64,000 nucleotides of DNA from contig PNAA01000041.1 of the NCBI GenBank assembly GCA_003169975.1, positions 657 through 64,656 of the forward strand, given 5' to 3'. A program made the position numbers and the translations under genes. Under the pieces are notes generated by a model. It saw only the letters and a program-made list of their open reading frames with translations. It was not told the DNA's origin and did no database searches. This DNA is from Spartobacteria bacterium (GTDB lineage: Bacteria; Verrucomicrobiota; Verrucomicrobiia; Chthoniobacterales; UBA10450). Shown piece after piece: positions 1 through 64,000 of the stretch; the first letter of the stretch is position 1, and each line of letters begins with the position of its first letter.

Positions 1-56
1 GCGACTTTGTAAACGTTGCGCCGCTTCAGCTCGGCGAAAAAGTTATCGATTTTCAT
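1..56 (-). CDS. N-terminal fragment of a second cyclase/TolB/TPR-family protein
   Basis: Only the first 18 codons lie in the window. They begin with ATG at 56-54 and read MKIDNFFAELKRRNVYKV. The FFAELKRRNVYKV string is the usual opening of a family of proteins with an N-terminal winged-helix or membrane segment followed by TolB-like and TPR domains. The start overlaps the TGA of the upstream cyclase (ATGA arrangement), so the two are probably translationally coupled. The family assignment rests on this short string alone. Confidence 0.6.
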   Translation of the reverse strand, partial: MKIDNFFAELKRRNVYKV

Positions 57-2182
57 TTCTTCGACTCGGCTTTTGTCCTGTCAATTTTCTGGACCAGCGC
101 CTTGAAACGCGGCTCGTTGCGCACGCTGTCGTAAAGCTGATCGCCATCGATCCACCAGAAAATGGGATCGCGGTCTTCATAAGCTTTCTCCAGCCAATCC
201 AAAACTTTCTCCTTTTGGCCGAGCCCTAAATAAACTGACGCCCGGTTCGCGGGTGAGACGTACCGCTGCTTCGCTAACTGATCCAAATCGTGAAATATCT
301 GTTCTGCCTTAGCGCGATCACCGCTGGCAGCGTAAGCGTAGCCGAGCGAACTGATATACATTGGCAGGTCATCCAGCGTCGTAGCCTTTTGGAATTCCGC
401 TATTGCCTCAGCCTTATTCGCTTTCCAGATCAAGCACCAGCCCAACACCGAGTGGCCGAAAGCATTATTCGGATCCAATTCCAAAGTCTTGCGCATTTGC
501 GCGGTCGCATCCTCGTAACGGCGCGCCCAGTAAAGAAAAAAGCCGAGGTCCGTATTTAGAAAAGTGTTTAGCGGATCGAGTTCCAGCGCCTTCTTTTCTG
601 CCGCGATCGCTTCGTCGAACCGGCCCATTTCCGCGAAGGTCCAACCATATTGATCATAAGCCAGAGCCAGGTTGGGATTCAATTCCACGGCGCGGTCGAG
701 TTCCTTTTCGGAGGCGTGCGGACCCAGCACGCTGAAGAGAGCTGTCCCCATGGCTAGATGCGCTTCGGCGAGATTCGGATCGAGCGCCAGCGCCTTCTTC
801 GCCAGTTCCATTTCTTTGGCCCAGGCTTCCCGGCCCGCCATGATCTGCCCTCCAGCCCAGCCGTAGGTATCAGCCAGTCCGCAATAAGCTAAAGCGAAAC
901 TGGGATCTACTTGCAGCGCCTGTTCATAATAGTGGATCGCGTTGGTCCAGCCGGCGCGCGTGAACTTGGCGAAATGATAACGGCCCAGCAGGTAGAGACG
1001 ATGGGCTTCCGGGTTCTCGGTCGGCTTCTTTGCCAACGCGCGCGCTTCGTCGACACCCAGCTGCACCTGCAATGCCTGGACCACGCGTTTCGCCACGTCA
1101 CTTTGCACGGCGAGAATGTCCTTCATGTCCCCGTCGTAGGTTTCGGACCAGAGATGAAAACCGTCGGCCACGTTGATGAGTTGGGCCGTGATCCGCAGCT
1201 TGTCGCCGGCTTTGCGCACACTGCCTTCCAACACGGCATTCACGTGAAGTTGCTCGCCAACTTTGCGGAAGATGTCCTCCTCGTTTTTCCCTTTGAACGC
1301 AAAGGACGAACTGCGCCCGGGCACGCGCAGGCTTTTTACTTTCGTCAGCACGTTGAGCAGTTCCTCGGTCATCCCATCGCTTAAGTATTCGTCGTTCTTG
1401 TCCGCGCTCAGGTTCAAGAACGGCAGCACGGCGATCGATTTCTGATCGGCGGCGGGCGCGGCGCCAGAGGTCGAAACACTGGAGGAACTCACAACTTGCT
1501 TGCCTAATTGATGAGCGAACCACCAAGCGCCTCCGACGAGAACCAGAATAATCGCGCCGACCCAAACCAAACGTGAAGCCGGGAACGAGCGACCGCTCAT
1601 GCTCGTTTCTGCCGGTTCTGTCTTCGTCCGCTGCTCCCACGGCAGCACGATGCGAAACAAATCCATCGCCACGGAAATGTTCTTCAATTCGGTCGGCGCA
1701 AGTTTCTCCAAGCGCGCCTCGAGTGCGTTACGAATCTGCCGCTCAACATCCATCGAAACGCAAATCCCGCCCGCGCCCGCCAGCGGCTCGATGCGCGAGG
1801 CGATGTTCACTCCGTCGCCATACACATCGCCGCCGCGATGCACCACGTCTCCGATGTGAATGCCGATCTTCACTTCGATGCGTCGCTCGGCAGTTACGTC
1901 GTGATTGCGCTTGGCGAGCGTGCGCTGGATTTCGATCGCGCACTGGGCCGCTTCCAACGCGCTCTGGAATTCGATCAGAAAAGCGTCACCGATAGTTTTG
2001 ATCTCGGTGCCGTTGAAGCGAGGAAAGATTTCGCGGAGCAGCCGGCGGTGTTCCTCCAACAACTCCAGCGCAAGCTTGTCGTCGCGCTGCGACAACGCGC
2101 TGTAGCCCGCCATGTCTGTGAACATGATGGCGGCAAGCTTGCGTTGCCCCGTGTTTTCGGAAGGCACGAACGCATTAAACAA
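53..2182 (-). CDS. class III adenylate/guanylate cyclase with TolB-like and TPR domains
   Basis: This 709-residue protein has a class III nucleotide cyclase domain at about residues 14-185. FTDMAGY carries one metal-binding Asp, TIGDAFLIEF follows, and GDGVNIASR lies near residue 120. One membrane segment sits at about 205-225. A FlgO/TolB-like domain (KSIAVLPFLNLSADK onward) covers about 247-375, and TPR repeats fill 390-700. The cyclase would face the cytoplasm and the TPR part the periplasm. It likely makes cAMP or a related signal in response to an envelope cue; the ligand is unknown. The start is TTG at 2182, preceded by GGTGG. It ends in an ATGA overlap with a second gene of the same class. 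Confidence 0.85.
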   Translation of the reverse strand: MFNAFVPSENTGQRKLAAIMFTDMAGYSALSQRDDKLALELLEEHRRLLREIFPRFNGTEIKTIGDAFLIEFQSALEAAQCAIEIQRTLAKRNHDVTAERRIEVKIGIHIGDVVHRGGDVYGDGVNIASRIEPLAGAGGICVSMDVERQIRNALEARLEKLAPTELKNISVAMDLFRIVLPWEQRTKTEPAETSMSGRSFPASRLVWVGAIILVLVGGAWWFAHQLGKQVVSSSSVSTSGAAPAADQKSIAVLPFLNLSADKNDEYLSDGMTEELLNVLTKVKSLRVPGRSSSFAFKGKNEEDIFRKVGEQLHVNAVLEGSVRKAGDKLRITAQLINVADGFHLWSETYDGDMKDILAVQSDVAKRVVQALQVQLGVDEARALAKKPTENPEAHRLYLLGRYHFAKFTRAGWTNAIHYYEQALQVDPSFALAYCGLADTYGWAGGQIMAGREAWAKEMELAKKALALDPNLAEAHLAMGTALFSVLGPHASEKELDRAVELNPNLALAYDQYGWTFAEMGRFDEAIAAEKKALELDPLNTFLNTDLGFFLYWARRYEDATAQMRKTLELDPNNAFGHSVLGWCLIWKANKAEAIAEFQKATTLDDLPMYISSLGYAYAASGDRAKAEQIFHDLDQLAKQRYVSPANRASVYLGLGQKEKVLDWLEKAYEDRDPIFWWIDGDQLYDSVRNEPRFKALVQKIDRTKAESKK

Positions 2183-2483
2183 GAAACCACCGGGAATGAA
2201 ACGGCGAATCCTCCAAACGCTTTGTCCGCTTTCGCCAATCCTGCCTTAGCTGCCCGATTTTTCTTGGGCAGCGCGGTTTCGCCAAAGCGTTTGAAAATCG
2301 ATATGATGTGGAACACGATCCGCAACCATCCCGAACTTCAACAACTGCTCGCCGACCCAAGAAACAAATCGGGCCTAACAAGTAATACGAAATGAATTCG
2401 CGAAAGTTTCTCGCAGAGCCTGAAGCGCCTTGAAAATCCGCACGGCCCGATCAAGTTCATAAACCGAGAAGATCGACATCGTC
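2183..2483. other. intergenic region between divergent genes
   Basis: About 300 bases separate the cyclase gene (minus) from the MmgE/PrpD gene (plus), so promoters for both must lie here. I saw no convincing -35/-10 pair, structured RNA or repeat. One near match to the window-wide 9-mer (GCCTAACA) is present near 2374. Confidence 0.4.
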
Positions 2484-3917
2484 ATGGCAGATCAACCAAC
2501 TGAATCAAAGCGTTTGCTGTCGCACACAATCGCCGAGTGGGCTTGCTCTCTAAAATATGAGCATCTTTCTCCAGCGGCGATCCAGGCCGCTAAATTGTTT
2601 TGGTTCGATTCCATCGGCTGCGCGCTCGGCGGCAGTCAGCAGGATGACGCGAAAATTTTATTGAAACATTACCGCGCCATGGGCGGCGGGACCGGCAGCG
2701 CGTCCGCGTTCGTCTCCGGCTTCAAGACTAATCCGGTCGATGCCGCATTCCTGAATGGCCACATGATCCGGGCGATGGATTACAACGACATTTATTGGAA
2801 AGCCGATCCGTGTCACCCGAGTGATCTCATCGCTGCGCCGCTGGCACTCTGTGAAAGCGAAGGCCTGAGCGGGAAGGATCTGATTCTGGCCACCATCATC
2901 GCCTACGAAATTGAAATGCGTCTCTGCGAAGTCGGCCGGCCGGGCGTGCGCGAATACGGCTGGCATCACGCCACCTTGAGCGCGTTCGCGGCGCCAATCG
3001 CGGCGGGGCGCGTCCTGAATCTCACGCCGGCACAGATGGTCTCTGCCATGGGCATCAGCGCCGCGCGCACTTTTTGTCCGGGTGCGGTGACGGCGGGCAA
3101 GCTGACCAACATGAAAAACACGGTCGATCCGTGGGCCGGGCGGATGGGCGCAGAGAGCGCACTCCTCGCGCGCGGCGGATTTTCCGGTCCGGAGCACATC
3201 ATCGATGGCAAAGAAGGCTTGTTCGCCGTTTTCCATCACGTGCAATACAAGGGCGAGCCGGCCACCTTCGACGGCGAAGCGCTGGTGGCGGATCTTCCGA
3301 ACTCCCCGAAGTCGCATTATCGCATCCTCGATTGCGGGATGAAGAGTTTCCCGATCGAGGCGCTGAGCCACGCGCCGCTCACGGCCATGATGAAGACGGT
3401 GAAGGAACACCAGATCAAGGCCGACGACGTGAAGGAAATCAAAGTCGAGGTGATCGCGCGCGCCGCCGACATCCTGGGCGATCCGCACAAGTATCGCCCC
3501 GATTCGAAAGAGACGGCCGACCATTCGCTGCCCTATTGCATGGCCGCGGGCCTGGTCGACGGCATGGTCACCCCGCTGCAATTCAAGGAAGAGCGGGTGC
3601 TGGACAAGGCGCTCATTCCGATCATGGACAAGGTGAAAGTCGTGCCTAACGAAGAGTTCGAAGCGCTCTTTCCCAAGTTCCAGCCGAGCCGGGTGACCAT
3701 CACGACCAACGACGGCAAATCACATTCCACCCGCGTCGATGTCCCGAAAGGCGATCCGCGCGATCCGATGACCGAGGAGGAGATCGCGGTGAAATTCACC
3801 GCGCTGGGCGGCGACGTGATCGGCAAGGAGCAATGCCAGAAGCTACAGCGCGTGATCATGAGCATGGAAACCGCCAAGGAGTTGGGCGGACTCTTTGCTC
3901 TAACCACGGCGCGTTAG
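2484..3917 (+). CDS. MmgE/PrpD family protein (2-methylcitrate dehydratase-like)
   Basis: The 477-residue product matches the MmgE/PrpD fold over its length: an N-terminal all-alpha domain with FDSIGCALGG and NGHMIRAMDYND, then the C-terminal lid domain. Known members include 2-methylcitrate dehydratase (methylcitrate cycle) and cis-aconitate decarboxylase. No prpB or prpC lies nearby, so the substrate is open. It is the only plus-strand gene beside the minus-strand lysine and acyl-CoA catabolism genes. Its TAG stop (3915-3917) lies inside a copy of CGTTAGGC. Confidence 0.85.
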   Translation: MADQPTESKRLLSHTIAEWACSLKYEHLSPAAIQAAKLFWFDSIGCALGGSQQDDAKILLKHYRAMGGGTGSASAFVSGFKTNPVDAAFLNGHMIRAMDYNDIYWKADPCHPSDLIAAPLALCESEGLSGKDLILATIIAYEIEMRLCEVGRPGVREYGWHHATLSAFAAPIAAGRVLNLTPAQMVSAMGISAARTFCPGAVTAGKLTNMKNTVDPWAGRMGAESALLARGGFSGPEHIIDGKEGLFAVFHHVQYKGEPATFDGEALVADLPNSPKSHYRILDCGMKSFPIEALSHAPLTAMMKTVKEHQIKADDVKEIKVEVIARAADILGDPHKYRPDSKETADHSLPYCMAAGLVDGMVTPLQFKEERVLDKALIPIMDKVKVVPNEEFEALFPKFQPSRVTITTNDGKSHSTRVDVPKGDPRDPMTEEEIAVKFTALGGDVIGKEQCQKLQRVIMSMETAKELGGLFALTTAR

Positions 3918-3968
3918 GCGGAGCACGCCGGAGAGCGCGTTGGGAGGAACGCGAGATGTCGCCACGCC

Positions 3969-4063
3969 CGTCATCCCGAGCGCAGCCGAGGGATCCCGTC
4001 GCGCAAGCTTTGCGGTAACTCCACGGGATCCTTCGACTCCGCTGCGCTTCGCTCAGGATGACG
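3969..4063. repeat. long palindromic repeat, TCATCC family, copy 1
   Basis: An imperfect inverted repeat of about 95 bases with ends CGTCATCCCGAGCG and CGCTCAGGATGACG. Each arm contains a GGATCC core (GAGGGATCCCG / CGGGATCCTTCGA). A second copy of the family lies at 7137-7228. It fills the gap between the convergent PrpD and aldehyde dehydrogenase genes and could form a long hairpin. Confidence 0.8.
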
Positions 4064-4070
4064 ACGGCCG

Positions 4071-5618
4071 TTAGGCCGTCGCGCTGCCGGCGTCGTCCGT
4101 GCCGAACCGGATCCCCTGCGCCAGCGGCAGCTCGGTCGAGTAGTTAATCGTGTTCGTCTCCCGCCGCATGTAGCTCTTCCACGAATCGCTCCCGCTCTCG
4201 CGTCCGCCGCCGGTCTCTTTCTCGCCGCCAAAGGCCCCGCCAATTTCCGCCCCGCTCGTGCCGGTGTTGACGTTGGCAATGCCGCAATCGCTCCCCGCGG
4301 GACTGAGAAACTTTTCGGCTTCCCGGACGTCGTTGGTGAAAATGGCGGAGGTCAGACCCTGCGGCACCCCATTGTTGATCGCGATCGCTTCATCGAAATC
4401 GCGGTAGGTGAGCAGATAAAGCAGCGGCCCAAAGGTTTCATCGTGCACGATCTTGAAATCGGGTTTCGCATTGGCCAGGCACGGCGTCATGTAACAGCCG
4501 CCGAAATATTTATCCCCATCGAGTCGCTCGCCACCGTAGAGAACCTCGCCGCCCTCGTCCTTCAATCGTTGGATGGAGTGCAGCACCGTGTCGACCGCCT
4601 GGCGATCAATCAACGGACCCATCAACGTGTTTTCATCGAGCGGATGACCGATTGGGACCGACTTATAGGCAGCCAAAAGTTTTGCGCGCACCTTGTCGGC
4701 GATCGACTCATGCATGATGACGCGCCGGGTGGAAGTGCAACGCTGCCCCGCCGTGCCGACGGCGCCGAAGAAGATCGATTGCGTCGCCATTTCGAGATCG
4801 GCGCTCGGGCAAACGATGAGCGCGTTGTTGCCGCCCAGCTCCATGATGGTTCGGCCGAGACGGCCATGGACCGTCTTGGCGACGTCGATCCCCATGCGGA
4901 CCGAGCCGGTTGCCGAGACGAGGGGAATCCGTCGATCCTCGGCCAGCTTTTGGCCAACCGTCACGCGGTCCCCAATTAAGAGTGAAAAAATCGCCGAATC
5001 GGCGCCGGTCGCGCGGCAAACACGCTCCGCGATTTTGATCACGGCGATGGCGCTCAACGGCGTTTTCTCCGACGGCTTCCAAATGGTGGCGTCGCCGCAA
5101 ACCGCGGCCAGGGCCGCGTTCCACGACCAGACGGCCACCGGAAAATTGAAGGCGGAGATCACGCCGACAATGCCCAGCGGATGCCATTGTTCCATCAGTC
5201 GATGATTGGGTCGCTCGGATTGGATCGTCAGGCCGTAAAGCATGCGCGATTGGCCCACGGCGAAATCGCAGATGTCGATCATCTCCTGCACTTCGCCTTT
5301 GCCTTCGGCGAGAATCTTGCCCGACTCGAGCGAGACGAGTTTGCCCAGATCGTCCTTCTGCTCGCGCAGGGCGTTGCCGAGCTGGCGGACGGTTTCGCCG
5401 CGGACCGGCCCGGGGGTGGTGCGCCATTTGGTGAACGCTTCCTGCGCGCGGCTCATCACCTTGTCGTAATCGGCCGGCGAGGCGGTGCGAAATTTGCCTA
5501 ACGATTTGCCGTCGACCGGCGAAATCTTTTCATGAACCGCGCCGCCGCCGTGCCATTCGCCGGAAAAAGCGCCGTAATTTTCCTGGTCGAGGCCGAGATT
5601 CTTAAAGACCGAGTGCAT
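4071..5618 (-). CDS. amaB: ALDH7-type aldehyde dehydrogenase (aminoadipate semialdehyde dehydrogenase)
   Basis: This 515-residue NAD-dependent aldehyde dehydrogenase resembles ALDH7A1/AmaB. It shows SAFNFPVAVW (catalytic Asn), MELGGNN (general-base Glu) and GQRCTSTRR (nucleophilic Cys). It is expected to oxidise L-2-aminoadipate 6-semialdehyde to aminoadipate. The adjacent co-oriented lysine 6-aminotransferase makes exactly that semialdehyde, which supports the assignment. The start is ATG at 5618. The stop TAA (4071-4073) lies inside a CGTTAGGC copy, and another copy codes for SLG near the N-terminus. Confidence 0.87.
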   Translation of the reverse strand: MHSVFKNLGLDQENYGAFSGEWHGGGAVHEKISPVDGKSLGKFRTASPADYDKVMSRAQEAFTKWRTTPGPVRGETVRQLGNALREQKDDLGKLVSLESGKILAEGKGEVQEMIDICDFAVGQSRMLYGLTIQSERPNHRLMEQWHPLGIVGVISAFNFPVAVWSWNAALAAVCGDATIWKPSEKTPLSAIAVIKIAERVCRATGADSAIFSLLIGDRVTVGQKLAEDRRIPLVSATGSVRMGIDVAKTVHGRLGRTIMELGGNNALIVCPSADLEMATQSIFFGAVGTAGQRCTSTRRVIMHESIADKVRAKLLAAYKSVPIGHPLDENTLMGPLIDRQAVDTVLHSIQRLKDEGGEVLYGGERLDGDKYFGGCYMTPCLANAKPDFKIVHDETFGPLLYLLTYRDFDEAIAINNGVPQGLTSAIFTNDVREAEKFLSPAGSDCGIANVNTGTSGAEIGGAFGGEKETGGGRESGSDSWKSYMRRETNTINYSTELPLAQGIRFGTDDAGSATA

Positions 5619-5628
5619 GTTCGTTAGG

Positions 5629-5688
5629 CTAGCTCAAGCTTCCAGCTTGCATCGATTTCTAAACTCGCAAGCTGGAAGCTTGCGCTAC
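5629..5688. repeat. GTAG-type palindromic element (REPIN-like)
   Basis: A 60-base inverted repeat: CTAGCTCAAGCTTCCAGCTT on the left, complement of GTAGCGCAAGCTTCCAGCTT on the right. It separates lat from amaB. Read on the minus strand, its GTAG end supplies the TAG stop codon of lat (5687-5685). Confidence 0.75.
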
Positions 5689-7079
5689 TTTTGCATCCGC
5701 TGACACTGCTGGCGCAGAATAGCCATCGCTTCGTCCGCGACTTCTGGCGTGAGATCAAGCGCCGGGCGGAAACGAATCGCGCGCTCGCCGGACTTCAACA
5801 CCAGCAGCCCAGCTTTGTACAACGACTTCCACAAAGTGTCCCGCGTCGCTGGATCCGGCAGATTGAAGGCGATGAACAACCCGCGCCCGCGAACGGCGCT
5901 CATCATTGAGCATTCCGCAGCGATCTCGTGCAAAGACTTGACGATCCGGGCGCCGACTTTCGCGGCATTCGCCACCAGGTTTTCCTCTTCGACAATTTGG
6001 AGAAAATGCTTCGAGCGCACCATATCAGTGAAATTTCCGCCCCAGGTTGAGTTTAGCCGGCTCGGCAACCGGAAAGCATTGTCCTTGACCTCATCGAGCC
6101 GCGGGCCGGCGATCACGCCACAGACCTGCACCTTCTTGCCGAAAGCGACGAGGTCCGGCTTCACATCGAAATGTTCGCAGCACCAGTTGCGGCCGGTGGT
6201 GCCCATGCCGCATTGCACTTCATCGAAAATCAGGAGCATGTCGTGGGCATCACAAATCTCGCGCAACTTCTGCAGCCATTCCCCGCGAAAATGATTGTCG
6301 CCGCCCTCGCCCTGGATCGGCTCGATGATGATCGCGGCGATATCAACGCCACGCTCGGAGACAAACTTCATGATCTCCTGCTCGGATTTCTTTTCGAGCT
6401 CGATCACGTCCTTCTCGCGTTCCGCTTCTGGCAGCGAGAAGTCAATTGATGGCGTCGAAACGCGCGGCCAGTTGAACTTGGCGAACAGGTCCGTCTTCCT
6501 CGGGTCCGTGTTCGTTAGGCTCATGGTATAGCCACTCCGTCCGTGAAAGGCGTGACGAAAATGCAGGATCTCCGTCCCGCGCTCGCCCAGGCCAGCCGCC
6601 ATGTTCTTGCGCACCTTCCAATCCATCGCCGCTTTCAGGCAGTTTTCGATCGCAAGAGCGCCGCCTTCAATAAACAAGTACCGGCTCAGCGGCGGCAGCG
6701 GAGCGACGCGGGTGAAGGTTTCGACGAAATCCGCATAAGCTTCCGAGTAGACATCCGAGTTTGCGATCTTCGTCGTCGCCGCGCGCAGCAACTCCTGCTT
6801 CACCTCGGGCTTGTCAAAGTGGGGATGCTGGAACCCGACCGGCACCGAGCCAAAGAACCCGTAAAAATCGATCAGGCGGTGAAGCGTGACCGCGTCGAAA
6901 ATATAAGAGCCTCGGCTTAGCTCGAGATCGAAGACGATCCCGAAGCCATCGAGCAAAACATGCTTGGCGATCTGGTCAAGGACGCGGGACTTCGGCTTGG
7001 CTTTGGATTTTTTGCTCGCACTGATGCGGTTGCCGGAAGGAGTCCGAGCCGCTTCGGTGAGCATGGATGGCATACTCAT
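5685..7079 (-). CDS. lat: L-lysine 6-aminotransferase
   Basis: A class III PLP-dependent aminotransferase of 464 residues. FIEGGALAIENCLKAAMDWK, HFRHAFHGRSGYT and IFDEVQCGMGTTGR are characteristic of L-lysine epsilon-aminotransferase, and AFGKKVQVCG holds the likely Schiff-base lysine. The reaction is lysine + 2-oxoglutarate to aminoadipate semialdehyde + glutamate. Together with the downstream ALDH7 gene it forms the first two steps of the aminoadipate route of lysine degradation. The start is ATG at 7079 (MSMPSM); later in-frame ATGs are possible. Confidence 0.88.
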   Translation of the reverse strand: MSMPSMLTEAARTPSGNRISASKKSKAKPKSRVLDQIAKHVLLDGFGIVFDLELSRGSYIFDAVTLHRLIDFYGFFGSVPVGFQHPHFDKPEVKQELLRAATTKIANSDVYSEAYADFVETFTRVAPLPPLSRYLFIEGGALAIENCLKAAMDWKVRKNMAAGLGERGTEILHFRHAFHGRSGYTMSLTNTDPRKTDLFAKFNWPRVSTPSIDFSLPEAEREKDVIELEKKSEQEIMKFVSERGVDIAAIIIEPIQGEGGDNHFRGEWLQKLREICDAHDMLLIFDEVQCGMGTTGRNWCCEHFDVKPDLVAFGKKVQVCGVIAGPRLDEVKDNAFRLPSRLNSTWGGNFTDMVRSKHFLQIVEEENLVANAAKVGARIVKSLHEIAAECSMMSAVRGRGLFIAFNLPDPATRDTLWKSLYKAGLLVLKSGERAIRFRPALDLTPEVADEAMAILRQQCQRMQK

Positions 7080-7136
7080 CCGCTGAAGGTAGTCGGCGCG
7101 AGCAGGCTGGTCAACCGAAGCGCTCGCCCAGCTGGG

Positions 7137-7228
7137 TCATCCTGAGCGGAGCGGAGCGCAGTCGAAGGATCCCGTAGTCTTACCTTAAAGGTTTCGCAGC
7201 GGGATCCCTCGACTTCGCTCGGGATGAC
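7137..7228. repeat. long palindromic repeat, TCATCC family, copy 2
   Basis: Same family as 3969-4063. It starts GTCATCCTGAGCGGAGCG, carries GAAGGATCCCG and GCGGGATCCCTCGACTTCG in its two arms and ends GGGATGAC. It lies just upstream of lat and just past the acyl-CoA dehydrogenase stop, so the two copies bracket amaB-lat. Confidence 0.8.
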
Positions 7229-7230
7229 GA

Positions 7231-9162
7231 TCAGACAATGCCTTTGCGCAGGTCGGCGTGTTTCCCGGCGAGCAACTCCTGGGTCAGGTCGTAGCCGGCG
7301 CGATCCGCGTTGAGCGAGACTCCGGCGAACTGGGTGTCGATCCGCATTCTCGCCGAACGACAGAAATAAGTCGCGACCGACAAAATCTCAGCCACCGGCT
7401 CGCCGCTCTCGATCTTGTGCTGCGCGAAGGCGCAGCTCGCGCTCATCGCGAAAAGTTCCGTGGCGATGCCGACGAAGCGCGCGAGAAGCAACTGTTCGCG
7501 ATCGAGCTTGGGGCCGAAGCGCGTCATCGCGTGGAACAAACCGCGGGCCAGCCGTTTGCTCGCGCCGGCGGCGTAACGCACGTGCGGGCGCAAGTCGGCG
7601 TGCAACTTCTCGAGGTCGCCCGCGCTCGCGCCCATCCACTGTTTCGGATACCAGCTGGCGTAGAATTTCCCTGATTTGAAAACCGCCCTGGCCCGCTCCG
7701 AAGTCGGCAATTGGGTGTTGAAGATCGCGCCGCCGACCTTGAGATGCGGATCAAGCGCTTCGCGCGCGATGAAGAGGCGCATGATTTCGCTCGATCCCTC
7801 GAAGATCATGTTGATGCGGCAATCACGCAGGAAACGCTCCACCGGGATACCCTCTTCGCCGCGGCCTTCGAGCGATTGCGCGGTCTCGTAACCGCGACCG
7901 CCGCGCACCTGCATCGCTTCGTCGGCGATCCGCCAGGTCGCTTCCGTCGCCCACATTTTGCACATCGCGGTCTCGATCCGCAGGTCGCCCGCTTTGCCAT
8001 CGACCAGCGCGCTCGTCAGGAACGTCATCGCTTCCATCGCGAAAACATTCCCCGCCATCTCCGCGATCTTGCCCGCGATCGCATAGTGCTGGCCGATCGG
8101 CACGCCCCATTGCACGCGCTCGCCTGCCCACTTGCGGCAGATTTCGAGCAGGCGTTTGGATAAACCAACACAGGCCGCCGGGATCGTTAGGCGACCGGTG
8201 TTCAAGGTCGTGAGCGCGACCTTCAAACCCTGCCCTTCTTTCGCGATCATGTTTTCGCGCGGAACGCGAACGTTGGTGAATTTAACGATCCCGTTGTAGA
8301 GCGCGCGCAGCCCCATGAAGTGACAGCGGTAGGTAATCTCGAGACCCGGCGAATCGACCTCGACGATGAAGGCCGTGATCTGTTTGCGTTCCCTTCCCTT
8401 AACCATCTTCGGCGGCGTCTTCGCCATGACGACGAGCACGCCCGCTTTGATCAAGTTAGTGCACCAGAGTTTTTCGCCGTTCAGGATGAAGGCGGAGCCG
8501 TCCTCGGTCGCATCCGCGCGCAGGCTCATGTTCGCGGGATCGGAACCGGCATCCGTCTCGGTGAGGGCGAAAGCCGAAATTTCCTTCCGCGCAACCCGCG
8601 GCAGATACTTCGTTTTCTGCTCTTCCGTGCCGAAAATGAGGAGCGGCTGCGGGACACCGATCGACTGATGCGCCGAGACGAGCGCGGTGAGATTCGCGTC
8701 CCAACTGCCCAGCAACATCGCGGCCCGCCCGTAGTTCACCTGAGATAATCCGAGCCCGCCGTAACGGGTCGGGATTTTAATGCCAAACGCGCCCATCGAG
8801 AAGAGCTCGTCGATGTTCTTCTGCGGAATTTCGCCGGTCCGATCGATCTCGTCGGCGTCCACGTTCGCTTCCAGATATTCGCGCAGCTGTTTCAAGAAGG
8901 GATCGCCTTTCGCGCGGTCCTCCGCGCTTTGCGCCGGATAAGGAAAAATGCGGTCGAAATCGTAGCGGCCGATGAACAGGTTGCTCGCGAAGCTGCCCCT
9001 TTCATCGAGCGGATCGCGCGAACTTTCAGCGAGGTCGAGCGCGGCCGCCTTGCCGGCCGACATTTTGGAGGTGTCGATGACCGACTGCGCGGCCGGTTTT
9101 GCCGGCTGGGCGCTGGATTCTCCGGCGCCCTGCTTTTCGGGTGTTTCAAGCGGCGACTTCAT
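7231..9162 (-). CDS. acyl-CoA dehydrogenase (VLCAD/ACAD9-like long form)
   Basis: This 643-residue protein is longer than the usual 380-residue acyl-CoA dehydrogenases. It matches the VLCAD/ACAD9 layout: a proline/alanine-rich leader, the core from about residue 60 to 480, and a helical C-terminal extension. ALTETDAGSDPANM contacts FAD/substrate, and the catalytic Glu sits in MIFEGSSEIMRLF. It introduces the first double bond of fatty acid beta-oxidation. I chose ATG at 9162 (MKSPLETPEK); this overlaps the end of the upstream FadB/FadJ-type gene by 17 bases, indicating one operon. A CGTTAGGC copy lies at 8185. Confidence 0.87.
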   Translation of the reverse strand: MKSPLETPEKQGAGESSAQPAKPAAQSVIDTSKMSAGKAAALDLAESSRDPLDERGSFASNLFIGRYDFDRIFPYPAQSAEDRAKGDPFLKQLREYLEANVDADEIDRTGEIPQKNIDELFSMGAFGIKIPTRYGGLGLSQVNYGRAAMLLGSWDANLTALVSAHQSIGVPQPLLIFGTEEQKTKYLPRVARKEISAFALTETDAGSDPANMSLRADATEDGSAFILNGEKLWCTNLIKAGVLVVMAKTPPKMVKGRERKQITAFIVEVDSPGLEITYRCHFMGLRALYNGIVKFTNVRVPRENMIAKEGQGLKVALTTLNTGRLTIPAACVGLSKRLLEICRKWAGERVQWGVPIGQHYAIAGKIAEMAGNVFAMEAMTFLTSALVDGKAGDLRIETAMCKMWATEATWRIADEAMQVRGGRGYETAQSLEGRGEEGIPVERFLRDCRINMIFEGSSEIMRLFIAREALDPHLKVGGAIFNTQLPTSERARAVFKSGKFYASWYPKQWMGASAGDLEKLHADLRPHVRYAAGASKRLARGLFHAMTRFGPKLDREQLLLARFVGIATELFAMSASCAFAQHKIESGEPVAEILSVATYFCRSARMRIDTQFAGVSLNADRAGYDLTQELLAGKHADLRKGIV

Positions 9163-11227
9163 AGAATTTTGTGCTGTTCCTGGCGTGCCGGCGCAGGAGA
9201 TCGCACGGGGAGAACTTACCACCGTAGCGGTCGCCAGCCGCTACCATTTCTTTGATCCCGAAATGGTCGGCGAAGCGCAATGGGCCGCCGCGCAGCGGCG
9301 CGAAGCCGGTCCCGAGGATCATGCCGTAGTCCGCATCCTCGGGTGAGGCGACAACCTTTTCCTCGAGACAACGCGCGGCTTCGTTCACCATCAGGAAGGC
9401 GAGGCGGAGGGCGAGATCTGTAGCCGCGATCGTCGATCCCGGCCGCCCCGAGGCGTCGCTTTTTCCCGGGCCGGGATGAACCATCCCGGCTACAGCTTCG
9501 TTAGGCGATTGCGCTTTGCCTTCGTACTTGTAAAAGCCGCTACCGGTTTTACGGCCGAGCATTTTCGCCTCCTGCATTCTTTGCAGGATCGCCGGCGGGC
9601 GGGCGCGAGCACCGAACGACTTCTCGAGCGTGGCCGCAATATCCACCGTGATGTCGATGCCGACCTCGTCGATCAAACGGATCGGCCCCATCGGCATCCC
9701 CCACTCCACCAGCGCGGCGTCGATTTCCTTCGCGGCGACGCCTAGCTCGAAGAGCTCCGCGGCTTCAAGCAGATAGGGAAAAAGGACACGGTTAACGAGA
9801 AACCCAGGGCTGTCCCTAACGACCACCGGCCGCTTGCCGATCTGGCGGGCGAAAGCGAGCGCACGCTCTTTGGTTTCAGTGGAAGTTTGCTCGCCGATGA
9901 CAACTTCGATCAATTTCATCCGGCTGACCGGATTGAAAAAATGAAGGCCGATGACGCGCTGCGGATGCTTCGTTTCGGCAGCGAGATCGCTGATCGAGAG
10001 CGCGGAGGTGTTCGTCGCGAGAATGTCGGTGTCGTCGATTTTTGAATCGAGATCGTGGAAGATCGTCTTCTTGATCTCCAGTTTTTCAGAGGCCGCTTCG
10101 ATCACGATCTGCACGTCGCGCATCGGGCCAGGATTGGCCGAGGCGACAATGCGCGAGCGACCTTCCTTCGCCTTTTCTTCGCTCATCAAACCGCGTTTGA
10201 CCGCTTCGCCGTAGGTTTTCTCGATATTGGCGAGGCCGCGATCGAGCAATTCGATGCTGACGTCGCGCAGGATAACGGTCACTCCGCGCGCGCTGAGCCA
10301 TTGCGCGATGCCGGCGCCCATCACGCCCGCGCCGATGACGGCGGCATGCACAACTTTTTCGGCGGGCGCCTTGCTCGTCCCTTTGCGATAGCGATCGGCG
10401 AGGAAAAAGTTGCGGATCAAGTTGCGGGTCGATTCCGTTTCGCCCAGCTCGACGATGGCGTCGAGTTCGCGCCCGAGCGATTCATCGATCGAACTCGTCA
10501 GGCTGCGATTGATGATGTCGGCCGCCCGGCCGGGGGCCGGGTTTTGGCTGTGCGGCGCGGCGATTGGCTCTGGACGTGCGGAAGCAAGTCCCTCCGGGCG
10601 CTTGCCCGCTTGCAGCTGGGCGCGCGCGGCCTCGAGCAATTTCTCGGGCGGCACCACTTCGTCGACCAGGCCAAGTTTCAACGCCTCCTGCGCAGGATAG
10701 AGTTTGCCCTCGAGAATGACCTCCGCCGCCTTTTCCGTTCCGACGAGTCGCGGCAGGCGCGTCGCTCCGCCCCAGGCGGGGACCAAACCCAGCGTCGTCT
10801 CCGGCAACCCGATGCGCGTGGCGGGCGCATCCGACGCGATTCGGTAATCGCAGGCGAGCGTCACCTCATAACCCCCGCCCGCGCAGGCACCGTGGATCGC
10901 CGCAACGGTTGGGATTTTCAACGCGGCGAGGCGGCCAAAAATGCGCTGGCCTTCCGCAATAAACGCGCGCATCTCGCCGCTCGCCGCCTGCCGCAGCAAG
11001 GTCTGTAAATCGGCCCCGGCGATGAAGATCGATTTCTTGGCGGACGCCACAATCACGCCTTTAACCGCGCTTTCTTTCTCGATGAAATCGAGATGCGCGC
11101 TCAGTTCTCGCAACGCATCGGCGTCGAAGATGTTCGCGCCCGAATCCGGCCGATCGAAGGTCAGCAGACAGACGCCGTCAGCACAAATTTCACGCCGGAT
11201 CAAAGGCGCCACAGAAGAAGAAGCCAT
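9146..11227 (-). CDS. FadB/FadJ-type enoyl-CoA hydratase/3-hydroxyacyl-CoA dehydrogenase
   Basis: A bifunctional beta-oxidation protein of about 693 residues. The N-terminal crotonase domain has AAIHGACAGGGYEVTLACDY and an ETTLGLVPAWGG loop. The NAD-binding domain starts at AAVIGAGVMGAGIA, followed by the 3-hydroxyacyl-CoA dehydrogenase C-terminal domains (HFFNPVSRMKLIEVV). It hydrates enoyl-CoA and oxidises the 3-hydroxyacyl product. I prefer ATG at 11227 (MASSSVAPL); a TTG at 11263 would add 12 residues. A palindromic element (9419-9494) is inserted in frame near the C-terminus and adds a Gly/Pro/Ser-rich loop. Confidence 0.87.
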   Translation of the reverse strand: MASSSVAPLIRREICADGVCLLTFDRPDSGANIFDADALRELSAHLDFIEKESAVKGVIVASAKKSIFIAGADLQTLLRQAASGEMRAFIAEGQRIFGRLAALKIPTVAAIHGACAGGGYEVTLACDYRIASDAPATRIGLPETTLGLVPAWGGATRLPRLVGTEKAAEVILEGKLYPAQEALKLGLVDEVVPPEKLLEAARAQLQAGKRPEGLASARPEPIAAPHSQNPAPGRAADIINRSLTSSIDESLGRELDAIVELGETESTRNLIRNFFLADRYRKGTSKAPAEKVVHAAVIGAGVMGAGIAQWLSARGVTVILRDVSIELLDRGLANIEKTYGEAVKRGLMSEEKAKEGRSRIVASANPGPMRDVQIVIEAASEKLEIKKTIFHDLDSKIDDTDILATNTSALSISDLAAETKHPQRVIGLHFFNPVSRMKLIEVVIGEQTSTETKERALAFARQIGKRPVVVRDSPGFLVNRVLFPYLLEAAELFELGVAAKEIDAALVEWGMPMGPIRLIDEVGIDITVDIAATLEKSFGARARPPAILQRMQEAKMLGRKTGSGFYKYEGKAQSPNEAVAGMVHPGPGKSDASGRPGSTIAATDLALRLAFLMVNEAARCLEEKVVASPEDADYGMILGTGFAPLRGGPLRFADHFGIKEMVAAGDRYGGKFSPCDLLRRHARNSTKFYEVAA
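9419..9494. repeat. GTAG-type REPIN-like element inside a coding region
   Basis: 76 bases with perfect ends TGTAGCC/GGCTACA. Each arm is itself a hairpin: GCGATCGTCGATCCCGG on one side and CCGGGATGAACCATCCCGG on the other. It lies wholly within the FadB/FadJ-type reading frame without breaking it. Its closest relative in the window is at 39189-39268, also inside a gene. Confidence 0.8.
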
Positions 11228-11264
11228 CAGCTTTAAGTTTGGCCGGTTTCGCGGAAAATCCAAG

Positions 11265-11384
11265 CCTCGATGGAGAACGGAAAGGATCTACGGGATTAAA
11301 CAGAATGTTCACGATGCGAGTCCCGCCACCACTCCATAATCTTGTGAATCTCATGAATCCTGTTAATCCTGTCTGTGCCTAACC
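11265..11384. other. mgtE upstream region with ACAGGATTAACAGGATT-type repeat
   Basis: The region between the FadB/FadJ-type gene and mgtE holds AATCCTGTTAATCCTGTCT just before mgtE, and a diverged inverted partner (GGATCTACGGGATTAAACAG) near 11284. This looks like a small dispersed repeat. I searched by eye for the helices of an Mg-sensing M-box leader and could not recognise them. Confidence 0.35.
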
Positions 11385-12788
11385 ATGGTCGGTCGGATTC
11401 TACAGCCCGAGATTCAGAGCCTGATCAACGCGCGGAATTTCACCGCGCTACGCGAACTCTTCTCCGAGATGCCACCGGCGGACGTGGCCGAGATCATTCT
11501 CGACCTGCCGGAAGACGAACAGGTGATCATCTTCCGCATCCTGCCGCACGCGCTCGCAGCGGACGTTTTTGAATACCTCGGCGTCGATGTCGAGGCCCAA
11601 CAAAAACTGCTCCGCGGGATGGCTCATGAGCAGGTCGTTTCGATCCTCAACGAAATGTCGCCGGACGATCGCACGGCGTTACTCGAAGAATTGCCGAGCG
11701 CCGCCGCACGCCAGCTCATCCGCCTGCTGACGCCGGAGGAACGACGGGTCGCGCAGGCATTGCTCGGTTATCCGGAGGGCAGTGTCGGACGCTTGATGAC
11801 GCCGGACCTGGTCGCGGCCGACGCCAGTTGGACGGTCAAGGAAGTGCTCGATTACATTCGCGAGCACGGCCAGGACTCGGAGACGTTGAATGTCATCTAC
11901 GTCGTCGACGACCGGGGAAAGTTGATCGACGACATTCGGATTCGCGAGTTCCTCCTCAAGCCGCTGGCCGCAAAAGTGAGCGATCTGATGGATGAGAACT
12001 TCATCGCTCTGAACGTGACCGATTCGCAGGAGGAAGCGGTCAACGTCTTCCGCAAATATGATCGGACCGCGCTGCCCGTGGTCGATTCCACCGGGGTGCT
12101 GGTGGGTGTGGTGACGATCGACGACATGCTCGACGTCGCGGAAGAGGAAGCGACCGAGGACATCCAGAAATTCGGCGGCATGGAAGCGTTGGATGAGCCT
12201 TACATGCGCATCCCGCTCTGGCGGATGGTGCGCAAGCGGGCGGGTTGGCTGGTCATTCTGTTTCTCGGCGAAATGCTGACTGCGACGGCGATGGCGAACT
12301 ACCAGGATGAGATCGCGAAAGCGGTCGTGCTGGCGCTCTTCCTGCCGTTGATCATCTCGAGCGGCGGCAACTCCGGCTCGCAGGCGTCGACCTTGATCAT
12401 CCGCGCGATGGCCTTGGGCGAGGTGACGTTGCGCGACTGGTGGCGGGTGGCCAGCCGGGAATTACAGACCGGCTTGTCGTTAGGCTTGATCCTCGGGGTG
12501 ATCGGCGCGGTGCGGGTCGCCGTCTGGTCGATTCTCGGGGAGCAATATTTTCATCGCAGTCTTTACGGACCGCATTGGCCGCTCGTCGCCATGACCGTCG
12601 GCGCGGCCCTCGTAGGGGTGGTGCTATGGGGCTCTCTCGCGGGCTCCATGTTGCCCTTTCTTTTGCGGCGACTCGGCGCCGATCCGGCGACTTCCTCGGC
12701 GCCCTTCGTCGCCACCCTGGTCGATGTCACCGGGCTGATCATTTACTTCAGCATCGCGCTCCTCATCATGCGGGGCGCGATGTTGTGA
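11385..12788 (+). CDS. mgtE: magnesium transporter MgtE
   Basis: A 467-residue protein with MgtE order. The N-terminal superhelical MgtE_N domain covers residues 1-125, two CBS domains about 130-260 (VSDLMDENFIAL, LVGVVTIDDM), and five membrane helices 285-467. The signature LPLIISSGGNSGSQASTLII lines the pore. MgtE forms a homodimeric Mg2+ channel whose cytosolic domains close it when internal Mg2+ is high. A CGTTAGGC copy encodes SLG in a membrane helix (12478). Confidence 0.95.
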   Translation: MVGRILQPEIQSLINARNFTALRELFSEMPPADVAEIILDLPEDEQVIIFRILPHALAADVFEYLGVDVEAQQKLLRGMAHEQVVSILNEMSPDDRTALLEELPSAAARQLIRLLTPEERRVAQALLGYPEGSVGRLMTPDLVAADASWTVKEVLDYIREHGQDSETLNVIYVVDDRGKLIDDIRIREFLLKPLAAKVSDLMDENFIALNVTDSQEEAVNVFRKYDRTALPVVDSTGVLVGVVTIDDMLDVAEEEATEDIQKFGGMEALDEPYMRIPLWRMVRKRAGWLVILFLGEMLTATAMANYQDEIAKAVVLALFLPLIISSGGNSGSQASTLIIRAMALGEVTLRDWWRVASRELQTGLSLGLILGVIGAVRVAVWSILGEQYFHRSLYGPHWPLVAMTVGAALVGVVLWGSLAGSMLPFLLRRLGADPATSSAPFVATLVDVTGLIIYFSIALLIMRGAML

Positions 12789-12803
12789 TCCCGGCAACCT
12801 TCG

Positions 12804-13850
12804 TTAGGCGCGGTCGTTGATCGCGACCCATTCACCGCGCGCGCGCGAGTCGGCCACTGCCTGCACGACGCGCATGTAACGCACGCCATCCTCGAAATCC
12901 GGATGCGGATTAATACGACCCCGCGACTTCACCGCCGCGATGAAGTCATCCTCGACATGCCAGTTGGTTTCCAAGTCGGGGGTCAACTCGACGACGTGCA
13001 GGGCGCGATCGCCAATCTGGCCGGCGTGAACGACGTCGGCGCCGAAATCGTAGGTGAGCGTGCCGAGGTCGCCGTAAACCTCCAACCGGTCCGCCGGCGC
13101 GTGCGCGTCGACGCCGCTGAATTCGAGGACGCCTTCCATCCCATTGGCGAAAGTGCAAAGGACGGTAAGCAGGTCAGGAATGATCACTTCGTAACCTTGC
13201 CGCATCGGCTGCAGAATCCTGCCGCGCGCGAAGACGCCAGTGATCTCGCCGAACCAGTGCTGCAAGACCTCGACGTAGATCCCGAGTGTGAGCGTGTTGA
13301 GGCCGCTCATTTCCACGCGTTGCCGCCAGTGCGCAGGCGCATCGGGGTCGAGAAAGGCGCTGTCGAGACTCTGAAGGCGCAAGTGGTACGGCCGGCCGAG
13401 AGTTTTCTCCGCGAGTAATTTTTGCACGAGCAGATCCCCGCGCATTCCGTGGGGTGGCGGGCAAAGCATCGTCACCAGCTCGGGAAAACGGCGCGAGACC
13501 GAGAGCATTTCCTCCGCCTCGGCCAGATCCATCGCCATGCGCGCCTGACAAAAAACGTGTTTCCCCGCCTCGAGCGCCGAAACCGTAACCGCGGAATGCA
13601 TGTAGGGCGGCGTCCCGATCCAAATAATGTCGAGATCGGCCATGCCCAGCAATTCCGCCCAGTTCTGCATCGGCGTGGCGTGCGGCGCGTTCTCGCGGCA
13701 GAACTTCTCCGCGCTTTCGTAGGACGAATTGCAAACCGCGACCAGCTCGACGTCCGGCTGGCGTTGCAGTGCCGGCAAGTGGCGCCGGCGCACGACTTCT
13801 CCTGCCCCGACAATGCCGAGCCGCAGCTTGTGATTCGTTTTGTGACTCAT
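12804..13850 (-). CDS. Gfo/Idh/MocA-family oxidoreductase
   Basis: This 348-residue NAD(P)-dependent oxidoreductase has an N-terminal Rossmann fold (RLGIVGAGEVV) and a C-terminal alpha/beta domain. The usual EKP motif, whose lysine is catalytic, is replaced here by GKHVFCQARMA, so the chemistry may differ from sugar dehydrogenases or be lost. I chose ATG at 13850 (MSHKTNHK); an upstream TTG at 13919 would start inside a tandem duplication. Convergent with mgtE; its TAA stop lies in a CGTTAGGC copy. Confidence 0.82.
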   Translation of the reverse strand: MSHKTNHKLRLGIVGAGEVVRRRHLPALQRQPDVELVAVCNSSYESAEKFCRENAPHATPMQNWAELLGMADLDIIWIGTPPYMHSAVTVSALEAGKHVFCQARMAMDLAEAEEMLSVSRRFPELVTMLCPPPHGMRGDLLVQKLLAEKTLGRPYHLRLQSLDSAFLDPDAPAHWRQRVEMSGLNTLTLGIYVEVLQHWFGEITGVFARGRILQPMRQGYEVIIPDLLTVLCTFANGMEGVLEFSGVDAHAPADRLEVYGDLGTLTYDFGADVVHAGQIGDRALHVVELTPDLETNWHVEDDFIAAVKSRGRINPHPDFEDGVRYMRVVQAVADSRARGEWVAINDRA

Positions 13851-13917
13851 AAGAAGGTCCCGGACCGCGCGAAATCCGGGGAGAAGCGTATTTGACCACG
13901 GTTGGCGGCCGCTGTTC

Positions 13918-13963
13918 AACTCCGAATGCTTTCGCGAGTGAACTCCGAATGCTTTCGCGAGTA
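13918..13963 (+). repeat. 23-bp tandem duplication
   Basis: Two adjacent copies of AACTCCGAATGCTTTCGCGAGT differing only at the last base. They lie between the MocA-type gene and rpmB. Confidence 0.85.
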
Positions 13964-14022
13964 AGAATCGCTTGACCGCTCTGGCGACCGACGGCAGCTT
14001 ACGCCCCTCTCAAAACCGGATT

Positions 14023-14292
14023 ATGTCAAAAGTTTGCAGCATCACTGGATCGAAACCTTCTCGCGGCAGCGTGATCCACCGTCGCGGCATGGCCAAGAAG
14101 AAAGGCGGCGTGGGCCGCCACGTGACCAAAAACGTGCCGCGCACCTTTCAACCCAATCTGCGCGAACAACGGATCTGGGTCGCGGAGCTGAAGAAATTCG
14201 TGCGCGTGAAAACAACCGCGCGCGGCTTGAAGACGATCAATAAAAACGGCGCCTACGCGACGTTGAAAAAAGCCGGGCTGATCGCGGCTTAG
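14023..14292 (+). CDS. rpmB: 50S ribosomal protein L28
   Basis: An 89-residue basic protein starting MSKVCSITGSKPSRG. GNxVSHA-type sequence is replaced by GSVIHRRGMAKKKGG, and the C-terminal half (NLREQRIWV, VRVKTTARGLKTINKNG) is standard L28. It lies on the 50S surface near the E site. ATG at 14023 matches the family start. Its last four bases overlap the stop of the convergent unknown gene. Confidence 0.93.
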   Translation: MSKVCSITGSKPSRGSVIHRRGMAKKKGGVGRHVTKNVPRTFQPNLREQRIWVAELKKFVRVKTTARGLKTINKNGAYATLKKAGLIAA

Positions 14293-15866
14293 TCCGCGCC
14301 CGGGGCGTTCTCCGCCGGGGTTGAAACTTCGGGTGCGCCATCTGGCGTAATCTCCGCCACCGCCGGCGGCGCCGCTTCTCCCTCCAGCACTGCGTCCCCT
14401 TCGCGCGCAATCTCCGCGGGATGTTCCTCCGCCGAGGGCGCCTCGCTTGCCTCGGTCGCGTTCTTCGAATCGTTAGGTGAAGCCAGGCTTTCCGCGATCC
14501 CGTTAGGCGCATCGGAACGGGCCTGCGCTTGAGCCCTCGGCGGCGGAGCCTTGGTTCGCGTCAGGTCGAGCGAACCGTCGTTGAATTCGATCACGTGCCC
14601 TTCGCTGATCAGCCAGTGCAGATCGGAGGCGAGCGCCAGTTTCCTCTTCTCGCCGCCCTTCGGTTCCCCGGCGGCGTCATCCGGCAATTTCTCCAGTAAC
14701 TGATTGCGATTTATCCTCGGGTTGGCGGTCAGCGCCGCGAGAATGGCCGCCACGGTCGAGGAGACGGAGGAGCTGTCGTGGCTGAAGGGCCGCGCGCGGA
14801 TGGGCGAGACGAAGAGCATCGCCTTGCGATGCCGGAAAATGTGCAGTCCGCCCTGGCGAAAAGCGCCAATCAATTCCTGCATCATCTTCGAAGGCGAGCG
14901 AGCTTCCTGGGCCCAGGCGTCCTCGATCGCCCGACCTAACGAGCGATCGGCCAGTCGGCGACTAACGACGCCGTCGAGCGTCAATTCCGCGCTGTGACGG
15001 AGCAGGCCGGGAAGATACGTCTGGCGAAAATGGCGTTCGGTGTCCGCCGCATTGTGGAAGGTGATCGGCGGCTCCTCCTGCAAAGTCACATAAGTGGTCA
15101 CTTGGCGCGCTTCCTCCTTCCAGCGTTCGACCGCCTCGGGGTTGGTCACGATCTCGATCTGCCGCTGGTAATCTTGAAAACTCATCCGCCGGCTGAAGCG
15201 CTGTTCGTAGAGATTGCGCAGTTGCGGCTGATAAGCGTGATGGTTGGTCGGGCCTAACAAGACCCCGCTCAAGCGGCAGCGCGCGACGGAAGTGAAATTG
15301 CCCTTGATCGGGTCGGACTGCGTCACCTCGGTGCGATAAAAGTGATCCTTTTCGTTGAGGAACGCGCCGTTCTCCAGCACCCGCTGGTCACTCGCGATCG
15401 GCCCGTTTTCGCCGAGCTGAAAAAGTGCGGCCGTTTCTGCTTTCAAACGCACATCATAGCGCTCCGGTTTCTCGAGAAACATTCGCGCCAGCGAAAAGAC
15501 CGAGTAGGCGAGATGGCTCGCCTTGATTTGCGCGAGGACATTCTCCAGCACCCGCGCATCCGGCACAAAGCGCACTTCGACGGCCGGCGCGGGCGGGGCC
15601 GGTTCCTCCGGTCTCCGGGCCTCGGGCGGCCGCTGACCCGCCGGCCGGCGGGCGCGCTCACGCGGGCCGCGTCCGCTTTCTTTCCCTCGGGTCGGCCGCG
15701 GGCCGCGCTCGCCCCGCCGATCCGGACCGCGACGGTCGCGTTGACCGACCGCAGGAGCCTCGTCGCCGGCAAAATGGGCATAGAGATTTTCGTTAGGCGT
15801 TTCCTTCACCCAAGCGGGCAGAAACTTCAGATCCAAAAGATCCGGCACGTCGTTTTCCTCGGCCAT
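14289..15866 (-). CDS. conserved protein of unknown function with RG-rich segment
   Basis: The product is about 525 residues from ATG at 15866 (MAEENDVPDLLDLKFLPAW). A 60-residue Arg/Gly/Pro-rich segment (about 40-100) looks disordered and nucleic-acid binding. It is followed by a folded region of about 350 residues that I cannot assign, then an acidic Ala/Glu/Pro-rich tail. FRHRKAMLFVSPIRARPF and a later segment suggestive of a winged helix (NRNQLLEKLPDD, LHWLISEGHVIEF) hint at RNA or DNA contact. It is convergent with rpmB, overlapping by 4 bases. Confidence 0.75.
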   Translation of the reverse strand: MAEENDVPDLLDLKFLPAWVKETPNENLYAHFAGDEAPAVGQRDRRGPDRRGERGPRPTRGKESGRGPRERARRPAGQRPPEARRPEEPAPPAPAVEVRFVPDARVLENVLAQIKASHLAYSVFSLARMFLEKPERYDVRLKAETAALFQLGENGPIASDQRVLENGAFLNEKDHFYRTEVTQSDPIKGNFTSVARCRLSGVLLGPTNHHAYQPQLRNLYEQRFSRRMSFQDYQRQIEIVTNPEAVERWKEEARQVTTYVTLQEEPPITFHNAADTERHFRQTYLPGLLRHSAELTLDGVVSRRLADRSLGRAIEDAWAQEARSPSKMMQELIGAFRQGGLHIFRHRKAMLFVSPIRARPFSHDSSSVSSTVAAILAALTANPRINRNQLLEKLPDDAAGEPKGGEKRKLALASDLHWLISEGHVIEFNDGSLDLTRTKAPPPRAQAQARSDAPNGIAESLASPNDSKNATEASEAPSAEEHPAEIAREGDAVLEGEAAPPAVAEITPDGAPEVSTPAENAPGAD

Positions 15867-16040
15867 CAGAGTCTGTACGCGAAGGCGGACGGTTGTAAAA
15901 TCCGCGGCGCGATTTGCCGGCTCAAGCCAGCTTCGTTGCGCAAAATAAATTGACAACGAATCCAATTAATTTAGTTGCCAACGTGTCGCGACGCCTTTAA
16001 GCCGTCACCCTACAGAATCGAACCAAGGAGAATAATTTGT

Positions 16041-16289
16041 ATGTCGGATAAACCGATCGAAGAAAAAGTGAAGGATATCATCGTCGAGCAACTGGGCGTG
16101 AATCCGGAGCAGGTGACCCCAAATGCCTCGTTCATCGAGGACCTGGGAGCGGACTCGCTCGACATCGTCGAGTTGGTGATGGCCTTTGAAGAGGAATTTT
16201 CGGTGGAAGTGCCCGATGAAGACGCGGAGAAACTGCAGACCGTCGGCGACGTAGTGAAGTACATCGAGGACAAGGCCGCCAAAGAATAA
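16041..16289 (+). CDS. acpP: acyl carrier protein
   Basis: An 82-residue acidic protein. [11 protein letters not shown] contains the phosphopantetheine-accepting serine at residue 39. It carries growing acyl chains in type II fatty acid synthesis. ATG at 16041 follows AAGGAG (16025-16030) at a good distance. The upstream region is AT-rich and has TTGACA at 15950-15955, a possible -35, but no clear -10. A strong hairpin terminator follows the gene. No fab genes are adjacent in this window. Confidence 0.96.
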
Positions 16290-16331
16290 GGCCGCTCCGC
16301 TGTCTGTCAGCGTGCTTGTCAACGCAACTTG

Positions 16332-16356
16332 AAACACGGCCTCGGCCGTGTTTTTT
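16332..16356 (+). terminator. intrinsic terminator after acpP
   Basis: AAACACGGCC and GGCCGTGTTT form a 10-bp stem with a two-base spacer, running into a T tract that ends at 16356. It lies 43 bases past the acpP stop. Confidence 0.88.
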
Positions 16357-16401
16357 GTTGCGTGCTTTGCAGAGCGCCGTCCCCCGAGAGAGAATACCCG
16401 C

Positions 16402-17523
16402 GTGAACCTCCTTTGGTTGAGCGCCCCCGTTTTTGATCTCGGGCGCTACCACATCTCCCTCCTCGGGATCGCCGCTTTCATCGGACTAATGGCGCTCGGG
16501 CTGATCTCCGCCAAAGCCCTCCAGAGCGCGGTCGTGCGGCGTTTCCTTAGCCGTTTCAAGCTCGACACCAACTTCGTCGCGATCATCACGACGATTCTCA
16601 GTCTCGCCGCGCTCGTTTTTTTCTTCGTTAGCGCGATTGACGGTCTCGGCATTCCCCTCGCCTGGAGCGACCCGCTGCCCGGAATCCCGATCAGTCTCCT
16701 CCAGCTTTTCCTGCTCGTCGGCCTCCTCATCCTGGTCTTCTGGCTCTCCTCGCGCACGAAACGCTTTCTCTTTAATCGCTTCCTCGTCCACAGCGGCCTC
16801 GATCGCTCGCTCCAGTACGCGATCTCGCAAATCGCTTCCAACGTTGTCCTCGTCGTCGGCATTTTCATCGTCCTGCAAAACACCGGCATTCATCTCGAAG
16901 CGCTCACCGTCTTCGCCGGCGCGGTCGGGGTCGGCATCGGCTTCGGTCTGCAAAATATCACGAGCAATTTCATCAGCGGTCTCGTCATTCTGGCGGAGCG
17001 GCCGATTGCGATCGGTGACCGCGTGGAAGTCGCCGGCGTCACCGGTCAGGTGCAGAAAATTCGCGCGCGCTGCACCGTGGTGGTGACGAATGACAACATC
17101 ACCACCATCGTGCCTAACCAGAAGTTTATCGATTCGCCGGTGACGAACTGGACTTATGGCGATCCCCGGGTGCGCTTCCGGATTCCAGTCGGGGTGGCCT
17201 ATGGAAGCGACGTGGAAAAGGTTCGCCGGACGTTGATCGAGGCGGGGGAGGAAGATCCGCATGTCCTGGAGGACCCGGCGCCGAGCGTTTTCTTCGCCGG
17301 GTTTGGCGACAGCTCGCTCAACTTCGAGCTCGTCGTCTGGAGCAACGAGATGAGCAATCGGCCCAATCGGTTTCGCAGCGACCTGAATTTCGCGATTCAT
17401 CGGAAGCTCGGCGCAGCCGGGATCGAAATCCCGTACCCGCAGCGCGATCTCCACGTTAAGAGCGGTGTTTTGAAGGTGGATTCCGCACCGGGCAAGCCCG
17501 CGGCAATGACACGGTCGGAATGA
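16402..17523 (+). CDS. MscS-family mechanosensitive channel
   Basis: This 373-residue protein has four or so membrane helices, a pore helix rich in Gly/Ala (FAGAVGVGIGFGLQNITSNF, about residue 172) and a C-terminal beta/alpha vestibule (GDRVEVAGVTGQVQKI, IVPNQKFIDSPVTNW). MscS-type channels release solutes on hypo-osmotic shock. I chose GTG at 16402 because earlier in-frame codons fall in the acpP terminator, and GAGAG precedes it. Confidence 0.88.
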   Translation: MNLLWLSAPVFDLGRYHISLLGIAAFIGLMALGLISAKALQSAVVRRFLSRFKLDTNFVAIITTILSLAALVFFFVSAIDGLGIPLAWSDPLPGIPISLLQLFLLVGLLILVFWLSSRTKRFLFNRFLVHSGLDRSLQYAISQIASNVVLVVGIFIVLQNTGIHLEALTVFAGAVGVGIGFGLQNITSNFISGLVILAERPIAIGDRVEVAGVTGQVQKIRARCTVVVTNDNITTIVPNQKFIDSPVTNWTYGDPRVRFRIPVGVAYGSDVEKVRRTLIEAGEEDPHVLEDPAPSVFFAGFGDSSLNFELVVWSNEMSNRPNRFRSDLNFAIHRKLGAAGIEIPYPQRDLHVKSGVLKVDSAPGKPAAMTRSE

Positions 17524-17686
17524 CGAAATCCGAGACAAGCGCCGCTCTGCTCTTGAAATTTCGCGCACTCTTGCTACTGGACATATTCGTATCGGCGCTC
17601 CCATCCTCTCTTCACGACAGCTAAAACACGGGCCATCCGGCACTTCCGTCCGGATTCCGCAGGGCTTTGCCACGATTGTCACCCAG

Positions 17687-18793
17687 GTGGAGCTGCAGGA
17701 TTGCCCAGCCTGGCGCGAAGCCTTTTTCGATAAGTGCAAGGACCACCGCTATTACGAGCTGATCGGGACGACCCTGACCGATAACTTCGATTATTTTTTC
17801 CTCATTCTCGAAGATACCGCGCGGCAAGTGCGGGCGATTCAGCCCCTCTTTTTCGTGCGCCAGAATCTGACCGAAGGCGTGGCCGGTCCGATGCGCGATA
17901 TGGTGGACCGGATCCGGCGCAAGTTTCCGCGTTTCCTCACCATGAAGACGCTGATGGTCGGCAGCACCGCGGGCGAAGGCCATCTCGGGGCTTGTCGCCC
18001 CGAAGATGCGGAATGGGTGGCGGAAGCGCTCCATTCCTGCCTGAGAGTGTTCGCCCGCGAGGCCCGCGCCTCGCTCGTGGTGTTGAAGGATTTCCCGGCG
18101 CGTTACCGCGCGCCGCTCCGCAACTTTTCCTCCAACGGCTACACCCGGATCGCCAGCATGCCGATGACGCGGCTCTCCCTGCAACACCGCGACTTCGACG
18201 AATACGTCGCTTCGTTAGGCAAAGCGACCCGGAAGAATCTGCGCCGCAAGTTTCGCAAGACGGCCCAAAGCGCGCCGATTCACTGCGAGGTCCTGACCGA
18301 CGTCACACCGGTGATCGACGAGCTTTATCCGCTCTACCTCCAGGTCCACGAACGCTCGAAGTTGCGTTTCGAAAGGCTGACGCCCGAGTATTTTTGCCGC
18401 CTCGGCCGGGAGATGCCGGAACGGACACGCTTCTTCGTCTGGCGGCAGGAAGGCAACGCGATCGCTTTCAGCCTCTGCCTGGTGCACGACGGCACGATTT
18501 ACGATGAGTACCTCGGGCTCGATTACCGCGTCGCCTTCGATCTCCATCTTTATTTCTACACGATGCGCGACATCATTACCTGGGCGCTCGCGCAAGGTCT
18601 GCACTCCTACTGCAGCAGCCCGCTCAATTACGATCCCAAACTGCACCTCGGCTGCGAGCTCGTCCCGCTCGATCTTTACGTGATGCACACCGGCAAGCTG
18701 CTCAATCCGCTCTTCCGCCGGGCGCTCCGTTTCCTCCAGCCGACCAAACACGATCCGGTGCTGCAGCAGTTCGCCAACGCGCACGAGCTTTAG
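17687..18793 (+). CDS. GNAT-superfamily acyltransferase (FemAB/COG3146-like)
   Basis: A 368-residue protein with a GNAT-like core in its second half (SLGKATRKNLRRKFRKTAQ; RFFVWRQEGNAIAFSLCLVHDG; YDEYLGLDYRVAFDLHLYFYTM). This layout resembles peptidoglycan-type aminoacyl/acyltransferases of the FemAB or BioF2 kind, but I cannot name the substrate. GTG at 17687 is the first standard start in frame. The frame stays open upstream to the MscS gene with coding-like sequence, so the true N-terminus may be longer. A 9-mer copy encodes SLG (18213). Confidence 0.65.
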   Translation: MELQDCPAWREAFFDKCKDHRYYELIGTTLTDNFDYFFLILEDTARQVRAIQPLFFVRQNLTEGVAGPMRDMVDRIRRKFPRFLTMKTLMVGSTAGEGHLGACRPEDAEWVAEALHSCLRVFAREARASLVVLKDFPARYRAPLRNFSSNGYTRIASMPMTRLSLQHRDFDEYVASLGKATRKNLRRKFRKTAQSAPIHCEVLTDVTPVIDELYPLYLQVHERSKLRFERLTPEYFCRLGREMPERTRFFVWRQEGNAIAFSLCLVHDGTIYDEYLGLDYRVAFDLHLYFYTMRDIITWALAQGLHSYCSSPLNYDPKLHLGCELVPLDLYVMHTGKLLNPLFRRALRFLQPTKHDPVLQQFANAHEL

Positions 18794-18897
18794 ATGCTGC
18801 TGTTCGCGGCTGCGCGGACCCGGATCTCCGGGCGAAATCATTCTGGGAGGAGCACAAGGATCTGAACCGCGTCTGGCGTTGCTTCGTAAACCCGTGG

Positions 18898-19266
18898 GTG
18901 CAGTTGTCGATCTGCGTCCTCCTTGCTACGGCCGCGGAATTATTCCTCAAGCTGGGCGCGATGGAAACGGCGAATCCTGCGAACGCCTGGTCGTGGACCG
19001 GGCTGACGGGACTTCGCTCCGGCTGGGTCTGGTGGGGCATCATCGCTTCGGTCGTTAGTCTTTTTAACTGGCTCGCCACTTTGCGGAAACTCCCGCTCAC
19101 GGTCGCGTTTCCGGTCGGCAACGTCGTGCACATCCTCGTCCCGCTCAGCAGCTGGATCTTTCTCGGAGAGGGCATCGTAACCCGGCGCTGGGTTGGCATC
19201 GCGCTTCTCGTGCTCGGCCTGATGATCGTGGCCAGGCCTGCCGCGAAGCTGGAGGAGCGCCTGTGA
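18898..19266 (+). CDS. small DMT/EamA-like membrane transporter subunit 1
   Basis: A protein of about 122 residues with four predicted helices (LSICVLLATAAELFLKLGA, WWGIIASVVSLFNWLA, LPLTVAFPVGNVVHILVPL, GIALLVLGLMIVA). This is the size and pattern of SMR/half-DMT transporters such as EmrE or ArnE. It overlaps the next gene by GTGA, and the pair is likely a heterodimer. The substrate is unknown. The GTG start is tentative: the frame stays open upstream, and a GGGAGG motif at 18845-18850 suggests a start a little earlier. Confidence 0.65.
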   Translation: MQLSICVLLATAAELFLKLGAMETANPANAWSWTGLTGLRSGWVWWGIIASVVSLFNWLATLRKLPLTVAFPVGNVVHILVPLSSWIFLGEGIVTRRWVGIALLVLGLMIVARPAAKLEERL

Positions 19267-19607
19267 CGCCTTTCGCCGCCCTCCTCATTTTCGTCACGGT
19301 CGGCTGCTTTGTCGCCGGGCAGATTCTGCTCAAGCATGCGATGGACATCACAGCGCGCGAGCGTTATTCCCGCCGCCACGCGACGCTCGTCTTCGCCGCC
19401 GCCATCGCCGTCTTCGCGGTCAATTTCTTTGTCAATATCGGGCTGCTCCAGCGCTTCGATCTCAGCTATTTCTTTCCCTTTCAGGGCTTGAGCGTGATCC
19501 TGATTGCCCTCGCCGGCGCGTTCATTTTGAAGGAGAAATTGACCGCTCGCCTAACGATTGGCTCGCTGGTCATCGCCCTGGGAGTGGTCCTCGTCTCGCT
19601 GAGCTAG
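19263..19607 (+). CDS. small DMT/EamA-like membrane transporter subunit 2
   Basis: A 114-residue, four-helix protein (LLIFVTVGCFVAGQILLKHA at the N-terminus, then a segment with LSYFFPFQGLSVILIALA and ILKEKL). It resembles the C-terminal half of EamA transporters. The GTG start at 19263 overlaps the TGA of subunit 1. A paired-subunit arrangement like ArnE/ArnF is inferred from size and overlap. A 9-mer copy lies near the C-terminus (19549). Confidence 0.7.
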   Translation: MTPFAALLIFVTVGCFVAGQILLKHAMDITARERYSRRHATLVFAAAIAVFAVNFFVNIGLLQRFDLSYFFPFQGLSVILIALAGAFILKEKLTARLTIGSLVIALGVVLVSLS

Positions 19608-19611
19608 GCGC

Positions 19612-19701
19612 TTTAGACGCCTCCCTCTGGGAGGCGCGGGAGTCGAATACAATCGTGTTGGCGCGGCTCGCCCTCGCGCTTCGCAGAGCGAAGCGTCTAC
19701 A
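19612..19701. repeat. TGTAGAC-family palindromic element, copy 1
   Basis: 90 bases with ends TTTAGACGCC and AAGCGTCTACA. The right arm CGCTTCGCAGAGCGAAGCG is a hairpin by itself. Two relatives with the same ends and length lie at 42538-42633 and 61517-61610. Confidence 0.8.
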
Positions 19702-19704
19702 GCG

Positions 19705-20547
19705 CTATTCGTGGTCCTGAGTTAGCGCCGGCAGCAAGCGGCGCAGCGCGACCTCGTTCGTGCGACGCGCTTCAGCCGGGTCGCGCGACGGAAGTTTCGG
19801 ATGATCCATTTCCGAGACGAAGCGCTGTTTCCGTCGGGCATAAACGGCGGGCGACCACGCGCCGCAAATGTCGCCCGCGACGATGCGGCTTCCTCTTCCG
19901 AGCAAGTCGATCGCCCAGGCAACCTCCTCGGTGGTGAACCGGCCGCTTTCCCAATTCGTGACCGCGTCTTCCGCGCGCAGGCAGTCGAGATCCACCGTCA
20001 CGTAAACCTGCGCCGCGCCGAGCTGGTCGACAAAGCGCGCAAATTTCTCGCGCCAGTTTTCGCGCAAGATCGCGCCGCGCCGCGCCTGCTCCTTTTCGCT
20101 TCGATCATCCGCCCAGGGATGCACCTCCAGCCGTCCGCTCCGTTCCGCCCGTTGGTTGCCAAAGATCCGGCCGGGCCACCAGCATTCGAAGTTGCTGCAA
20201 CCCCACACGCTCACCCTTTGCACCTGCGGCAATTCGAGCGCGCGATTGACCCAGCCACCGCAGCACCAGCGCGGCGGCCGGATGTCCCAGTCGGGATGAT
20301 TATCGAACGAGACGACCGTCGTTAGGCGAGTCAGCCGGCGGAGCCAGAGCGCGGTCAGGTGATGAAAATCACCGGAACCGTAAAGAACGAAAGCCTCCTT
20401 GGGCGCTTCGCGATAAAATTCTTCGATCAATCGTGACGGCGCGGAGAAGCGAAGCTGCGGCCCCCAGGCAGTGGCATCCCGTGTCTCGAACGGGACCGCG
20501 TCCGCGAACCAGGCATTATCCAGGTTGAGATGAATCGCCTTGGCCAA
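19705..20547 (-). CDS. arginase-fold (ureohydrolase-like) protein
   Basis: The 280-residue product has diverged versions of the arginase-family metal motifs: GSGDFHH (for GGDH), DNHPDWD (for DxHxD) and TVDLDCL (for SxDxDxxDP). Most dinuclear-metal ligands are therefore kept. The substrate loop differs from arginase, agmatinase and HutG, so the reaction is open. TTG at 20547 is the start; no nearby ATG fits. Confidence 0.7.
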   Translation of the reverse strand: MAKAIHLNLDNAWFADAVPFETRDATAWGPQLRFSAPSRLIEEFYREAPKEAFVLYGSGDFHHLTALWLRRLTRLTTVVSFDNHPDWDIRPPRWCCGGWVNRALELPQVQRVSVWGCSNFECWWPGRIFGNQRAERSGRLEVHPWADDRSEKEQARRGAILRENWREKFARFVDQLGAAQVYVTVDLDCLRAEDAVTNWESGRFTTEEVAWAIDLLGRGSRIVAGDICGAWSPAVYARRKQRFVSEMDHPKLPSRDPAEARRTNEVALRRLLPALTQDHE

Positions 20548-20638
20548 GACTCAAACGTTGCCTCGGCCAGGATGAAAGCAACGGCGCAACGCTTTTCCGA
20601 TGCGCGCAGCACTCACTCCAGGCGCGAAGGTACGTTGC

Positions 20639-21106
20639 ATGGCAACCAAGAGGACGAACGGAGGCAAAAACGAATGCGAGGACCGAGACTTCCTCTGTCG
20701 CGTTCGAGATGCGTTCGGGGTATTTGCGCGAAAGACGTCGGCGGTTCTCGGGAGCGCGTGGGCTTTTGTCTGCGCCATTCTCATCATCGTCGTCTGGGCG
20801 ATGACGGGTCCGACCTTCCATTACTCGGACACGTGGCAGCTCATCATTAACACCGGGACCACCATCGTCACTTTCCTAATGGTCTTCCTGATTCAGAACA
20901 CGCAAAACCGCGACGCGAAGGCTGTTCACCTCAAGCTCGATGAATTGATTCGCGCCCTCGGACCCGCACGCAACAAACTGGTCGATTTGGAAAAGCTTTC
21001 CGATGACGAACTGGAGAAGATCGAGGGCGAATTCGAGAAGCTGCGGAAAAAAGCGGACGGCGCGAAAGAAAAGGTCGAAGAACTCAAGAGCGCCGTTTCG
21101 CGGTGA
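20639..21106 (+). CDS. low-affinity iron permease family membrane protein
   Basis: A 155-residue protein with two membrane helices (SAWAFVCAILIIVVWAM and IINTGTTIVTFLMVFLIQ), then QNTQNRDAKAVHLKLDELIRA and a charged coiled-coil tail. This is the pattern of the bacterial low-affinity iron permease family (PF04120-like); direct iron transport by bacterial members is not well shown. I chose ATG at 20639 because GAAGG precedes it. Its 3' end overlaps nth, convergent, by 23 bases. Confidence 0.82.
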   Translation: MATKRTNGGKNECEDRDFLCRVRDAFGVFARKTSAVLGSAWAFVCAILIIVVWAMTGPTFHYSDTWQLIINTGTTIVTFLMVFLIQNTQNRDAKAVHLKLDELIRALGPARNKLVDLEKLSDDELEKIEGEFEKLRKKADGAKEKVEELKSAVSR

Positions 21107-21782
21107 CGGGCTCGGTGGTTTCCAGCGGGCGCGCTTCTCCGCTGCGGATAAAACCTTTCCCGCTCGGGCAAAGGGAAAGAATTTCGCAGCTACGACAATC
21201 GGGGCGCCGCGCGAAGCAGCGCCGGCGCCCATGCCAGATGAGCCAGTGGCTCCAGTCCGTCCAATATTTCCTCGGAATCAGCTTCATCAGGTCGCGCTCG
21301 ATCTTCTCCGGATCTTTGTGACTCGTTAGGCCAAGCCGCTGCGCCAGGCGCGCGACATGAGTATCGACCACGACACCCTCGTTTTTGTGGAAGGCATTGC
21401 CCAGAACCACGTTGGCCGTCTTTCGGCCGACGCCGGGTAACGCGTGCAACTCCGCCATGGTCTGCGGCACTTTGCCGTTGCGCTCCCTCTCAATTGCCGC
21501 GGCTGCCGCGCGAATGCTTTTGGTCTTGTTCCGAAAGAAGCCGGTCGATTGGATTGCCTTTTCCAGTTCCGCCGACGGCGCGGCCGCGTAATCCGCTGCC
21601 GTCCGATAGCGGGCGAAGAGTGCCGGCGTCACCAGGTTGACCCGCTTGTCGGTGCATTGCGCGGAGAGAATGGTCGCGATCAGGAGTTGCAAGGGTGTCT
21701 GGAAATCGAGCTCGCAATGCGCGTCCGGATAAACCTTCGGCAGCACCTTGACCAGCCGCTTCGCCCGCTCAGCTCTCGTCAT
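21084..21782 (-). CDS. nth: endonuclease III
   Basis: A 232-residue DNA glycosylase/AP lyase. It shows LLIATILSAQCTDKRVN, the helix-hairpin-helix LPGVGRKTANVVLG with the catalytic Lys, and VVDTHVARLAQRL with the catalytic Asp. The Fe-S cluster cysteines appear as CFARRPDCRSCEILSLC. It removes oxidised pyrimidines. ATG at 21782 (MTRAERAKRL) fits the family. Last gene of the miaA-hflX-PGPGW-nth run; its start overlaps the PGPGW gene by 14 bases. Confidence 0.94.
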   Translation of the reverse strand: MTRAERAKRLVKVLPKVYPDAHCELDFQTPLQLLIATILSAQCTDKRVNLVTPALFARYRTAADYAAAPSAELEKAIQSTGFFRNKTKSIRAAAAAIERERNGKVPQTMAELHALPGVGRKTANVVLGNAFHKNEGVVVDTHVARLAQRLGLTSHKDPEKIERDLMKLIPRKYWTDWSHWLIWHGRRRCFARRPDCRSCEILSLCPSGKGFIRSGEARPLETTEPVTAKRRS

Positions 21783-22065
21783 TGCCCAACGACTCCTTGG
21801 AAGCGACTCCCCTGCGCCACCATTGCCGACGGCGGGCTCTTCCCCAGAAAACGCCGCCGCGCCGGATGAGCCGGCGTGCCCAGGCAAATTCGGTCGCAAG
21901 CAGCGCCAGACCGAGTGGCACGACCAGGACCGCCGGCCCCGGCAGGACGATCAAGGCCAGACCGAACAAGACCACCGTCGAGCCGATGACCGCGACGATC
22001 AGTTTGCGAACGCGCGGCCGATTGGCGAGGCCGAGGCGTTGCACCCATTTCCAATACCACTTCAC
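21769..22065 (-). CDS. PGPGW-family small transmembrane protein
   Basis: 98 residues: two hydrophobic helices (KLIVAVIGSTVVLFGLALIV and AVLVVPLGLALLATEFAWA) joined by LPGPAV, the signature of the PGPGW family (PF09656-like), then a basic tail. Its role is unknown. GTG start at 22065, six bases after hflX, overlapping nth. Confidence 0.75.
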   Translation of the reverse strand: MKWYWKWVQRLGLANRPRVRKLIVAVIGSTVVLFGLALIVLPGPAVLVVPLGLALLATEFAWARRLIRRGGVFWGRARRRQWWRRGVASKESLGNDES

Positions 22066-22071
22066 CGCTCG

Positions 22072-23370
22072 TTAGGTCGCCGAGTGGGCGGCTTCGGGTG
22101 AATGGTCGAGAAACGGCGAGAGCCTCTGCTCCAATTGGGGAGGGACGTGCGCGACCAACTCAACGAACTCGCCTTCATACCGCAACTCAAGCACATGACC
22201 GACCCGGTGCACTTCTGCAAGCAAGGCCGATTCACTCTGCGGGAGCCGATAACGGCAGCGCAGCCGCCATGACCCGAGCACATTCTGCAGGGCCGGCACC
22301 AGCTCGTCGACGCCTTCCCGGCTCCGCGCAGAGATGGCGACGCTCCCGGGAAATTTTTCTCGATAAACCTGCACCAGATCCCGGTCGGGGAGCGCATCGA
22401 TCTTGTTGAAGACCACCATCGTTTGCTTCCCGTAGGCGCCGATTTCCTTGATCACCGCATCGACCGCCGCCATGTGCTCGTCGAGGCGTGGATGACTCAG
22501 GTCGACGACGTGGATGAGCAAGTCAGCCTCGACCACCTCCTCAAGCGTGGCCTTGAACGACTCGATCAAGGTGTGCGGAAGATTGCGCAGGAAGCCGACC
22601 GTATCGGTCAGCAGGACGCGTTGTTTGTTAGGCAAAACCAGGCTCCGGGTCGTCGGATCGAGGGTCGCGAAAAGTTTGTCCTCCGCCAGCAGATCGGCGC
22701 CGGTGAGGAGATTGAGCAGGGTCGACTTGCCCGCATTGGTATAACCGACGACCGCGGCCACCGGCCACCGGTGACGCTTCCGTCCCTGGCGCTGCACCGC
22801 GCGATGCTTGCGCACTTCATTGAGATCGCGCTCCAGCCGCGCGATCCGCTCCTGCACCCGCCGGCGATCGACTTCGAGCTGCGTTTCGCCCGGGCCCCGC
22901 GTCCCGATGCCGCCGGATTGGCGGGAAAGATGCGTCCACATTCTCGTTAGGCGCGGGAGGAGATATTGCAGCTGCGCCAACTCGATTTGCAATCGTCCTT
23001 CGCGACTCCGGGCGCGCTGCGCGAAAATATCGAGGATGAGCTGGGTGCGATCGAGCACTTTTCTCGAAAAGAGATTTTCCAGGTTCCGGCCCTGCGCCGG
23101 CGAGAGTTCGTTGTCGAAAATGACCGAGGTGACTTCCTGATCCTGGAACGATTCCTTGATCAACTCCGCTTTCCCTTTGCCGATGTAAAACGGCGCGGTC
23201 GGCTTCTGCAATTTTTGCGTCACGGTGTCGACCACTTGCGCGCCGGCCGAGCTCGCCAGCTCACGCAGTTCCTCGAGCGAATCGCGCAAATCCCATTTCG
23301 AGACGCCTTCTTTTTCGAGTCCGATGAGGAGCGCGCGCTCCTGTTTCCGATGCGGCTGCGTCTCAATCAT
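22072..23370 (-). CDS. hflX: ribosome-associated GTPase HflX
   Basis: A 432-residue GTPase. The N-terminal HflX domain has YIGKGKAELI and FDNELSPAQGRNLE, then a Gly-rich linker (GGIGTRGPGETQLE), then the G domain with VVGYTNAGKST (G1), DTVGFLRNLP (G3) and VFNKIDAL (G4). HflX splits stalled ribosomes under stress. It overlaps miaA by 8 bases, the common miaA-hflX order. Its TAA stop sits in a TCGTTAGGT variant of the window-wide motif. Confidence 0.95.
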   Translation of the reverse strand: MIETQPHRKQERALLIGLEKEGVSKWDLRDSLEELRELASSAGAQVVDTVTQKLQKPTAPFYIGKGKAELIKESFQDQEVTSVIFDNELSPAQGRNLENLFSRKVLDRTQLILDIFAQRARSREGRLQIELAQLQYLLPRLTRMWTHLSRQSGGIGTRGPGETQLEVDRRRVQERIARLERDLNEVRKHRAVQRQGRKRHRWPVAAVVGYTNAGKSTLLNLLTGADLLAEDKLFATLDPTTRSLVLPNKQRVLLTDTVGFLRNLPHTLIESFKATLEEVVEADLLIHVVDLSHPRLDEHMAAVDAVIKEIGAYGKQTMVVFNKIDALPDRDLVQVYREKFPGSVAISARSREGVDELVPALQNVLGSWRLRCRYRLPQSESALLAEVHRVGHVLELRYEGEFVELVAHVPPQLEQRLSPFLDHSPEAAHSAT

Positions 23371-24271
23371 TCAAGGGGAGGCAAAGGGAAACCTTTTGCA
23401 GGATCCAATCGACGGCGGCTGCGTGATCCTTGAGAAGAGACAAATTCAGTGATTCCAGATTAGGTTGCCGCCGGAACCAGGTCAACTGTCTTTTGGCATA
23501 GCGGCGGGTCGCTTGCTGAATCGCCGCGATGCACTCCGGCGAGCTTATCCTGCCTGCAAGAAGTTGCCGGACCTGATCCAACCCGAGGGTTTTCGCAGCC
23601 GTCGTGCTGAGCTGACCGATCGTCGCGACTTCCTCCTTCACGCCGGCGCGCAACATCTCTTCGACCCGACGATCGATGCGAAAATTGAGCTCGGCCCGAT
23701 CACGAAAAACAAAAACTCCGGGCGCCTGAGATGACTCTTCCCACTGCGACCGTTGCGCGGAAGCCGGCGCCCTGGTCTGCGCAAAAATCTCCAGCGCCCT
23801 AACGACACGCCGTTTGTTCTGCCGATCGATCTTCTCTGCGCCTGCCGGATCGACCGCGGCGAGGCGCGCGTTCAGTTCGTCGAGCGAAAGCGTATTCAGT
23901 TCCGCGCGCAACTTCGAATCAACCGCTGGCAGCGGCGCCAGACCGTGAGTTAGTGCCTTCAGGTAGAGCCCGCTCCCGCCGACGACGAGAGCTAGTTTGC
24001 CGCGGCGGTTGATTTCCTCGATCGCAGCGCGCGCCAGCGTGCGAAATTTCTCCGCGCTCATTTCCTCTGTCGGAGGCACGCAAGCGATCAAATGGTGGGG
24101 CGCTTTGCGCAGCATAGCCGCGTCGGGCTGAGCGGTCAGGATGGGCAGACCACGATAAAGCTGGAACGCGTCGGCGCTGACAATCTCCGCGCCGCAGCGT
24201 GCCGCGACGTCGGCCGCGAGCTCGGATTTCCCGCCCGCCGTCGGACCGGCGATGAAGAAGACCGATTTCAT
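23363..24271 (-). CDS. miaA: tRNA dimethylallyltransferase
   Basis: This 302-residue enzyme has the P-loop FIAGPTAGGKSELA, DAFQLYRGLPILTAQP, and the C-terminal QQATRRYAKRQLTWFRRQPN. It isopentenylates A37 of tRNAs that read UNN codons. It is first in the miaA-hflX-PGPGW-nth run. A palindromic element sits directly upstream (24284-24352). Confidence 0.95.
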   Translation of the reverse strand: MKSVFFIAGPTAGGKSELAADVAARCGAEIVSADAFQLYRGLPILTAQPDAAMLRKAPHHLIACVPPTEEMSAEKFRTLARAAIEEINRRGKLALVVGGSGLYLKALTHGLAPLPAVDSKLRAELNTLSLDELNARLAAVDPAGAEKIDRQNKRRVVRALEIFAQTRAPASAQRSQWEESSQAPGVFVFRDRAELNFRIDRRVEEMLRAGVKEEVATIGQLSTTAAKTLGLDQVRQLLAGRISSPECIAAIQQATRRYAKRQLTWFRRQPNLESLNLSLLKDHAAAVDWILQKVSLCLPLND

Positions 24272-24283
24272 TTCGGCAAATCA

Positions 24284-24352
24284 CAATGTGGGAGGGGCCT
24301 TTGTGCCCCGATCGGCGCCGCCATTCGCCGCACAAAGGCGGCTCCCACATTG
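24284..24352. repeat. GGAG-type REPIN-like element
   Basis: 69 bases, perfect ends CAATGTGGGAG/CTCCCACATTG. Each arm folds: GGGGCCTTTGTGCCCC on the left and CGCCGCACAAAGGCGG on the right. The TGTGGGAG start followed by a GC hairpin is the form of well-known Pseudomonas REPs. It lies between the RRM gene terminator and miaA. Confidence 0.78.
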
Positions 24353-24371
24353 AAGACGCTCAAGGCTTCCA

Positions 24372-24422
24372 TAAAAAAGACCGGGAGACCCGGCGGCGCG
24401 AGGCCACCTGATCTCCCGGTCA
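24372..24422 (-). terminator. intrinsic terminator of the RRM gene
   Basis: On the minus strand ACCGGGAGA pairs with TCTCCCGGT around a GC-rich loop and is followed by CTTTTTTAT. It lies just past the RRM gene stop. Confidence 0.85.
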
Positions 24423-24435
24423 CGAAGGAGGGCAA

Positions 24436-24957
24436 TTAATCGCGCGAATGACTGTCGGATTTCGCGCCGCTGACGACCAGCTTGCGGCCCAGGAATTCCT
24501 TGTCGTGCAATTCCGCGACGGCGCGTTTCGCTTCCTCGATCGACTGCATCTGGACGAAGGCGAATCCTTTCGAGCGTTCATTGTGCTTGTAGGTCACCAC
24601 TTCGGCGTTCTGCACCTGGCCGACGCCGTTGAAGAGCTCGAACAAGTCGCTCTCGGTCGCGTCGAAGGAGAGGTTGCCGACGTAAAGACGCGGCGTCGTC
24701 ACTTCGATCGACTCCGGTTTGCGTGAAACACGCTCCGACCGGGGCGCACCATTGCGCACCTTGGGTGCACCGTTCCGCGAAGACGCGGCCGGTTTTGCGG
24801 AACTATCGGCGCTTCCGAAAAAGGCCGTTACTTTCTGCCAAAAGCTCTTTTTTGCGGGAGCCTTCGACTCCGCGCGATCGTCGCGCGTATCGAACCGCCG
24901 GCGGGATCCCCCACGACGCGGGCGCCGTGAGTTTCTCCCGGGGGATTGAGATTTCAT
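24436..24957 (-). CDS. RRM-domain RNA-binding protein
   Basis: 173 residues: an Arg/Ser/Lys-rich N-terminal half, then one RNA recognition motif with RNP2 (LYVGNLSF) and RNP1 (KGFAFVQM). It resembles cyanobacterial Rbp proteins, RNA chaperones often induced by cold. I chose ATG at 24957 (MKSQSPGRN), preceded by GAGG at the right distance. A terminator follows. Confidence 0.87.
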   Translation of the reverse strand: MKSQSPGRNSRRPRRGGSRRRFDTRDDRAESKAPAKKSFWQKVTAFFGSADSSAKPAASSRNGAPKVRNGAPRSERVSRKPESIEVTTPRLYVGNLSFDATESDLFELFNGVGQVQNAEVVTYKHNERSKGFAFVQMQSIEEAKRAVAELHDKEFLGRKLVVSGAKSDSHSRD

Positions 24958-25347
24958 AATAATCCTCGGTTTTAAACCAGTTACTTTGTGGGCGGAGCGC
25001 ATCAAGCGATGCACGGTCCACGGCGCGCGAACCCCGAAGGGTCCAATCAAGCAGCTCAAAAGCAGTCTGCGCGGCCAAAGGAAACTCCGCCTCGTCGGGC
25101 CGGGAAACGGGATCAGGCAAAAGCCTGGCCGCGTGCGATCTCCGTCGCGGCATTTTGGTCGGGATGGACGAGAATGCCGGCTTCATTTTTCCAAAAAACT
25201 GGACGATCGCGGGAAGCAGACCTGCACCTGAGCTTCCCGGCAACAGCGCACACTATTCCCGAGTCGAACGTGATTGCAAGCCTGAAGCGTGAGAGGTAGC
25301 CCGATGGCCGTTTCCCCCGCGCGCTGGCCGCCAGCGGGCGACCCGGG
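24958..25347. other. 390-base non-coding region upstream of the RRM gene
   Basis: No convincing gene. The region would hold the RRM gene promoter and perhaps a long 5' leader, as RRM proteins often control their own mRNA. A hairpin CGCTGG-CCG-CCAGCG near 25321-25335, without a T run, lies just past the epimerase stop and may help end its transcript. Confidence 0.35.
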
Positions 25348-26301
25348 TCACGGGCGGTCCTGCGTCTGATGAAACCATTCGATGAAACGCGGCAGTCCGA
25401 CGCGCAGCGGCGTGACCGGTCGATACCCGAGCAGCCGACGCGCCTTGGAGATATCCGCGCAGGTCAGCGGCACGTCCCCCGGCTGCTCCGGGAGCCGATT
25501 GATCGTCGCCTTGCGACCGAGCGCGTCCTCAATCGCCACGATCAAATCCTTTAGCAGGATTGTCTCGCTCTCGCCCAGATTGAAAATATCGAAGAGCGGG
25601 CCCGCGTAGCCTAACGACGCCGTCACGCCCTGAACGATGTCGTCAATGTAGGTGTAATCGCGCCGGGTCGTGCCGTCGCCAAATTGGTCGATCGGCTGGC
25701 CGTGCCAAATCCGCCGCGTGAACTGGTGGATCGCCAGGTCGGGCCGCTGCCGCGGGCCGTAAACGGTAAAGAAGCGCAGCGCGACGATCCGCATCCCGTA
25801 AAGATGCGAATAGGTGGAGCAAAGAAATTCCCCGGCGAGTTTCGTCGCCGCGTAGGGGCTCACCGTTTGTGTGAGATGCAGATCTTCTGAAAACGGCACC
25901 GTCTCGGCCAGCCCGTAGACCGATGAGCTGGAAGCGAAAATGAAGCGGTCAATGCCCACCGTGCGTGCCGCCTCCAGCAAATGCAGCGTGCCGCCGACAT
26001 TGGTGTCGTAATAAAGCTGCGGATGCCCGATCGACGGGCGCACTCCGGCGCGCGCCGCCAGATGGATGACGGTGTCGACTTTCTCGCGATGAAAAACATC
26101 GCCTACCGCGCGCGCGTCGCGCAGATCGGCGTGATACACCGTTATTTTGTCCGCGACGGCGGCGATGTTTCCGCGTTTTATTTGCGGATCATAAAAGTCG
26201 TTGAAGTCGTCCAGGATCGCGACCTGGTGCCCGCCGTCGAGCAGCTTCTCGACAAGGTGCGAGCCGATGAATCCGGCGCCACCCGTGACGAGAATTCTCA
26301 T
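25348..26301 (-). CDS. NAD-dependent nucleotide-sugar epimerase (UDP-glucuronate 4-epimerase-like)
   Basis: A 317-residue extended SDR. It has the NAD-binding VTGGAGFIGSHLVEKLL, HLAARAGVRPSI, the Ser/Tyr/Lys active site (ASSSSVYG; SPYAATK) and RFFTVYGPRQRPD. The closest fit is UDP-glucuronate 4-epimerase/CapI, making UDP-galacturonate for surface polysaccharide. I chose ATG at 26301 (MRILVTGG). The frame is open for another 188 codons, but that part is repeat and antisense to the M23 gene. Confidence 0.87.
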   Translation of the reverse strand: MRILVTGGAGFIGSHLVEKLLDGGHQVAILDDFNDFYDPQIKRGNIAAVADKITVYHADLRDARAVGDVFHREKVDTVIHLAARAGVRPSIGHPQLYYDTNVGGTLHLLEAARTVGIDRFIFASSSSVYGLAETVPFSEDLHLTQTVSPYAATKLAGEFLCSTYSHLYGMRIVALRFFTVYGPRQRPDLAIHQFTRRIWHGQPIDQFGDGTTRRDYTYIDDIVQGVTASLGYAGPLFDIFNLGESETILLKDLIVAIEDALGRKATINRLPEQPGDVPLTCADISKARRLLGYRPVTPLRVGLPRFIEWFHQTQDRP

Positions 26302-26353
26302 GGCGCGAGCGTAAGGAGGAAGCGCCGGGCGGGCAAGGAGAGAACGGGGCGGT

Positions 26354-26421
26354 GGTGGAGTGATGGAGTAGTGGAGTAATGTTGGACGACGACTCCAACA
26401 CTCCATTACTCCAACACTCCT
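26354..26421. repeat. GGAGT-rich inverted repeat
   Basis: The left arm contains ATGGAGTAGTGGAGTAATG and the right arm is the complement of GGAGTGTTGGAGTAATGGAG. They meet at CGACGA. It lies between the divergent epimerase and M23 peptidase genes and is built from short GGAGT units. Confidence 0.65.
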
Positions 26422-26433
26422 CAGCACGCGCGA

Positions 26434-27123
26434 ATGATACCGAGAACGCGAAAACTGAACCGAGCATCGATGTGGGTGGCGGCAGGGTTCGTTTTCCTGC
26501 TCGCGCTGCTCATCGATCTTGCTTTCCGCCTCGGTCCCGAGTTGCTCGAACGCCGCAGGCTCCAGCCCTCGCTGGAGCTCGTTTCGCCCATTGACCTCGC
26601 CTCCCTGCCGACCGCCACGCGTTTCGATTTCCCGCTCGGCACCGAGCACGGCGCGATGGCTTATAACGCGCAGCCATTTACTGAAAACATGCATCTCGGC
26701 GACGACCTGAACGGCATCGGCGGCGAGAACAGCGATCTCGGCGATCCGGTCTTTGCCGCGGCCGATGGCCGCGTCCTGGCCGCGCGTGACGGTGGACCGG
26801 GTTGGGGCAACGTCATCATCGTGCTGCACGCCTATCGCGAAAACGGTGCCCGCAAATACGTGCAATCATTTTACGGACACGTGCAGAGCATCCTCGTCGG
26901 GCCGCGCGAGGAAGTGCGCCGCGGCCAACAGATCGCCACCGTCGGCACCGGCGGCGGAAAGTACCTGGCCCACCTCCACTTTGAAATGCGCGAGTTCATT
27001 ACGCCCTTCATTGGCGCCGGTTACCGGAAGGACACCCATGGCTGGCTCGATCCGAGCGCCTTCATCCAGGCACACCGCGGCGCGCCCGATGAAGACGTCG
27101 GAAGGAAAGATTATGTTCGTTAG
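26434..27123 (+). CDS. M23-family metallopeptidase
   Basis: 229 residues: an N-terminal signal anchor (WVAAGFVFLLALLIDLAF), then a LytM/M23 domain with HLGDDLNG (Zn-binding His and Asp) and HLHFE (HxH). Such enzymes cut peptidoglycan crosslinks or activate amidases in the periplasm. ATG at 26434; a later ATG at 26470 is possible. Its TAG stop lies in TCGTTAGGG, a variant of the window-wide motif. Confidence 0.87.
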   Translation: MIPRTRKLNRASMWVAAGFVFLLALLIDLAFRLGPELLERRRLQPSLELVSPIDLASLPTATRFDFPLGTEHGAMAYNAQPFTENMHLGDDLNGIGGENSDLGDPVFAAADGRVLAARDGGPGWGNVIIVLHAYRENGARKYVQSFYGHVQSILVGPREEVRRGQQIATVGTGGGKYLAHLHFEMREFITPFIGAGYRKDTHGWLDPSAFIQAHRGAPDEDVGRKDYVR

Positions 27124-27244
27124 GGCCACCGAATCCGGCACTCAGTCCCGCCTCCGCAATGAACCTTGGTGCGCGAAGAGAGAAAGCTGCCCCGAGATTA
27201 CCTCGGAGCAGGTCTAACACTCTTCCGCCCGGCCAAGATGGTGC

Positions 27245-28369
27245 CTAGCAGATCCTGGAAGCAGAGTCAGCGGCCTGGGCCAGATCCTGCAGCGTCTGGA
27301 AGAATTCCGGGGTCTGCCCAATGAAGAGCCCCGAGTTGGTCAAGGCGGTAACCGCCGCCATCGCGCCTGCATTCTCTACCAAGGTAGGCCGGATGACAGA
27401 ACAGCGCGGCAAGCTCGGATCGATGAACTGACAGGGCTCCGGCATGATCAAGCTCTTCTGACGCAACGGATCTCCATCGAATGCCTCCTCGATGTCCGGG
27501 AAAAATAGACCCGGAACCCTAACCTTTGGGCAATCGCCGGCGCCATCGTTCCAGATCGCAAAATGGAACACTTCCGTGCCCCCGATACTGGCCACGATCC
27601 TGAGCACGGTGAGGTCTGAGACCTTGCCCGCCATCGTAGCGTAGAGACTCGATCCCCCCTGCTCAATGGTTCCAAAATGAAAGGCCGCCGTGTTGGCGAT
27701 GGCTTGAATCTGTTTCGAGCCACTCGGAAGATCGTGTGGCGGGATGGACGGCCGATCCACAATCTCGATTAATTGCGGAAAGGTTGCACCAAAATCCGGA
27801 TTTTGATGGCTGCGGTAGCGAATCCACCAGCTGGTATCTACCGTCAGATTCATCAAGTTGGTCAATCGCCCAATCTGTTGAGCGCCAGTCGCCCGGCTGC
27901 TCGGTAGCGTGCGGAAGGCATCTAGGTTAACCGGTTGAGCGCCGACCGATGCAAGGTAGGCATTCAAGAAGGTGGCATGACTCAACTCGTCATCGGTGTT
28001 ATCGGCGATATATTGCGGGAAGTCGTCGTCGATTACTTCAATTGCCGTCATGTAGGCCTCATTGCCGGTCGCCAATTCGGTATATTGCTGCCAGAGATCT
28101 GTCTCCAGCAATTCCGCGGCAGCGAGGAAGCTCAGGATGGCGGCGTCCCCGCTGTTGATCGTGCCCGCGGTCGCGGCGCTGGCCCCGCGAGCGACTCCGT
28201 TGAAGAGCCCGGCGGCCGGCGTCAAGAGCGCCGCGCCGAGTCCGAGGCTACGAAGAAACGACCGGCGCGCCAGACGATGCGGAGGGGGCAGTAAGTCGGC
28301 GAACCGCTGCAAGTCGGTGGACTCGTCATTACCTGACTCATTGTTTGTTTGCTTGGAATTGTTTTTCAT
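27245..28369 (-). CDS. Tat-exported ferritin-like domain protein
   Basis: This 374-residue protein starts MKNNSKQTNN at 28369 and has a twin-arginine signal (ARRSFLRSLGLGAALLTPAAG, about residues 33-53). A ferritin-like four-helix domain follows, with carboxylate/His positions in AAAELLETDLWQQY and DDELSHATFLNAYL. Export before or after metal loading is implied by the Tat signal. The role is unknown; desiccation or oxidative stress is a guess. Base and codon use look less GC-biased than its neighbours, and the gene has no 9-mer copy, so recent acquisition is possible. Confidence 0.8.
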   Translation of the reverse strand: MKNNSKQTNNESGNDESTDLQRFADLLPPPHRLARRSFLRSLGLGAALLTPAAGLFNGVARGASAATAGTINSGDAAILSFLAAAELLETDLWQQYTELATGNEAYMTAIEVIDDDFPQYIADNTDDELSHATFLNAYLASVGAQPVNLDAFRTLPSSRATGAQQIGRLTNLMNLTVDTSWWIRYRSHQNPDFGATFPQLIEIVDRPSIPPHDLPSGSKQIQAIANTAAFHFGTIEQGGSSLYATMAGKVSDLTVLRIVASIGGTEVFHFAIWNDGAGDCPKVRVPGLFFPDIEEAFDGDPLRQKSLIMPEPCQFIDPSLPRCSVIRPTLVENAGAMAAVTALTNSGLFIGQTPEFFQTLQDLAQAADSASRIC

Positions 28370-28451
28370 GACTGTTCGTATTGAAGGTTGATTGTTATTT
28401 CGATGCGGAGTCAGTCTTTGACCCGGGCAAGCCTTGCGCAAGGTCAGCTTG

Positions 28452-28517
28452 GTAACAGGTCTGTTACGCGACAGCTGCAGCTATATCACTGGGTAGATTT
28501 AGTAACAAAACTGTACC
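28452..28517. promoter_or_regulatory. pair of GTAACA...TGT(T)AC operator-like sites
   Basis: The region upstream of the ferritin-like gene has a perfect palindrome GTAACAGGTCTGTTAC at 28452-28467. A similar site, GTAACAAAACTGTACC, starts exactly 50 bases later at 28502. Two spaced copies of a 16-base dyad suggest a repressor or activator site. The regulator is unknown. Confidence 0.4.
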
Positions 28518-28577
28518 GTGACTGGATCTCTTGTGAAGCCGCGCCTTGGCGGCTGCTCTTCGTGACTTGCCAGCCAG

Positions 28578-29228
28578 TCAGACCCGGCCAGCTGAGACGT
28601 TCTCCGGAACATCCAGGGCCCGCCAGAAATACCATGCAGCGACGGAGCGGTAAGGCCGCCATTTTTCGCCGATAGCATGCAGCTCCTTCGGCTTTGGCAG
28701 ATCCTTCTTGCGGAAAGTTTTGGCATAACCTTTCCGCACCCCGTAGTCGTCAACTGGCCAGACGTCGAGCCGGCCAAGGTCGAAGAGCAACATCATCTCG
28801 ACTGTCCACCGGCCTATCCCACGGACTGTCGTGAGGCGAGCGATGATCTCCTCGTCGCTCATTCGGTCCAAGGCGGCGTGCGTCGGCACGGTGCCGTCGA
28901 GCGTTTTCGAGGCCAGATCCTTGATCGCCGCGGTCTTGCTCCGCGAGAGTCCGGCGGCGCGCAGTTTTTCGTCCGGCGTGGCGATGACCAGCTCGGGCGA
29001 AAACCATTTCCGCCGCGGATAGAGGGCGCGCACCCGGCCGAAGATCGTCGCCGCCGCTTTGCCGCTTAGTTGCTGGTGGACGATCGATTCCGCCAGCGCG
29101 TCGAATGGCCTAACAAGCTTCCCCGGCTGCACGGCGAAGGGCCGGGCTTGCGCGATGAGCGCCGCAAGTTTCGGATCACTTGCGGCCAAATGCTGCGCGG
29201 GCGTGAGCGTCGCTCGCTTCACCGGCAT
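28578..29228 (-). CDS. AlkA-type DNA-3-methyladenine glycosylase
   Basis: A 216-residue HhH-GPD protein: FDALAESIVHQQLSGKAA, the helix-hairpin-helix TTVRGIGRWTVEMMLLF, and the catalytic Asp in DVWPVDD. It excises alkylated purines such as 3-methyladenine. I chose ATG at 29228 (MPVKRATLTPAQ). Co-oriented with rhlE upstream. Confidence 0.9.
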   Translation of the reverse strand: MPVKRATLTPAQHLAASDPKLAALIAQARPFAVQPGKLVRPFDALAESIVHQQLSGKAAATIFGRVRALYPRRKWFSPELVIATPDEKLRAAGLSRSKTAAIKDLASKTLDGTVPTHAALDRMSDEEIIARLTTVRGIGRWTVEMMLLFDLGRLDVWPVDDYGVRKGYAKTFRKKDLPKPKELHAIGEKWRPYRSVAAWYFWRALDVPENVSAGRV

Positions 29229-29299
29229 TTTTCGGCCAGTTTTCTGACCGTCGCGATGTTGCGCAGCGTCGCGAAGCATTTTGACAAGACCGCCTCTGC

Positions 29300-30619
29300 C
29301 TAACGACGACGCCCGCCGCCCCCGCGTCCCCCGCCCGCACGAAATCCGCCCCGGCGCGGGGCCGGTCCACGCCGCGAATCGTTAGGCGCACCCTGGCGGG
29401 GACGCCCCGGCGCCGCGACCCGCGGTTCCGCCCGGCTCCGCTCCTCGCGCGGCGGGGCCGCGGCATTGTAATCGAAACCCTCGGCGCGCTTGCGCACGAT
29501 GCCGCGACCAATGAACCGTTCCAGTGACCGCAGCGGACCGTGATCCTCCGGGGTAATAAAACTGATCGCGTCGCCGACCGCGTGGGCGCGACCCGTCCTC
29601 CCGATGCGATGCACGTAATCCTCCGAGTGCATCGGGAAATCATAATTTACGACGTGCGAAATACCGTCCACGTCGATCCCGCGCGCGGCGACATCGGTCG
29701 CCACCAGCACCCGCACAGCACCCGACTTGAAATCCTTCAAGGCGCGCAACCGTTGACTCTGCGAGCGATTGGAATGGATCGTGCCTGCCTTGATGCCGCT
29801 GCTCTCCAGCCGGCGCGCGACCCGATCGGCGCCGTGTTTCGTCCGGGTGAAGACCAACACCGTATCGAACTGCGGATCGCCCAGCAGATGTTGCAGCAGG
29901 GCCGGCTTCAAATGGGAGCGCACTTCGTAAACCAGCTGAGTCACGGTCTCCGCCGGATTCGCGCGGCGCCCGATCTCGATGATTTTGGGCGAACGCTGAA
30001 ACTCATGCGTCAGCGCTTCGATCTCACGCGAGAGCGAGGCGGAAAACATTAGGGTCTGGCGTTTTCCAGGCAGCGCCCTAACGATTTGCCGGATTGGGGG
30101 GAGAAAGCCCATGTCCAGCATCCGATCCGCTTCGTCGAGGACGAGAAATTCCACACCGGAAAAATTCGTGTGGCGTTGCTCCATCAGATCGATCAATCGG
30201 CCCGGCGTCGCGACAACAAGCTCGACCCCGGAACGGAGCGCTTCGATCTGCGGCCGCTCGCTCACTCCGCCAAAGACCGTCGCCATGCGCAGCGGCAGGT
30301 GCCTTGCATAAGCGCGCACGTTTTCCTCGATCTGGACGACAAGCTCGCGCGTCGGTGCGACGATCAGCGCCCTCATGCCGCGCCGTTTTCCACTGTCGGA
30401 TGGCTGCACGAGCTTCGTCAGGATTGGCAGAACAAACGCGGCCGTCTTGCCCGTGCCAGTTTGCGCGATGCCGATGACATCACGACCCGCGAGCACCGCG
30501 GGTATGGCGGCGGTCTGGATCGGCGTGGGTTCCGTGTAACCAGCTTCCTGGATGGCTTTGTAAATGCGGTCGTCGAGACCGAGCGAACGAAATGGCACAG
30601 TCCGCGGACTATCGGTCAA
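29300..30619 (-). CDS. rhlE: DEAD-box RNA helicase RhlE-like
   Basis: 439 residues with all helicase motifs: Q motif (PTPIQTAAIP), AQTGTGKT (I), VLDEADRMLDMGF (II), SAS (III), VARGIDVDGISHVVNYD (V) and HRIGRTGRA (VI). A Gly/Arg-rich C-terminal tail (GGFRAGGGRGGGGRRR) follows. It remodels rRNA or mRNA structure. TTG start at 30619. The TAG stop is within GCCTAACGA, and a second 9-mer copy lies 80 bases away in the tail. Confidence 0.92.
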   Translation of the reverse strand: MTDSPRTVPFRSLGLDDRIYKAIQEAGYTEPTPIQTAAIPAVLAGRDVIGIAQTGTGKTAAFVLPILTKLVQPSDSGKRRGMRALIVAPTRELVVQIEENVRAYARHLPLRMATVFGGVSERPQIEALRSGVELVVATPGRLIDLMEQRHTNFSGVEFLVLDEADRMLDMGFLPPIRQIVRALPGKRQTLMFSASLSREIEALTHEFQRSPKIIEIGRRANPAETVTQLVYEVRSHLKPALLQHLLGDPQFDTVLVFTRTKHGADRVARRLESSGIKAGTIHSNRSQSQRLRALKDFKSGAVRVLVATDVAARGIDVDGISHVVNYDFPMHSEDYVHRIGRTGRAHAVGDAISFITPEDHGPLRSLERFIGRGIVRKRAEGFDYNAAAPPREERSRAEPRVAAPGRPRQGAPNDSRRGPAPRRGGFRAGGGRGGGGRRR

Positions 30620-30652
30620 TAACCCGCAATGACACGCTATCTTTTCGCGACG

Positions 30653-31120
30653 CTACGGTTTGATAATGCGGTAGGAGGTGTTGAAGACCAACGGACCGTT
30701 CTCCGTTGCGACCGTGAAGGCGAGGGCTCCGCGATCGTTCGCCGTCGGCATTGCCTTGGCCGTGATTCCCCGCGTGAGCCCGCTCCCGTTAGTCTTGGAG
30801 TGACCCACGAATCCGGCTGGGAGACCCATCATCATCCTTCTCAAAGCCGACTCCGAGACTCTGATGAACAGCCGGCCGCTCTCGCTCTTAAAAAAATAAG
30901 GAAAGACCTTGATCCGATAATCCCCAACATAGAGCGAACCGTCGCGGCTGAGCGGGCCGGCCGCCAGTTTCGCGGTGCCGCCAGCCAATCTGCTCGAGCT
31001 GGGCGCGATCAACAGTCTTGAAGTGATGCGGCCGGCGGGATGCGACGGAGGAGTCTCCGCCGCCGCCACCGACAGTCCGAGTCCTAGAAGCGACCCGACA
31101 ATCGGGGAGAGAAGTTTCAC
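30653..31120 (-). CDS. secreted protein of unknown function
   Basis: 155 residues from GTG at 31120. A clear signal peptide (VKLLSPIVGSLLGLGLSVAAA) is followed by a mature domain containing YVGDYRIKVFPYFFKSESGR and GLTRGITAKAMPTANDRG. I do not recognise the fold. The GTG start was chosen over an upstream TTG because it gives a textbook signal sequence. Confidence 0.65.
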   Translation of the reverse strand: MKLLSPIVGSLLGLGLSVAAAETPPSHPAGRITSRLLIAPSSSRLAGGTAKLAAGPLSRDGSLYVGDYRIKVFPYFFKSESGRLFIRVSESALRRMMMGLPAGFVGHSKTNGSGLTRGITAKAMPTANDRGALAFTVATENGPLVFNTSYRIIKP

Positions 31121-31418
31121 GAGTTTGACTAAATTCCGCCCGACATTGAAACGCAAACAGCCAAGTCACAATCCGCCGATCATTTTGCGGCAATGAAACG
31201 CTTCGGCCCATCTCGTGGCCGATTCCACTTCGCGGAGACGCGTGAAGTCGAGGCTCAGATCTTCACCAGCGGCAAGTCAGTCAGCCCGTCGGTATAACTA
31301 GCCAGGAAGATCTCGTCGCAACAGGCGAACCAGCCGAAAGAAACTCCGCGGGAGAGGCGAGACGGGCTGGATCGCGACCGCTCTGGCGTCCGGCTCCGGA
31401 AACGATGTAGGATTCAAC

Positions 31419-32275
31419 ATGAAACTTTCGCCCGCATCGCAGCGATCCGCGCTCGCGGACTTCAATCGCCTCCACGCCGAAGGGTGTTTTGTCCTGCCGA
31501 ATCCGTGGGATACAGGCACGGCCATTTATCTGCAGCGCCTGGGATTCAAAGCCCTGGCGACCACCTCCGCCGGTTATGCCTTTAGCCGAGGAAAACCCGA
31601 CGGCGCCATCCCCCGCGACGAGATGCTGGCGCACATCCAAGAGGTTGTTGCCGCCACGCCGCTTCCCGTCAACGCCGATTTCCTCTCCGGCTTCGCCGAA
31701 GAACCGGAAGGAGTGGCTGCGAACGTCGCCCTTTGCCTGGCCACGGGGGTGGCCGGCCTATCGATCGAGGATTCGACCGGGAAGAATGATCCGCCGCTCT
31801 ATGAGGAGAAGCTCGCCATTCAGCGGATCGAAGCCGCCCGTCATGCGATCGTTGCGTCGGGGGCCCCGTTATCCTGACCGGGCGCTGCGAAGCTTTCCTC
31901 GTTAGGCAGCCGGACCCGCTCCGCACCTCGCTCGCGCGCCTCGCCGCCTACGCCGACGCGGGGGCGGATTGCCTCTACGCACCCGGCGCGAGCGAACCGG
32001 ATGACATTGCCGCGATCGTCAAGGCTGTCGCTCCGAAGCCGGTCAACATCCTGGTCTCTGGATTCAATTCGCATCTCTCTCTGGCGCAACTCGCCGACCT
32101 CGGGGTCCGCCGTATTTCTGTCGGCTCCGGCCTCGCACTGGTGGCGTGGGCAGCCTTTGTTCGCGCCGCCCGCGAAATCGCCGCAGACGGCTGTTTCGAG
32201 GCCCTCGCCGGCGGCATGTCATTCGCCGAGCTGAACCAACTCTTCGATCGGATCGCTCTCGCGGGATCCGCCTAG
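31419..32275 (+). pseudogene. isocitrate lyase/PEP mutase family gene with a frameshift
   Basis: The first 152 codons (MKLSPASQRSALADFNRLHA...) match the isocitrate lyase/PEP mutase family: FVLPNPWDTGTAI, TTSAGYAFSRGKPDG, PVNADFLSGFAEEP and IEDSTG. The frame then stops at 31875-31877. One frame over, the rest continues exactly as expected (VILTGRCEAFLVRQ, YADAGADCLYAPG, PVNILVSG, RISVGSGLA) to TAG at 32273-32275. A single missing base near GGGGCCCCGTTATCC (about 31860) explains it. Either a recent inactivation or a sequencing error in a short G/C run. Confidence 0.85.
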
Positions 32276-32321
32276 ACAACACCCGCAACTCAGAGAACGA
32301 TGTCACGAGGAAAACCGAAAC

Positions 32322-32798
32322 ATGTTTGGTCCCGCCGATTACGTTCTCCGTCCGCTCACGCCTGAGGACGAAGCGACCCTGTGGGAGATGCTCTACCAGG
32401 CTCTCAGCCCGGCCGGTCGTGAAGCGCCTCCCCGGGAGATCGTGCAGCGTCCCGAATACGCGCGCTACGTCGAGCGCTGGGGCGGCCCGGGTGATATTGG
32501 CTTTGTCGCCCACGACAAGAACGAGAGAATGCTGCTCGGAGCGGTTTGGCTGCGCGCGTCGTTAGGAAGCGGTCCGAGCGACGCACCGCCGGAGCTGGCT
32601 TTTGTCGTCAAGCCGGGGCATCGCCAACGTGGCATCGGCGCCTCGCTGCTTACCCAGTTCGTGCGATCCAATCCGCAGCTGTCAGCGCTTGCCTTGCGGG
32701 TCGGCGCCCAGAGTCCGGCGGTGCGCCTTCTGGAGCGCTTTGGATTCGAGATTGCAAACCAAGGTGATCAAGCCGTCGTCATGCGTCGAGAAGCCTGA
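32322..32798 (+). CDS. GNAT-family N-acetyltransferase
   Basis: A 158-residue GNAT protein with the acetyl-CoA loop VVKPGHRQRGIGASLL, and AVRLLERFGFEIANQGDQAVVMRR at the end. The substrate is unknown. ATG at 32322 follows GAGG. It begins 46 bases after the frameshifted gene. Confidence 0.85.
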   Translation: MFGPADYVLRPLTPEDEATLWEMLYQALSPAGREAPPREIVQRPEYARYVERWGGPGDIGFVAHDKNERMLLGAVWLRASLGSGPSDAPPELAFVVKPGHRQRGIGASLLTQFVRSNPQLSALALRVGAQSPAVRLLERFGFEIANQGDQAVVMRREA

Positions 32799-32855
32799 TC
32801 GGCCCGCTCGCTGGAACAACGGTCACGGTCCACCATTTCATCGTTTTGATTTCCC

Positions 32856-33443
32856 ATGTCACTGCTCGCTGAACGCGCCCTCATCATTTTGCACGACTGG
32901 GTCCAGTCGGAAAGTCTCCGAAAACACTGTTACGCCGTGGCGGACTCGATGCGACACTTCGCGCGGTTGCGCGACGCCGACGCAGACCTGTGGGAAGCGG
33001 TCGGCCTGTTGCACGATATGGATTATGAGCGACATCCAAACTTGGAGCGAAGCCCAACTGAGGGTCATCCATTCGTCGCTGCCACCTGGCTGCGCGCGCA
33101 GGGCTGGAGCGAAGAAGCCTGTCGCGCAGTCGTTTCGCACGCCGATTACGCGGGCGTCGCGCGAGTCTCAAGTCTCGAGCAAACCCTTTACGCGGTCGAC
33201 GAACTGAGCGGCTTTGTCACTGCGGTCGCGAGGGTAAGGCCGGGCAGGAGCATCCACGAAGTGGATGTGACGGCCGTCAAGAAGAAGATAAAAGACAAGG
33301 CTTTCGCCCGCGCGGTCAATCGCGAGGACATTGTGCGAGGGGCGGCTGAATTGGGCAGGCCGCTGGATGAAATGATCGCCGAAGTCATTGCGGCCCTGAA
33401 ATCCGACGCGGAGCGACTAGGTCTGGCGGGAGTCGCGAACTGA
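32856..33443 (+). CDS. HD-domain hydrolase
   Basis: A 195-residue HD protein with LRKHCYAVADSMRHFA, LLHDMDYERHP (HD motif) and VSHADYAG, then a helical tail. This fits HD phosphohydrolases acting on nucleotides or related phosphates. The substrate is unknown. Confidence 0.83.
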   Translation: MSLLAERALIILHDWVQSESLRKHCYAVADSMRHFARLRDADADLWEAVGLLHDMDYERHPNLERSPTEGHPFVAATWLRAQGWSEEACRAVVSHADYAGVARVSSLEQTLYAVDELSGFVTAVARVRPGRSIHEVDVTAVKKKIKDKAFARAVNREDIVRGAAELGRPLDEMIAEVIAALKSDAERLGLAGVAN

Positions 33444-33516
33444 GCGCGGCACGATTTCTCGGCGCAAAGCCCGCCGGCAGATCCGGATTCCTGCTTTTCT
33501 CCAGAATCGTCAGCGC

Positions 33517-33888
33517 TTAGGCCGCCAACTGATCCATCGCCTTGCGCAGCGCTTGAACGCTGAATGGTTTTTCGATCATGACATCGACATCCAGCTCGTC
33601 ATAGGCTGCGCGGACATCGATCGAGAGGTGCGCGGACAACACCATGATTTTGCCCGCGAAACTGCGCTCACGCAGGTAGCGCACCAGTTCCACGCCCGTG
33701 ACCCCCGGCATGTTGTTGTCGGTGATGACCACGTCGAAACCCGTCCGTTCCGCATCTAATCGAGCCAGGGCCGCCTCACCATCCTGGGCACTCGGGAATT
33801 CGTAGAGCGGCTGCTCAAAGATGAAGCGCATCGACTGCGCGATGGAAGGCTCGTCATCGACAGCCAGGATTTTCAGCGGAGTTCCCAT
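33517..33888 (-). CDS. stand-alone response regulator receiver protein 1
   Basis: A 123-residue CheY-like receiver: ILAVDDEPSIAQ (acidic pair), VVITDNNMPGVTG (phospho-acceptor Asp in ITDNNMP), MVLSAH (switch Ser) and IEKPFS (Lys). It has no output domain. It is a paralogue of the next gene, sharing TGxELVRxLR and GKIxVLSAHL. No histidine kinase is adjacent. Confidence 0.9.
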   Translation of the reverse strand: MGTPLKILAVDDEPSIAQSMRFIFEQPLYEFPSAQDGEAALARLDAERTGFDVVITDNNMPGVTGVELVRYLRERSFAGKIMVLSAHLSIDVRAAYDELDVDVMIEKPFSVQALRKAMDQLAA

Positions 33889-34031
33889 GATTTGAAAAGG
33901 CTCCGTTTAATCAAGCACGCGGCATGCCCCCCGTGGCGGTTCAATTTTCCCTTTCGTTCCCTCTCAAGCCTCTCATTAACAGAGGGTAACTCCAACGGAG
34001 TGACGCCAGTGGAGCGGAATCCCGCCCCGTA

Positions 34032-34421
34032 TTATGCAGTGATGGAAACTTGATTGGCGAGCACGTCGACGGCGTGCCGAAGCTCATTCATGTCGAACGG
34101 CTTGGAAAGCAACAGGTCGACGCCGAGCTCTTCGTACGCATGGACATTCTGCTCCGTGAGATGCGCCGAGAGGACGGCAATCTTGCCGCCGAAATTTTGC
34201 AAACGCAGTTGGCGCACGAGTTCGAGGCCCGTTACCCGAGGCATGCTGTGATCAGTCAGGATCACGTCGAAGGGGCGCGGAGCGGCGGCGATCTTGGCGA
34301 GCGCCTCTTCGCCGTTGGCCGCGGTCGTCACCTTGCAGCGCGGACCGCATAGGACCAGCGCCAGCAACTGAGCAACGGCGGTCTCGTCCTCGACAGCAAG
34401 GATTTTCACACTTTCCTTCAT
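34032..34421 (-). CDS. stand-alone response regulator receiver protein 2
   Basis: A 129-residue CheY-like receiver: ILAVEDETAVAQ, VILTDHSMPRVTG, AVLSAH and LSKPFD. It lies 143 bases upstream of the first receiver gene, same strand, and probably arose by tandem duplication. No kinase or output partner is nearby. Confidence 0.9.
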   Translation of the reverse strand: MKESVKILAVEDETAVAQLLALVLCGPRCKVTTAANGEEALAKIAAAPRPFDVILTDHSMPRVTGLELVRQLRLQNFGGKIAVLSAHLTEQNVHAYEELGVDLLLSKPFDMNELRHAVDVLANQVSITA

Positions 34422-34593
34422 GTCTCGGCACTAACCTAGCAAGAGGCGCGCCGCGGGCGGGCCGATGCCGGTTTTTCAGGCGTGGCGGAACATTCTCCTC
34501 CGATTTTGGAAAAAGGCTGCACCCCTGTTCCATGGCAGGAACGAGGGACGCTGCTTCCCAGCTTCGCGACACTATCAGGCGTGGTCGAGGCTG

Positions 34594-35070
34594 CTAAGGA
34601 GTCAAAAAGATTTTCCCGGTGAATGGATCCATGACTTCCGTAGAACTCGGGAAGCCGCGCACGTCGACGTAGCCTTGCGTCGGCGCGTAAGGACTGGTCA
34701 CAAGACCTGGCCTGTCCGGCACGGCCACTCCGTAAGGCACATCGCGCCGTCCCTCACGGTCGGGAGCGGCGCTCGCGGCGCGCCGTATATCCACGGGCGT
34801 CGGCTCGGGCTTGCCGTTTGGTGATACCGGGGACGCCGACTGGCTTCGAACATCCGTCGCGCTGGCGGAAGCGTCATCCTTCTTCTCGCCATCCTTGGTG
34901 GTGGTCTTACGCGCATTCCGGCTCGGTGGCTTGCTCTTGCCCAGATGCGAGATGGAACGTCCGACCTTCTTGAAGAAGTCGCCCACGGGATTCGCTGCGG
35001 CGATCGGTCCGCTCAGCGCCAGGGCGATGAAGAACGAGAAGAGAACGACTTTCTGGAGCAGGCGGACCAT
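34594..35070 (-). CDS. small exported protein with conserved C-terminus
   Basis: 158 residues from ATG at 35070. A signal peptide (VRLLQKVVLFSFFIALALSG) is followed by a Lys/Ser/Pro-rich disordered middle. The C-terminus reads SPYAPTQGYVDVRGFP, then MDPFTGKIFLTP. I recall this ending from small secreted proteins of Verrucomicrobiota; its function is unknown. Confidence 0.65.
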   Translation of the reverse strand: MVRLLQKVVLFSFFIALALSGPIAAANPVGDFFKKVGRSISHLGKSKPPSRNARKTTTKDGEKKDDASASATDVRSQSASPVSPNGKPEPTPVDIRRAASAAPDREGRRDVPYGVAVPDRPGLVTSPYAPTQGYVDVRGFPSSTEVMDPFTGKIFLTP

Positions 35071-35179
35071 GCTGCACAATATCGTGCGAAACGACGCTCT
35101 CGCGCGCGCCATTAAAATCGAATTTTCCAGACCGGCTCGGAGCGCCCCGCTCGGCTCGGCAACGAACGAGGCCGAATCG

Positions 35180-35608
35180 TCACGGCACGCGCGCTACTTC
35201 CCGCAGGGTGCGTCTCCGCATTTCCATCGCGATGAGGGCCAGGATGGTCAGAATATCGCTCGTGAGGTGGGTCATCTTCACGCTCGAATAAGTGGCCGGC
35301 GTGAGCGTCGGTTCGAGCAGGTCGCGCACCGGTTTCGGGTTCGTCGTTGCTCCCCCGCCGGCATCGAATTGCCTGATCGCGTGCAGCAGGGCAAAACGCT
35401 GCGCCGTGACGTCTTTCATCGCGCCGAGATTTTCGTAGGCGAAGAGCGCGAACAAGAGGCAGACCAGCGCGGTGGTGACGGCAGCGCGCTGTTTGCGCAG
35501 GGATGAAAACGCCAGGAGACCCCCGACGACGAGGACATAGAGATTCCAATAGGCCTGCATCGCGGTCGAGCGATCGAAGTAAAGTTGAATCAATTCGTGG
35601 TAGTTCAT
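35180..35608 (-). CDS. small membrane protein of unknown function
   Basis: 142 residues: helices at about residues 22-36 (LYVLVVGGLLAFSSL) and 43-58 (AVTTALVCLLFALFAY), a soluble loop, and a third near the C-terminus (LTSDILTILALIAMEM). It is the last gene of the lipid operon by position, 12 bases after the PAP2 gene. Confidence 0.6.
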   Translation of the reverse strand: MNYHELIQLYFDRSTAMQAYWNLYVLVVGGLLAFSSLRKQRAAVTTALVCLLFALFAYENLGAMKDVTAQRFALLHAIRQFDAGGGATTNPKPVRDLLEPTLTPATYSSVKMTHLTSDILTILALIAMEMRRRTLREVARVP

Positions 35609-35620
35609 GGCTGGGCGCGA

Positions 35621-36319
35621 TCATGACGGTCGCCGCTCGTCCAAAGCGAGGCCAAACTTTTCGCCGATCAAGCAAAAACAACCCGCGGCCAAGGCAAAGC
35701 CGCCGAGGATATCGATCAGGTGATGTTGGTGAGTGAGCAGCGGTGAAATGCCGATGAGCACGAACCAGAGCAGCACCACCAATCGGGCGAGGCCGCGAAG
35801 ACGTTGCGCGTAGACGTCGACCAGCAACAACAGAAGCGCGGCGTGGAGCGACGGAAAGAGGTTATAGGGCGCGTCCAGGCCCCGAAACCAATCGAAGATG
35901 GCACCGAGCCATCCGCCCGCCTGCGGTCGCGGAAACGCGTAGCACAGAGGGACGAACAGGAAAAAACAACCGGCCACAACGATGGCGGTGGCCACCCGCC
36001 AGACAAAGACCCGCAGCTCCCGATCGGTCCGGCAGAGAAACGGCGCCGCAACGAAGAACAGATCGATCGAGAGATAAGGGAGAATCATGAAGGGAACGAA
36101 CGGGATCGCGCGTTCCCACGAGAAATAAAAAACGCCGACATCGCTCCGCCGCGAAGTGATCCAGATGCAGCCGCCGTAAACAACGAGGAAGAGGAGCGAC
36201 AAACCGGCGGAAGCAACGAGCGCCTTGCTCCGCGAAGCTCGGACCGGCGTTTTCAGGAGAGGGCGCGTCGCGCGATTGCGACCGTGAACATTCCCCAGCG
36301 ATCGATTTCCATCGCGCAT
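35621..36319 (-). CDS. PAP2-superfamily phosphatase (ynbD-like position)
   Basis: A 232-residue, six-helix membrane protein with PAP2 motifs NLFPSLHAA and LLTHQHHLIDILGG; the first PAP2 motif is weak. It would remove phosphate from a lipid phosphate. E. coli YnbD pairs PAP2 with a dual-specificity phosphatase domain; here only PAP2 is present. The ATG at 36319 makes a 67-base overlap with the upstream hydrolase/methyltransferase gene. No later standard start fits well, so the N-terminus is uncertain. Confidence 0.72.
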   Translation of the reverse strand: MRDGNRSLGNVHGRNRATRPLLKTPVRASRSKALVASAGLSLLFLVVYGGCIWITSRRSDVGVFYFSWERAIPFVPFMILPYLSIDLFFVAAPFLCRTDRELRVFVWRVATAIVVAGCFFLFVPLCYAFPRPQAGGWLGAIFDWFRGLDAPYNLFPSLHAALLLLLVDVYAQRLRGLARLVVLLWFVLIGISPLLTHQHHLIDILGGFALAAGCFCLIGEKFGLALDERRPS

Positions 36320-37977
36320 TTCTCGAAGCCGGCCGTGCGCACCAGCTCATCGATCTCGGCCGTGGTGCGCCGGCGCATGATCCATCGTTCCCCTTCCCGA
36401 TTGCGCAGGACGCGCGCGATGAACTCCAACTGCGGATGCCAGGGCTGATTGGTATAAATCAAGTAGCCGCCGGGCTCGAGCGCGGCGGCCAATCCGCCTA
36501 ACGACTCGAGCACTGCGTCATTCGACGGGAACAATTCGTAAAGCCCGGAAACAATCCCAATCGTCGCGCGCGGCGTGAGCGCGGCGAGTGCAGCGCGGTC
36601 GAAGGCGTCCCCTTCCTCGACAGCGACATTTTCGAGTCCAAACTCCGCCGCCAGGGCGCGCGCCGCGTCAATGTTCTGCAGTTGGTTATCGAGCAGTGTC
36701 GCGCTCATCGGGATCTCTGCCAGGGCACGCATCGTCTCCAGCACATAACGACCGGCGCCGGCTGCGATGTCGAGAATGCGGACCGCCTGCCCGTCGGCGT
36801 GCAGCTTTTCGATCACCTCCCGCAACGCTTTTTCGAGGTTCACCTTACGCTGCCGGATGCCGCGCCAGCCGATGCTGTTGAGGTAGTTCGAGTCGATGAA
36901 CTTTCCGAGCCGCGACGAACCTTGCGCCCGATTTTCGTAAACGTAATCGAGCGATCGTCCCGAATCGAACCCGCTCCGCCAGCCAAGATCGATGCCTTTG
37001 CTGAGACGCCCGCCGATTTTCAGCGCGGCCTTGATGGCGAGAAATTGGGGACCGCCCCGCAACCTCAGTTTTTCAAATTCCTCCCACGTATGGCCGTATT
37101 TGTCGGCCGCGCGGAGTGAAACGGCGAATGGTGGCTGCGCGAAGCGCTCGACGACGAATTCGCGCAGCCGCTCGATGACCTGCGCCCGGTCCTTCTCGTG
37201 AAAGATGGAATGATACATCGCGGGAAAAACGTGCATCCGCTTCACCGGCGAGGAGAGGCGGTTAAAGAACTCCCGTTGCGCGTCCAGACTAACGACCCAA
37301 TCCCGGCCCGCGGCGAGCATGAGCGTCGGCACGTAGATCGCCCCGGCGTCCGCCAACAGGCGCCGCGCGGTGTCGTGGAGGTCGAGCAGGACGTTGATCG
37401 CGATCTGGCGAAAAATAAGCGGATCGGCCTCGTAGCGGGCGGCCTCGATCGGATCGTGAGTCAACATCTTCGCCCGCACATAGCTCGTCACTTTGCCCGC
37501 GCCGATGGTCTTCTGCTGCAAGCGCAGCGCCGGAATGGCGAGTGGAATGTAGAGCTTCACTTCAAACGCCGCCGTCGCCAGGACGAGCGCGCGGATCGGC
37601 GGGGCGTAATCGTGCACCCACGCGCCGACCGTCACGGCCGCAAGGCTGTGCGCGAGGATGATCATGTTTTCGAGCGCGATGTCCTGAGACTTCGAGATGT
37701 GCCTAACGAAAGCCTCCACATCCTTAATCACGTCGGTCAGATCGCGCGCGGCGCCGCGTTCCCCCGGGGAGCGTCCGTGACCGCGCGCGTCCCAGGCAAA
37801 GATTGCGAAATCCTCGAGCCCGAGCGCATCGACCGTTTCCCGCCAGCGCCCGGAGTGCTCGTGACCACGATGAAAAAGGAGGAGCGCCTTCTCCGTCCTC
37901 TTCCCGTTAGGTAACCATGCCCGATAGAACAGCTCAGTGCCGTCCCAACTGGTCATCGTTTGCTCAGCGGCTTCCAT
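36253..37977 (-). CDS. alpha/beta hydrolase-methyltransferase fusion (ynbC-like)
   Basis: 574 residues. The N-terminal 280 form an alpha/beta hydrolase of the monoacylglycerol-lipase type (LLLFHRGHEHSGRW; FAWDARGHGRSPGERG; nucleophile region IILAHSLAAV; PAMYHSIFHE). The C-terminal 230 form a SAM-dependent methyltransferase (ILDIAAGAGRYVLETMRAL; IGIVSGLYELFPSND). This two-domain layout is that of E. coli YnbC. Neighbours are an acyltransferase, CdsA-like, CDP-alcohol transferase and PAP2 genes. Its substrate is presumably a lysolipid or lipid headgroup; unproven. Overlaps the acyltransferase gene by 14 bases. Confidence 0.85.
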   Translation of the reverse strand: MEAAEQTMTSWDGTELFYRAWLPNGKRTEKALLLFHRGHEHSGRWRETVDALGLEDFAIFAWDARGHGRSPGERGAARDLTDVIKDVEAFVRHISKSQDIALENMIILAHSLAAVTVGAWVHDYAPPIRALVLATAAFEVKLYIPLAIPALRLQQKTIGAGKVTSYVRAKMLTHDPIEAARYEADPLIFRQIAINVLLDLHDTARRLLADAGAIYVPTLMLAAGRDWVVSLDAQREFFNRLSSPVKRMHVFPAMYHSIFHEKDRAQVIERLREFVVERFAQPPFAVSLRAADKYGHTWEEFEKLRLRGGPQFLAIKAALKIGGRLSKGIDLGWRSGFDSGRSLDYVYENRAQGSSRLGKFIDSNYLNSIGWRGIRQRKVNLEKALREVIEKLHADGQAVRILDIAAGAGRYVLETMRALAEIPMSATLLDNQLQNIDAARALAAEFGLENVAVEEGDAFDRAALAALTPRATIGIVSGLYELFPSNDAVLESLGGLAAALEPGGYLIYTNQPWHPQLEFIARVLRNREGERWIMRRRTTAEIDELVRTAGFEKCAMEIDRWGMFTVAIARRALS

Positions 37978-38692
37978 CGGCCTCTCTCAATTCTTTGACC
38001 GCACCATGCAGCTCCGCGGCAATCGCGCAGAGGTCGCTCTTCTCGAGGCTGCGCGCTGCATAGTTGCGCGGTGCACCGATCAGCAGCCGCACTTTCGCCG
38101 GTCGCGGCAAACACCGGCCCTTCGGCCAGGCGCGAAACGCGCCCTGCACGTGACAAGGCAGGACGCTCACATCACGCCCCGCCAGGAGCGCACCGATGCC
38201 CGATTTAAACGGTTGCGTTTCGCCCGTCAGCGACCTCGTCCCTTCCGGGAAAATGATGAGAACCGTCCCGGATTGCGCGAGCAGGGTTGCGCAGATCGCG
38301 AGACTCTCGCGCACCCGCATCTGCCGCGCGAAGGGCATCGCATTCATCACCACGGCGGCAAACCAGGTGCGCGGCAGGCTGCGAAAAAAGTAGTCCTCCG
38401 CCGCGACCGGAAAGGCGCGAGGCAAGCGACGCAACGGCAGGGCCGCGAGCAGGCAGAGGGTGTCGAGATGACTGGAATGGTTCGCCACCAGGACAAACGA
38501 TTCGTCGTTAGGCAAATTTCCCCGGCCGATGATCTCGAAGCGAAGGTAGATGCGGAGCAGGCCGCGAATGAGCAAGGCGACGAGCGCGCGCAAGCCGTTT
38601 ACGAACCTGTCCGGTTCGCGCGGAAAGCGACGCAAGCGCTCGACCGCCGTCTGCTCGAAAACGAGCCCGGACGCGTAACCCCACCTTCTCAT
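37964..38692 (-). CDS. PlsC-type 1-acylglycerol-3-phosphate acyltransferase
   Basis: A 242-residue acyltransferase with NHSSHLDT (HX4D) and IIFPEGTRSLTGETQPFKSG. It acylates a lysophosphatidate-like acceptor at the membrane. I chose ATG at 38692 (MRRWGYASG), which overlaps the CdsA-like stop in ATGA form; the frame stays open upstream, but that lies inside the CdsA-like gene. The E. coli ynb cluster lacks this gene. Confidence 0.86.
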   Translation of the reverse strand: MRRWGYASGLVFEQTAVERLRRFPREPDRFVNGLRALVALLIRGLLRIYLRFEIIGRGNLPNDESFVLVANHSSHLDTLCLLAALPLRRLPRAFPVAAEDYFFRSLPRTWFAAVVMNAMPFARQMRVRESLAICATLLAQSGTVLIIFPEGTRSLTGETQPFKSGIGALLAGRDVSVLPCHVQGAFRAWPKGRCLPRPAKVRLLIGAPRNYAARSLEKSDLCAIAAELHGAVKELREADGSR

Positions 38693-39666
38693 CGCAACGG
38701 ATAATAGTAGCCGGCCATCTGCATGAACAGCGGCGCGACGAAAATCAGGCTGTCGATGCGATCGAGCACGCCGCCGTGGCCCGGAAGCGCCGCGCCCCAA
38801 TCCTTCGCCCCGAGATCTCGCTTGATCACACTGAGCGAAAGATCGCCGAGCTGCCCGCCGACTCCGACGATCAATCCGGTGAGCATCAGTTGCCACGTTC
38901 CGAAAAATGGAAAGGAAAAGCGCAGGAGCCACGGCAACGCCATCGAGACGGCGAGCGCGCCGAGCGCGCCCTCCCATGTCTTGCGCGGGCTGATCTCGCT
39001 CCGCAACGGATGCCGGCCAAACATTTTTCCGAAAGTGAAGGCCGCGACGTCGTTCACCTCGGTCGCGAAAATCACATAGCAAAGATAACCGTAGGCGTTC
39101 CGGGCGTTCGCCAAGAACGCCAGATGGCCAAACATCCAGCCGAGGTAGACGAACGCGATCATGCCTAACGACATCCGCTGCAGCTCGTTGTAGCCGGGAT
39201 CGGTGATCCCGGTTGGTCTGGCGGGTGGCCGCGTCTCATGCCGGCCGGGGTCACCGGGCCCGGCGACAACGGATGCCTTGCGATTGCGCAACACGGGAAT
39301 GAGAAGGATGAACCCCAGCGCGAAAAACGGCCCGGAGCCGAAAGCGGCGGAGAGAATGGCGGCATAGGCCGCGCCGGTCATCCAGCGGTCGCGACCAAGA
39401 CCGGAGACCTGCGCGAACTCTTTGCAACCCAGGAGCGAAACAACCGTTACGCCAACGATGAACGGGACGCGCCCGGCGAAAATCACGAGGGCGGCGAGCG
39501 GCGCCAGCCAAAGCCAGGAGCGGTAGGTTTTCCAAACGTTTCCGAGTTCCATCCGGAAAACGAATTGCAAAAGCAAGAGCACTATTCCCGCGATGACGAG
39601 CACGCCGAGCGTGATGCCGGCGTAGGCGCGGAAAACCGGATCGTGCAGCGCCGCGGACGGAGACAT
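38689..39666 (-). CDS. CdsA-like phosphatidate cytidylyltransferase (ynbB-like)
   Basis: A 325-residue polytopic protein. It ends with the CDP-diglyceride synthase signature region (GGQLGDLSLSVIKRDLGAKDW; LPGHGGVLDRIDSL). It makes CDP-diacylglycerol or a related CDP-lipid for the adjacent CDP-alcohol transferase. Around residues 130-160 a palindromic DNA element (39189-39268) adds a Pro/Gly/Arg-rich insert in frame. The start ATG at 39666 shares a base with the upstream stop. Confidence 0.87.
   Translation of the reverse strand: MSPSAALHDPVFRAYAGITLGVLVIAGIVLLLLQFVFRMELGNVWKTYRSWLWLAPLAALVIFAGRVPFIVGVTVVSLLGCKEFAQVSGLGRDRWMTGAAYAAILSAAFGSGPFFALGFILLIPVLRNRKASVVAGPGDPGRHETRPPARPTGITDPGYNELQRMSLGMIAFVYLGWMFGHLAFLANARNAYGYLCYVIFATEVNDVAAFTFGKMFGRHPLRSEISPRKTWEGALGALAVSMALPWLLRFSFPFFGTWQLMLTGLIVGVGGQLGDLSLSVIKRDLGAKDWGAALPGHGGVLDRIDSLIFVAPLFMQMAGYYYPLR
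39189..39268. repeat. GTAG-type REPIN-like element inside a coding region
   Basis: About 80 bases, ends TGTAGCC and GGCGACA (one mismatch to a perfect inverted end). The left arm GCCGGGATCGGTGATCCCGG and the right arm CCGGGGTCACCGGGCCCGG are each hairpins. It is the same family as 9419-9494 and, like it, in frame within a gene. Confidence 0.78.
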
Positions 39667-40331
39667 CAGGCGTCTTTGCTCTTTGCTTGGAGCGCGCGCA
39701 GGATGCGGCCGAGCCGTTGCGCGCTGGTTTGCAGACAACCGGCGATGACGATCACACAGGCCCACTCGGGGACGCTCAACCTGCCGACGCCGGTCGCACC
39801 CTCATTCCAATGAAAAAGCCCGTAGGTAAGCCACGCGCCGAGACCAAGCACGACCATCCGCCACGGTTTCGACATCAGGCCGCCGAATTCCCGCTGCGCA
39901 CCAACCGCCTGCCCAAGCGTGCCGACGTAGGCCGTGCCTAACGACATGATGGCCGCCCAATAGCCAAAGAGCGGATGCATCCAGCCGCTGTGCGCCGCGC
40001 CGACAAAAATCACCACATCGGAAACGCGATCGGGCAGATCATTGAGCACTTCGCCGCGCCAACTCGCCCGGCGCGCGGAGAGCGCGACCATCCCGTCGAG
40101 CATGTTGCACCAGAGGCGCAGAAAGCAGAAGAGCGGCGCGACAAGCAGGAGCAGCGGATGGCGCGCCGACTGCCAAAAACACAGCGCCGCCGCGGCCGCA
40201 AAGATGACGGACAAATACGAAATCGTGTCGGGATGAATGCCTGCGCGAACGCAGAAGCGCGTCGCCCCGCGGGCTGTGCGGCGAAACACTTCCGCGATCG
40301 GCCGGCGCGACGTCGGTTGATACTCTGCCAT
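39666..40331 (-). CDS. CDP-alcohol phosphatidyltransferase family protein (ynbA-like)
   Basis: A 221-residue membrane protein with about six helices. The family signature D-x2-DG-x2-AR-x8-G-x3-D-x3-D appears altered: NMLDGMVAL, then GEVLNDLPD. The first and third Asp are Asn and the Arg is Leu. It should transfer an alcohol headgroup to a CDP-lipid, but the changes suggest a distinct subfamily or altered metal use. ATG at 40331; 19 bases after the gene upstream. Confidence 0.83.
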   Translation of the reverse strand: MAEYQPTSRRPIAEVFRRTARGATRFCVRAGIHPDTISYLSVIFAAAAALCFWQSARHPLLLLVAPLFCFLRLWCNMLDGMVALSARRASWRGEVLNDLPDRVSDVVIFVGAAHSGWMHPLFGYWAAIMSLGTAYVGTLGQAVGAQREFGGLMSKPWRMVVLGLGAWLTYGLFHWNEGATGVGRLSVPEWACVIVIAGCLQTSAQRLGRILRALQAKSKDA

Positions 40332-40350
40332 TCGCCTACGCTCGCCGAAT

Positions 40351-40725
40351 TCACGGGCGAATGTCCACGCGGATCAGGCCGGTCGTGCCCTCGCGTGTCA
40401 TGAAGCCGCTCGCCCAATGGTCGTAATAATATTGTTCGTAGCGCCAGACCATCTCGAGCCGGCCGCCATCGGGCTTCTCCCAGATGAGCCGGTAATAGAG
40501 ATGCCGCTTCCACGAAGGCGAATGGCCCGACATGAAATTGATCTCGAGCGGCGTCGGCCAGCTCAGCATGCTGCGCTCGATACGGAACCTGGCCTGGTCG
40601 CCGGGCTCCGGTTTGACCGCTGTCCCGCGACCTTCGCCTGGCGAATCTTCGACCCACCCGAGGACGATCGCGTCCTCGCCGCTTTGCACGACAAATTCCC
40701 GCGCCGGATCGACCTTCATTGTCAT
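40351..40725 (-). CDS. conserved protein of unknown function (second part of a possibly split gene)
   Basis: 124 residues starting MTMKVDPAREFVVQSGED, predicted as beta-rich (IVLGWVED, HLYYRLIWEKPDGGRLEMVW). No membrane segment. It lies in exactly the same frame as the upstream signal-anchor peptide, separated only by one TAG and four codons, so it may be the soluble domain of one protein broken by a nonsense codon. It precedes the CDP-alcohol transferase gene by 19 bases. Confidence 0.55.
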   Translation of the reverse strand: MTMKVDPAREFVVQSGEDAIVLGWVEDSPGEGRGTAVKPEPGDQARFRIERSMLSWPTPLEINFMSGHSPSWKRHLYYRLIWEKPDGGRLEMVWRYEQYYYDHWASGFMTREGTTGLIRVDIRP

Positions 40726-40737
40726 CGGGGACGGGCT

Positions 40738-40956
40738 CTAATTTGGCATGGCGGTGTTCATCGGCAGCTCGTTGATCCGCAGCATTCCACCGCTCGCGTC
40801 CTCGATCCCGAGCTGCGTGATCGGCTGGGAGTCGATTCGCACGGTATGCAGTCGATCGAGCAAGGGGGAGAGTGGGCGCGCGCCCGCCACCCACGCGCTG
40901 AGCAGTGCAATCGAGCCGGCGAGCGCAAGCGCGCTCCTGGCCAAAATTCGGCGCAT
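40738..40956 (-). CDS. signal-anchored short peptide (first part of a possibly split gene)
   Basis: 72 residues: an N-terminal hydrophobic segment (ILARSALALAGSIALLSAWV) and a short tail with LHTVRIDSQPITQLGIED ending at TAG 40740-40738. The frame continues after the stop into the next reading frame. It is probably the start of the lipid operon, divergent from the DUF1800 gene. Confidence 0.5.
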   Translation of the reverse strand: MRRILARSALALAGSIALLSAWVAGARPLSPLLDRLHTVRIDSQPITQLGIEDASGGMLRINELPMNTAMPN

Positions 40957-41075
40957 TTCGTGAAGTCATATCCGCTACGGCGCGAGTCGTCCATGCGAGA
41001 TCTCGAACTTCCGCGCCGGCGGAGTGTCTCATCTTTGTAACCGGCCCCTCTTCCCGCCTGTCATCTATCGAGACC

Positions 41076-42509
41076 ATGCTGACGCCGCAACCAGCGCAAA
41101 AATGGAGTTTCGTAACCGCGGCGCACCTCTTGAATCGCGCCGGCTTCGGCGGGACACCGGACGAGATCGAAGCGACCCGTGCGGCCGGCCTGGAAACGGC
41201 CGTTCACAATTTGCTCCATCCGCCTAACGAACCGGAGGACGACGGCACCCATCCCTGGACCATCCCCGGGGACCTTCCTGCGCGGATGCGGGAAGTGCGG
41301 GAGCTGATGACGCAACCGGACGAGAAAAAAGAGAAGCTCCACGAGCTCCAACGCGCGCAGCGGGACGAGATGCTCGACCTGCGCACCTGGTGGCTCGGGC
41401 GGATGAAGGAGACGCGCGCGCCGCTCCTCGAGAAGATGACGCTCTTCTGGCATGGACACTTCGCGACCAGCGCGCAGAAGGTGACCAACGTCTACTGGAT
41501 GTGGCGCCAGAACGATACCTTCCGGCAAAACGCCCTTGGAAATTTTAGAACCCTGCTCCACGAAATATCGCGCGATCCGGCGATGATGGTTTACCTCGAT
41601 CTCACGCAAAGCAGGAAGGCGCATCCGAACGAGAACTGGGCCCGCGAGGTGATGGAGCTTTTCACCCTCGGGATTGGCCATTACAGCGAAACCGACATTC
41701 GGGAATCGGCCCGCGCCTTTACCGGCTATGAAATCAACCTGACGAATCAGCAATTCCGCTTCAATCCCGCCCAGCATGATGCCAGCCGAAAGAGTTTCAT
41801 GGGACGCACTGACGACTTCTCGGGTGACGACATCCTCGACATCATCGTCCAGCAACCAGCCTGCCCGGAGTGGCTTGGGCGGAAACTCTGGCGCTTTTTC
41901 GTCGAGGACGAACCTTCACCGCAAATGGTCAGCGTGGTCGCCGGTTTGTTGCGGGAAAATCACTTCGAACTGCGTCCGGTGTTGCGCGAAATCCTTAGCT
42001 CCGCCGAGTTTTATTCCGATCGTGTCGTCCGTTCACAAATCAAGAGCCCGGTGCAATTTCTGGTCCAGAGTTGCAAACTGCTCGAGACAGAGTTGCCGCC
42101 GCGAGGGATCACGCAAAACGCACTCCAGCAAATGGGGCAGGTCCTTCTCGCGCCGCCGAATGTGAAAGGGTGGGACGGCGGCAAATCGTGGATCAGCACC
42201 TCCACGCTCCTTTTTCGCTACAACTTTGCCAACTACCTGCTCAATGGCACGGCCAACCAACCCAATGTCCCGCCGATCCTGCAGCGCGCGCCGCTTGACC
42301 TGACGAAGATCGTCCCCGCGGAGCTGCGCGATCGGCCAGAGGATTTGGTTGCGCATCTCGCCCGCCGGCTCTTCCAGGCTCCGCTCGACGGGAAGCAAAC
42401 CGAGACGTTTCTGGCCTACCTGAAAACTCGCGCGCCGGATCGTGGCGACGAAACGATGCGTCGTTTGCTCCACCTGATGATGAGCACGCCGCAGTACGAA
42501 CTGACCTAG
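41076..42509 (+). CDS. DUF1800 family protein
   Basis: A 477-residue DUF1800 protein: AAHLLNRAGFGGTPDEI at the start, MTLFWHGHFATSAQKV, HPNENWAREVMELFTLGIGHY, and LAPPNVKGWDGGKSWI near the end. DUF1800 and DUF1501 genes travel together, here 155 bases apart. They are common in Planctomycetes and Verrucomicrobia; the biochemical role is unknown. ATG at 41076; a longer reading frame upstream was rejected because it crosses the divergent promoter region. Confidence 0.9.
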   Translation: MLTPQPAQKWSFVTAAHLLNRAGFGGTPDEIEATRAAGLETAVHNLLHPPNEPEDDGTHPWTIPGDLPARMREVRELMTQPDEKKEKLHELQRAQRDEMLDLRTWWLGRMKETRAPLLEKMTLFWHGHFATSAQKVTNVYWMWRQNDTFRQNALGNFRTLLHEISRDPAMMVYLDLTQSRKAHPNENWAREVMELFTLGIGHYSETDIRESARAFTGYEINLTNQQFRFNPAQHDASRKSFMGRTDDFSGDDILDIIVQQPACPEWLGRKLWRFFVEDEPSPQMVSVVAGLLRENHFELRPVLREILSSAEFYSDRVVRSQIKSPVQFLVQSCKLLETELPPRGITQNALQQMGQVLLAPPNVKGWDGGKSWISTSTLLFRYNFANYLLNGTANQPNVPPILQRAPLDLTKIVPAELRDRPEDLVAHLARRLFQAPLDGKQTETFLAYLKTRAPDRGDETMRRLLHLMMSTPQYELT

Positions 42510-42537
42510 ATATGAAAACGCGTGGTCGCAGGCCTGT

Positions 42538-42633
42538 TGTAGACGCTTCGCTCTGCGAAGCGCGGGCGGAAGCGTTGATCGCAAGGGAGCAGCCGTCGTT
42601 GGCTCCCGCGCCTTCCAGAGCAAGGCGTCTACA
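42538..42633. repeat. TGTAGAC-family palindromic element, copy 2
   Basis: 96 bases with perfect ends TGTAGACGC/GCGTCTACA. The left arm CGCTTCGCTCTGCGAAGCG and the right arm GCGCCTTCCAGAGCAAGGCG are hairpins. It lies between the DUF1800 and DUF1501 genes. Immediately after it two overlapping copies of GCCTAACG (42638 and 42645) stand in tandem. Confidence 0.85.
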
Positions 42634-42663
42634 AGTGGCCTAACGCCTAACGATACATTACCA

Positions 42664-43983
42664 ATGAATCAAACCCTGCATACCCGCCGCCGCTTCCTCC
42701 GCACTTCCTTTCTCGGCGCGGCCGCTTCCTGGACGCTGCCGGTTTTCCTCGAGAAGACCTTTCTGACCCTCGATGCGATGGCGGCCGATTCCCTGACCCA
42801 GACCGCGACGGGCAAGGACAGCACCATCCTTGTCGTCCTCCAGATGGCGGGCGGGAACGACGGGTTGAACATGGTCGTGCCTTTTGCTGACGATGCCTAT
42901 TTCCGCGCGCGGCCGAAGCTCGCCATTCCGGCGGACAAAATTCTCCGGCTCAATTCCTATGCCGGATTGAATCCAAAGCTCACCGGCCTGAAATCACTCT
43001 TCGACGAAGGCCACCTCGCCGTGATCCAAGGCGTCGGCTACCCCAATCCGAACCGCTCCCATTTTCGTTCGACCGAAATCTGGCAGACTGCTTCCGACGC
43101 CGACCGGGCGGAACGTGAAGGTTGGCTCGGCCGTTACTTCGACAATTACTGCGCCGGATCAGATCCGACGGTCGGCGTGGCGATCGGCACCGAGATGCCG
43201 CAGTCTTTCACCGCGCGCACGCCGACCGGCGTCGTTTTCTCGCGACCGGAGCAGTTTCGCTTCAAGAGCAGCGAGAAGACCGGGGGCCGGATGAGCGAGG
43301 AGGAAATTTTCTACCGGCAACTGAACCAGCCTAACGACACCACGATCACCGCGTCGGACGGCGGCTCGATCGGTGCGATTGCGGGCTCCACCTCGTCGGA
43401 TTTGAGCGCGGTCGATTTCCTGCAACGGACCGCGCTCGACGCGCAAATCAGTTCCGACAAAATTCTCGAGATCGCCCGCAAATCGAAATCGACCGTTCCC
43501 TATCCGCCCGGTCAACTCGCCAATAGCCTGAGCCTGATTGCGCGCATGATCGGCGGCGGCCTAACGACTCGCGTCTATTATGCCAGCCAGGGCGGATTTG
43601 ACACGCATGCGAGACAGTTGAATGCACACGATCGCTTGATGACGGAGCTGAATGGCGCGTTGAGCGCTTTCGTTACCGATTTGAAACAACAGGGAAATTT
43701 TGAGCGCGTCCTGCTTATCACCTTCAGCGAATTCGGCCGGCGTGTGACCGAGAACGCAAATGGCGGAACTGACCACGGCGCGGCCGCGCCGATGTTTGCG
43801 CTTGGCGGGCGGGTCAAACCGGGGCTTTTCGGGAAGTACCCGAACCTGACGGATCTGGATAACGGCGACCTGAAATTCAACACGGATTTTCGCAGCGTTT
43901 ACGGCACTGTCCTCGAGCAATGGCTCGCCGCGCCGAGTGCCGCTGTGCTGGGGCGAAAATTCCCGCTCCTGCCGATTGTTTAG
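42664..43983 (+). CDS. DUF1501 family Tat-exported protein
   Basis: 439 residues with a twin-arginine signal (TRRRFLRTSFLGAAASWTLP). The DUF1501 fold follows: LVVLQMAGGNDGLNMVVPF, QGVGYPNPNRSHFRSTEIW, TFSEFGRRVTENANGGTDHG. The family is related to alkaline-phosphatase/sulfatase-like folds. It is expected to act in the periplasm with the DUF1800 protein. Two 9-mer copies lie within it (43329, 43559). Confidence 0.92.
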   Translation: MNQTLHTRRRFLRTSFLGAAASWTLPVFLEKTFLTLDAMAADSLTQTATGKDSTILVVLQMAGGNDGLNMVVPFADDAYFRARPKLAIPADKILRLNSYAGLNPKLTGLKSLFDEGHLAVIQGVGYPNPNRSHFRSTEIWQTASDADRAEREGWLGRYFDNYCAGSDPTVGVAIGTEMPQSFTARTPTGVVFSRPEQFRFKSSEKTGGRMSEEEIFYRQLNQPNDTTITASDGGSIGAIAGSTSSDLSAVDFLQRTALDAQISSDKILEIARKSKSTVPYPPGQLANSLSLIARMIGGGLTTRVYYASQGGFDTHARQLNAHDRLMTELNGALSAFVTDLKQQGNFERVLLITFSEFGRRVTENANGGTDHGAAAPMFALGGRVKPGLFGKYPNLTDLDNGDLKFNTDFRSVYGTVLEQWLAAPSAAVLGRKFPLLPIV

Positions 43984-44001
43984 GCGGCCGCGCGAGCAAC
44001 G

Positions 44002-45006
44002 TTAGGCAAGAGAGTCGTGAATCGCGCGCACTGCGCGCACCATTTGTTCGTATTCGTCCAACCCGAGCGCCTGCGCGCCATCCGACAGAGCGCGCTCCGG
44101 TTGGTCGTGCACCTCGACCATCAGACCATCCGCGCCCACCGCCACGCCGGCGCGGGCCAGCGGCGTGACCATGTATTTCCTTCCCGTGGCATGCGAGGCA
44201 TCGACGATCACCGGCAGATGCGAAATCCGGCGCACAGCGGGCACGGCCGCGAGATCAAGCATGCTCCGGGCGTGTTGGGTGAAGGCGCGCACGCCGCGCT
44301 CGCAAAGCACGATCTGGTAGTTGCCTTCCGCCATGATGTATTCGGCGGCGAGGAGCCATTCTTCCAAGGTCGCCGCCAGGCCGCGCTTGAGGAGCACCGG
44401 CAGACGCGAGCGGCCGGCGCGCCGGAGCAGGGAAAAATTCTGCATGTTGCGCGCGCCGATCTGGATCATGTCGGCGTAGCGCTCGACCATTTCCAGCCCG
44501 GCCTCGTCGACCGCCTCGGTCACGATCTTCAAGCCAAAGCGCTCACGGATTTCCGCCAATATCTTGAGCGCCTCTTCGCCCAGCCCGGCAAAAGCGTAGG
44601 GCGAGCTGCGCGGCTTGAAAGCGCCGCCACGAAAAAAGCGCGCGCCACTTTTTTGCACCGATTCCGCGATCGCAAACGCCTGCGCTCGCGACTCGATCGC
44701 ACACGGCCCGGCAATAATCGCGAGACCGCCATCGCCGATTTTCGCGTCGCCGATTTCAATCACCGTTCGCTCCGGCCGGAAATCGCGGGTGACGAGTTTG
44801 TACGGTTTGCTGATCGCGATTGCCTCGGCCACGCCCGGCATGTTTTCGAAGCGTGCCGGGTCGATCACGCCGGCATTTCCCGTGATGCCGATGGCCGTCC
44901 GCATCGTCCCGGGCATTGGGTGCGCGCGAAAGCCGAGCTCGGTGATGGCGCGAACGACGTCGGCCACTTCGGCTTCCGTCGCACGGGCGGTCATTACAAT
45001 CAGCAT
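44002..45006 (-). CDS. aroF: 3-deoxy-7-phosphoheptulonate synthase (AroF, type I-beta)
   Basis: A 334-residue DAHP synthase with an N-terminal ferredoxin-like regulatory domain ([20 protein letters not shown]). The KDPG-aldolase-like barrel has [46 protein letters not shown] and [15 protein letters not shown]. It makes the first committed step of aromatic amino acid synthesis. The N-terminal domain mediates feedback inhibition in this subclass. ATG at 45006; the TAA stop lies in a CGTTAGGC copy. Confidence 0.94.
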
Positions 45007-45083
45007 AGATTCAAGCGGTCGGTCACGCGGCGCGCTTCTGCAGTCTCGTTCGGCACGTGGACCTCGCAAGCAACGTCCGCGGC

Positions 45084-45108
45084 TGTAGCCCGCCTGAGGC
45101 GGGCTACA
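45084..45108. repeat. single GTAG-type palindrome
   Basis: A perfect 25-base palindrome with ends TGTAGCCCGCC/GGCGGGCTACA around TGA. It overlaps the prfB stop: read on the minus strand, its TGTAG gives the TAG. It may also end prfB transcription, though there is no T run. Confidence 0.8.
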
Positions 45109-46250
45109 ACTCGTTAGGCGTCGTTCCCTCGCCTTTCGTCGCCTTCTGCCCGCGCAGCTTCGCCTGGATAAAAAGATCGATGTCGCCGTCCATCACCGCC
45201 TGCACGTCGCTCGTCTCCGCGCCGGTGCGGTGATCCTTCACCATCTGATAAGGCTGGAAAACATACGATCGAATCTGGCTCCCCCACGCGACGTCGCCCT
45301 TCTCACCATACTGCCGGTCGATCTCGGCGCGCTTTTTATCCTGCTCGATTTCGTAGAGTTTTGCCTTGAGCATTTTCATCGCGAGCTCGCGGTTACGGCC
45401 CTGGCTGCGCTCCGCCTGGCAGGCGACGACGATCCCGCTCGGCTTGTGCACGATGCGCACCGCGGTTTCGACTTTGTTCACGTTCTGACCGCCTTTGCCC
45501 CCGGCGCGGAAGGTGTCGATCTCGATGTCCGCGGGATTCACTTCGATCGGCGCGGAGTCTGCGATTTCCGGAACGACATCAACGCTCGCAAAGGAGGTGT
45601 GCCGCCGCTTGTTCGCGTCGAAAGGCGAGATCCGCACGAGACGATGAACTCCGCGTTCGGTCGTCAGATAACCGTAGGCATATTCGCCGCTCACGAGCAG
45701 CGTGACCGACTTGATCCCGACTTCCTCGCCCTGCTGGATGTCGATCGTCTGCGCGCTGAAACCGCTCCGCTCGATCCAGCGCTGATACATCCGCAACAGC
45801 ATGTCGGCCCAATCACACGACTCCGTCCCGCCAGCACCGGAGTGAATGGTGACGAACGCGTTCGAGCGATCATTTTCGCCCGAAAGAAATTGCCGCAGCT
45901 CGAACTCCTCGAGTTTCTTCAGGAAGCGCGCATGCTCGGTCGCGATTTCTTTTTCCGCTCCCGCGCGCGCCGCCGGATCGGTTTCCTCCGCCGCCAGTTG
46001 TTGCAGCGCTTCAAAATCTTCCGCCTCGCGCTCGAGTTCGAGCAGCGGGTTGATCAAACCGCGCAGGCGCGAGACCTCCTCAACCTCGCCCTGGGAGCGT
46101 TCGCGGTTCGACCAGAAATCCGCGGCCGCCATCCGCGTTTCGAGTTCCGTTAGGCGGGATTGCAGCTTCGGCAGGTCAAAGAAACCTCCGCAGTTCGCCG
46201 ACGCGCGCGCGCAATTCTTCTGCGTTGATCGCTCCCACTTCCGTTGCCAT
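45104..46250 (-). CDS. prfB: peptide chain release factor 2, with programmed +1 frameshift
   Basis: RF2 with the SPF tripeptide ([16 protein letters not shown]) and the catalytic GGQ ([12 protein letters not shown]). The true start is ATG at 46250 ([20 protein letters not shown]). Codons 20-25 read CTG CGG AGG TTT CTT TGA C: an SD-like GGAGG, the slippery CTT and an in-frame TGA at 46178-46176. Skipping one base restores [12 protein letters not shown]... to the stop at 45104. This is the classic autoregulatory site: low RF2 favours the shift. The intact product is about 381 residues. Confidence 0.96.
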
Positions 46251-46289
46251 GGCAGAAGATAATCGGGCGCGCCCGCGTGCCAAATCAGA

Positions 46290-47360
46290 TCAACGGGCGC
46301 CATCCGCGAGGGCACAGACAAACAGACGCGACTTAAGCCCGGAGCGCCGGTTGTAGGTCTGTGCCAGCTCATCCGCGATCCGCGCGGCTTCGACGTTTTC
46401 GCAAAGGGTCACCGTGGCGCCGCCAAAGCCGCCTCCGGTTAATCGCGCGCCGTAAACGCCCGGAAGATCGCACGCGATCTCGACGAGCAGATCGAGTTCG
46501 GCAGTGCTGTTCTCAAAATTTTGCCGCGAGCTTTCGTGCGATTCGTTCATGAGCGCACCGAAGCCACGGCCGTCGTTCTGGGCGAGCAGGACCAGGGCGC
46601 GCCGGACCCGTTCGTTCTCACCGACGACGTGCGCCGCACGGCGCCGCAGGAGCGGCGGCAGATCGCGTTTGGCTAATTCGTTAGGCGAAATGTCGCGCAA
46701 CGCGACCAGACCGAGCGCCTCGGCGGCGGCGCGGGTTTCTTCGCGGCGCTGGTTGTAGAGGCCCTCGGTCAGCTCACGTTTCTTGCCGGATTCGGCAATG
46801 ATCAGCGCGAGCCCCGGAGGGAAAGGAATGGCCCGCACTTCATCGCTCCGCGCGTCGAAAAAAACAGCGTGGCCCGAGCGGCCGAAAATGGACGTGACCT
46901 GGTCGAGCAAACCGGATTGCACGCCGACGAATCGGTGCTCCGCGCGCTGGCAAAGCTTCGCGATCTCGAGCAGGGAGAGACGCGCGTTGAAGAGTCTGAG
47001 CAGAACGAAAGCGGTCGCGACTTCGAGCGCGGCGGAACTGGACAGCCCGCAACCGGGCGGCAGATCTCCTTCGATTTCGGCCGAAAACCCGCCAATCGAA
47101 AGACCGGCGTCGAGCAACTCCCTAACGACACCGAGCACATAGTTCACCCAGCGTCGTTCGTTTTCGGGTCGGAGATCTTCGACCGTAATCTCGAACCTGC
47201 CCATTGAGGAGGAACGGAGCGTGATGCGCCCGTCGTGGCGTCGTTCGCCGCTCACTTTCAGCCCGCGATCGATCGCGGCCGCGAGCACGACGCCCTGGTT
47301 GTAATCGGTGTGATTACCCAGCAGTTCCACCCGTCCCGGCGCGTAGGCTTCAGCGCGCAT
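46290..47360 (-). CDS. galK: galactokinase
   Basis: A 356-residue GHMP kinase: [15 protein letters not shown] (galactose-binding signature), [17 protein letters not shown] (ATP loop) and [15 protein letters not shown]. It phosphorylates galactose at C1. ATG at 47360 follows an in-frame TTG. It overlaps the end of the upstream hydrolase gene by 11 bases, and prfB lies 39 bases downstream. No galT/galE is adjacent in this window. Confidence 0.93.
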
Positions 47361-47949
47361 CAACGAAGCGGGCGATCGTTTCGAGGATCCGGCGATCCAC
47401 CTCCTCCTGCGTTTCCCCGTCTGCCTGTAGCTGGCGTTTCCCTACGCCTAACGAGTGGTCGCCGCCTGCCACGACATGCAGAACGCTGAGAGCTTTCATT
47501 TCGGCGCGCACGCGTTCGAGCAGGTCCAGCGGACAAAGCGTGTCGCGTGTTCCCTGCACAAACAGAATCGACCTAGCCAACGCGCGCAGAACTTCGTCGC
47601 GCAGCTTGCTCCGATCGCCCATCGCGCAGAGCGGATAGCCAAGGCAAACCACGCCGTCCACCTCCTCCTCCAACGCCACATGACATCCGATCCGCCCGCC
47701 CATGCTTTTGCCGATCAAGATCGTCGGCGCGCCGGCACCGGTCTTCGCCCGCGCGTCGGCCAGAGCCTCTCGATGCGCTGCGATCAGTTGCGGCAGACGA
47801 TCGGGTCGCTTCCGGCCTTCACGCATATACGGGTAGTCCAACGTCTCCACCTCGCCGATTTCTTGCAGACGCTCCCTCCAGCGTTGCATCCAGGGATGCG
47901 ACGACGGAGCCCCGGCACCGGGCGCGAAAAGGAAAAGCGGTCTTGGCAT
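47350..47949 (-). CDS. alpha/beta hydrolase (KANSL3/TEX30-like)
   Basis: A 199-residue small alpha/beta hydrolase: LFLFAPGAGAPSSHPWM, nucleophile elbow LIGKSMGGRIG, FVQGTRDTLCPL and VVAGGDHSL (catalytic His). The substrate is unknown. ATG at 47949 (MPRPLFLFAPG) was chosen because longer starts would run into the divergent dehydratase promoter. Confidence 0.82.
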   Translation of the reverse strand: MPRPLFLFAPGAGAPSSHPWMQRWRERLQEIGEVETLDYPYMREGRKRPDRLPQLIAAHREALADARAKTGAGAPTILIGKSMGGRIGCHVALEEEVDGVVCLGYPLCAMGDRSKLRDEVLRALARSILFVQGTRDTLCPLDLLERVRAEMKALSVLHVVAGGDHSLGVGKRQLQADGETQEEVDRRILETIARFVDAR

Positions 47950-48001
47950 TTCTTCGTAGTTTGATTCCCATTCTGCATCCTGGAATGAAACCAACAAGCC
48001 C

Positions 48002-48964
48002 ATGACGATTCCGCCTGTCCGTCCGATCACGCTGACCGACATCCAGGAAGCGCGAGAGCGCATCGCCCGCACCGTCGTGCGCACCCCGCTCGTTAGGCTG
48101 GAGTTGGGACCGGAATTCCCCGACATCCGCCTAAAACTCGAAAATCTCCAGCCGATCAACGCTTACAAACTGCGCGGCGCCGCGAACGCCGTCGCGCTGC
48201 TGCCCGTTTCCGAGCGGGCGCGCGGCGTGTGGACAATCAGCGCGGGGAATGCCGGACAAGGCGTCGCCTATGCGGCGCGGCAGGCCGGTGTGCCGTGCAG
48301 CGTGGTCGTGATCGAAACCGCGCCGGCGGCCAAGGTCGACCGCATGCGCGCGCTCGGGGCGAAGCTGTTCCCGGTCCCATACGAAGTCGCGTGGAAGGCT
48401 TTGGACGACCGCGCCTTTCCCGGGGTGGAAGGGACATTCGTCCACCCGTTCGACGATCACAATTTCATCGCCGGTCACGCCACGATGGGTCTCGAGATTC
48501 TGGAAGATGCACCGGATACCGCCGCGGTCATCGCGAGCATTGGCGGCGGCGGACTCATCACGGGCGTCGGGAGCGCGCTCAAGGCGCTCCGACCAGAGAT
48601 CAAAATCTGGGGCGTGGAACCGGAAACCGCCGCCCCAATGTCGCTCTCCCTCGTCGCGGGATCTCCGCAGGAATTCAAGGATTGGAAAGCGTCCTTCGTC
48701 GATGGCGCGGGCGGCCAGAGCGTCTTCCCGCGGATGTGGGAACGAATGAAACCGATCATTGATGGTTCGTTAGTCGTTAGCCTGGAAGAGACGCGAAAAG
48801 CGATGCGCCTGATGGCGGAGAAAGCGCGCGTCATTGCGGAGGGCGCGGGCGCGCTGCCGCTGGCCGCGGCGTTGACCGGAAAGGCCGGGCCGGGCCCGAT
48901 CGTCTGCATCGTCTCCGGCGGAAACGTGGACCTGAAAAAGTTTTGTGAGTTGATCAACTTGTAG
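48002..48964 (+). CDS. threonine/serine dehydratase-like PLP enzyme
   Basis: A 320-residue fold-type II PLP enzyme. The Schiff-base Lys is in NLQPINAYKLRGAAN, a Gly loop reads SIGGGGLITGVG, and VCIVSGGNVDL closes it. It resembles catabolic threonine dehydratase or serine racemase (TdcB-like); it lacks the C-terminal regulatory domain of biosynthetic IlvA. The TAG stop is formed by the TGTAG end of a palindromic element. Confidence 0.85.
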   Translation: MTIPPVRPITLTDIQEARERIARTVVRTPLVRLELGPEFPDIRLKLENLQPINAYKLRGAANAVALLPVSERARGVWTISAGNAGQGVAYAARQAGVPCSVVVIETAPAAKVDRMRALGAKLFPVPYEVAWKALDDRAFPGVEGTFVHPFDDHNFIAGHATMGLEILEDAPDTAAVIASIGGGGLITGVGSALKALRPEIKIWGVEPETAAPMSLSLVAGSPQEFKDWKASFVDGAGGQSVFPRMWERMKPIIDGSLVVSLEETRKAMRLMAEKARVIAEGAGALPLAAALTGKAGPGPIVCIVSGGNVDLKKFCELINL

Positions 48965-49034
48965 CAGCGCTCTATGAGCGCCGAACGTCCGTCCGGCAAT
49001 CGGGCGCTTTCGGCGGTCACAGACCGCCGCTACA
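48960..49034. repeat. GTAG-type REPIN-like element
   Basis: 75 bases, ends TGTAGC/GCTACA. The left arm GGCGCTCATAGAGCGC (complement form) and the right arm CGGCGGTCACAGACCGCCG are hairpins. It fills the gap between the dehydratase and the ornithine-cyclodeaminase-family gene and supplies the stop of the first. Confidence 0.8.
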
Positions 49035-49042
49035 ATGGCGCC

Positions 49043-49981
49043 ATGTTTTTCGACGAAGAAAAAGTGCGCTCGCTCCTGCGGATGGAGGACCTGATCCCGG
49101 CGATGGCGAACGCGCTGCGCGATTTGTCTGCGGGCAAAGTCGAACAACCACTCCGGCTGGTTTTGCCGGTGGCCGAGCACAAGGGTTTTTTCGGAGTGAT
49201 GCCGGCCTCCGGCGGCGCGCTCGGGGCCAAGCTGGTCACGTTTTACCCTAATAACCAGGGCATCCCGACACATCACGCCATGATTCTGCTCTTTCGCCCG
49301 GAAACCGGCGAACCGCTCGTAACGATGGACGGACGACTGATCACCGAGATGCGCACCGCAGCGGTCTCCGCCGTCGCGACCGATCTCCTCTCCCGGCGCG
49401 AGGTTGGGGTTCTCGCTCTCCTTGGCTCAGGGGTGCAGGCGCAGAGCCATCTCGAGGCGCTGCGGATCGTTAGGCAGTTTCGCGAGGTGCGCGTCTGGAG
49501 CCCGCGACGCGCGGGTGAATTTGCAAAGCAATTCGGCGTCATTGCCGTGGCATCAGCCGAGGAAGCAGTGCGCGGCGCCGACGTGATCGTGGTGGCGACG
49601 TCCGCAACGAAGCCGGTCCTGAAGGGTGAGTGGTTGTCGCCCGGAGCGCACATCAACGCGGTCGGCGCGACGCGACCGAACTGGCGCGAGTTGGATGACG
49701 AAGCACTGCGTCAAGCGCGCATCTACGTCGAGTCGCGGGAAGCGGCGACGAAGGAATCCGGCGACATTATCGCTGCGGGAAAAATTTTTGCCGAACTCGG
49801 AGAAGTCGTAGCGGGATCGAAGGCCGGGCGCGAATCCGACGAAGAGATCACATTGTATAAATCGGTCGGCGTCGCGGTGGAGGATATTGTCGCGGCGAGT
49901 CTCGTCTATCGGCGAGCGACCGTGGGGACTTCCTCCAGGGTGCTGGCTGGGGAGGACTCCCGAAACAAGCCTTCATGTTAG
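49043..49981 (+). CDS. ornithine cyclodeaminase/mu-crystallin family protein
   Basis: A 312-residue protein: MEDLIPAMANALRDLSAG, MDGRLITEMRTAAVSAVAT, the Rossmann loop LALLGSGVQAQSHLEAL, INAVGATRPNWREL, and the C-terminal DEEITLYKSVGVAVEDIVAA. Members include ornithine cyclodeaminase, alanine dehydrogenase and ketimine reductase; the substrate is unclear. Directly after the threonine dehydratase-like gene, it may act on an amino or keto acid. Degraded copies of its 3' end recur at about 51410 and 53520. Confidence 0.88.
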   Translation: MFFDEEKVRSLLRMEDLIPAMANALRDLSAGKVEQPLRLVLPVAEHKGFFGVMPASGGALGAKLVTFYPNNQGIPTHHAMILLFRPETGEPLVTMDGRLITEMRTAAVSAVATDLLSRREVGVLALLGSGVQAQSHLEALRIVRQFREVRVWSPRRAGEFAKQFGVIAVASAEEAVRGADVIVVATSATKPVLKGEWLSPGAHINAVGATRPNWRELDDEALRQARIYVESREAATKESGDIIAAGKIFAELGEVVAGSKAGRESDEEITLYKSVGVAVEDIVAASLVYRRATVGTSSRVLAGEDSRNKPSC

Positions 49982-50152
49982 TACGCTATCAACTGTTATA
50001 GGACATCGCTGTCCTACAACACAACATTTCGCCATAACGATCTTTGTCTTTTCAGGCTTCGACTTCACCCTTGCTATGAAATGGACGCGGTTGGAAGATT
50101 CGCCGCGCGTGTTACGGGCAACGCGCCCTAATAACTCTGCTCCGCCAATGCC

Positions 50153-51097
50153 ATGATCTCCAGTATCGACGATGCCGTTGAGGCGCTCTACGATCTAAAT
50201 GTGGGCGTGATCGGCCATGGGGCAGATCGTCACGAAAGACCACATAAACCCACCATGCTCCTGGCCGTCCTCGATTTGATTGCGACCGGAGCGGCGACAC
50301 CTGACAGAATCCGCTGGTCGGAGGAATTGCGCTCGCGCTTTTCCGTCTACTTTGCTCTGGTCCGCAGCCACAACGATCAGTGCACTCCGGAAAATCCTTT
50401 TCTTTACCTACGACAGGACAAGTTCTGGGAACCGCTTCGTTTACAGATCGATGGACCGGTGCCGTTGCAATCCACGCCCACGGCCGGAGACGCTGCCGGC
50501 GGGATGGTCTTTGCGAAACTGGTTGGTGGACTGGAGACGTTCGTTCTCTCTGCGCCGAATCGGCTGTCCCTGCGTCTCGCGATTGTGTCGCGCTATTTTC
50601 CGCGGCTGCGAGCTGCGCTTCTGCCTCGGTTCGCTGATGGTGGGGAAGCTCCGGCCGAAGAGATTCCTAGCGTGAAAGAATCGGCAGACATGCTGCACGG
50701 ACGCAGTCCCGCCTTCCGTCGCAAGATCCTCGAGATTTATGACTGCCAGTGCACCGCCTGCGGCTTGCGGATCAGAATGCCCGAGGTCAACGATCTCACT
50801 TTCGTCGACGCCGCTCACCTGATCCCGTTTGAAGTAGAGCCCAACGACAATCCCACCAATGGCATTGCACTCTGCAAAAACCACCATTGGGCGATGGATC
50901 GTTTTCTTATCGCTCCGTGCCCTGCGGCCGACGGCAGCGGTATCTGGCGTGCGTCGCGGAAGCTCAAGGGCCGGCGTTCCCGCGGCGAGGAGGAGTTATT
51001 GTTGCTTGATGGAGAGCCTGTCCTTCCTCCCGTCGAGGAGGCTTTCAAGCCCGACCCCAGGAGTCTCAGGTGGCGATGCGAGAGGCTCGCGGCCTGA
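50153..51097 (+). CDS. HNH endonuclease with SBD-like N-terminus (candidate type IV restriction enzyme)
   Basis: 314 residues. The N-terminal part has ERPHKPTMLLAVLDLIATG (about 28-47) and PENPFLYLRQDKFWEPL. This resembles the sulfur-binding domain that recognises phosphorothioated DNA in ScoMcrA-type enzymes. The C-terminal part is an HNH_2 nuclease: CQCTACG, DAAHLIPFEVEPNDNPTNG and IALCKNHHWAMD. It would cut modified foreign DNA. The SBD call is by pattern only. No dnd or methylase genes are adjacent. The gene lies in a stretch with remnant repeats and no exact 9-mer copy, consistent with acquisition. Confidence 0.68.
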   Translation: MISSIDDAVEALYDLNVGVIGHGADRHERPHKPTMLLAVLDLIATGAATPDRIRWSEELRSRFSVYFALVRSHNDQCTPENPFLYLRQDKFWEPLRLQIDGPVPLQSTPTAGDAAGGMVFAKLVGGLETFVLSAPNRLSLRLAIVSRYFPRLRAALLPRFADGGEAPAEEIPSVKESADMLHGRSPAFRRKILEIYDCQCTACGLRIRMPEVNDLTFVDAAHLIPFEVEPNDNPTNGIALCKNHHWAMDRFLIAPCPAADGSGIWRASRKLKGRRSRGEEELLLLDGEPVLPPVEEAFKPDPRSLRWRCERLAA

Positions 51098-51214
51098 ATC
51101 ATTTGCTGATGTTCCGGTTTCTTCGTTAGGGGGTCAATTCAGGCGTGCGACATGGCCAATCAACTTTCTGCATTAGAATAGCCAATTTTGGCAAAACTTA
51201 GCATTCTACAAGTC

Positions 51215-51457
51215 ATGGCGACCGCACTTTGTCGAAAGCGAGACCTAGCCGCCCGCTATTCCGTTAGCACGCGAACAATAGATCGCTGGATAAAAGGGCA
51301 GACGATTCCCATCGTCCGCATCGGCCCCCGGTGTATCAGATTCTCTCCAGAGCGATGTGACATGGCGCTCCAAGCGTTCGAGATCAAGGCGGTGACGGAG
51401 AACGCGGGACGAAGCGGCGTCGCGGCGGAAGATATCGTGGCCGCAGATTTGGTTTAA
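51215..51457 (+). CDS. small helix-turn-helix (excisionase-like) protein with OCD-like tail
   Basis: About 80 residues from ATG at 51215 (a TTG at 51188 would add nine). The middle is an AlpA/MerR-like HTH: LAARYSVSTRTIDRWIKGQ, then IGPRCIRFSPERC. Such proteins often serve as excisionases or small regulators on mobile elements. The last 13 residues, GVAAEDIVAADLV, match the tail of the ornithine-cyclodeaminase family (GVAVEDIVAASLV in the gene 1.5 kb upstream), so the gene seems fused to a leftover of that gene. Confidence 0.6.
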   Translation: MATALCRKRDLAARYSVSTRTIDRWIKGQTIPIVRIGPRCIRFSPERCDMALQAFEIKAVTENAGRSGVAAEDIVAADLV

Positions 51458-51500
51458 CGGCAAGCCGACGGAAAAAATTCCTGAGGCTGGCGACCGCCCG

Positions 51501-53312
51501 CTAGGGTGAAAGCGCGTAGACCTCAACCAATGCCACCCCGGCTGTGTTGTTGGCCCCGCCCACAATCGCGGTATACGCGCCCGGCTGCAGAGTGGCGACG
51601 ATCGCCGACTCCCGATCGTCGGTCGGGGGGACGGTCGTAGCGATGATTTCTTGTTCCTGGTCGGTCCGCCAGTTGTCGTTGCGGAAGATCAAAGAACCGG
51701 CGCTGTCGTGCAGTTCGAGAACCGGATCGGCCAATGCTCCGCTGATGCCCGCCGCGGTGAGAGAAGGCCCGAGCGCGCGCACAATCACCTTGGTCGGCGC
51801 GGTGCCGCCGATGATGAAACCGCCGATCATGACATCGTCCCCCAGCCCGACATCTCCCCGGGTGGAGATGTTGCGCACACTGGATTGAGTGGTGGAAAGA
51901 TCGTAAACCTCGCAGAGTGCGACACCGGTCGTGCCACCCTCACCGCGCAGGACCGCCGTGTAGTTGCCGGCAGGCAGACTGGCGTTGATCACTGCCTCTC
52001 TCGGATCGGTGGGTTGCAAATCAACCGGGACGGTGCCGGGCGGTAGCGTGGTCCAGTCCGAGTTCTGGGCGAGTAGCGTCCCACTGGAATCGTAGAGCTC
52101 GACCTCGGGGTTGCCCAAGACTTTGGGAACTCCCGCGCCCGCGAGCGACGGGCCGAGAGCCCGGATGAGCACATTCTTCTCGGCAGCGCCGGCGACAATG
52201 AAGCCGCCGATCAGGACGCCATCGCCACTGCGGACTTGCAGGCGGGTGGAAATGTTAAGCAGGGAATTGGGTTGATTGAATGGGGTCGGCGTCGGGGTGG
52301 GGCTCGGAGTCGGCGTCGGGGTGGGGCTCGGAGTCGGCGTCTGGGTGGGGCTCGGAGTCGGGGTCGGGTTGGCAAAGAGCGCGGCAATCCATGACATCGC
52401 GCGATCTCCCACCGTCTCGGACGTGCCCGGAATAACGACATCCCAGTTTGCCCAGGCATGCCCACTCCCGGCCACCCGGACGCGCTCGTAATTCGTCACG
52501 CCTAACGAATCGCAGCGGGCGGTAAAATCGTCCTGCTGATCCGGTGGCATGTTATCATTGTCCGAGAACACAGTGAGGATCGGCCGAAGGTCCGGAGTGA
52601 TGTAGCTATCGGGCGAGTATTGAATCAGCTTGGCCAGGTCCGTGGTGCTCGGTGCCGACGGATAGGTGTCGGACACCGGGATGAAATTGGTGACGATGCT
52701 CGCGAAGCTCCCGATGTTCGTCGACGATGAATTCCAATCGTCGAATTCGTGCGCCCCAGACAAATCGACCCCGCCCAGCGGCCGATCGTTCGCCGTCCAC
52801 GCCGGGCCGGTCGGGCTACCGTGAGTATCCGCGCAGAGCACTGTCGTGTGCGAGCCTCCGGCGCTTCCGCCCATGGCCGCCACCTGCCCGTTGCAGAATG
52901 AACTCTGGCGCGCAGCGAGCACCGCAACTTCGCAGTCGTCGTATTGCAAAGGCGCGTAGGCGGGTGCGGTTTGACCCGGAAGTTTCCATGCATCGGTGTC
53001 GCCGGGTGGGGCCAGTCGATACCAGATCGCGAGGGCGACATATCCGTTCGCCGCACACCGCTGCGAGGCAGTTACCTGTTGCGGTGAGCTTGTCGGGTCG
53101 TTGGACGTGAAGCCGCCGCCGTGAATCGTCACAACGACGGGATAGGGTCCATTCCCATAAATCGCCGGATCGGGTGAGTAACGAATCCAATTCAGAACCG
53201 AGCCGTCCGGAGCCGTTCCGTATTGCTCAGTCACCGGGGCTGGAGTCGAGGCTCGCGCCGCGGCGACAAACAGAAGGGCCAGAGGGATAAGATTTGCGGG
53301 GCGGAATGTCAT
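51501..53312 (-). CDS. secreted alpha/beta hydrolase with two C-terminal NISTR repeats
   Basis: About 603 residues from ATG at 53312. A signal peptide (NLIPLALLFVAAARA) leads to an esterase/lipase-like hydrolase (TIHGGGFTSND, nucleophile elbow AAMGGSAGGSHT, His in AGSGHAWANW). A Thr/Pro/Ser linker coded by a minisatellite follows, then two repeats of about 120 residues (NISTRLQVRSGDGVLIGGF...; NISTRGDVGLGDDVMIGGF...). It is likely outer-surface or extracellular. The substrate is unknown; a small ester or polysaccharide acetyl group is possible. Confidence 0.83.
   Translation of the reverse strand: MTFRPANLIPLALLFVAAARASTPAPVTEQYGTAPDGSVLNWIRYSPDPAIYGNGPYPVVVTIHGGGFTSNDPTSSPQQVTASQRCAANGYVALAIWYRLAPPGDTDAWKLPGQTAPAYAPLQYDDCEVAVLAARQSSFCNGQVAAMGGSAGGSHTTVLCADTHGSPTGPAWTANDRPLGGVDLSGAHEFDDWNSSSTNIGSFASIVTNFIPVSDTYPSAPSTTDLAKLIQYSPDSYITPDLRPILTVFSDNDNMPPDQQDDFTARCDSLGVTNYERVRVAGSGHAWANWDVVIPGTSETVGDRAMSWIAALFANPTPTPSPTQTPTPSPTPTPTPSPTPTPTPFNQPNSLLNISTRLQVRSGDGVLIGGFIVAGAAEKNVLIRALGPSLAGAGVPKVLGNPEVELYDSSGTLLAQNSDWTTLPPGTVPVDLQPTDPREAVINASLPAGNYTAVLRGEGGTTGVALCEVYDLSTTQSSVRNISTRGDVGLGDDVMIGGFIIGGTAPTKVIVRALGPSLTAAGISGALADPVLELHDSAGSLIFRNDNWRTDQEQEIIATTVPPTDDRESAIVATLQPGAYTAIVGGANNTAGVALVEVYALSP
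52283..52369. repeat. 24-bp minisatellite coding for a Thr/Pro/Ser linker
   Basis: About three and a half copies of GTCGGGGTGGGGCTCGGAGT plus CGGC, with a few changes. On the minus strand it encodes PTPTPSP repeats linking the hydrolase to its C-terminal repeats. Confidence 0.85.
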
Positions 53313-53650
53313 TACAGTCAGAACGGTGGTTATAGCATTTATAGCAACGTTCGTGCCGTCGCGGGACTCCAAAAAACCGAGTTCTCCACCGGGCTCGCCG
53401 GGCCAGAGGACCTCGGAAGAAACTCTCCCCGGTTCCAACCGGCGGGCGGTCTTCGCCAGACGCAGAAAATTGCGCTGCCACCGTCGCAAGCCTAACGAGA
53501 CCGCCGCGTCTTTGATCGTGGCGCGGCGCGAAACCCGGGCGCGAGCTCGATGAAGCGATCACGTTGTGTAAATCGGTTGGGGTCGCGGTGGAGAATATCG
53601 CGGCGGCCCCGACTGGTCGACGAGCGAGGCCGCGGCGCGACGGCTGCGAG
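53313..53650. pseudogene. intergenic stretch with a remnant of an ornithine-cyclodeaminase 3' end
   Basis: From about 53516 to 53640, plus strand, the DNA resembles the 3' end of the gene at 49043-49981: CCGGGCGCGA, then GATCACGTTGTGTAAATCGG (original GATCACATTGTATAAATCGG), then GTCGCGGTGGAGAATATCGC. Translated, it reads DEAITLCKSVGVAVENIAAA. The rest of the gene is absent. The remaining bases 53313-53515 hold the promoter side of the hydrolase gene, one 9-mer copy (53490) and nothing else I could identify. Confidence 0.7.
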
Positions 53651-56512
53651 TTAGTGGAGATTGTAAACTTCGACCAGACCGACACCGGTGTCCCCACCCT
53701 GCCCGCTGACTACTGCCGTGTAGGCGCCGGGCGCAAGCGTCGTGACAATGGCGGCCTCGGCGTCGTCCGTGGGCGGGATGCCGGTCGCTTCGATCTCGGA
53801 TTGCTGATCGCTTTTCCAGTCGTCATTCGCCGCGATGAGGGTGCCGTTGTTGTCGTGCAATTCCAGGACCGGATTCGCCAGCGGATCCGACACGCCGGCC
53901 GTGCCTAACGACGGCCCGAGCGCGCGCACGAGGAACTCCCCGCTCCCGCCAGTGCCGCTGGTGGCGATGAAGCCGGCGATCATAACACCGCTGGCAGTGT
54001 TGACAAAGCCGCGCGCGCTGATGTTCGCCAACTCTGGTCCCGCCGCGCCGCCGAGATCGTAGATTTCGATCAGGCCGACTCCGGTTCTATTCAGTTTTCC
54101 ACGTTCGATGACTGTGTAGGCGCCTGCGCTGAGGGTGGCGACGAGGGCCGACTCGACATCCTGCGTCGGAGGAATTCCGGTCGCCTCGATTTCGGGCTGC
54201 TGGCTGTCTTTCCAGTTGTCGTTGCTTGCGATGATCGTGTTCGCAGATGCGCTGTGCAGTTCGATGGTTGGGTCGGCCAGCGCGCCGCCTATTCCCGCGC
54301 CGGCGAGAGAGGGACCGAGGCCGCGGATGAGTACCGTTTTCGTTCCAGCGCCGACAAGGATAAAGCCGGCGGCGAGCACATTGTCGCCGATCAAAACGTT
54401 GAGCCGGGTCGAGATATTGGCCAGCCTCGGAGACTGCTGCACGGCGATAAAGGCGGGGCTGAAACCCGTGGTGGCGACGGTGTTTTGCGTCGCGTCGGGG
54501 GAGGATGTCTCGATCGTGGCGCTGAGCGCGTTAACCACGTGCAGATTGTCGCGGCTATCGAAGGCGATGCCGGTGGGACCATTCAAGCCGCTGCTGTCGA
54601 GAACGCCATGGTAGTTGTCGGCGGCCGTTGCGTCGCCCGTCGGCGTGGTATCCGGGATGGCCGCCACTCCCGCGGGCGTTCGGTTCGTCCCAAACGAGCA
54701 ACCGATTGTGTAGCGGCTGAGGTAGGGAATTCCGGCGTCGATGTCGTTCTGGAAGACCCGGATGTTTTGCACCGTCGGGGTGTCGAGGAAGATGGAATAG
54801 TCAGCGTGATTACCCGGCGCCAGATGAATTCTGTTGCCGAGGATGGTCGAGTTCTCGACTGCGGAAGCGAAGGCGACCCCGCCCGCCGAGAACACGGTAT
54901 TGCCGATGATGGAGATATTTTCACAGGGCGTGTTGGCCGTGCCGGAATTAAAAAGGATGCCGTCGCTGTCGGGATAGAGGGCTTTGATGGTGTTGCCGAC
55001 GATCGTGATGTTTTTGGAAACAAAGGTGTCGTGGAACATGCCGTGGTGGTAGCCGATGAAGGTGCAGCCGGTGACGATGCCGCTGTCGTAGCCGGCGGGC
55101 ATGCCGCCGGCGTTGCCTGCCTCCGGCAGATTGAAGGTGCAGTTGATGATGCGGCCGTTTCTCGCGTAAACTGGGGTCGGATCATTGCCCATCGCCGCGA
55201 GGTTGATCATCGCCATGCCGGTGAGGTGCGTGGCGTAGACGCCGGTCGCGCCGTTGGAGACTGAGACATTCTCGTAAAGCGCGTTGTCGGGGAGGTTCCG
55301 ATCGTTTATCCCGCCAGAAGTGAGGATGGCGAAGCACTCGTTATCCTGCCATCCGCAACCGGTCACCGTAACGTTGCGAATTGTCGGGCTGGCGCCGTAG
55401 AGATTGACGCCCTGGAAATTTCCATGCGGCCGCGAATTATCGCCGCCAGGCCCGCTGCGGAACCAGGCGCAGTCGCAAGTGAGATCCTCGACCGATTGGT
55501 TATCGTAGGTGAGGGCCGCGCCATTGCTGAAGAGCGCCCCGTTACTGCCCGGGTTCACGCCGCGCGCCCCGGCGACCTGCTGGACGATCGTCAAACTCCG
55601 GCCCGCGCCCTTGATGTGCCAGCCGGTCAGCAGAGCCCAATCATAATCCCAGGCGCCCTTCATCTGAAAGGTGCCGGGGCCGATGAAAAAGGTGATGTTC
55701 GTCGTGCCCGCGTCGTAGAACGACTTGAAGATCGCGTCGAGTTTGGGCTGCGAGGAGCCGTCGAACGGGTTGTTGAGGGTGCCATCGCCCGCGAGGCCAT
55801 CGGTGCGATAGGCAATATAGACGTGCTGCGAGAGGCCGCCGCCTGCCGGTGTCGGCTCAGGGTTGCCGAACTGCTGGCTCGCGATCCCGAGGTCCACGCC
55901 GGCGGCCGAGAACATCTCGATGGTATTGGACGCGTCGTTCGCGACGTAGAGCAGGCCTGACGAATCGAAAGCCAGCCCCTCGGGACCATTCAAGGCTGGA
56001 CTGCCGAAGGGGGTCAAGGCCGTCCCGTCAGGCGCGAAGCGGCGGATCGAGTTGGCGAAGCTGGCCACGTAGAGGTTACCGACGGCGTCGAAGGCGAGCC
56101 CCGTCGGTTGAACAACGTTCCCGAAGACGCCGAGGTCGGTGCCGTCGGGTGCGAACTCCTCGACGGTGTTGCTGGCGAAACTGGCGACGTAAAGGTGGCC
56201 GTTGCGATCGAACGCCAGGCCCATCGGGTTGTTCAGCCCAGTGCCTGCAAAGACGCCGAGATCGGTGCCGTCCGGCGCAAATTTCTCAATCGTGCCGTTT
56301 TTGGTCGAGACGTAAACCTTGCCGGTCGCGTCCAGGGCGATGCCGGTCGGGCCGTTCACAAATGAATTGGTAAAGATCGATCCATTTCCGCTTTCGTCGT
56401 ATTTCGTGATCGTGTTGACGCCAAAGTTGGTGACGAAAAACAAGTCGGCCCGAACCGAGGAAAAGCCGAAAAGCAGGACGGTGACGATTGTCAGGGAGCG
56501 TTTGGATTTCAT
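53651..56512 (-). CDS. secreted NHL-propeller/beta-helix protein with two NISTR repeats
   Basis: 953 residues from ATG at 56512 with a signal peptide (RSLTIVTVLLFGFSSVRA). About five NHL-type repeats (GPTGIALDATGKVYVS, NPMGLAFDRNGHLYVAS and similar) are followed at about residue 235 by a right-handed beta-helix (YRTDGLAGDGTLNNPFDG; many NITIVGNTI-like turns). One more NHL repeat comes after it (NGPTGIAFDSRDNLHVVN). Two C-terminal NISTR/NISAR repeats close the protein. Likely a surface carbohydrate- or matrix-binding protein; catalysis is not evident. Confidence 0.78.
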   Translation of the reverse strand: MKSKRSLTIVTVLLFGFSSVRADLFFVTNFGVNTITKYDESGNGSIFTNSFVNGPTGIALDATGKVYVSTKNGTIEKFAPDGTDLGVFAGTGLNNPMGLAFDRNGHLYVASFASNTVEEFAPDGTDLGVFGNVVQPTGLAFDAVGNLYVASFANSIRRFAPDGTALTPFGSPALNGPEGLAFDSSGLLYVANDASNTIEMFSAAGVDLGIASQQFGNPEPTPAGGGLSQHVYIAYRTDGLAGDGTLNNPFDGSSQPKLDAIFKSFYDAGTTNITFFIGPGTFQMKGAWDYDWALLTGWHIKGAGRSLTIVQQVAGARGVNPGSNGALFSNGAALTYDNQSVEDLTCDCAWFRSGPGGDNSRPHGNFQGVNLYGASPTIRNVTVTGCGWQDNECFAILTSGGINDRNLPDNALYENVSVSNGATGVYATHLTGMAMINLAAMGNDPTPVYARNGRIINCTFNLPEAGNAGGMPAGYDSGIVTGCTFIGYHHGMFHDTFVSKNITIVGNTIKALYPDSDGILFNSGTANTPCENISIIGNTVFSAGGVAFASAVENSTILGNRIHLAPGNHADYSIFLDTPTVQNIRVFQNDIDAGIPYLSRYTIGCSFGTNRTPAGVAAIPDTTPTGDATAADNYHGVLDSSGLNGPTGIAFDSRDNLHVVNALSATIETSSPDATQNTVATTGFSPAFIAVQQSPRLANISTRLNVLIGDNVLAAGFILVGAGTKTVLIRGLGPSLAGAGIGGALADPTIELHSASANTIIASNDNWKDSQQPEIEATGIPPTQDVESALVATLSAGAYTVIERGKLNRTGVGLIEIYDLGGAAGPELANISARGFVNTASGVMIAGFIATSGTGGSGEFLVRALGPSLGTAGVSDPLANPVLELHDNNGTLIAANDDWKSDQQSEIEATGIPPTDDAEAAIVTTLAPGAYTAVVSGQGGDTGVGLVEVYNLH

Positions 56513-56667
56513 TGGATGGAGGGGGCGCGATCTGTCGGCACCAATTATCAAGCAGGACGTGCGCCGATCGGCGTGGTTTCGTGCCGCGCCGTGCCGAGGA
56601 GATAAAGAAGCCCGAGCGCGCCGACCACGCCCCGGACCCCGGCCGGCCGGCGAGCGCTTCCGTTAAC

Positions 56668-59600
56668 CTAACTGGCGAGGCGGTTCAGCGCCCGGAACCA
56701 GCGTCGTTCCATCGCATCGCGGACGTCGCGATTGGCCAGGAAGCGATGTTGAATGGTCACCTTCGTCCCGATGCCCGCCAATTCGAAACGCGCAACCACC
56801 TCGGAGCGGCGCCCGTCTTCGAAGATCCACTGCCCGCGGACCTCACCTGCGTCCTCCGCAAGATCCGTGAGCAAAGAGGGTATTTGTTCGTCGCCTTGGT
56901 GGACACTGTCTTGCAGGTTCATCCAACGCGACAACAGGCCTTCTCGTTTCGCGGGCATGAAGGCCTCAGCGAGGGCGACGTTTTGTTGCACGCCGTCAAG
57001 CTCGAGGAGGACGCCTCGATGGAGGTCGCGAAAATGCCGGCGTGATGCCACGTCTTCCACATTTAACGGAGCCTCGGGTGGCGGGAGCAGGTCGAGTTCG
57101 ATCAGGCCCGAGTCGCGCGATGACCGCCGCTCCCACATGTCGTCATCGAGCAGGTCGTAGAGTGCGCGCCGGCCCATGCCCATGCGCCGCAAATGATCGC
57201 GGACGCGAAAGTACAAAATCCGCCGCGCATTCTCGCCAGCTTCGGCCTCGCGCAGGAGGACGATGCCGACGGTAAAGGCCGGGCCTTCGTCGGAAGGTCC
57301 GCCGGGAACGAGTTGCAATACCTGGAGCGAGGATTGGGCGACGCGCTGGGAATGCCGGTCGAGGAAATAACTCAATAACTCCTTCTCAATCGGCGTGAGC
57401 AAAAATGCTTCCGATCCGCCTTTCGCGCCAATAATTTCCCGCATGCCCGCCACGGCTCCCTCTGCGTCCCTTGGTTCCACCACCTTCACTCTGCCCACTT
57501 CCAGGCCAAGAACCCGCTGGCAAAAATTCTGGAAACGCGCCCCACTGTTCGCCGCCGAAATCGTCCACGCGACGCGAAACATCCGCGACCACGCCCAATG
57601 CTTGAAGAGGTTGATCCAGCCGCGGTTGTCGGGATGCATGTACTCCTGCTCGAGGTGGAGGTCGTGATAAACGTCCTCCATCAGCTGGATCATCCGATTG
57701 CAGAAATAGAGGCCAGCCCGCACTTCCTCGTAGCTCTTGGGCAGCCAGAGGCCCGGGGGGACCGGGAGCGTCGGCGCCTGTTTCGCTCCGTGCGTCAGCA
57801 CGCTCCACTCCGGATAGATTTGTTGACTGAGGAAACGAAGATTCGGTTCGGTGCGCAGCGTTTCATAAAGCGCGTTGAGCGTTTCGCCACGGCGCTTGAA
57901 CGCCGGGTCGAGCGGCGCGGCGGGCGGATACCAGCGTTGCGCCAGCTCGACAAAGAGCCGCTCGGTCGTTAGGCCAGTCAGATTCTCCGGCGCATCAACC
58001 GCCAGAAGGGCGCTCATCGTCGCGTGGTGGCCGAGCGCGCGGTAGCTTTCAAACTGCGATTCGCCGAACCACTGGTCGGCGGTGCTTTCGTGGGGAAACG
58101 TCGGCTGGGACGCTGCATAACGCAGCACGTCCGTGTCTTCGTCACCGGTCAGCGACGACTTGATGTAGAGCAGGGTCCCGGCGTGTCCGGCGGGATCAGT
58201 TTTGTCGTAGCGAATCCGGCCGACCGCGCAGTGCCAACGGCTGTGTCCTTGCTCATCGCGCCGCCGGATCGCTTCGACATCCAGGTCGATCTCCACCCCG
58301 AGATCGGTGCGGCATTTTTCGATCGCGTTACCGAGCCCGCCAAACTCGAAATCGTGATCTTCCTCCGCGTCGCACGCGACGATGAAACGACAGCGTCGCC
58401 TAACGAGTTCGAAAATGCCGAGATTTTCGAAATGACCGCCGTCGGAGAGATAGATGTAATGCCCCTTGGCGTCGGTCAGACCGAACATCTCGACGATGAG
58501 GCGGCCGAGAGCCCAGAGGGGGCTGGATTTGCGCCAGCCTTGCGCGTGGCGCGGATTACCGATCCACCAACCGAGGCGGATGTTAAAGAGCGTCATGAGA
58601 AAAGCGGGCGCCGGCGAAGTGTGATACCCCATGTTCGGGCTCGCCGCGGCGCCCGAGATCGCCATCGCGGTCGCCAGGGTAAGCGGACCGCGAGATGCCG
58701 CATAGGCCGGGTAGGAATCCTTGACCGCATTCGAACAAAAACCGGGTGGCCGATCGGGAAAATCGTAGCCGCTATACTTGGGCGTGAAGACAAACGAGGC
58801 GGCTTTGCGTTGTTGCCACGCCAATTCGCCGCCTCCCACCAGATTCAGGGCGCAATTGATGATTGGATAAGGACCGGAGTCTTCCTTCCTCCATTCGCTG
58901 CGGTCGAGCGCGACCAGATCGATGTCGTCGTTCGGATCGAATCCAGTGAAGGCCTGGGGATTTCGCAGGCCGGCATTCGACGCCCCGAGATAGCAACGCG
59001 CGAGTCGGTTTCGATACATCATGTGCATCGAGAATTCGTTGATATCGACCCGTAATCCCAGCAGCGCGGCGATCCCGGCAGTCCCGAGGAGAAGAAAAGC
59101 AAGGAGGCAATTGCCGGTCGGTGCGATGCCCTCGCCCCAAAAGGCCCCGAATCCCCTAACGATATCGTAAATGACGTCGGGAAACCCAGACTGCAAGTGG
59201 GCCGTCGTCATCGCGTCCCAGTGCGCCGCGATCGTCGCGCCCAGTTGGTGGCCGGCGTAGGGGTCGTCGACGGTTGGCGAAACAATGCGATCGACTCCCC
59301 AAGCCAGGCCGGCCAGCAGCCCGAGAATGAAAACATATGGGCCGATCGTCGCGAGCAATTCGAGCCAGGAGTTCGATTTGCGCCGGCCGGTTGCGGGGCT
59401 CGAGGCGGCGAACAGCCCCGACAGGGTGGCGAAGACCCAGCCCAAGCTAAGCGCCGCCAGCGCGGTTTTCAGATTGAGAGCGAGCCAGCGCAGGAAGGGC
59501 GGGCTGTAAAAGGAGAGCCCGAAAATTCCCACCCAGAGGATCGAATAAATGAGAAGCCAGGCTCCCAGGCGACTCCACCATTCGCGCAGCGAATCGGGCA

Positions 59601-61257
59601 GGCTGCGACCCCTCAGTCCGATATAAATGATCAGCATGACGGATACGGCCAGGATGAACACCGGTGGTCCAAAAACGAGCCGCGGCCAGAAGCCGGCGCC
59701 ATCCGCATCGGGCAGAACGGTGTGAAAAGCGGAGAGCGCCAGACCTCCGATGGCGCCACCGGCTGCGAGCGAAAGCACACTGCCCAACGCCCGTTTCAGC
59801 TGGCCTAACGATGGCAACCTCCGCTTCCACCGCCATTGGCCAAGAAATCCCCCAAAGTGAGCCAGGACCGCAGTGACTGCGGCAATGCAGGTCCACAATT
59901 TCCATTGCTCGCGATCGATCCAAGCGCTCCAAGAGGCGGGCAGATTGAGCAGGACAGAGAGAGGGTCATCTTGACCGAGGAGCTGCACCGAAATGAATGC
60001 GGCGACGAACAGCGGGACTACGATTTGCAATTGGATACCCGTGCCCTGCTGCGCGAACGGTCCTTCCGCTTCCGGCAGCGGACGCAACAGGACCTGGTGA
60101 ATCTCGACGCCGTTGTCCTGCTCGAGTCGCCGCACCGCAATCCGGCCTGAATCCAGGTTGAGGAAAGGCGGGCGAGCGACGTTTACCACCCGATCGTTCA
60201 ATCGCACCGTGCACGTCCGGCCGACACGTTCGATGCTCATCCGATTGACTCGGCCCGACCCGATTGGCTCAATTTGCGCGCCCATCGCCCGCTGTTCTTT
60301 CAGCGGCGTCGGTCCATCGGACGGGAGCCGAATGTTGCCGGTTTGACCGCCGCCAATAACTATTTCCCATCCTTTCACAGCCTCGGCCTGGTCAACCGCC
60401 GGCACCCGCAGCATGACCGCTGCACACGAGTCTGCAGTCTTCAGGGTAAAATCAATCCGCAGGAGAAAGTCGGAAAACAATTCGCCCCCGGCCAAAAGAT
60501 GGAGCGCGGCGTCCGCTGGCGGCGAGTCAAGCTGGCGAACATCCTCCTCTTTGGGATCAAGCGGATCGCTCGCTGACACGTTGGCTGAGCGCCGCCGGAA
60601 CCCACTTAGATTCTTGTGAATGACCCAACCCGCCCACAACAGCGCGACCAGGAAAATCGCAGCCAACCCGCGCCTGCCCGCCAGTCCATCGGGCGCTACG
60701 ATCATTACCCCAATGACCCGCGGGAGCATGAGGACGAAGGCGAGCCCAGCAACCAAAGCCGTCAGATTCAAAAGCATATTCCGCAGGTAGATCGCGATCA
60801 CCGTCCACGTGTCCGCGCCGAACCAGCCGAGTTTCGGAGTGAGATAGTTGCTGAAGCGGCGCAGGAAGCGGACTTCCTCGGGACTCTCGCCGCCCGGATA
60901 GCGGCGCCAGGCAGTGCGCAGAGAGTTCGATATTTCCTCCAAATTCCCTCCGCGCCGAAGGATCCAGGCCACGAGCCAGCTGCCGATGTAGCCGCCGCCC
61001 GAAACGGTCGACAAATAGTGAAATTTTCTGAGCAACTGCAAATCGGCGAGCGCCTGGAGGACTCCGAGATTAAACGTGGCGCTGCGAATCCCACCGCCGG
61101 AAAAGGCCAATCCGGTTAGGCGTGAGTCATGGGCACGCTGCAGGACGCTCTCGCGGTCCGTTTCTCCGGGCACGCCGAAGCTGCTCAGTTCATCACTGAG
61201 GACCCGGACGAAATCGCACGAGGGCGGCTCGAGGGTGGAACGTTTTCGGCCAATCAT
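56668..61257 (-). CDS. very large patatin-like phospholipase with membrane segments
   Basis: 1529 residues. The N-terminus has the patatin oxyanion loop GLAFSGGGIRSATFNLGVLQ and the serine region STVSGGGYIGSW. Several membrane helices follow, along with a soluble insert of about 200 residues that looks like a beta-sandwich (residues about 220-400). The Asp of the dyad lies far downstream in YLSDGGHFENLG (about residue 940). The last 450 residues are unassigned. It should hydrolyse membrane lipids; the role is unknown. The first Gly of the usual GxSxG is not conserved. It is far longer than typical bacterial patatins (300-700). Confidence 0.82.
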   Translation of the reverse strand: MIGRKRSTLEPPSCDFVRVLSDELSSFGVPGETDRESVLQRAHDSRLTGLAFSGGGIRSATFNLGVLQALADLQLLRKFHYLSTVSGGGYIGSWLVAWILRRGGNLEEISNSLRTAWRRYPGGESPEEVRFLRRFSNYLTPKLGWFGADTWTVIAIYLRNMLLNLTALVAGLAFVLMLPRVIGVMIVAPDGLAGRRGLAAIFLVALLWAGWVIHKNLSGFRRRSANVSASDPLDPKEEDVRQLDSPPADAALHLLAGGELFSDFLLRIDFTLKTADSCAAVMLRVPAVDQAEAVKGWEIVIGGGQTGNIRLPSDGPTPLKEQRAMGAQIEPIGSGRVNRMSIERVGRTCTVRLNDRVVNVARPPFLNLDSGRIAVRRLEQDNGVEIHQVLLRPLPEAEGPFAQQGTGIQLQIVVPLFVAAFISVQLLGQDDPLSVLLNLPASWSAWIDREQWKLWTCIAAVTAVLAHFGGFLGQWRWKRRLPSLGQLKRALGSVLSLAAGGAIGGLALSAFHTVLPDADGAGFWPRLVFGPPVFILAVSVMLIIYIGLRGRSLPDSLREWWSRLGAWLLIYSILWVGIFGLSFYSPPFLRWLALNLKTALAALSLGWVFATLSGLFAASSPATGRRKSNSWLELLATIGPYVFILGLLAGLAWGVDRIVSPTVDDPYAGHQLGATIAAHWDAMTTAHLQSGFPDVIYDIVRGFGAFWGEGIAPTGNCLLAFLLLGTAGIAALLGLRVDINEFSMHMMYRNRLARCYLGASNAGLRNPQAFTGFDPNDDIDLVALDRSEWRKEDSGPYPIINCALNLVGGGELAWQQRKAASFVFTPKYSGYDFPDRPPGFCSNAVKDSYPAYAASRGPLTLATAMAISGAAASPNMGYHTSPAPAFLMTLFNIRLGWWIGNPRHAQGWRKSSPLWALGRLIVEMFGLTDAKGHYIYLSDGGHFENLGIFELVRRRCRFIVACDAEEDHDFEFGGLGNAIEKCRTDLGVEIDLDVEAIRRRDEQGHSRWHCAVGRIRYDKTDPAGHAGTLLYIKSSLTGDEDTDVLRYAASQPTFPHESTADQWFGESQFESYRALGHHATMSALLAVDAPENLTGLTTERLFVELAQRWYPPAAPLDPAFKRRGETLNALYETLRTEPNLRFLSQQIYPEWSVLTHGAKQAPTLPVPPGLWLPKSYEEVRAGLYFCNRMIQLMEDVYHDLHLEQEYMHPDNRGWINLFKHWAWSRMFRVAWTISAANSGARFQNFCQRVLGLEVGRVKVVEPRDAEGAVAGMREIIGAKGGSEAFLLTPIEKELLSYFLDRHSQRVAQSSLQVLQLVPGGPSDEGPAFTVGIVLLREAEAGENARRILYFRVRDHLRRMGMGRRALYDLLDDDMWERRSSRDSGLIELDLLPPPEAPLNVEDVASRRHFRDLHRGVLLELDGVQQNVALAEAFMPAKREGLLSRWMNLQDSVHQGDEQIPSLLTDLAEDAGEVRGQWIFEDGRRSEVVARFELAGIGTKVTIQHRFLANRDVRDAMERRWFRALNRLAS

Positions 61258-61359
61258 GCCGCCAAAGCATTAGCAAATTCCAGCGCTCCATGGGTAGCAG
61301 AAAATGCTTAGTGATTTGGAATCGACAGTTCCGATCGCGGCAACGAGGTGGAACGGAGG

Positions 61360-61432
<73 letters not shown>

Positions 61433-61516
61433 GTGGCGCGGCTCGATCCGAAATCCGGACGCCGGGTTGTCACTATGGCGGATTCCTTCCGACAGGCAAG
61501 CTGACGGCTACTGCCA

Positions 61517-61610
61517 TGTGGACGCTTCGCTCTGCGAAGCGCGGGTATCGCCTCTCGTTAGGGCGAAAAATCTCGCACAGGCTCGCGTTTCGCACAGCGA
61601 AACGTCTACA
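61517..61610. repeat. TGTAGAC-family palindromic element, copy 3
   Basis: 94 bases, ends TGTGGACGC and AACGTCTACA. The left arm CGCTTCGCTCTGCGAAGCG is identical to copy 2; the right arm CGTTTCGCACAGCGAAACG is a hairpin. Its end overlaps aat, supplying the TAG stop. Confidence 0.85.
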
Positions 61611-62184
61611 GGTCGCCGGCAAAGGTGCGCGGCAAATCGATGGCTGCATTCAGCAGGTGCAGGTAAAGCTGACGCGAAATTTCCTTGGCCCCGAATTGCT
61701 TCAGATGCGGCGTGAGCCATTGCGTGTCGAGCAGGGCAAATTTGCGCGCGCGCATCCGCTCGATCAGCGCCCAAAGCGCGATCTTGGAGGCGCCCGTCAC
61801 GCGATGAAACATCGATTCCCCGAAAAACGCGCCACCGATCGCAACACCGTAAAGGCCGCCGACGAGTTCGTTAGCCGACCAGGCTTCGACCGAGTGCGCA
61901 TGGCCAAGTTCGTGCAGGCGCGTGTAACTGGCGATGATCTCGTCGTTGATCCAGGTGTCCTCGCGCGCGGCGCAAGCCCGGATCACTTCGGCGAAGCAGC
62001 TGTTGATTCGAGTCTCGATCGCCTGCGCGCGACGTTCGCGCTTCAGGCCGTGCGGAACGTGAAAATCGTCCAGCGGCAAAATCGTCCGCGGATCGGGTGA
62101 GAACCACCGGGTCTCGCCGTCCTCCATCGCCATCGGGAAAACTCCCAGCCGGTAGGCCTGCAGCAAAAGATCAGGTTCGATCAT
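61606..62184 (-). CDS. aat: leucyl/phenylalanyl-tRNA-protein transferase
   Basis: A 192-residue enzyme: DLLLQAYRLGVFPM, RWFSPDPRTILPL, HELGHAHSVEAW, and GGLYGVAIGGAFFGESMFHR, all hallmarks of Aat. It adds Leu or Phe from tRNA to proteins with N-terminal Arg or Lys, marking them for ClpS/ClpAP (N-end rule). The tRNA-Phe gene lies 174 bases downstream on the same strand. The TAG stop comes from a palindromic element's TGTAG end. Confidence 0.94.
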   Translation of the reverse strand: MIEPDLLLQAYRLGVFPMAMEDGETRWFSPDPRTILPLDDFHVPHGLKRERRAQAIETRINSCFAEVIRACAAREDTWINDEIIASYTRLHELGHAHSVEAWSANELVGGLYGVAIGGAFFGESMFHRVTGASKIALWALIERMRARKFALLDTQWLTPHLKQFGAKEISRQLYLHLLNAAIDLPRTFAGDL

Positions 62185-62274
62185 CGGCCATTGGTTTCGC
62201 TATGATTCGACCCGAAGTCCATCAGCGCGTTCGTCATTTTCTTGCAAAGCTTCCGCCGCCTCTTACATTTCCCG

Positions 62275-62460
62275 ATGAAACCCCTGTTGAGCCTCGCTCT
62301 TGTCCTGATCCTGAGTGGATGCGCGGAGGACACGCCCCCCGCGCAGGAAGTGCGCGACCAATTTGAACGCGGCCTTTCCGGGCAGGGCCACATCGTCCCG
62401 ATCGATCGCCCGGATGATCCGGCCACGCGTCCGACCTCCACCTTTCCCGACTCCAACTGA
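62275..62460 (+). CDS. small lipoprotein
   Basis: 61 residues from ATG at 62275: a lipoprotein signal with lipobox LSGC ([16 protein letters not shown]), then a short acidic/Pro-rich tail. The function is unknown. It stops one base before guaA and may be co-transcribed with it. Confidence 0.7.
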
Positions 62461-62461
62461 C

Positions 62462-64000
62462 GTGAAGACGCCGTCACATTCGCGAATTCTCATTCTCGAT
62501 TTCGGCTCGCAATACACGCAGGTCATCGCGCGGCGGGTGCGCGAGTGCCAGGTCTTTTCGGAGATCGTGCGCTGCGACATCACGGCAGCGGAAATCGAGC
62601 GACTGGCGCCGAAGGGAATCATTCTCTCGGGCGGACCGGCGAGCGTCTATGAAAAAGGCGCGCCGCAAATCGATCCCGACATCTTCTCGTTAGGCACGCC
62701 CGTTCTGGGCATCTGCTACGGGATGCAATTGATGGCGCGCCATCTCGGGGGCGAGGTGGAGTTCAGCCCGCAGCGCGAGTACGGTGCCGGAGTCCTGCAC
62801 ATCGACAAGGGCACCCCGCTCTTCGACGGGCTCGGCGAGCAGATGGACATCTGGAACAGCCATGGCGACAAGCTCGCCGCCCTGCCCGACGGCTTCCACG
62901 TCGTCGCGCATACGGAGAATTCCGCCTTCGCGGCGATCGAAGACACCGAGCGCCACCTCTACGCCCTTCAGTTTCACCCCGAAGTGTCGCACACCCCGCA
63001 CGGGAACGAGATCATCGAGAATTTCCTCTTCCGCGTCTGCCATTGCGCGATGGATTGGACGATGGGCTCGTTCATCGACGAGGCCTGTGAACGCGTTCGC
63101 CAGCAGGTGGGTGACCAGAAAGTCGTGCTCGGGCTGAGCGGCGGGGTCGATTCCTCGGTCGCGGCGGCGCTCCTGCACAAGGCGATCGGCGACCAGCTCA
63201 CCTGCATCTTCGTCAACAACGGACTGCTGCGCGAAAACGAAGCCGAGACGGTGCAACGCATCTTCGGCGAGAATTTCCAGATCAAGCTCAAATACGTCGA
63301 CGCCTCGGAGCGTTTCCTCCGGCTGCTCGAAGGCGTGACCGATCCCGAGACGAAACGCAAGGTGATCGGCGGCGAGTTCGTTAGGGTGTTCGAGCAGGCG
63401 ACGGAAGAATTGCTCGCCCAGGATCACGCCGACGAGCGCCCGCACGCCGGCTATCGCTTTCTCGCCCAGGGCACCCTTTACCCCGACGTGATCGAGAGCG
63501 TGGCGATCGGCGGTAACCCTGCCTCGCTCATCAAAAGCCATCACAATGTCGGCGGGCTCCCCGAGAAAATGAACTTCGAGCTGGTCGAGCCGCTGCGGGA
63601 GCTCTTCAAAGACGAAGTACGCCAGGCCGGCCTGCAGCTTGGCCTGCCTAACGAAATCGTGCATCGTCAGCCCTTCCCCGGTCCAGGGCTCGCCGTCCGG
63701 ATCTTGGGCGAGGTGACGCCCGAGCGGCTCCGCATTTTACGCGACGCCGATACGATCGTGGTCAGCGAAATGAAGGCGAGCGACTGGTATTACCGCGTCT
63801 GGCAATCCTTCGCCGTCCTCCTCCCGGTGCGTTCGGTCGGCGTGATGGGCGACCAGCGCACCTACGAAAACACCATCGCGCTGCGGATTGTCGAGAGCCA
63901 GGACGGGATGACGGCCGATTGGGTGCGAATGCCCTATGAAATCCTCGCCCGCATCTCGAGCCGGATCGTGAATGAAGTGAAAGGCGTCAACCGCGTCTGC
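62462..64000 (+). CDS. guaA: GMP synthase (glutamine-hydrolysing), 3' end cut by the window
   Basis: 513 codons are present and the frame runs off the end at GVNRVC, about 14 residues short of the usual C-terminus. The class I amidotransferase domain has the catalytic Cys in GICYGMQL and His/Glu in FHPEVSHT. The ATP-pyrophosphatase loop is LSGGVDSSV, followed by the dimerisation domain ([15 protein letters not shown]). It converts XMP to GMP. GTG at 62462 follows the lipoprotein stop by one base. Confidence 0.96.

What the first reader, a model, noticed from the sequence alone, without database searches (positions are those of the whole stretch)
3644..63653. A 9-base word, TCGTTAGGC/GCCTAACGA, is scattered about 40 times through the window
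Counting by eye I found 46 exact CGTTAGGC/GCCTAACG words, 40 of them extended to TCGTTAGGC. The 8-base core TCGTTAGG occurs about 53 times. At about 62% G+C, 64 kb should hold roughly 0.5 of the 9-mer and 1.5 of the core. Sites are about evenly split between strands and spaced about 1.2-1.4 kb. They occur in genes of unrelated function (as SLG, PNE/PND or VR) and between genes. Examples start at 5496, 8184, 12477, 20319, 29378, 36496, 39937, 43329, 49467, 58398 and 63646. Short words this enriched are known as DNA uptake sequences (Neisseria, Pasteurellaceae), Chi sites and cyanobacterial HIP1. Lack of strand bias fits uptake or a HIP1-like role better than Chi or KOPS. I know of no such word described for this kind of bacterium.
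Basis: partly seen in the sequence, partly recalled or inferred. Interest (0 to 1): 0.88.

Follow-up and report, generated by a model that had tools for sequence, protein, structure and literature searches.

The report
Genome-wide DNA self-tag words
A family of bacteria in the Verrucomicrobia group carries the nine-letter DNA word TCGTTAGGC up to thousands of times per genome, and some relatives carry a second, unrelated word, in a pattern that looks like the "DNA uptake words" by which a few other bacteria recognise and take up DNA of their own kind.

Summary
Confirmed: TCGTTAGGC occurs 40 times in the window (0.32 expected) and 1,980 times in the 4.47-Mb genome (981/999 by strand; reversed word 61). 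Codon usage does not explain it: 89 coding copies against 2.0 after synonymous shuffling. It marks one family of Chthoniobacterales: up to 4,605 copies, against 0-30 in 130 genomes of the order's 12 other families. An unrelated second word, AAGATCGACA, appears within one clade of the family; G038 carries both. Sites keep position at 77% identity: 17 of 23 intact, other 9-mers 12%. Both words nearly vanish from a conjugative-element-like region of similar G+C. ComEC, PilT and DprA matches are common in the family. Best explanation (0.63): DNA-uptake words, DUS/USS-like, kept by sequence-biased natural transformation, independent of the two families known for it (PMC12616744). Uptake is untested, no receptor was found, these genes do not track word density, and word 1 lacks some DUS/USS traits (inverted pairs, non-coding preference, strong consensus).

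The parts
3644..3652 (-). word TCGTTAGGC, in predicted gene 2595-3917 (PrpD-like), antisense
   Evidence: gene family
5496..5504 (-). word, in gene 4071-5618, sense
5621..5629 (+). word, between genes
6512..6520 (+). word, in gene 5685-7064, antisense
8184..8192 (+). word, in gene 7231-9162, antisense
9498..9506 (+). word, in gene 9146-11212, antisense
12477..12485 (+). word, in gene 11385-12788, sense
12801..12809 (+). word whose complement supplies the TAA stop (12806-12804) of minus-strand gene 12804-13850
15790..15798 (+). word, in gene 14289-15866, antisense
18212..18220 (+). word, in gene 17687-18793, sense
19549..19557 (-). word, in gene 19263-19607, antisense
20319..20327 (+). word, in gene 19705-20547, antisense
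21323..21331 (+). word, in gene 21084-21782, antisense
22944..22952 (+). word, in GTPase gene 22072-23370, antisense
   Evidence: family
25609..25617 (-). word, in epimerase-family gene 25348-26865, sense
   Evidence: family
29298..29306 (-). word that supplies the TAG stop (29302-29300) of the DEAD-box helicase gene 29300-30598
   Evidence: family
29379..29387 (+). word, in gene 29300-30598, antisense
31899..31907 (+). word, between genes
36496..36504 (-). word, in gene 36253-37977, sense; intact in G040 and G042
37701..37709 (-). word, in gene 36253-37977, sense; intact in G042, two mismatches in G040
38505..38513 (+). word, in gene 37964-38692, antisense; intact in G040 and G042
39163..39171 (-). 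word, in phosphatidate cytidylyltransferase-like gene 38689-39666, sense; intact in G042
   Evidence: family
39936..39944 (-). word, in gene 39666-40331, sense; intact in G042
41222..41230 (-). word, in gene 41076-42509, antisense; intact in G041
42645..42653 (-). word, between genes; no aligned relative
43329..43337 (-). word, in gene 42664-43983, antisense; absent in G042
43559..43567 (-). word, in gene 42664-43983, antisense; intact in G041 and G042
45111..45119 (+). word, in prfB gene 45104-46303, antisense; no aligned relative
   Evidence: family
46678..46686 (+). word, in galactokinase gene 46290-47360, antisense; intact in G037, absent in G041 and G043
   Evidence: family
47446..47454 (-). 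word, in gene 47350-47889, sense; intact in G037, G041 and G043, absent in G040
48090..48098 (+). word, in PLP-enzyme gene 48002-48964, sense; intact in G037, G040 and G041, absent in G042
   Evidence: family
49467..49475 (+). word, in ornithine cyclodeaminase-family gene 48974-49981, sense; two mismatches in G040
   Evidence: family
52500..52508 (-). word, in gene 51501-53489, sense
53490..53498 (-). word, between genes, next to the predicted 5' end of gene 51501-53489
53903..53911 (-). word, in gene 53651-56512, sense
57966..57974 (+). word, in gene 56668-61257, antisense
58398..58406 (-). word, in gene 56668-61257, sense
59803..59811 (-). word, in gene 56668-61257, sense
62687..62695 (+). 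word, in GMP-synthase-like gene 62462-64000 (runs off the window), sense
   Evidence: family
63646..63654 (-). word, in gene 62462-64000, antisense

Best explanation
TCGTTAGGC (word 1) is a DNA-uptake-sequence-like self tag of one family of Chthoniobacterales (Verrucomicrobiota). Shown: the word is strongly and specifically enriched on both strands, inside and between genes; it is confined to one family; it is often kept at the same positions across species; where it is missing in a relative the alignment is nearly always ungapped, so it comes and goes by substitution; within one clade an unrelated second word, AAGATCGACA, appears while word 1 is mostly scarce; both words are nearly absent from a conjugative-element-like region; ComEC-, DprA- and PilT-type genes are present. 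Inferred: a surface DNA receptor of a type IV pilus machine (probably a minor pilin) binds the word on free DNA, so that DNA carrying it is imported preferentially through ComEC and recombined. Because incoming alleles with the word win over alleles without it, the word accumulates by biased recombination (molecular drive plus selection). A change of receptor specificity would explain the switch from word 1 to word 2, and two receptors, or one in transition, would explain the genome that carries both.
For: Enrichment: 40 versus 0.32 in the window; 1,980 versus 61 for the reversed word in the genome; up to 4,605 in 4.3 Mb. Family restriction: 130 of 130 genomes of the order's 12 other families have 0-30 copies; of 384 genomes outside the family in a phylum-wide draw, four exceed 30 (59, 61, 75, 133). 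Not codon usage: 89 versus mean 2.0 (200 shuffles); in G038 295 versus 6.5 for word 1 and 663 versus 47 for word 2 (15 shuffles). Recognition-like profile in G000: single mismatches at positions 3, 4, 6 and 7 are about as rare as chance (0, 2, 14, 9 observed; 2.9, 6.0, 19.7, 6.7 expected), those at 1, 2, 8 and 9 are in excess (23, 21, 18, 38 versus 4.3, 2.4, 3.6, 3.9), position 5 in between (22 versus 11.4) (sums). No polarity: 981/999, and in 350 kb of one G038 contig word 1 98/115, word 2 297/302. Positional inheritance: 17 of 23 intact versus 3,178 of 26,465 other 9-mers; word 1 of G000 intact in G037 6 of 8, G042 5 of 9, G038 2 of 7, G039 0 of 6; word 2 of G039 intact in G038 7 of 8, in G000 0 of 6. 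Second word: G038 4,653 copies, five other genomes over 1,000, outgroup families 0-46; high only within one rpoB clade. Depletion in a conjugative-element-like region of similar G+C: word 1 5 versus 28 expected, word 2 1 versus 79 expected (Tra/TrbI-like genes). Genes in the family: ComEC 81 of 83 at E <= 1e-3, 76 of them below 1e-20, PilT 81 of 83, 77 over the cut-off, DprA 74 of 83, 71 over the cut-off.
Against: No uptake experiment exists and no receptor was identified. A minor-pilin-linked protein tested as a marker does not track the words: absent from word-rich G037 and G040 and from all four g13 genomes, present in 7 of 8 word-poor g6 genomes. ComEC, PilT and DprA are also present in word-poor genera g5 and g6, and ComEC in word-free families (207 of 213 in the order), so machinery does not predict word density; no ComEC match passes the model's curated cut-off (0 of 213). 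Word 1 lacks several traits listed for DUS/USS in PMC1626085: no close inverted pairs in the G000 stretches read (smallest spacing 81 bp), no preference for non-coding DNA, even spacing only in the window (P 0.0145) and not in five other stretches, and more single-mismatch than perfect copies (147 versus 109 in G000, about 61 of the 147 expected by chance; 145 versus 123 in G038). Close word-2 pairs are mostly direct (29 of 39), not inverted. Read from G038 the conservation is weaker: word 1 intact in G000 2 of 12, word 2 intact in G039 7 of 23.
Confidence: 0.63

Rival explanations
1. Chi-like recombination words read by RecBCD/AddAB inside the cell; enriched because they protect broken chromosomes.
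For: Short, asymmetric, genome-wide, in and between genes, scarce in a conjugative-element-like region, kept in position. All of this would also fit Chi.
Against: Chi of E. coli is strongly oriented with replication (recalled). Here orientation is balanced within one long contig stretch: word 1 98/115, word 2 297/302 over 350 kb. Two unrelated words of 9 and about 11 bases in one genome, one at 1.6 per kb, would need two readers.
Confidence: 0.1
2. HIP1-like words kept by a DNA methyltransferase or repair bias, with no role in uptake.
For: Enriched word with family-wide spread and unknown driver; word 2 contains GATC, like HIP1 (HIP1 and its methyltransferases: PMC4390886, start of abstract in a search listing only).
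Against: Neither word is a palindrome. Two unrelated words prevail in different clades of one family, which a fixed methylation site would not easily explain. Methyltransferases were not searched for.
Confidence: 0.09
3. Binding sites of a chromosome-organising protein (nucleoid, segregation or division), as for KOPS, SlmA or MatS sites.
For: Spread over the chromosome, asymmetric, scarce in a recent element.
Against: No strand polarity and no clear regional gradient over 350 kb; density of 0.4-1.6 per kb is above what I recall for such systems; the strong consensus of word 2 (286 perfect versus 60 in all 30 single-mismatch words) is unlike ordinary protein sites.
Confidence: 0.08
4. Remnants of a dispersed mobile or REP-like element.
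For: Thousands of copies; some word-2 copies occur as direct pairs 15-16 bp apart.
Against: Flanks of word 1 carry little shared sequence. Of 23 comparisons in which one genome has the word and the other lacks it, 21 align without a gap and the other two differ by one base in length. Most copies lie inside predicted genes.
Confidence: 0.02
5. A by-product of protein sequence and codon choice.
For: The commonest frame reads Ser-Leu-Gly (34 of 89 coding sites).
Against: Synonymous shuffling leaves 2.0 of 89; four frames on both strands are used; 34 of 70 Ser-Leu-Gly triplets spell the full word although its codon TTA is 2.8% of Leu codons; intergenic density is similar.
Confidence: 0.005

Closest known systems
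DNA uptake sequence (DUS) of Neisseriaceae, read by the minor pilin ComP
   Same: Short asymmetric word of about 10 bases at up to about 1 copy per kb, both orientations, clade-wise dialects that follow the phylogeny, two variants in one genome (S. muelleri), atypical distribution in integrative conjugative elements (PMC3630211 passages; PMC7371117 abstract; PMC12616744 introduction; PMC1626085 passages).
   Different: Different phylum and unrelated sequence. The two words here share no core, whereas DUS dialects share CTG and differ by a few bases (PMC12616744). Word 1 showed no inverted pairs in the stretches read. No ComP equivalent known; no uptake assay.
Uptake signal sequence (USS) of Pasteurellaceae (candidate receptor ComN/PpdA)
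   Same: 9-base core, both orientations, many copies in coding DNA, arises by substitution rather than insertion, two clade-specific types; word 2 has a core followed by weak downstream preferences including a T-leaning stretch, a little like the AT-rich segments of USS (PMC1626085 passages; PMC12616744 introduction).
   Different: Unrelated sequence and phylum; Hin- and Apl-type USS share GCGG, the two words here share no core; close word-2 pairs are mostly direct, not inverted.
Chi recombination sites (recalled)
   Same: Short asymmetric enriched words.
   Different: No polarity here; two unrelated words in one genome.
HIP1 of cyanobacteria (PMC4390886, start of abstract in a listing; otherwise recalled)
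   Same: Genome-wide enriched short word.
   Different: HIP1 is a palindrome containing methylation sites; these words are asymmetric.

Membership tests
DUS/USS uptake sequences | The word raises sequence-specific uptake or transformation of DNA | not testable with these tools
   Needs a competent strain; none known to me in this family
DUS/USS uptake sequences | A surface receptor (minor pilin) that binds the word | tested here: inconclusive
   10-18 prepilin matches in each of five f1 genomes; one pilin-linked marker does not track the words; a GspH-position pilin is basic in three word-1 genomes and acidic in two clade-3 genomes, five genomes only and noticed among 31 proteins; it passes no family cut-off beyond N_methyl
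DUS/USS uptake sequences | Hundreds to thousands of copies, about 1 per kb, far above chance | tested here: met
   0.44 per kb in G000, 1.07 per kb in G042, word 2 1.6 per kb in G038
DUS/USS uptake sequences | No orientation bias | tested here: met
   981/999; 98/115 and 297/302 in one 350-kb stretch
DUS/USS uptake sequences | Spread over genus or family with clade-wise dialects | tested here: met
   but the two words are unrelated rather than variants of one core
DUS/USS uptake sequences | Arises by substitution, not insertion | tested here: met
   21 of 23 present/absent comparisons ungapped, the other two off by one base (word 1 only)
DUS/USS uptake sequences | Depleted in mobile elements | tested here: met
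   one conjugative-element-like region in G038: 5 versus 28 and 1 versus 79; a single case
DUS/USS uptake sequences | Transformation machinery (ComEC, DprA, type IV pilus with PilT) | tested here: met
   ComEC 81/83 at E <= 1e-3 (76 below 1e-20, none over the curated cut-off), PilT 81/83, DprA 74/83 in the family; G000 has all three. ComEC is as common in word-free families (207/213 in the order), so it does not discriminate
DUS/USS uptake sequences | Many more perfect than single-mismatch copies | tested here: inconclusive
   word 2 met (286 versus 60); word 1 not met (109 versus 147 in G000, 123 versus 145 in G038)
DUS/USS uptake sequences | Closely spaced inverted pairs, often terminators | tested here: not met
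   word 1 in G000 stretches: smallest spacing 81 bp; word 2: 10 inverted of 39 close pairs. A secondary trait, not the defining one
DUS/USS uptake sequences | Preference for non-coding DNA | tested here: inconclusive
   word 1 not met (0.40 per kb non-coding versus 0.55 coding on G038 C14); word 2 met (2.76 versus 1.31)
DUS/USS uptake sequences | Spacing more even than random | tested here: inconclusive
   seen in the window only (CV 0.72, P 0.0145), not in five other stretches
Chi sites | Orientation bias with replication | tested here: not met
   balanced orientation over 350 kb of one contig with weakly negative G+C skew; no mapped origin
Chi sites | Alters RecBCD/AddAB activity | not testable with these tools
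   biochemistry
HIP1 | Palindromic octamer GCGATCGC | tested here: not met
   both words are asymmetric

The most novel reading that the evidence does not exclude
A third, independent origin of DNA uptake words, the first outside the Proteobacteria, in which a family has changed language completely: an ancestral word (TCGTTAGGC) gave way in one clade to an unrelated one (AAGATCGACA), and one lineage (G038) is bilingual, with both words at high density and presumably two receptors. Mating barriers between these bacteria would then be written in, and readable from, raw genomes.
Probability: 0.5. Interest if true: 0.93.

Novelty: new variant of a known kind. Interest (0 to 1): 0.86.

Why it matters
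[quoted passage not shown] If this is such a word, self-recognition in transformation evolved a third time, in a distant phylum whose members found here are largely metagenome assemblies (titles). It would predict that these organisms are naturally transformable, give a practical route to transform them (put the word on the DNA), mark foreign islands in their genomes by absence of the word, and offer a natural experiment on how uptake specificity is replaced, which known dialects, differing by a few bases, cannot show. Even if the role is not uptake, two unrelated words at 0.4-1.6 copies per kb, one of them kept in position at 77% sequence identity, need an explanation.

Tried and rejected
Codon or protein composition as the cause: rejected by synonymous shuffling. 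Insertion element or REP: rejected by uninformative flanks of word 1 and ungapped alignments. Chi/KOPS polarity: not seen. Competence gene presence as a predictor of word density: ComEC, PilT and DprA are nearly universal, so there is no contrast. A minor-pilin-linked 606-aa protein as receptor marker: 19 of 83 genomes, no clean match with the words. Sequence search of the GspH-position pilin against solved structures: four weak hits (best E 0.061), all in the N-terminal third. A third word in g5, g6 or g8: none strong in one genome of each; g8 shows word 1, g5 and g6 show only a weak CTCGTTAG/TCTCGTTAG variant. New words in the 80 named loci: only the top word per locus above a score of 18 was printed; two turned out to be a tandem array (L130) and a paired dispersed repeat (L082), two look like homopolymer or A/T runs (L068, L096), one is a palindrome (L109), and L081 and L136 were not followed. 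Literature: searches gave no paper; one search gave one metagenomics review, one paper on terminators and seven papers, all seen as listings only and none evidently about an uptake word in this group; others (160 papers, 25 listed; 154, 15 listed) listed the known DUS/USS/HIP papers. Searching for the word itself returned 637 papers; none of the 40 listed titles concerns this group or DNA uptake, and I opened none. The library lacks most subscription journals.

Data limits: many relatives are incomplete, fragmented assemblies, so single absences mean little. De novo word finding used parts of 14 of 83 family genomes. Positional conservation used 14 of the window's 40 sites, of which 12 had an aligned relative; six weak-hit loci of the 30 were left out of the scripts; one gapped comparison of 24 was dropped. 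One search set aside rows without an ortholog or with a gap at the site. The rpoB tree has 29 rows (27 of 83 family genomes, chosen by me, plus 2 outgroups; G001 gave no match; G002, G009 and G013 are partial); five forks are open and the second group has support 85/73 only. Gene calls come from a simple hexamer script, not a published gene finder. That the order is Chthoniobacterales rests on record titles of the nearest galactokinases.

Full report
The observation. TCGTTAGGC occurs 40 times in the 64-kb window, 20 on each strand, where dinucleotide shuffles give 0.32. It is the commonest 9-mer by a factor of two. In the whole 4.47-Mb assembly it occurs 1,980 times (981 and 999), against 61 for the same word read backwards. 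In 324 kb of this genome 89 of 109 copies are inside genes, 15 between them and 5 across an end, close to the coding fraction of 85%. Four of the six reading frames are used; the other two contain a stop, and in the window two predicted genes end on the word's TAG or TAA. Shuffling synonymous codons within each gene leaves 2.0 copies on average instead of 89. Where the protein reads Ser-Leu-Gly, 34 of 70 cases spell the whole word, although TTA makes up 2.8% of Leu codons.

What organism. A galactokinase scan of named genomes gives nearest relatives labelled Chthoniobacterales and Verrucomicrobia, including a MAG at 72% identity (JAICXG010000118.1) that holds 8 copies of the word in 8,452 bases and one labelled Candidatus Udaeobacter at 66%. 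That Udaeobacter locus holds at most one copy of either word (it is not among the loci printed), so I do not equate the tool's family f1 with that genus; the family's name was not established.

Spread. All 83 held genomes of family f1 were counted. Seven have more than 1,000 copies (all five of the window's genus, plus G037 and G038), the highest 4,605 in 4.3 Mb; the others have 19-587. All 130 held genomes of the other 12 families of the order have 0-30. In a phylum-wide draw of 387 genomes, 384 of them outside f1, four exceed 30.

A second word. De novo counting in relatives turned up AAGATCGACA, unrelated to the first. It has 4,653 copies in the 2.9-Mb genome G038, more than 1,000 in five further genomes (G002, G004, G044, G046, G047), 19-29 in the window's genus, and 0-46 in the other families of the order. 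On an rpoB tree of 29 rows the genomes fall in three groups: the window's genus with G037 (support 97/87; word 1 at 427-1,071 per Mb), a second group with word 1 at 47-178 per Mb (85/73), and a third clade (99/99) within which word 2 rises (7-1,604 per Mb) and word 1 is mostly 7-127 per Mb; the two outgroup rows have 1 and 5 per Mb. G038 lies in the third clade and keeps word 1 at 621 per Mb next to word 2 at 1,604. By parsimony word 1 looks ancestral and word 2 gained within the third clade. Genus g5, in that clade, has little of either.

Anatomy of the words. In word 1 of G000 single mismatches at positions 3, 4, 6 and 7 are about as rare as chance, those at 1, 2, 8 and 9 are in excess, and position 5 is in between; flanks carry little information. 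Word 2 is rarely found with a mismatch (286 perfect, 60 in all 30 single-mismatch forms) and has an extended preference: G, then C, before it, A or T after it, then weaker positions to about +18. In G038 it is 2.1-2.4 times denser between genes than in them, overlaps the TAA stop of 31 of 506 predicted genes, and at 34 of 850 sites a second copy (9 bases) follows in the same orientation 15 or 16 bp on. Word 1 shows no such pairing in the G000 stretches read.

Orientation and position. Over 350 kb of one G038 contig with weakly negative G+C skew throughout, orientation is balanced for both words (98/115 and 297/302). Compared with relatives at 77% nucleotide identity, the window's sites are intact in 17 of 23 comparisons, against 3,178 of 26,465 (12%) for other 9-mers. 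In an orthologous secretion/pilus gene cluster and its neighbours, word-1 sites of G000 are intact in G037 6 of 8, G042 5 of 9, G038 2 of 7 and G039 0 of 6, while word-2 sites of G039 are intact in G038 7 of 8 and in G000 0 of 6; read the other way, word-1 sites of G038 are intact in G000 2 of 12 and word-2 sites of G038 in G039 7 of 23. Of 23 comparisons with the word on one side only, 21 are ungapped and two differ by one base in length, so the word arises and vanishes by substitution.

Foreign DNA. At 354-400 kb of a G038 contig both words almost vanish (word 1 5 versus 28 expected, word 2 1 versus 79 expected) at similar G+C (0.5745 versus 0.5685). The region encodes TraG- and TrbI-like proteins (a TraC match is below its cut-off), restriction-type proteins and an HlyD/AcrB-type efflux pump: it looks like a conjugative element, though no integrase or relaxase was sought. 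In the window's genome, gaps of 24, 27 and 34 kb without the word lie in stretches of somewhat lower G+C; one holds a polysaccharide/sulfotransferase-looking region, judged only by reading the predicted proteins. In Neisseriaceae atypical DUS distribution has been used to find conjugative elements (PMC7371117, abstract).

Machinery. ComEC matches are found in 81 of the 83 family genomes (76 below E 1e-20; 207 of 213 in the order; none over the model's curated cut-off), PilT in 81, DprA in 74. G000's ComEC has the DUF4131, Competence and beta-lactamase-like parts. Five family genomes sampled have 10-18 prepilin matches each, the one outgroup sampled 102. No receptor could be named. A candidate marker gene next to minor pilins occurs in 19 of 83 genomes without matching the words. 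A minor pilin in the GspH position of a conserved cluster is basic in G000, G042 and G037 (pI 9.2-9.9) and acidic in G038 and G039 (5.2, 5.7); since G038 is also rich in word 1, this is a lead, not evidence. In genus g14 no PilT match reaches the scores of the best-scoring PilT kind found in 11 of the other 13 genera, yet g14 keeps word 2 at 20-330 per Mb in the rows of the tree; this either reflects a different retraction motor or speaks against the model.

How it most likely works. The pattern (short asymmetric word, both orientations, up to about one per kb, family-limited, clade-specific replacement, inherited positions, absence from a conjugative-element-like region, transformation genes present) is that of uptake sequences. 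The steps 'receptor binds word', 'uptake is biased' and 'biased recombination spreads the word' are inferred by analogy with DUS and USS. Rivals are a Chi-like word, a HIP1-like word and a chromosome-organising site; each sits badly with at least one observation but none is excluded by experiment.

Compared with what is known. Redfield and co-workers list shared traits of USS and DUS (PMC1626085, passages). Word 1 meets copy number, lack of orientation bias, family spread and origin by substitution; it does not meet inverted pairs, non-coding preference or a strong consensus, and even spacing holds only in the window. Word 2 meets the strong consensus and the non-coding preference. Known dialects within a family share an inner core (PMC12616744 introduction; PMC3630211 passages); the two words here share none. 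I therefore say that it works like an uptake sequence, with probability about 0.63, and do not claim membership.

Noticed in passing
G038 contig C14, 354-400 kb (loci L312-L314): A conjugative-element-like region (TraG, TrbI-like, restriction-type and HlyD/AcrB-type efflux genes) nearly free of both words, with G+C like the chromosome's and reversed G+C skew.
   Followed up: partly
window 42538-42566, 39186-39270 and about 49005-49034: Short stretches of about 28-85 bp that recur many times in congeners G040, G041 and G042; possibly REP-like elements, separate from the word.
   Followed up: no
G103 contig C173: Five copies of TCGTTAGGC within 2 kb in a genome of another family whose total is 8: perhaps a contaminating contig from family f1.
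   Followed up: no
genomes G394, G397, G406 (family f18, genus g76) and G580 (f15): 59-133 copies of word 1, above the other non-f1 genomes of the phylum draw and above their reversed controls.
   Followed up: no
genus g14 (35 genomes): None has a PilT match below E 1e-130, which 11 of the other 13 genera of the family have; judged by score only.
   Followed up: no
L245:7239-7712, L249:11869-12336, L255:15545-16018 versus L251:12620-13093, L256:13687-14160: A minor pilin in the GspH position of a conserved cluster is basic in three word-1 genomes and acidic in two third-clade genomes.
   Followed up: partly
G038, word 2 sites: Word 2 overlaps the TAA stop of 31 of 506 predicted genes and sometimes occurs as direct pairs 15-16 bp apart.
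   Followed up: partly
L109 (Opitutales MAG contig): The palindrome GATCATGATC occurs 6 times in 21 kb (0.1 expected), a possible HIP1-like word in another order.
   Followed up: no
L130:13457-13578: A tandem array with 8-bp period in which ACAGTTTCAC matches 15 times, at a contig end of a Lentisphaeria MAG.
   Followed up: no
G014 and G022 stretches (L139-L146, L153-L158): Weak excess of CTCGTTAG/TCTCGTTAG, possibly a decayed or shifted form of word 1 in g5 and g6.
   Followed up: no
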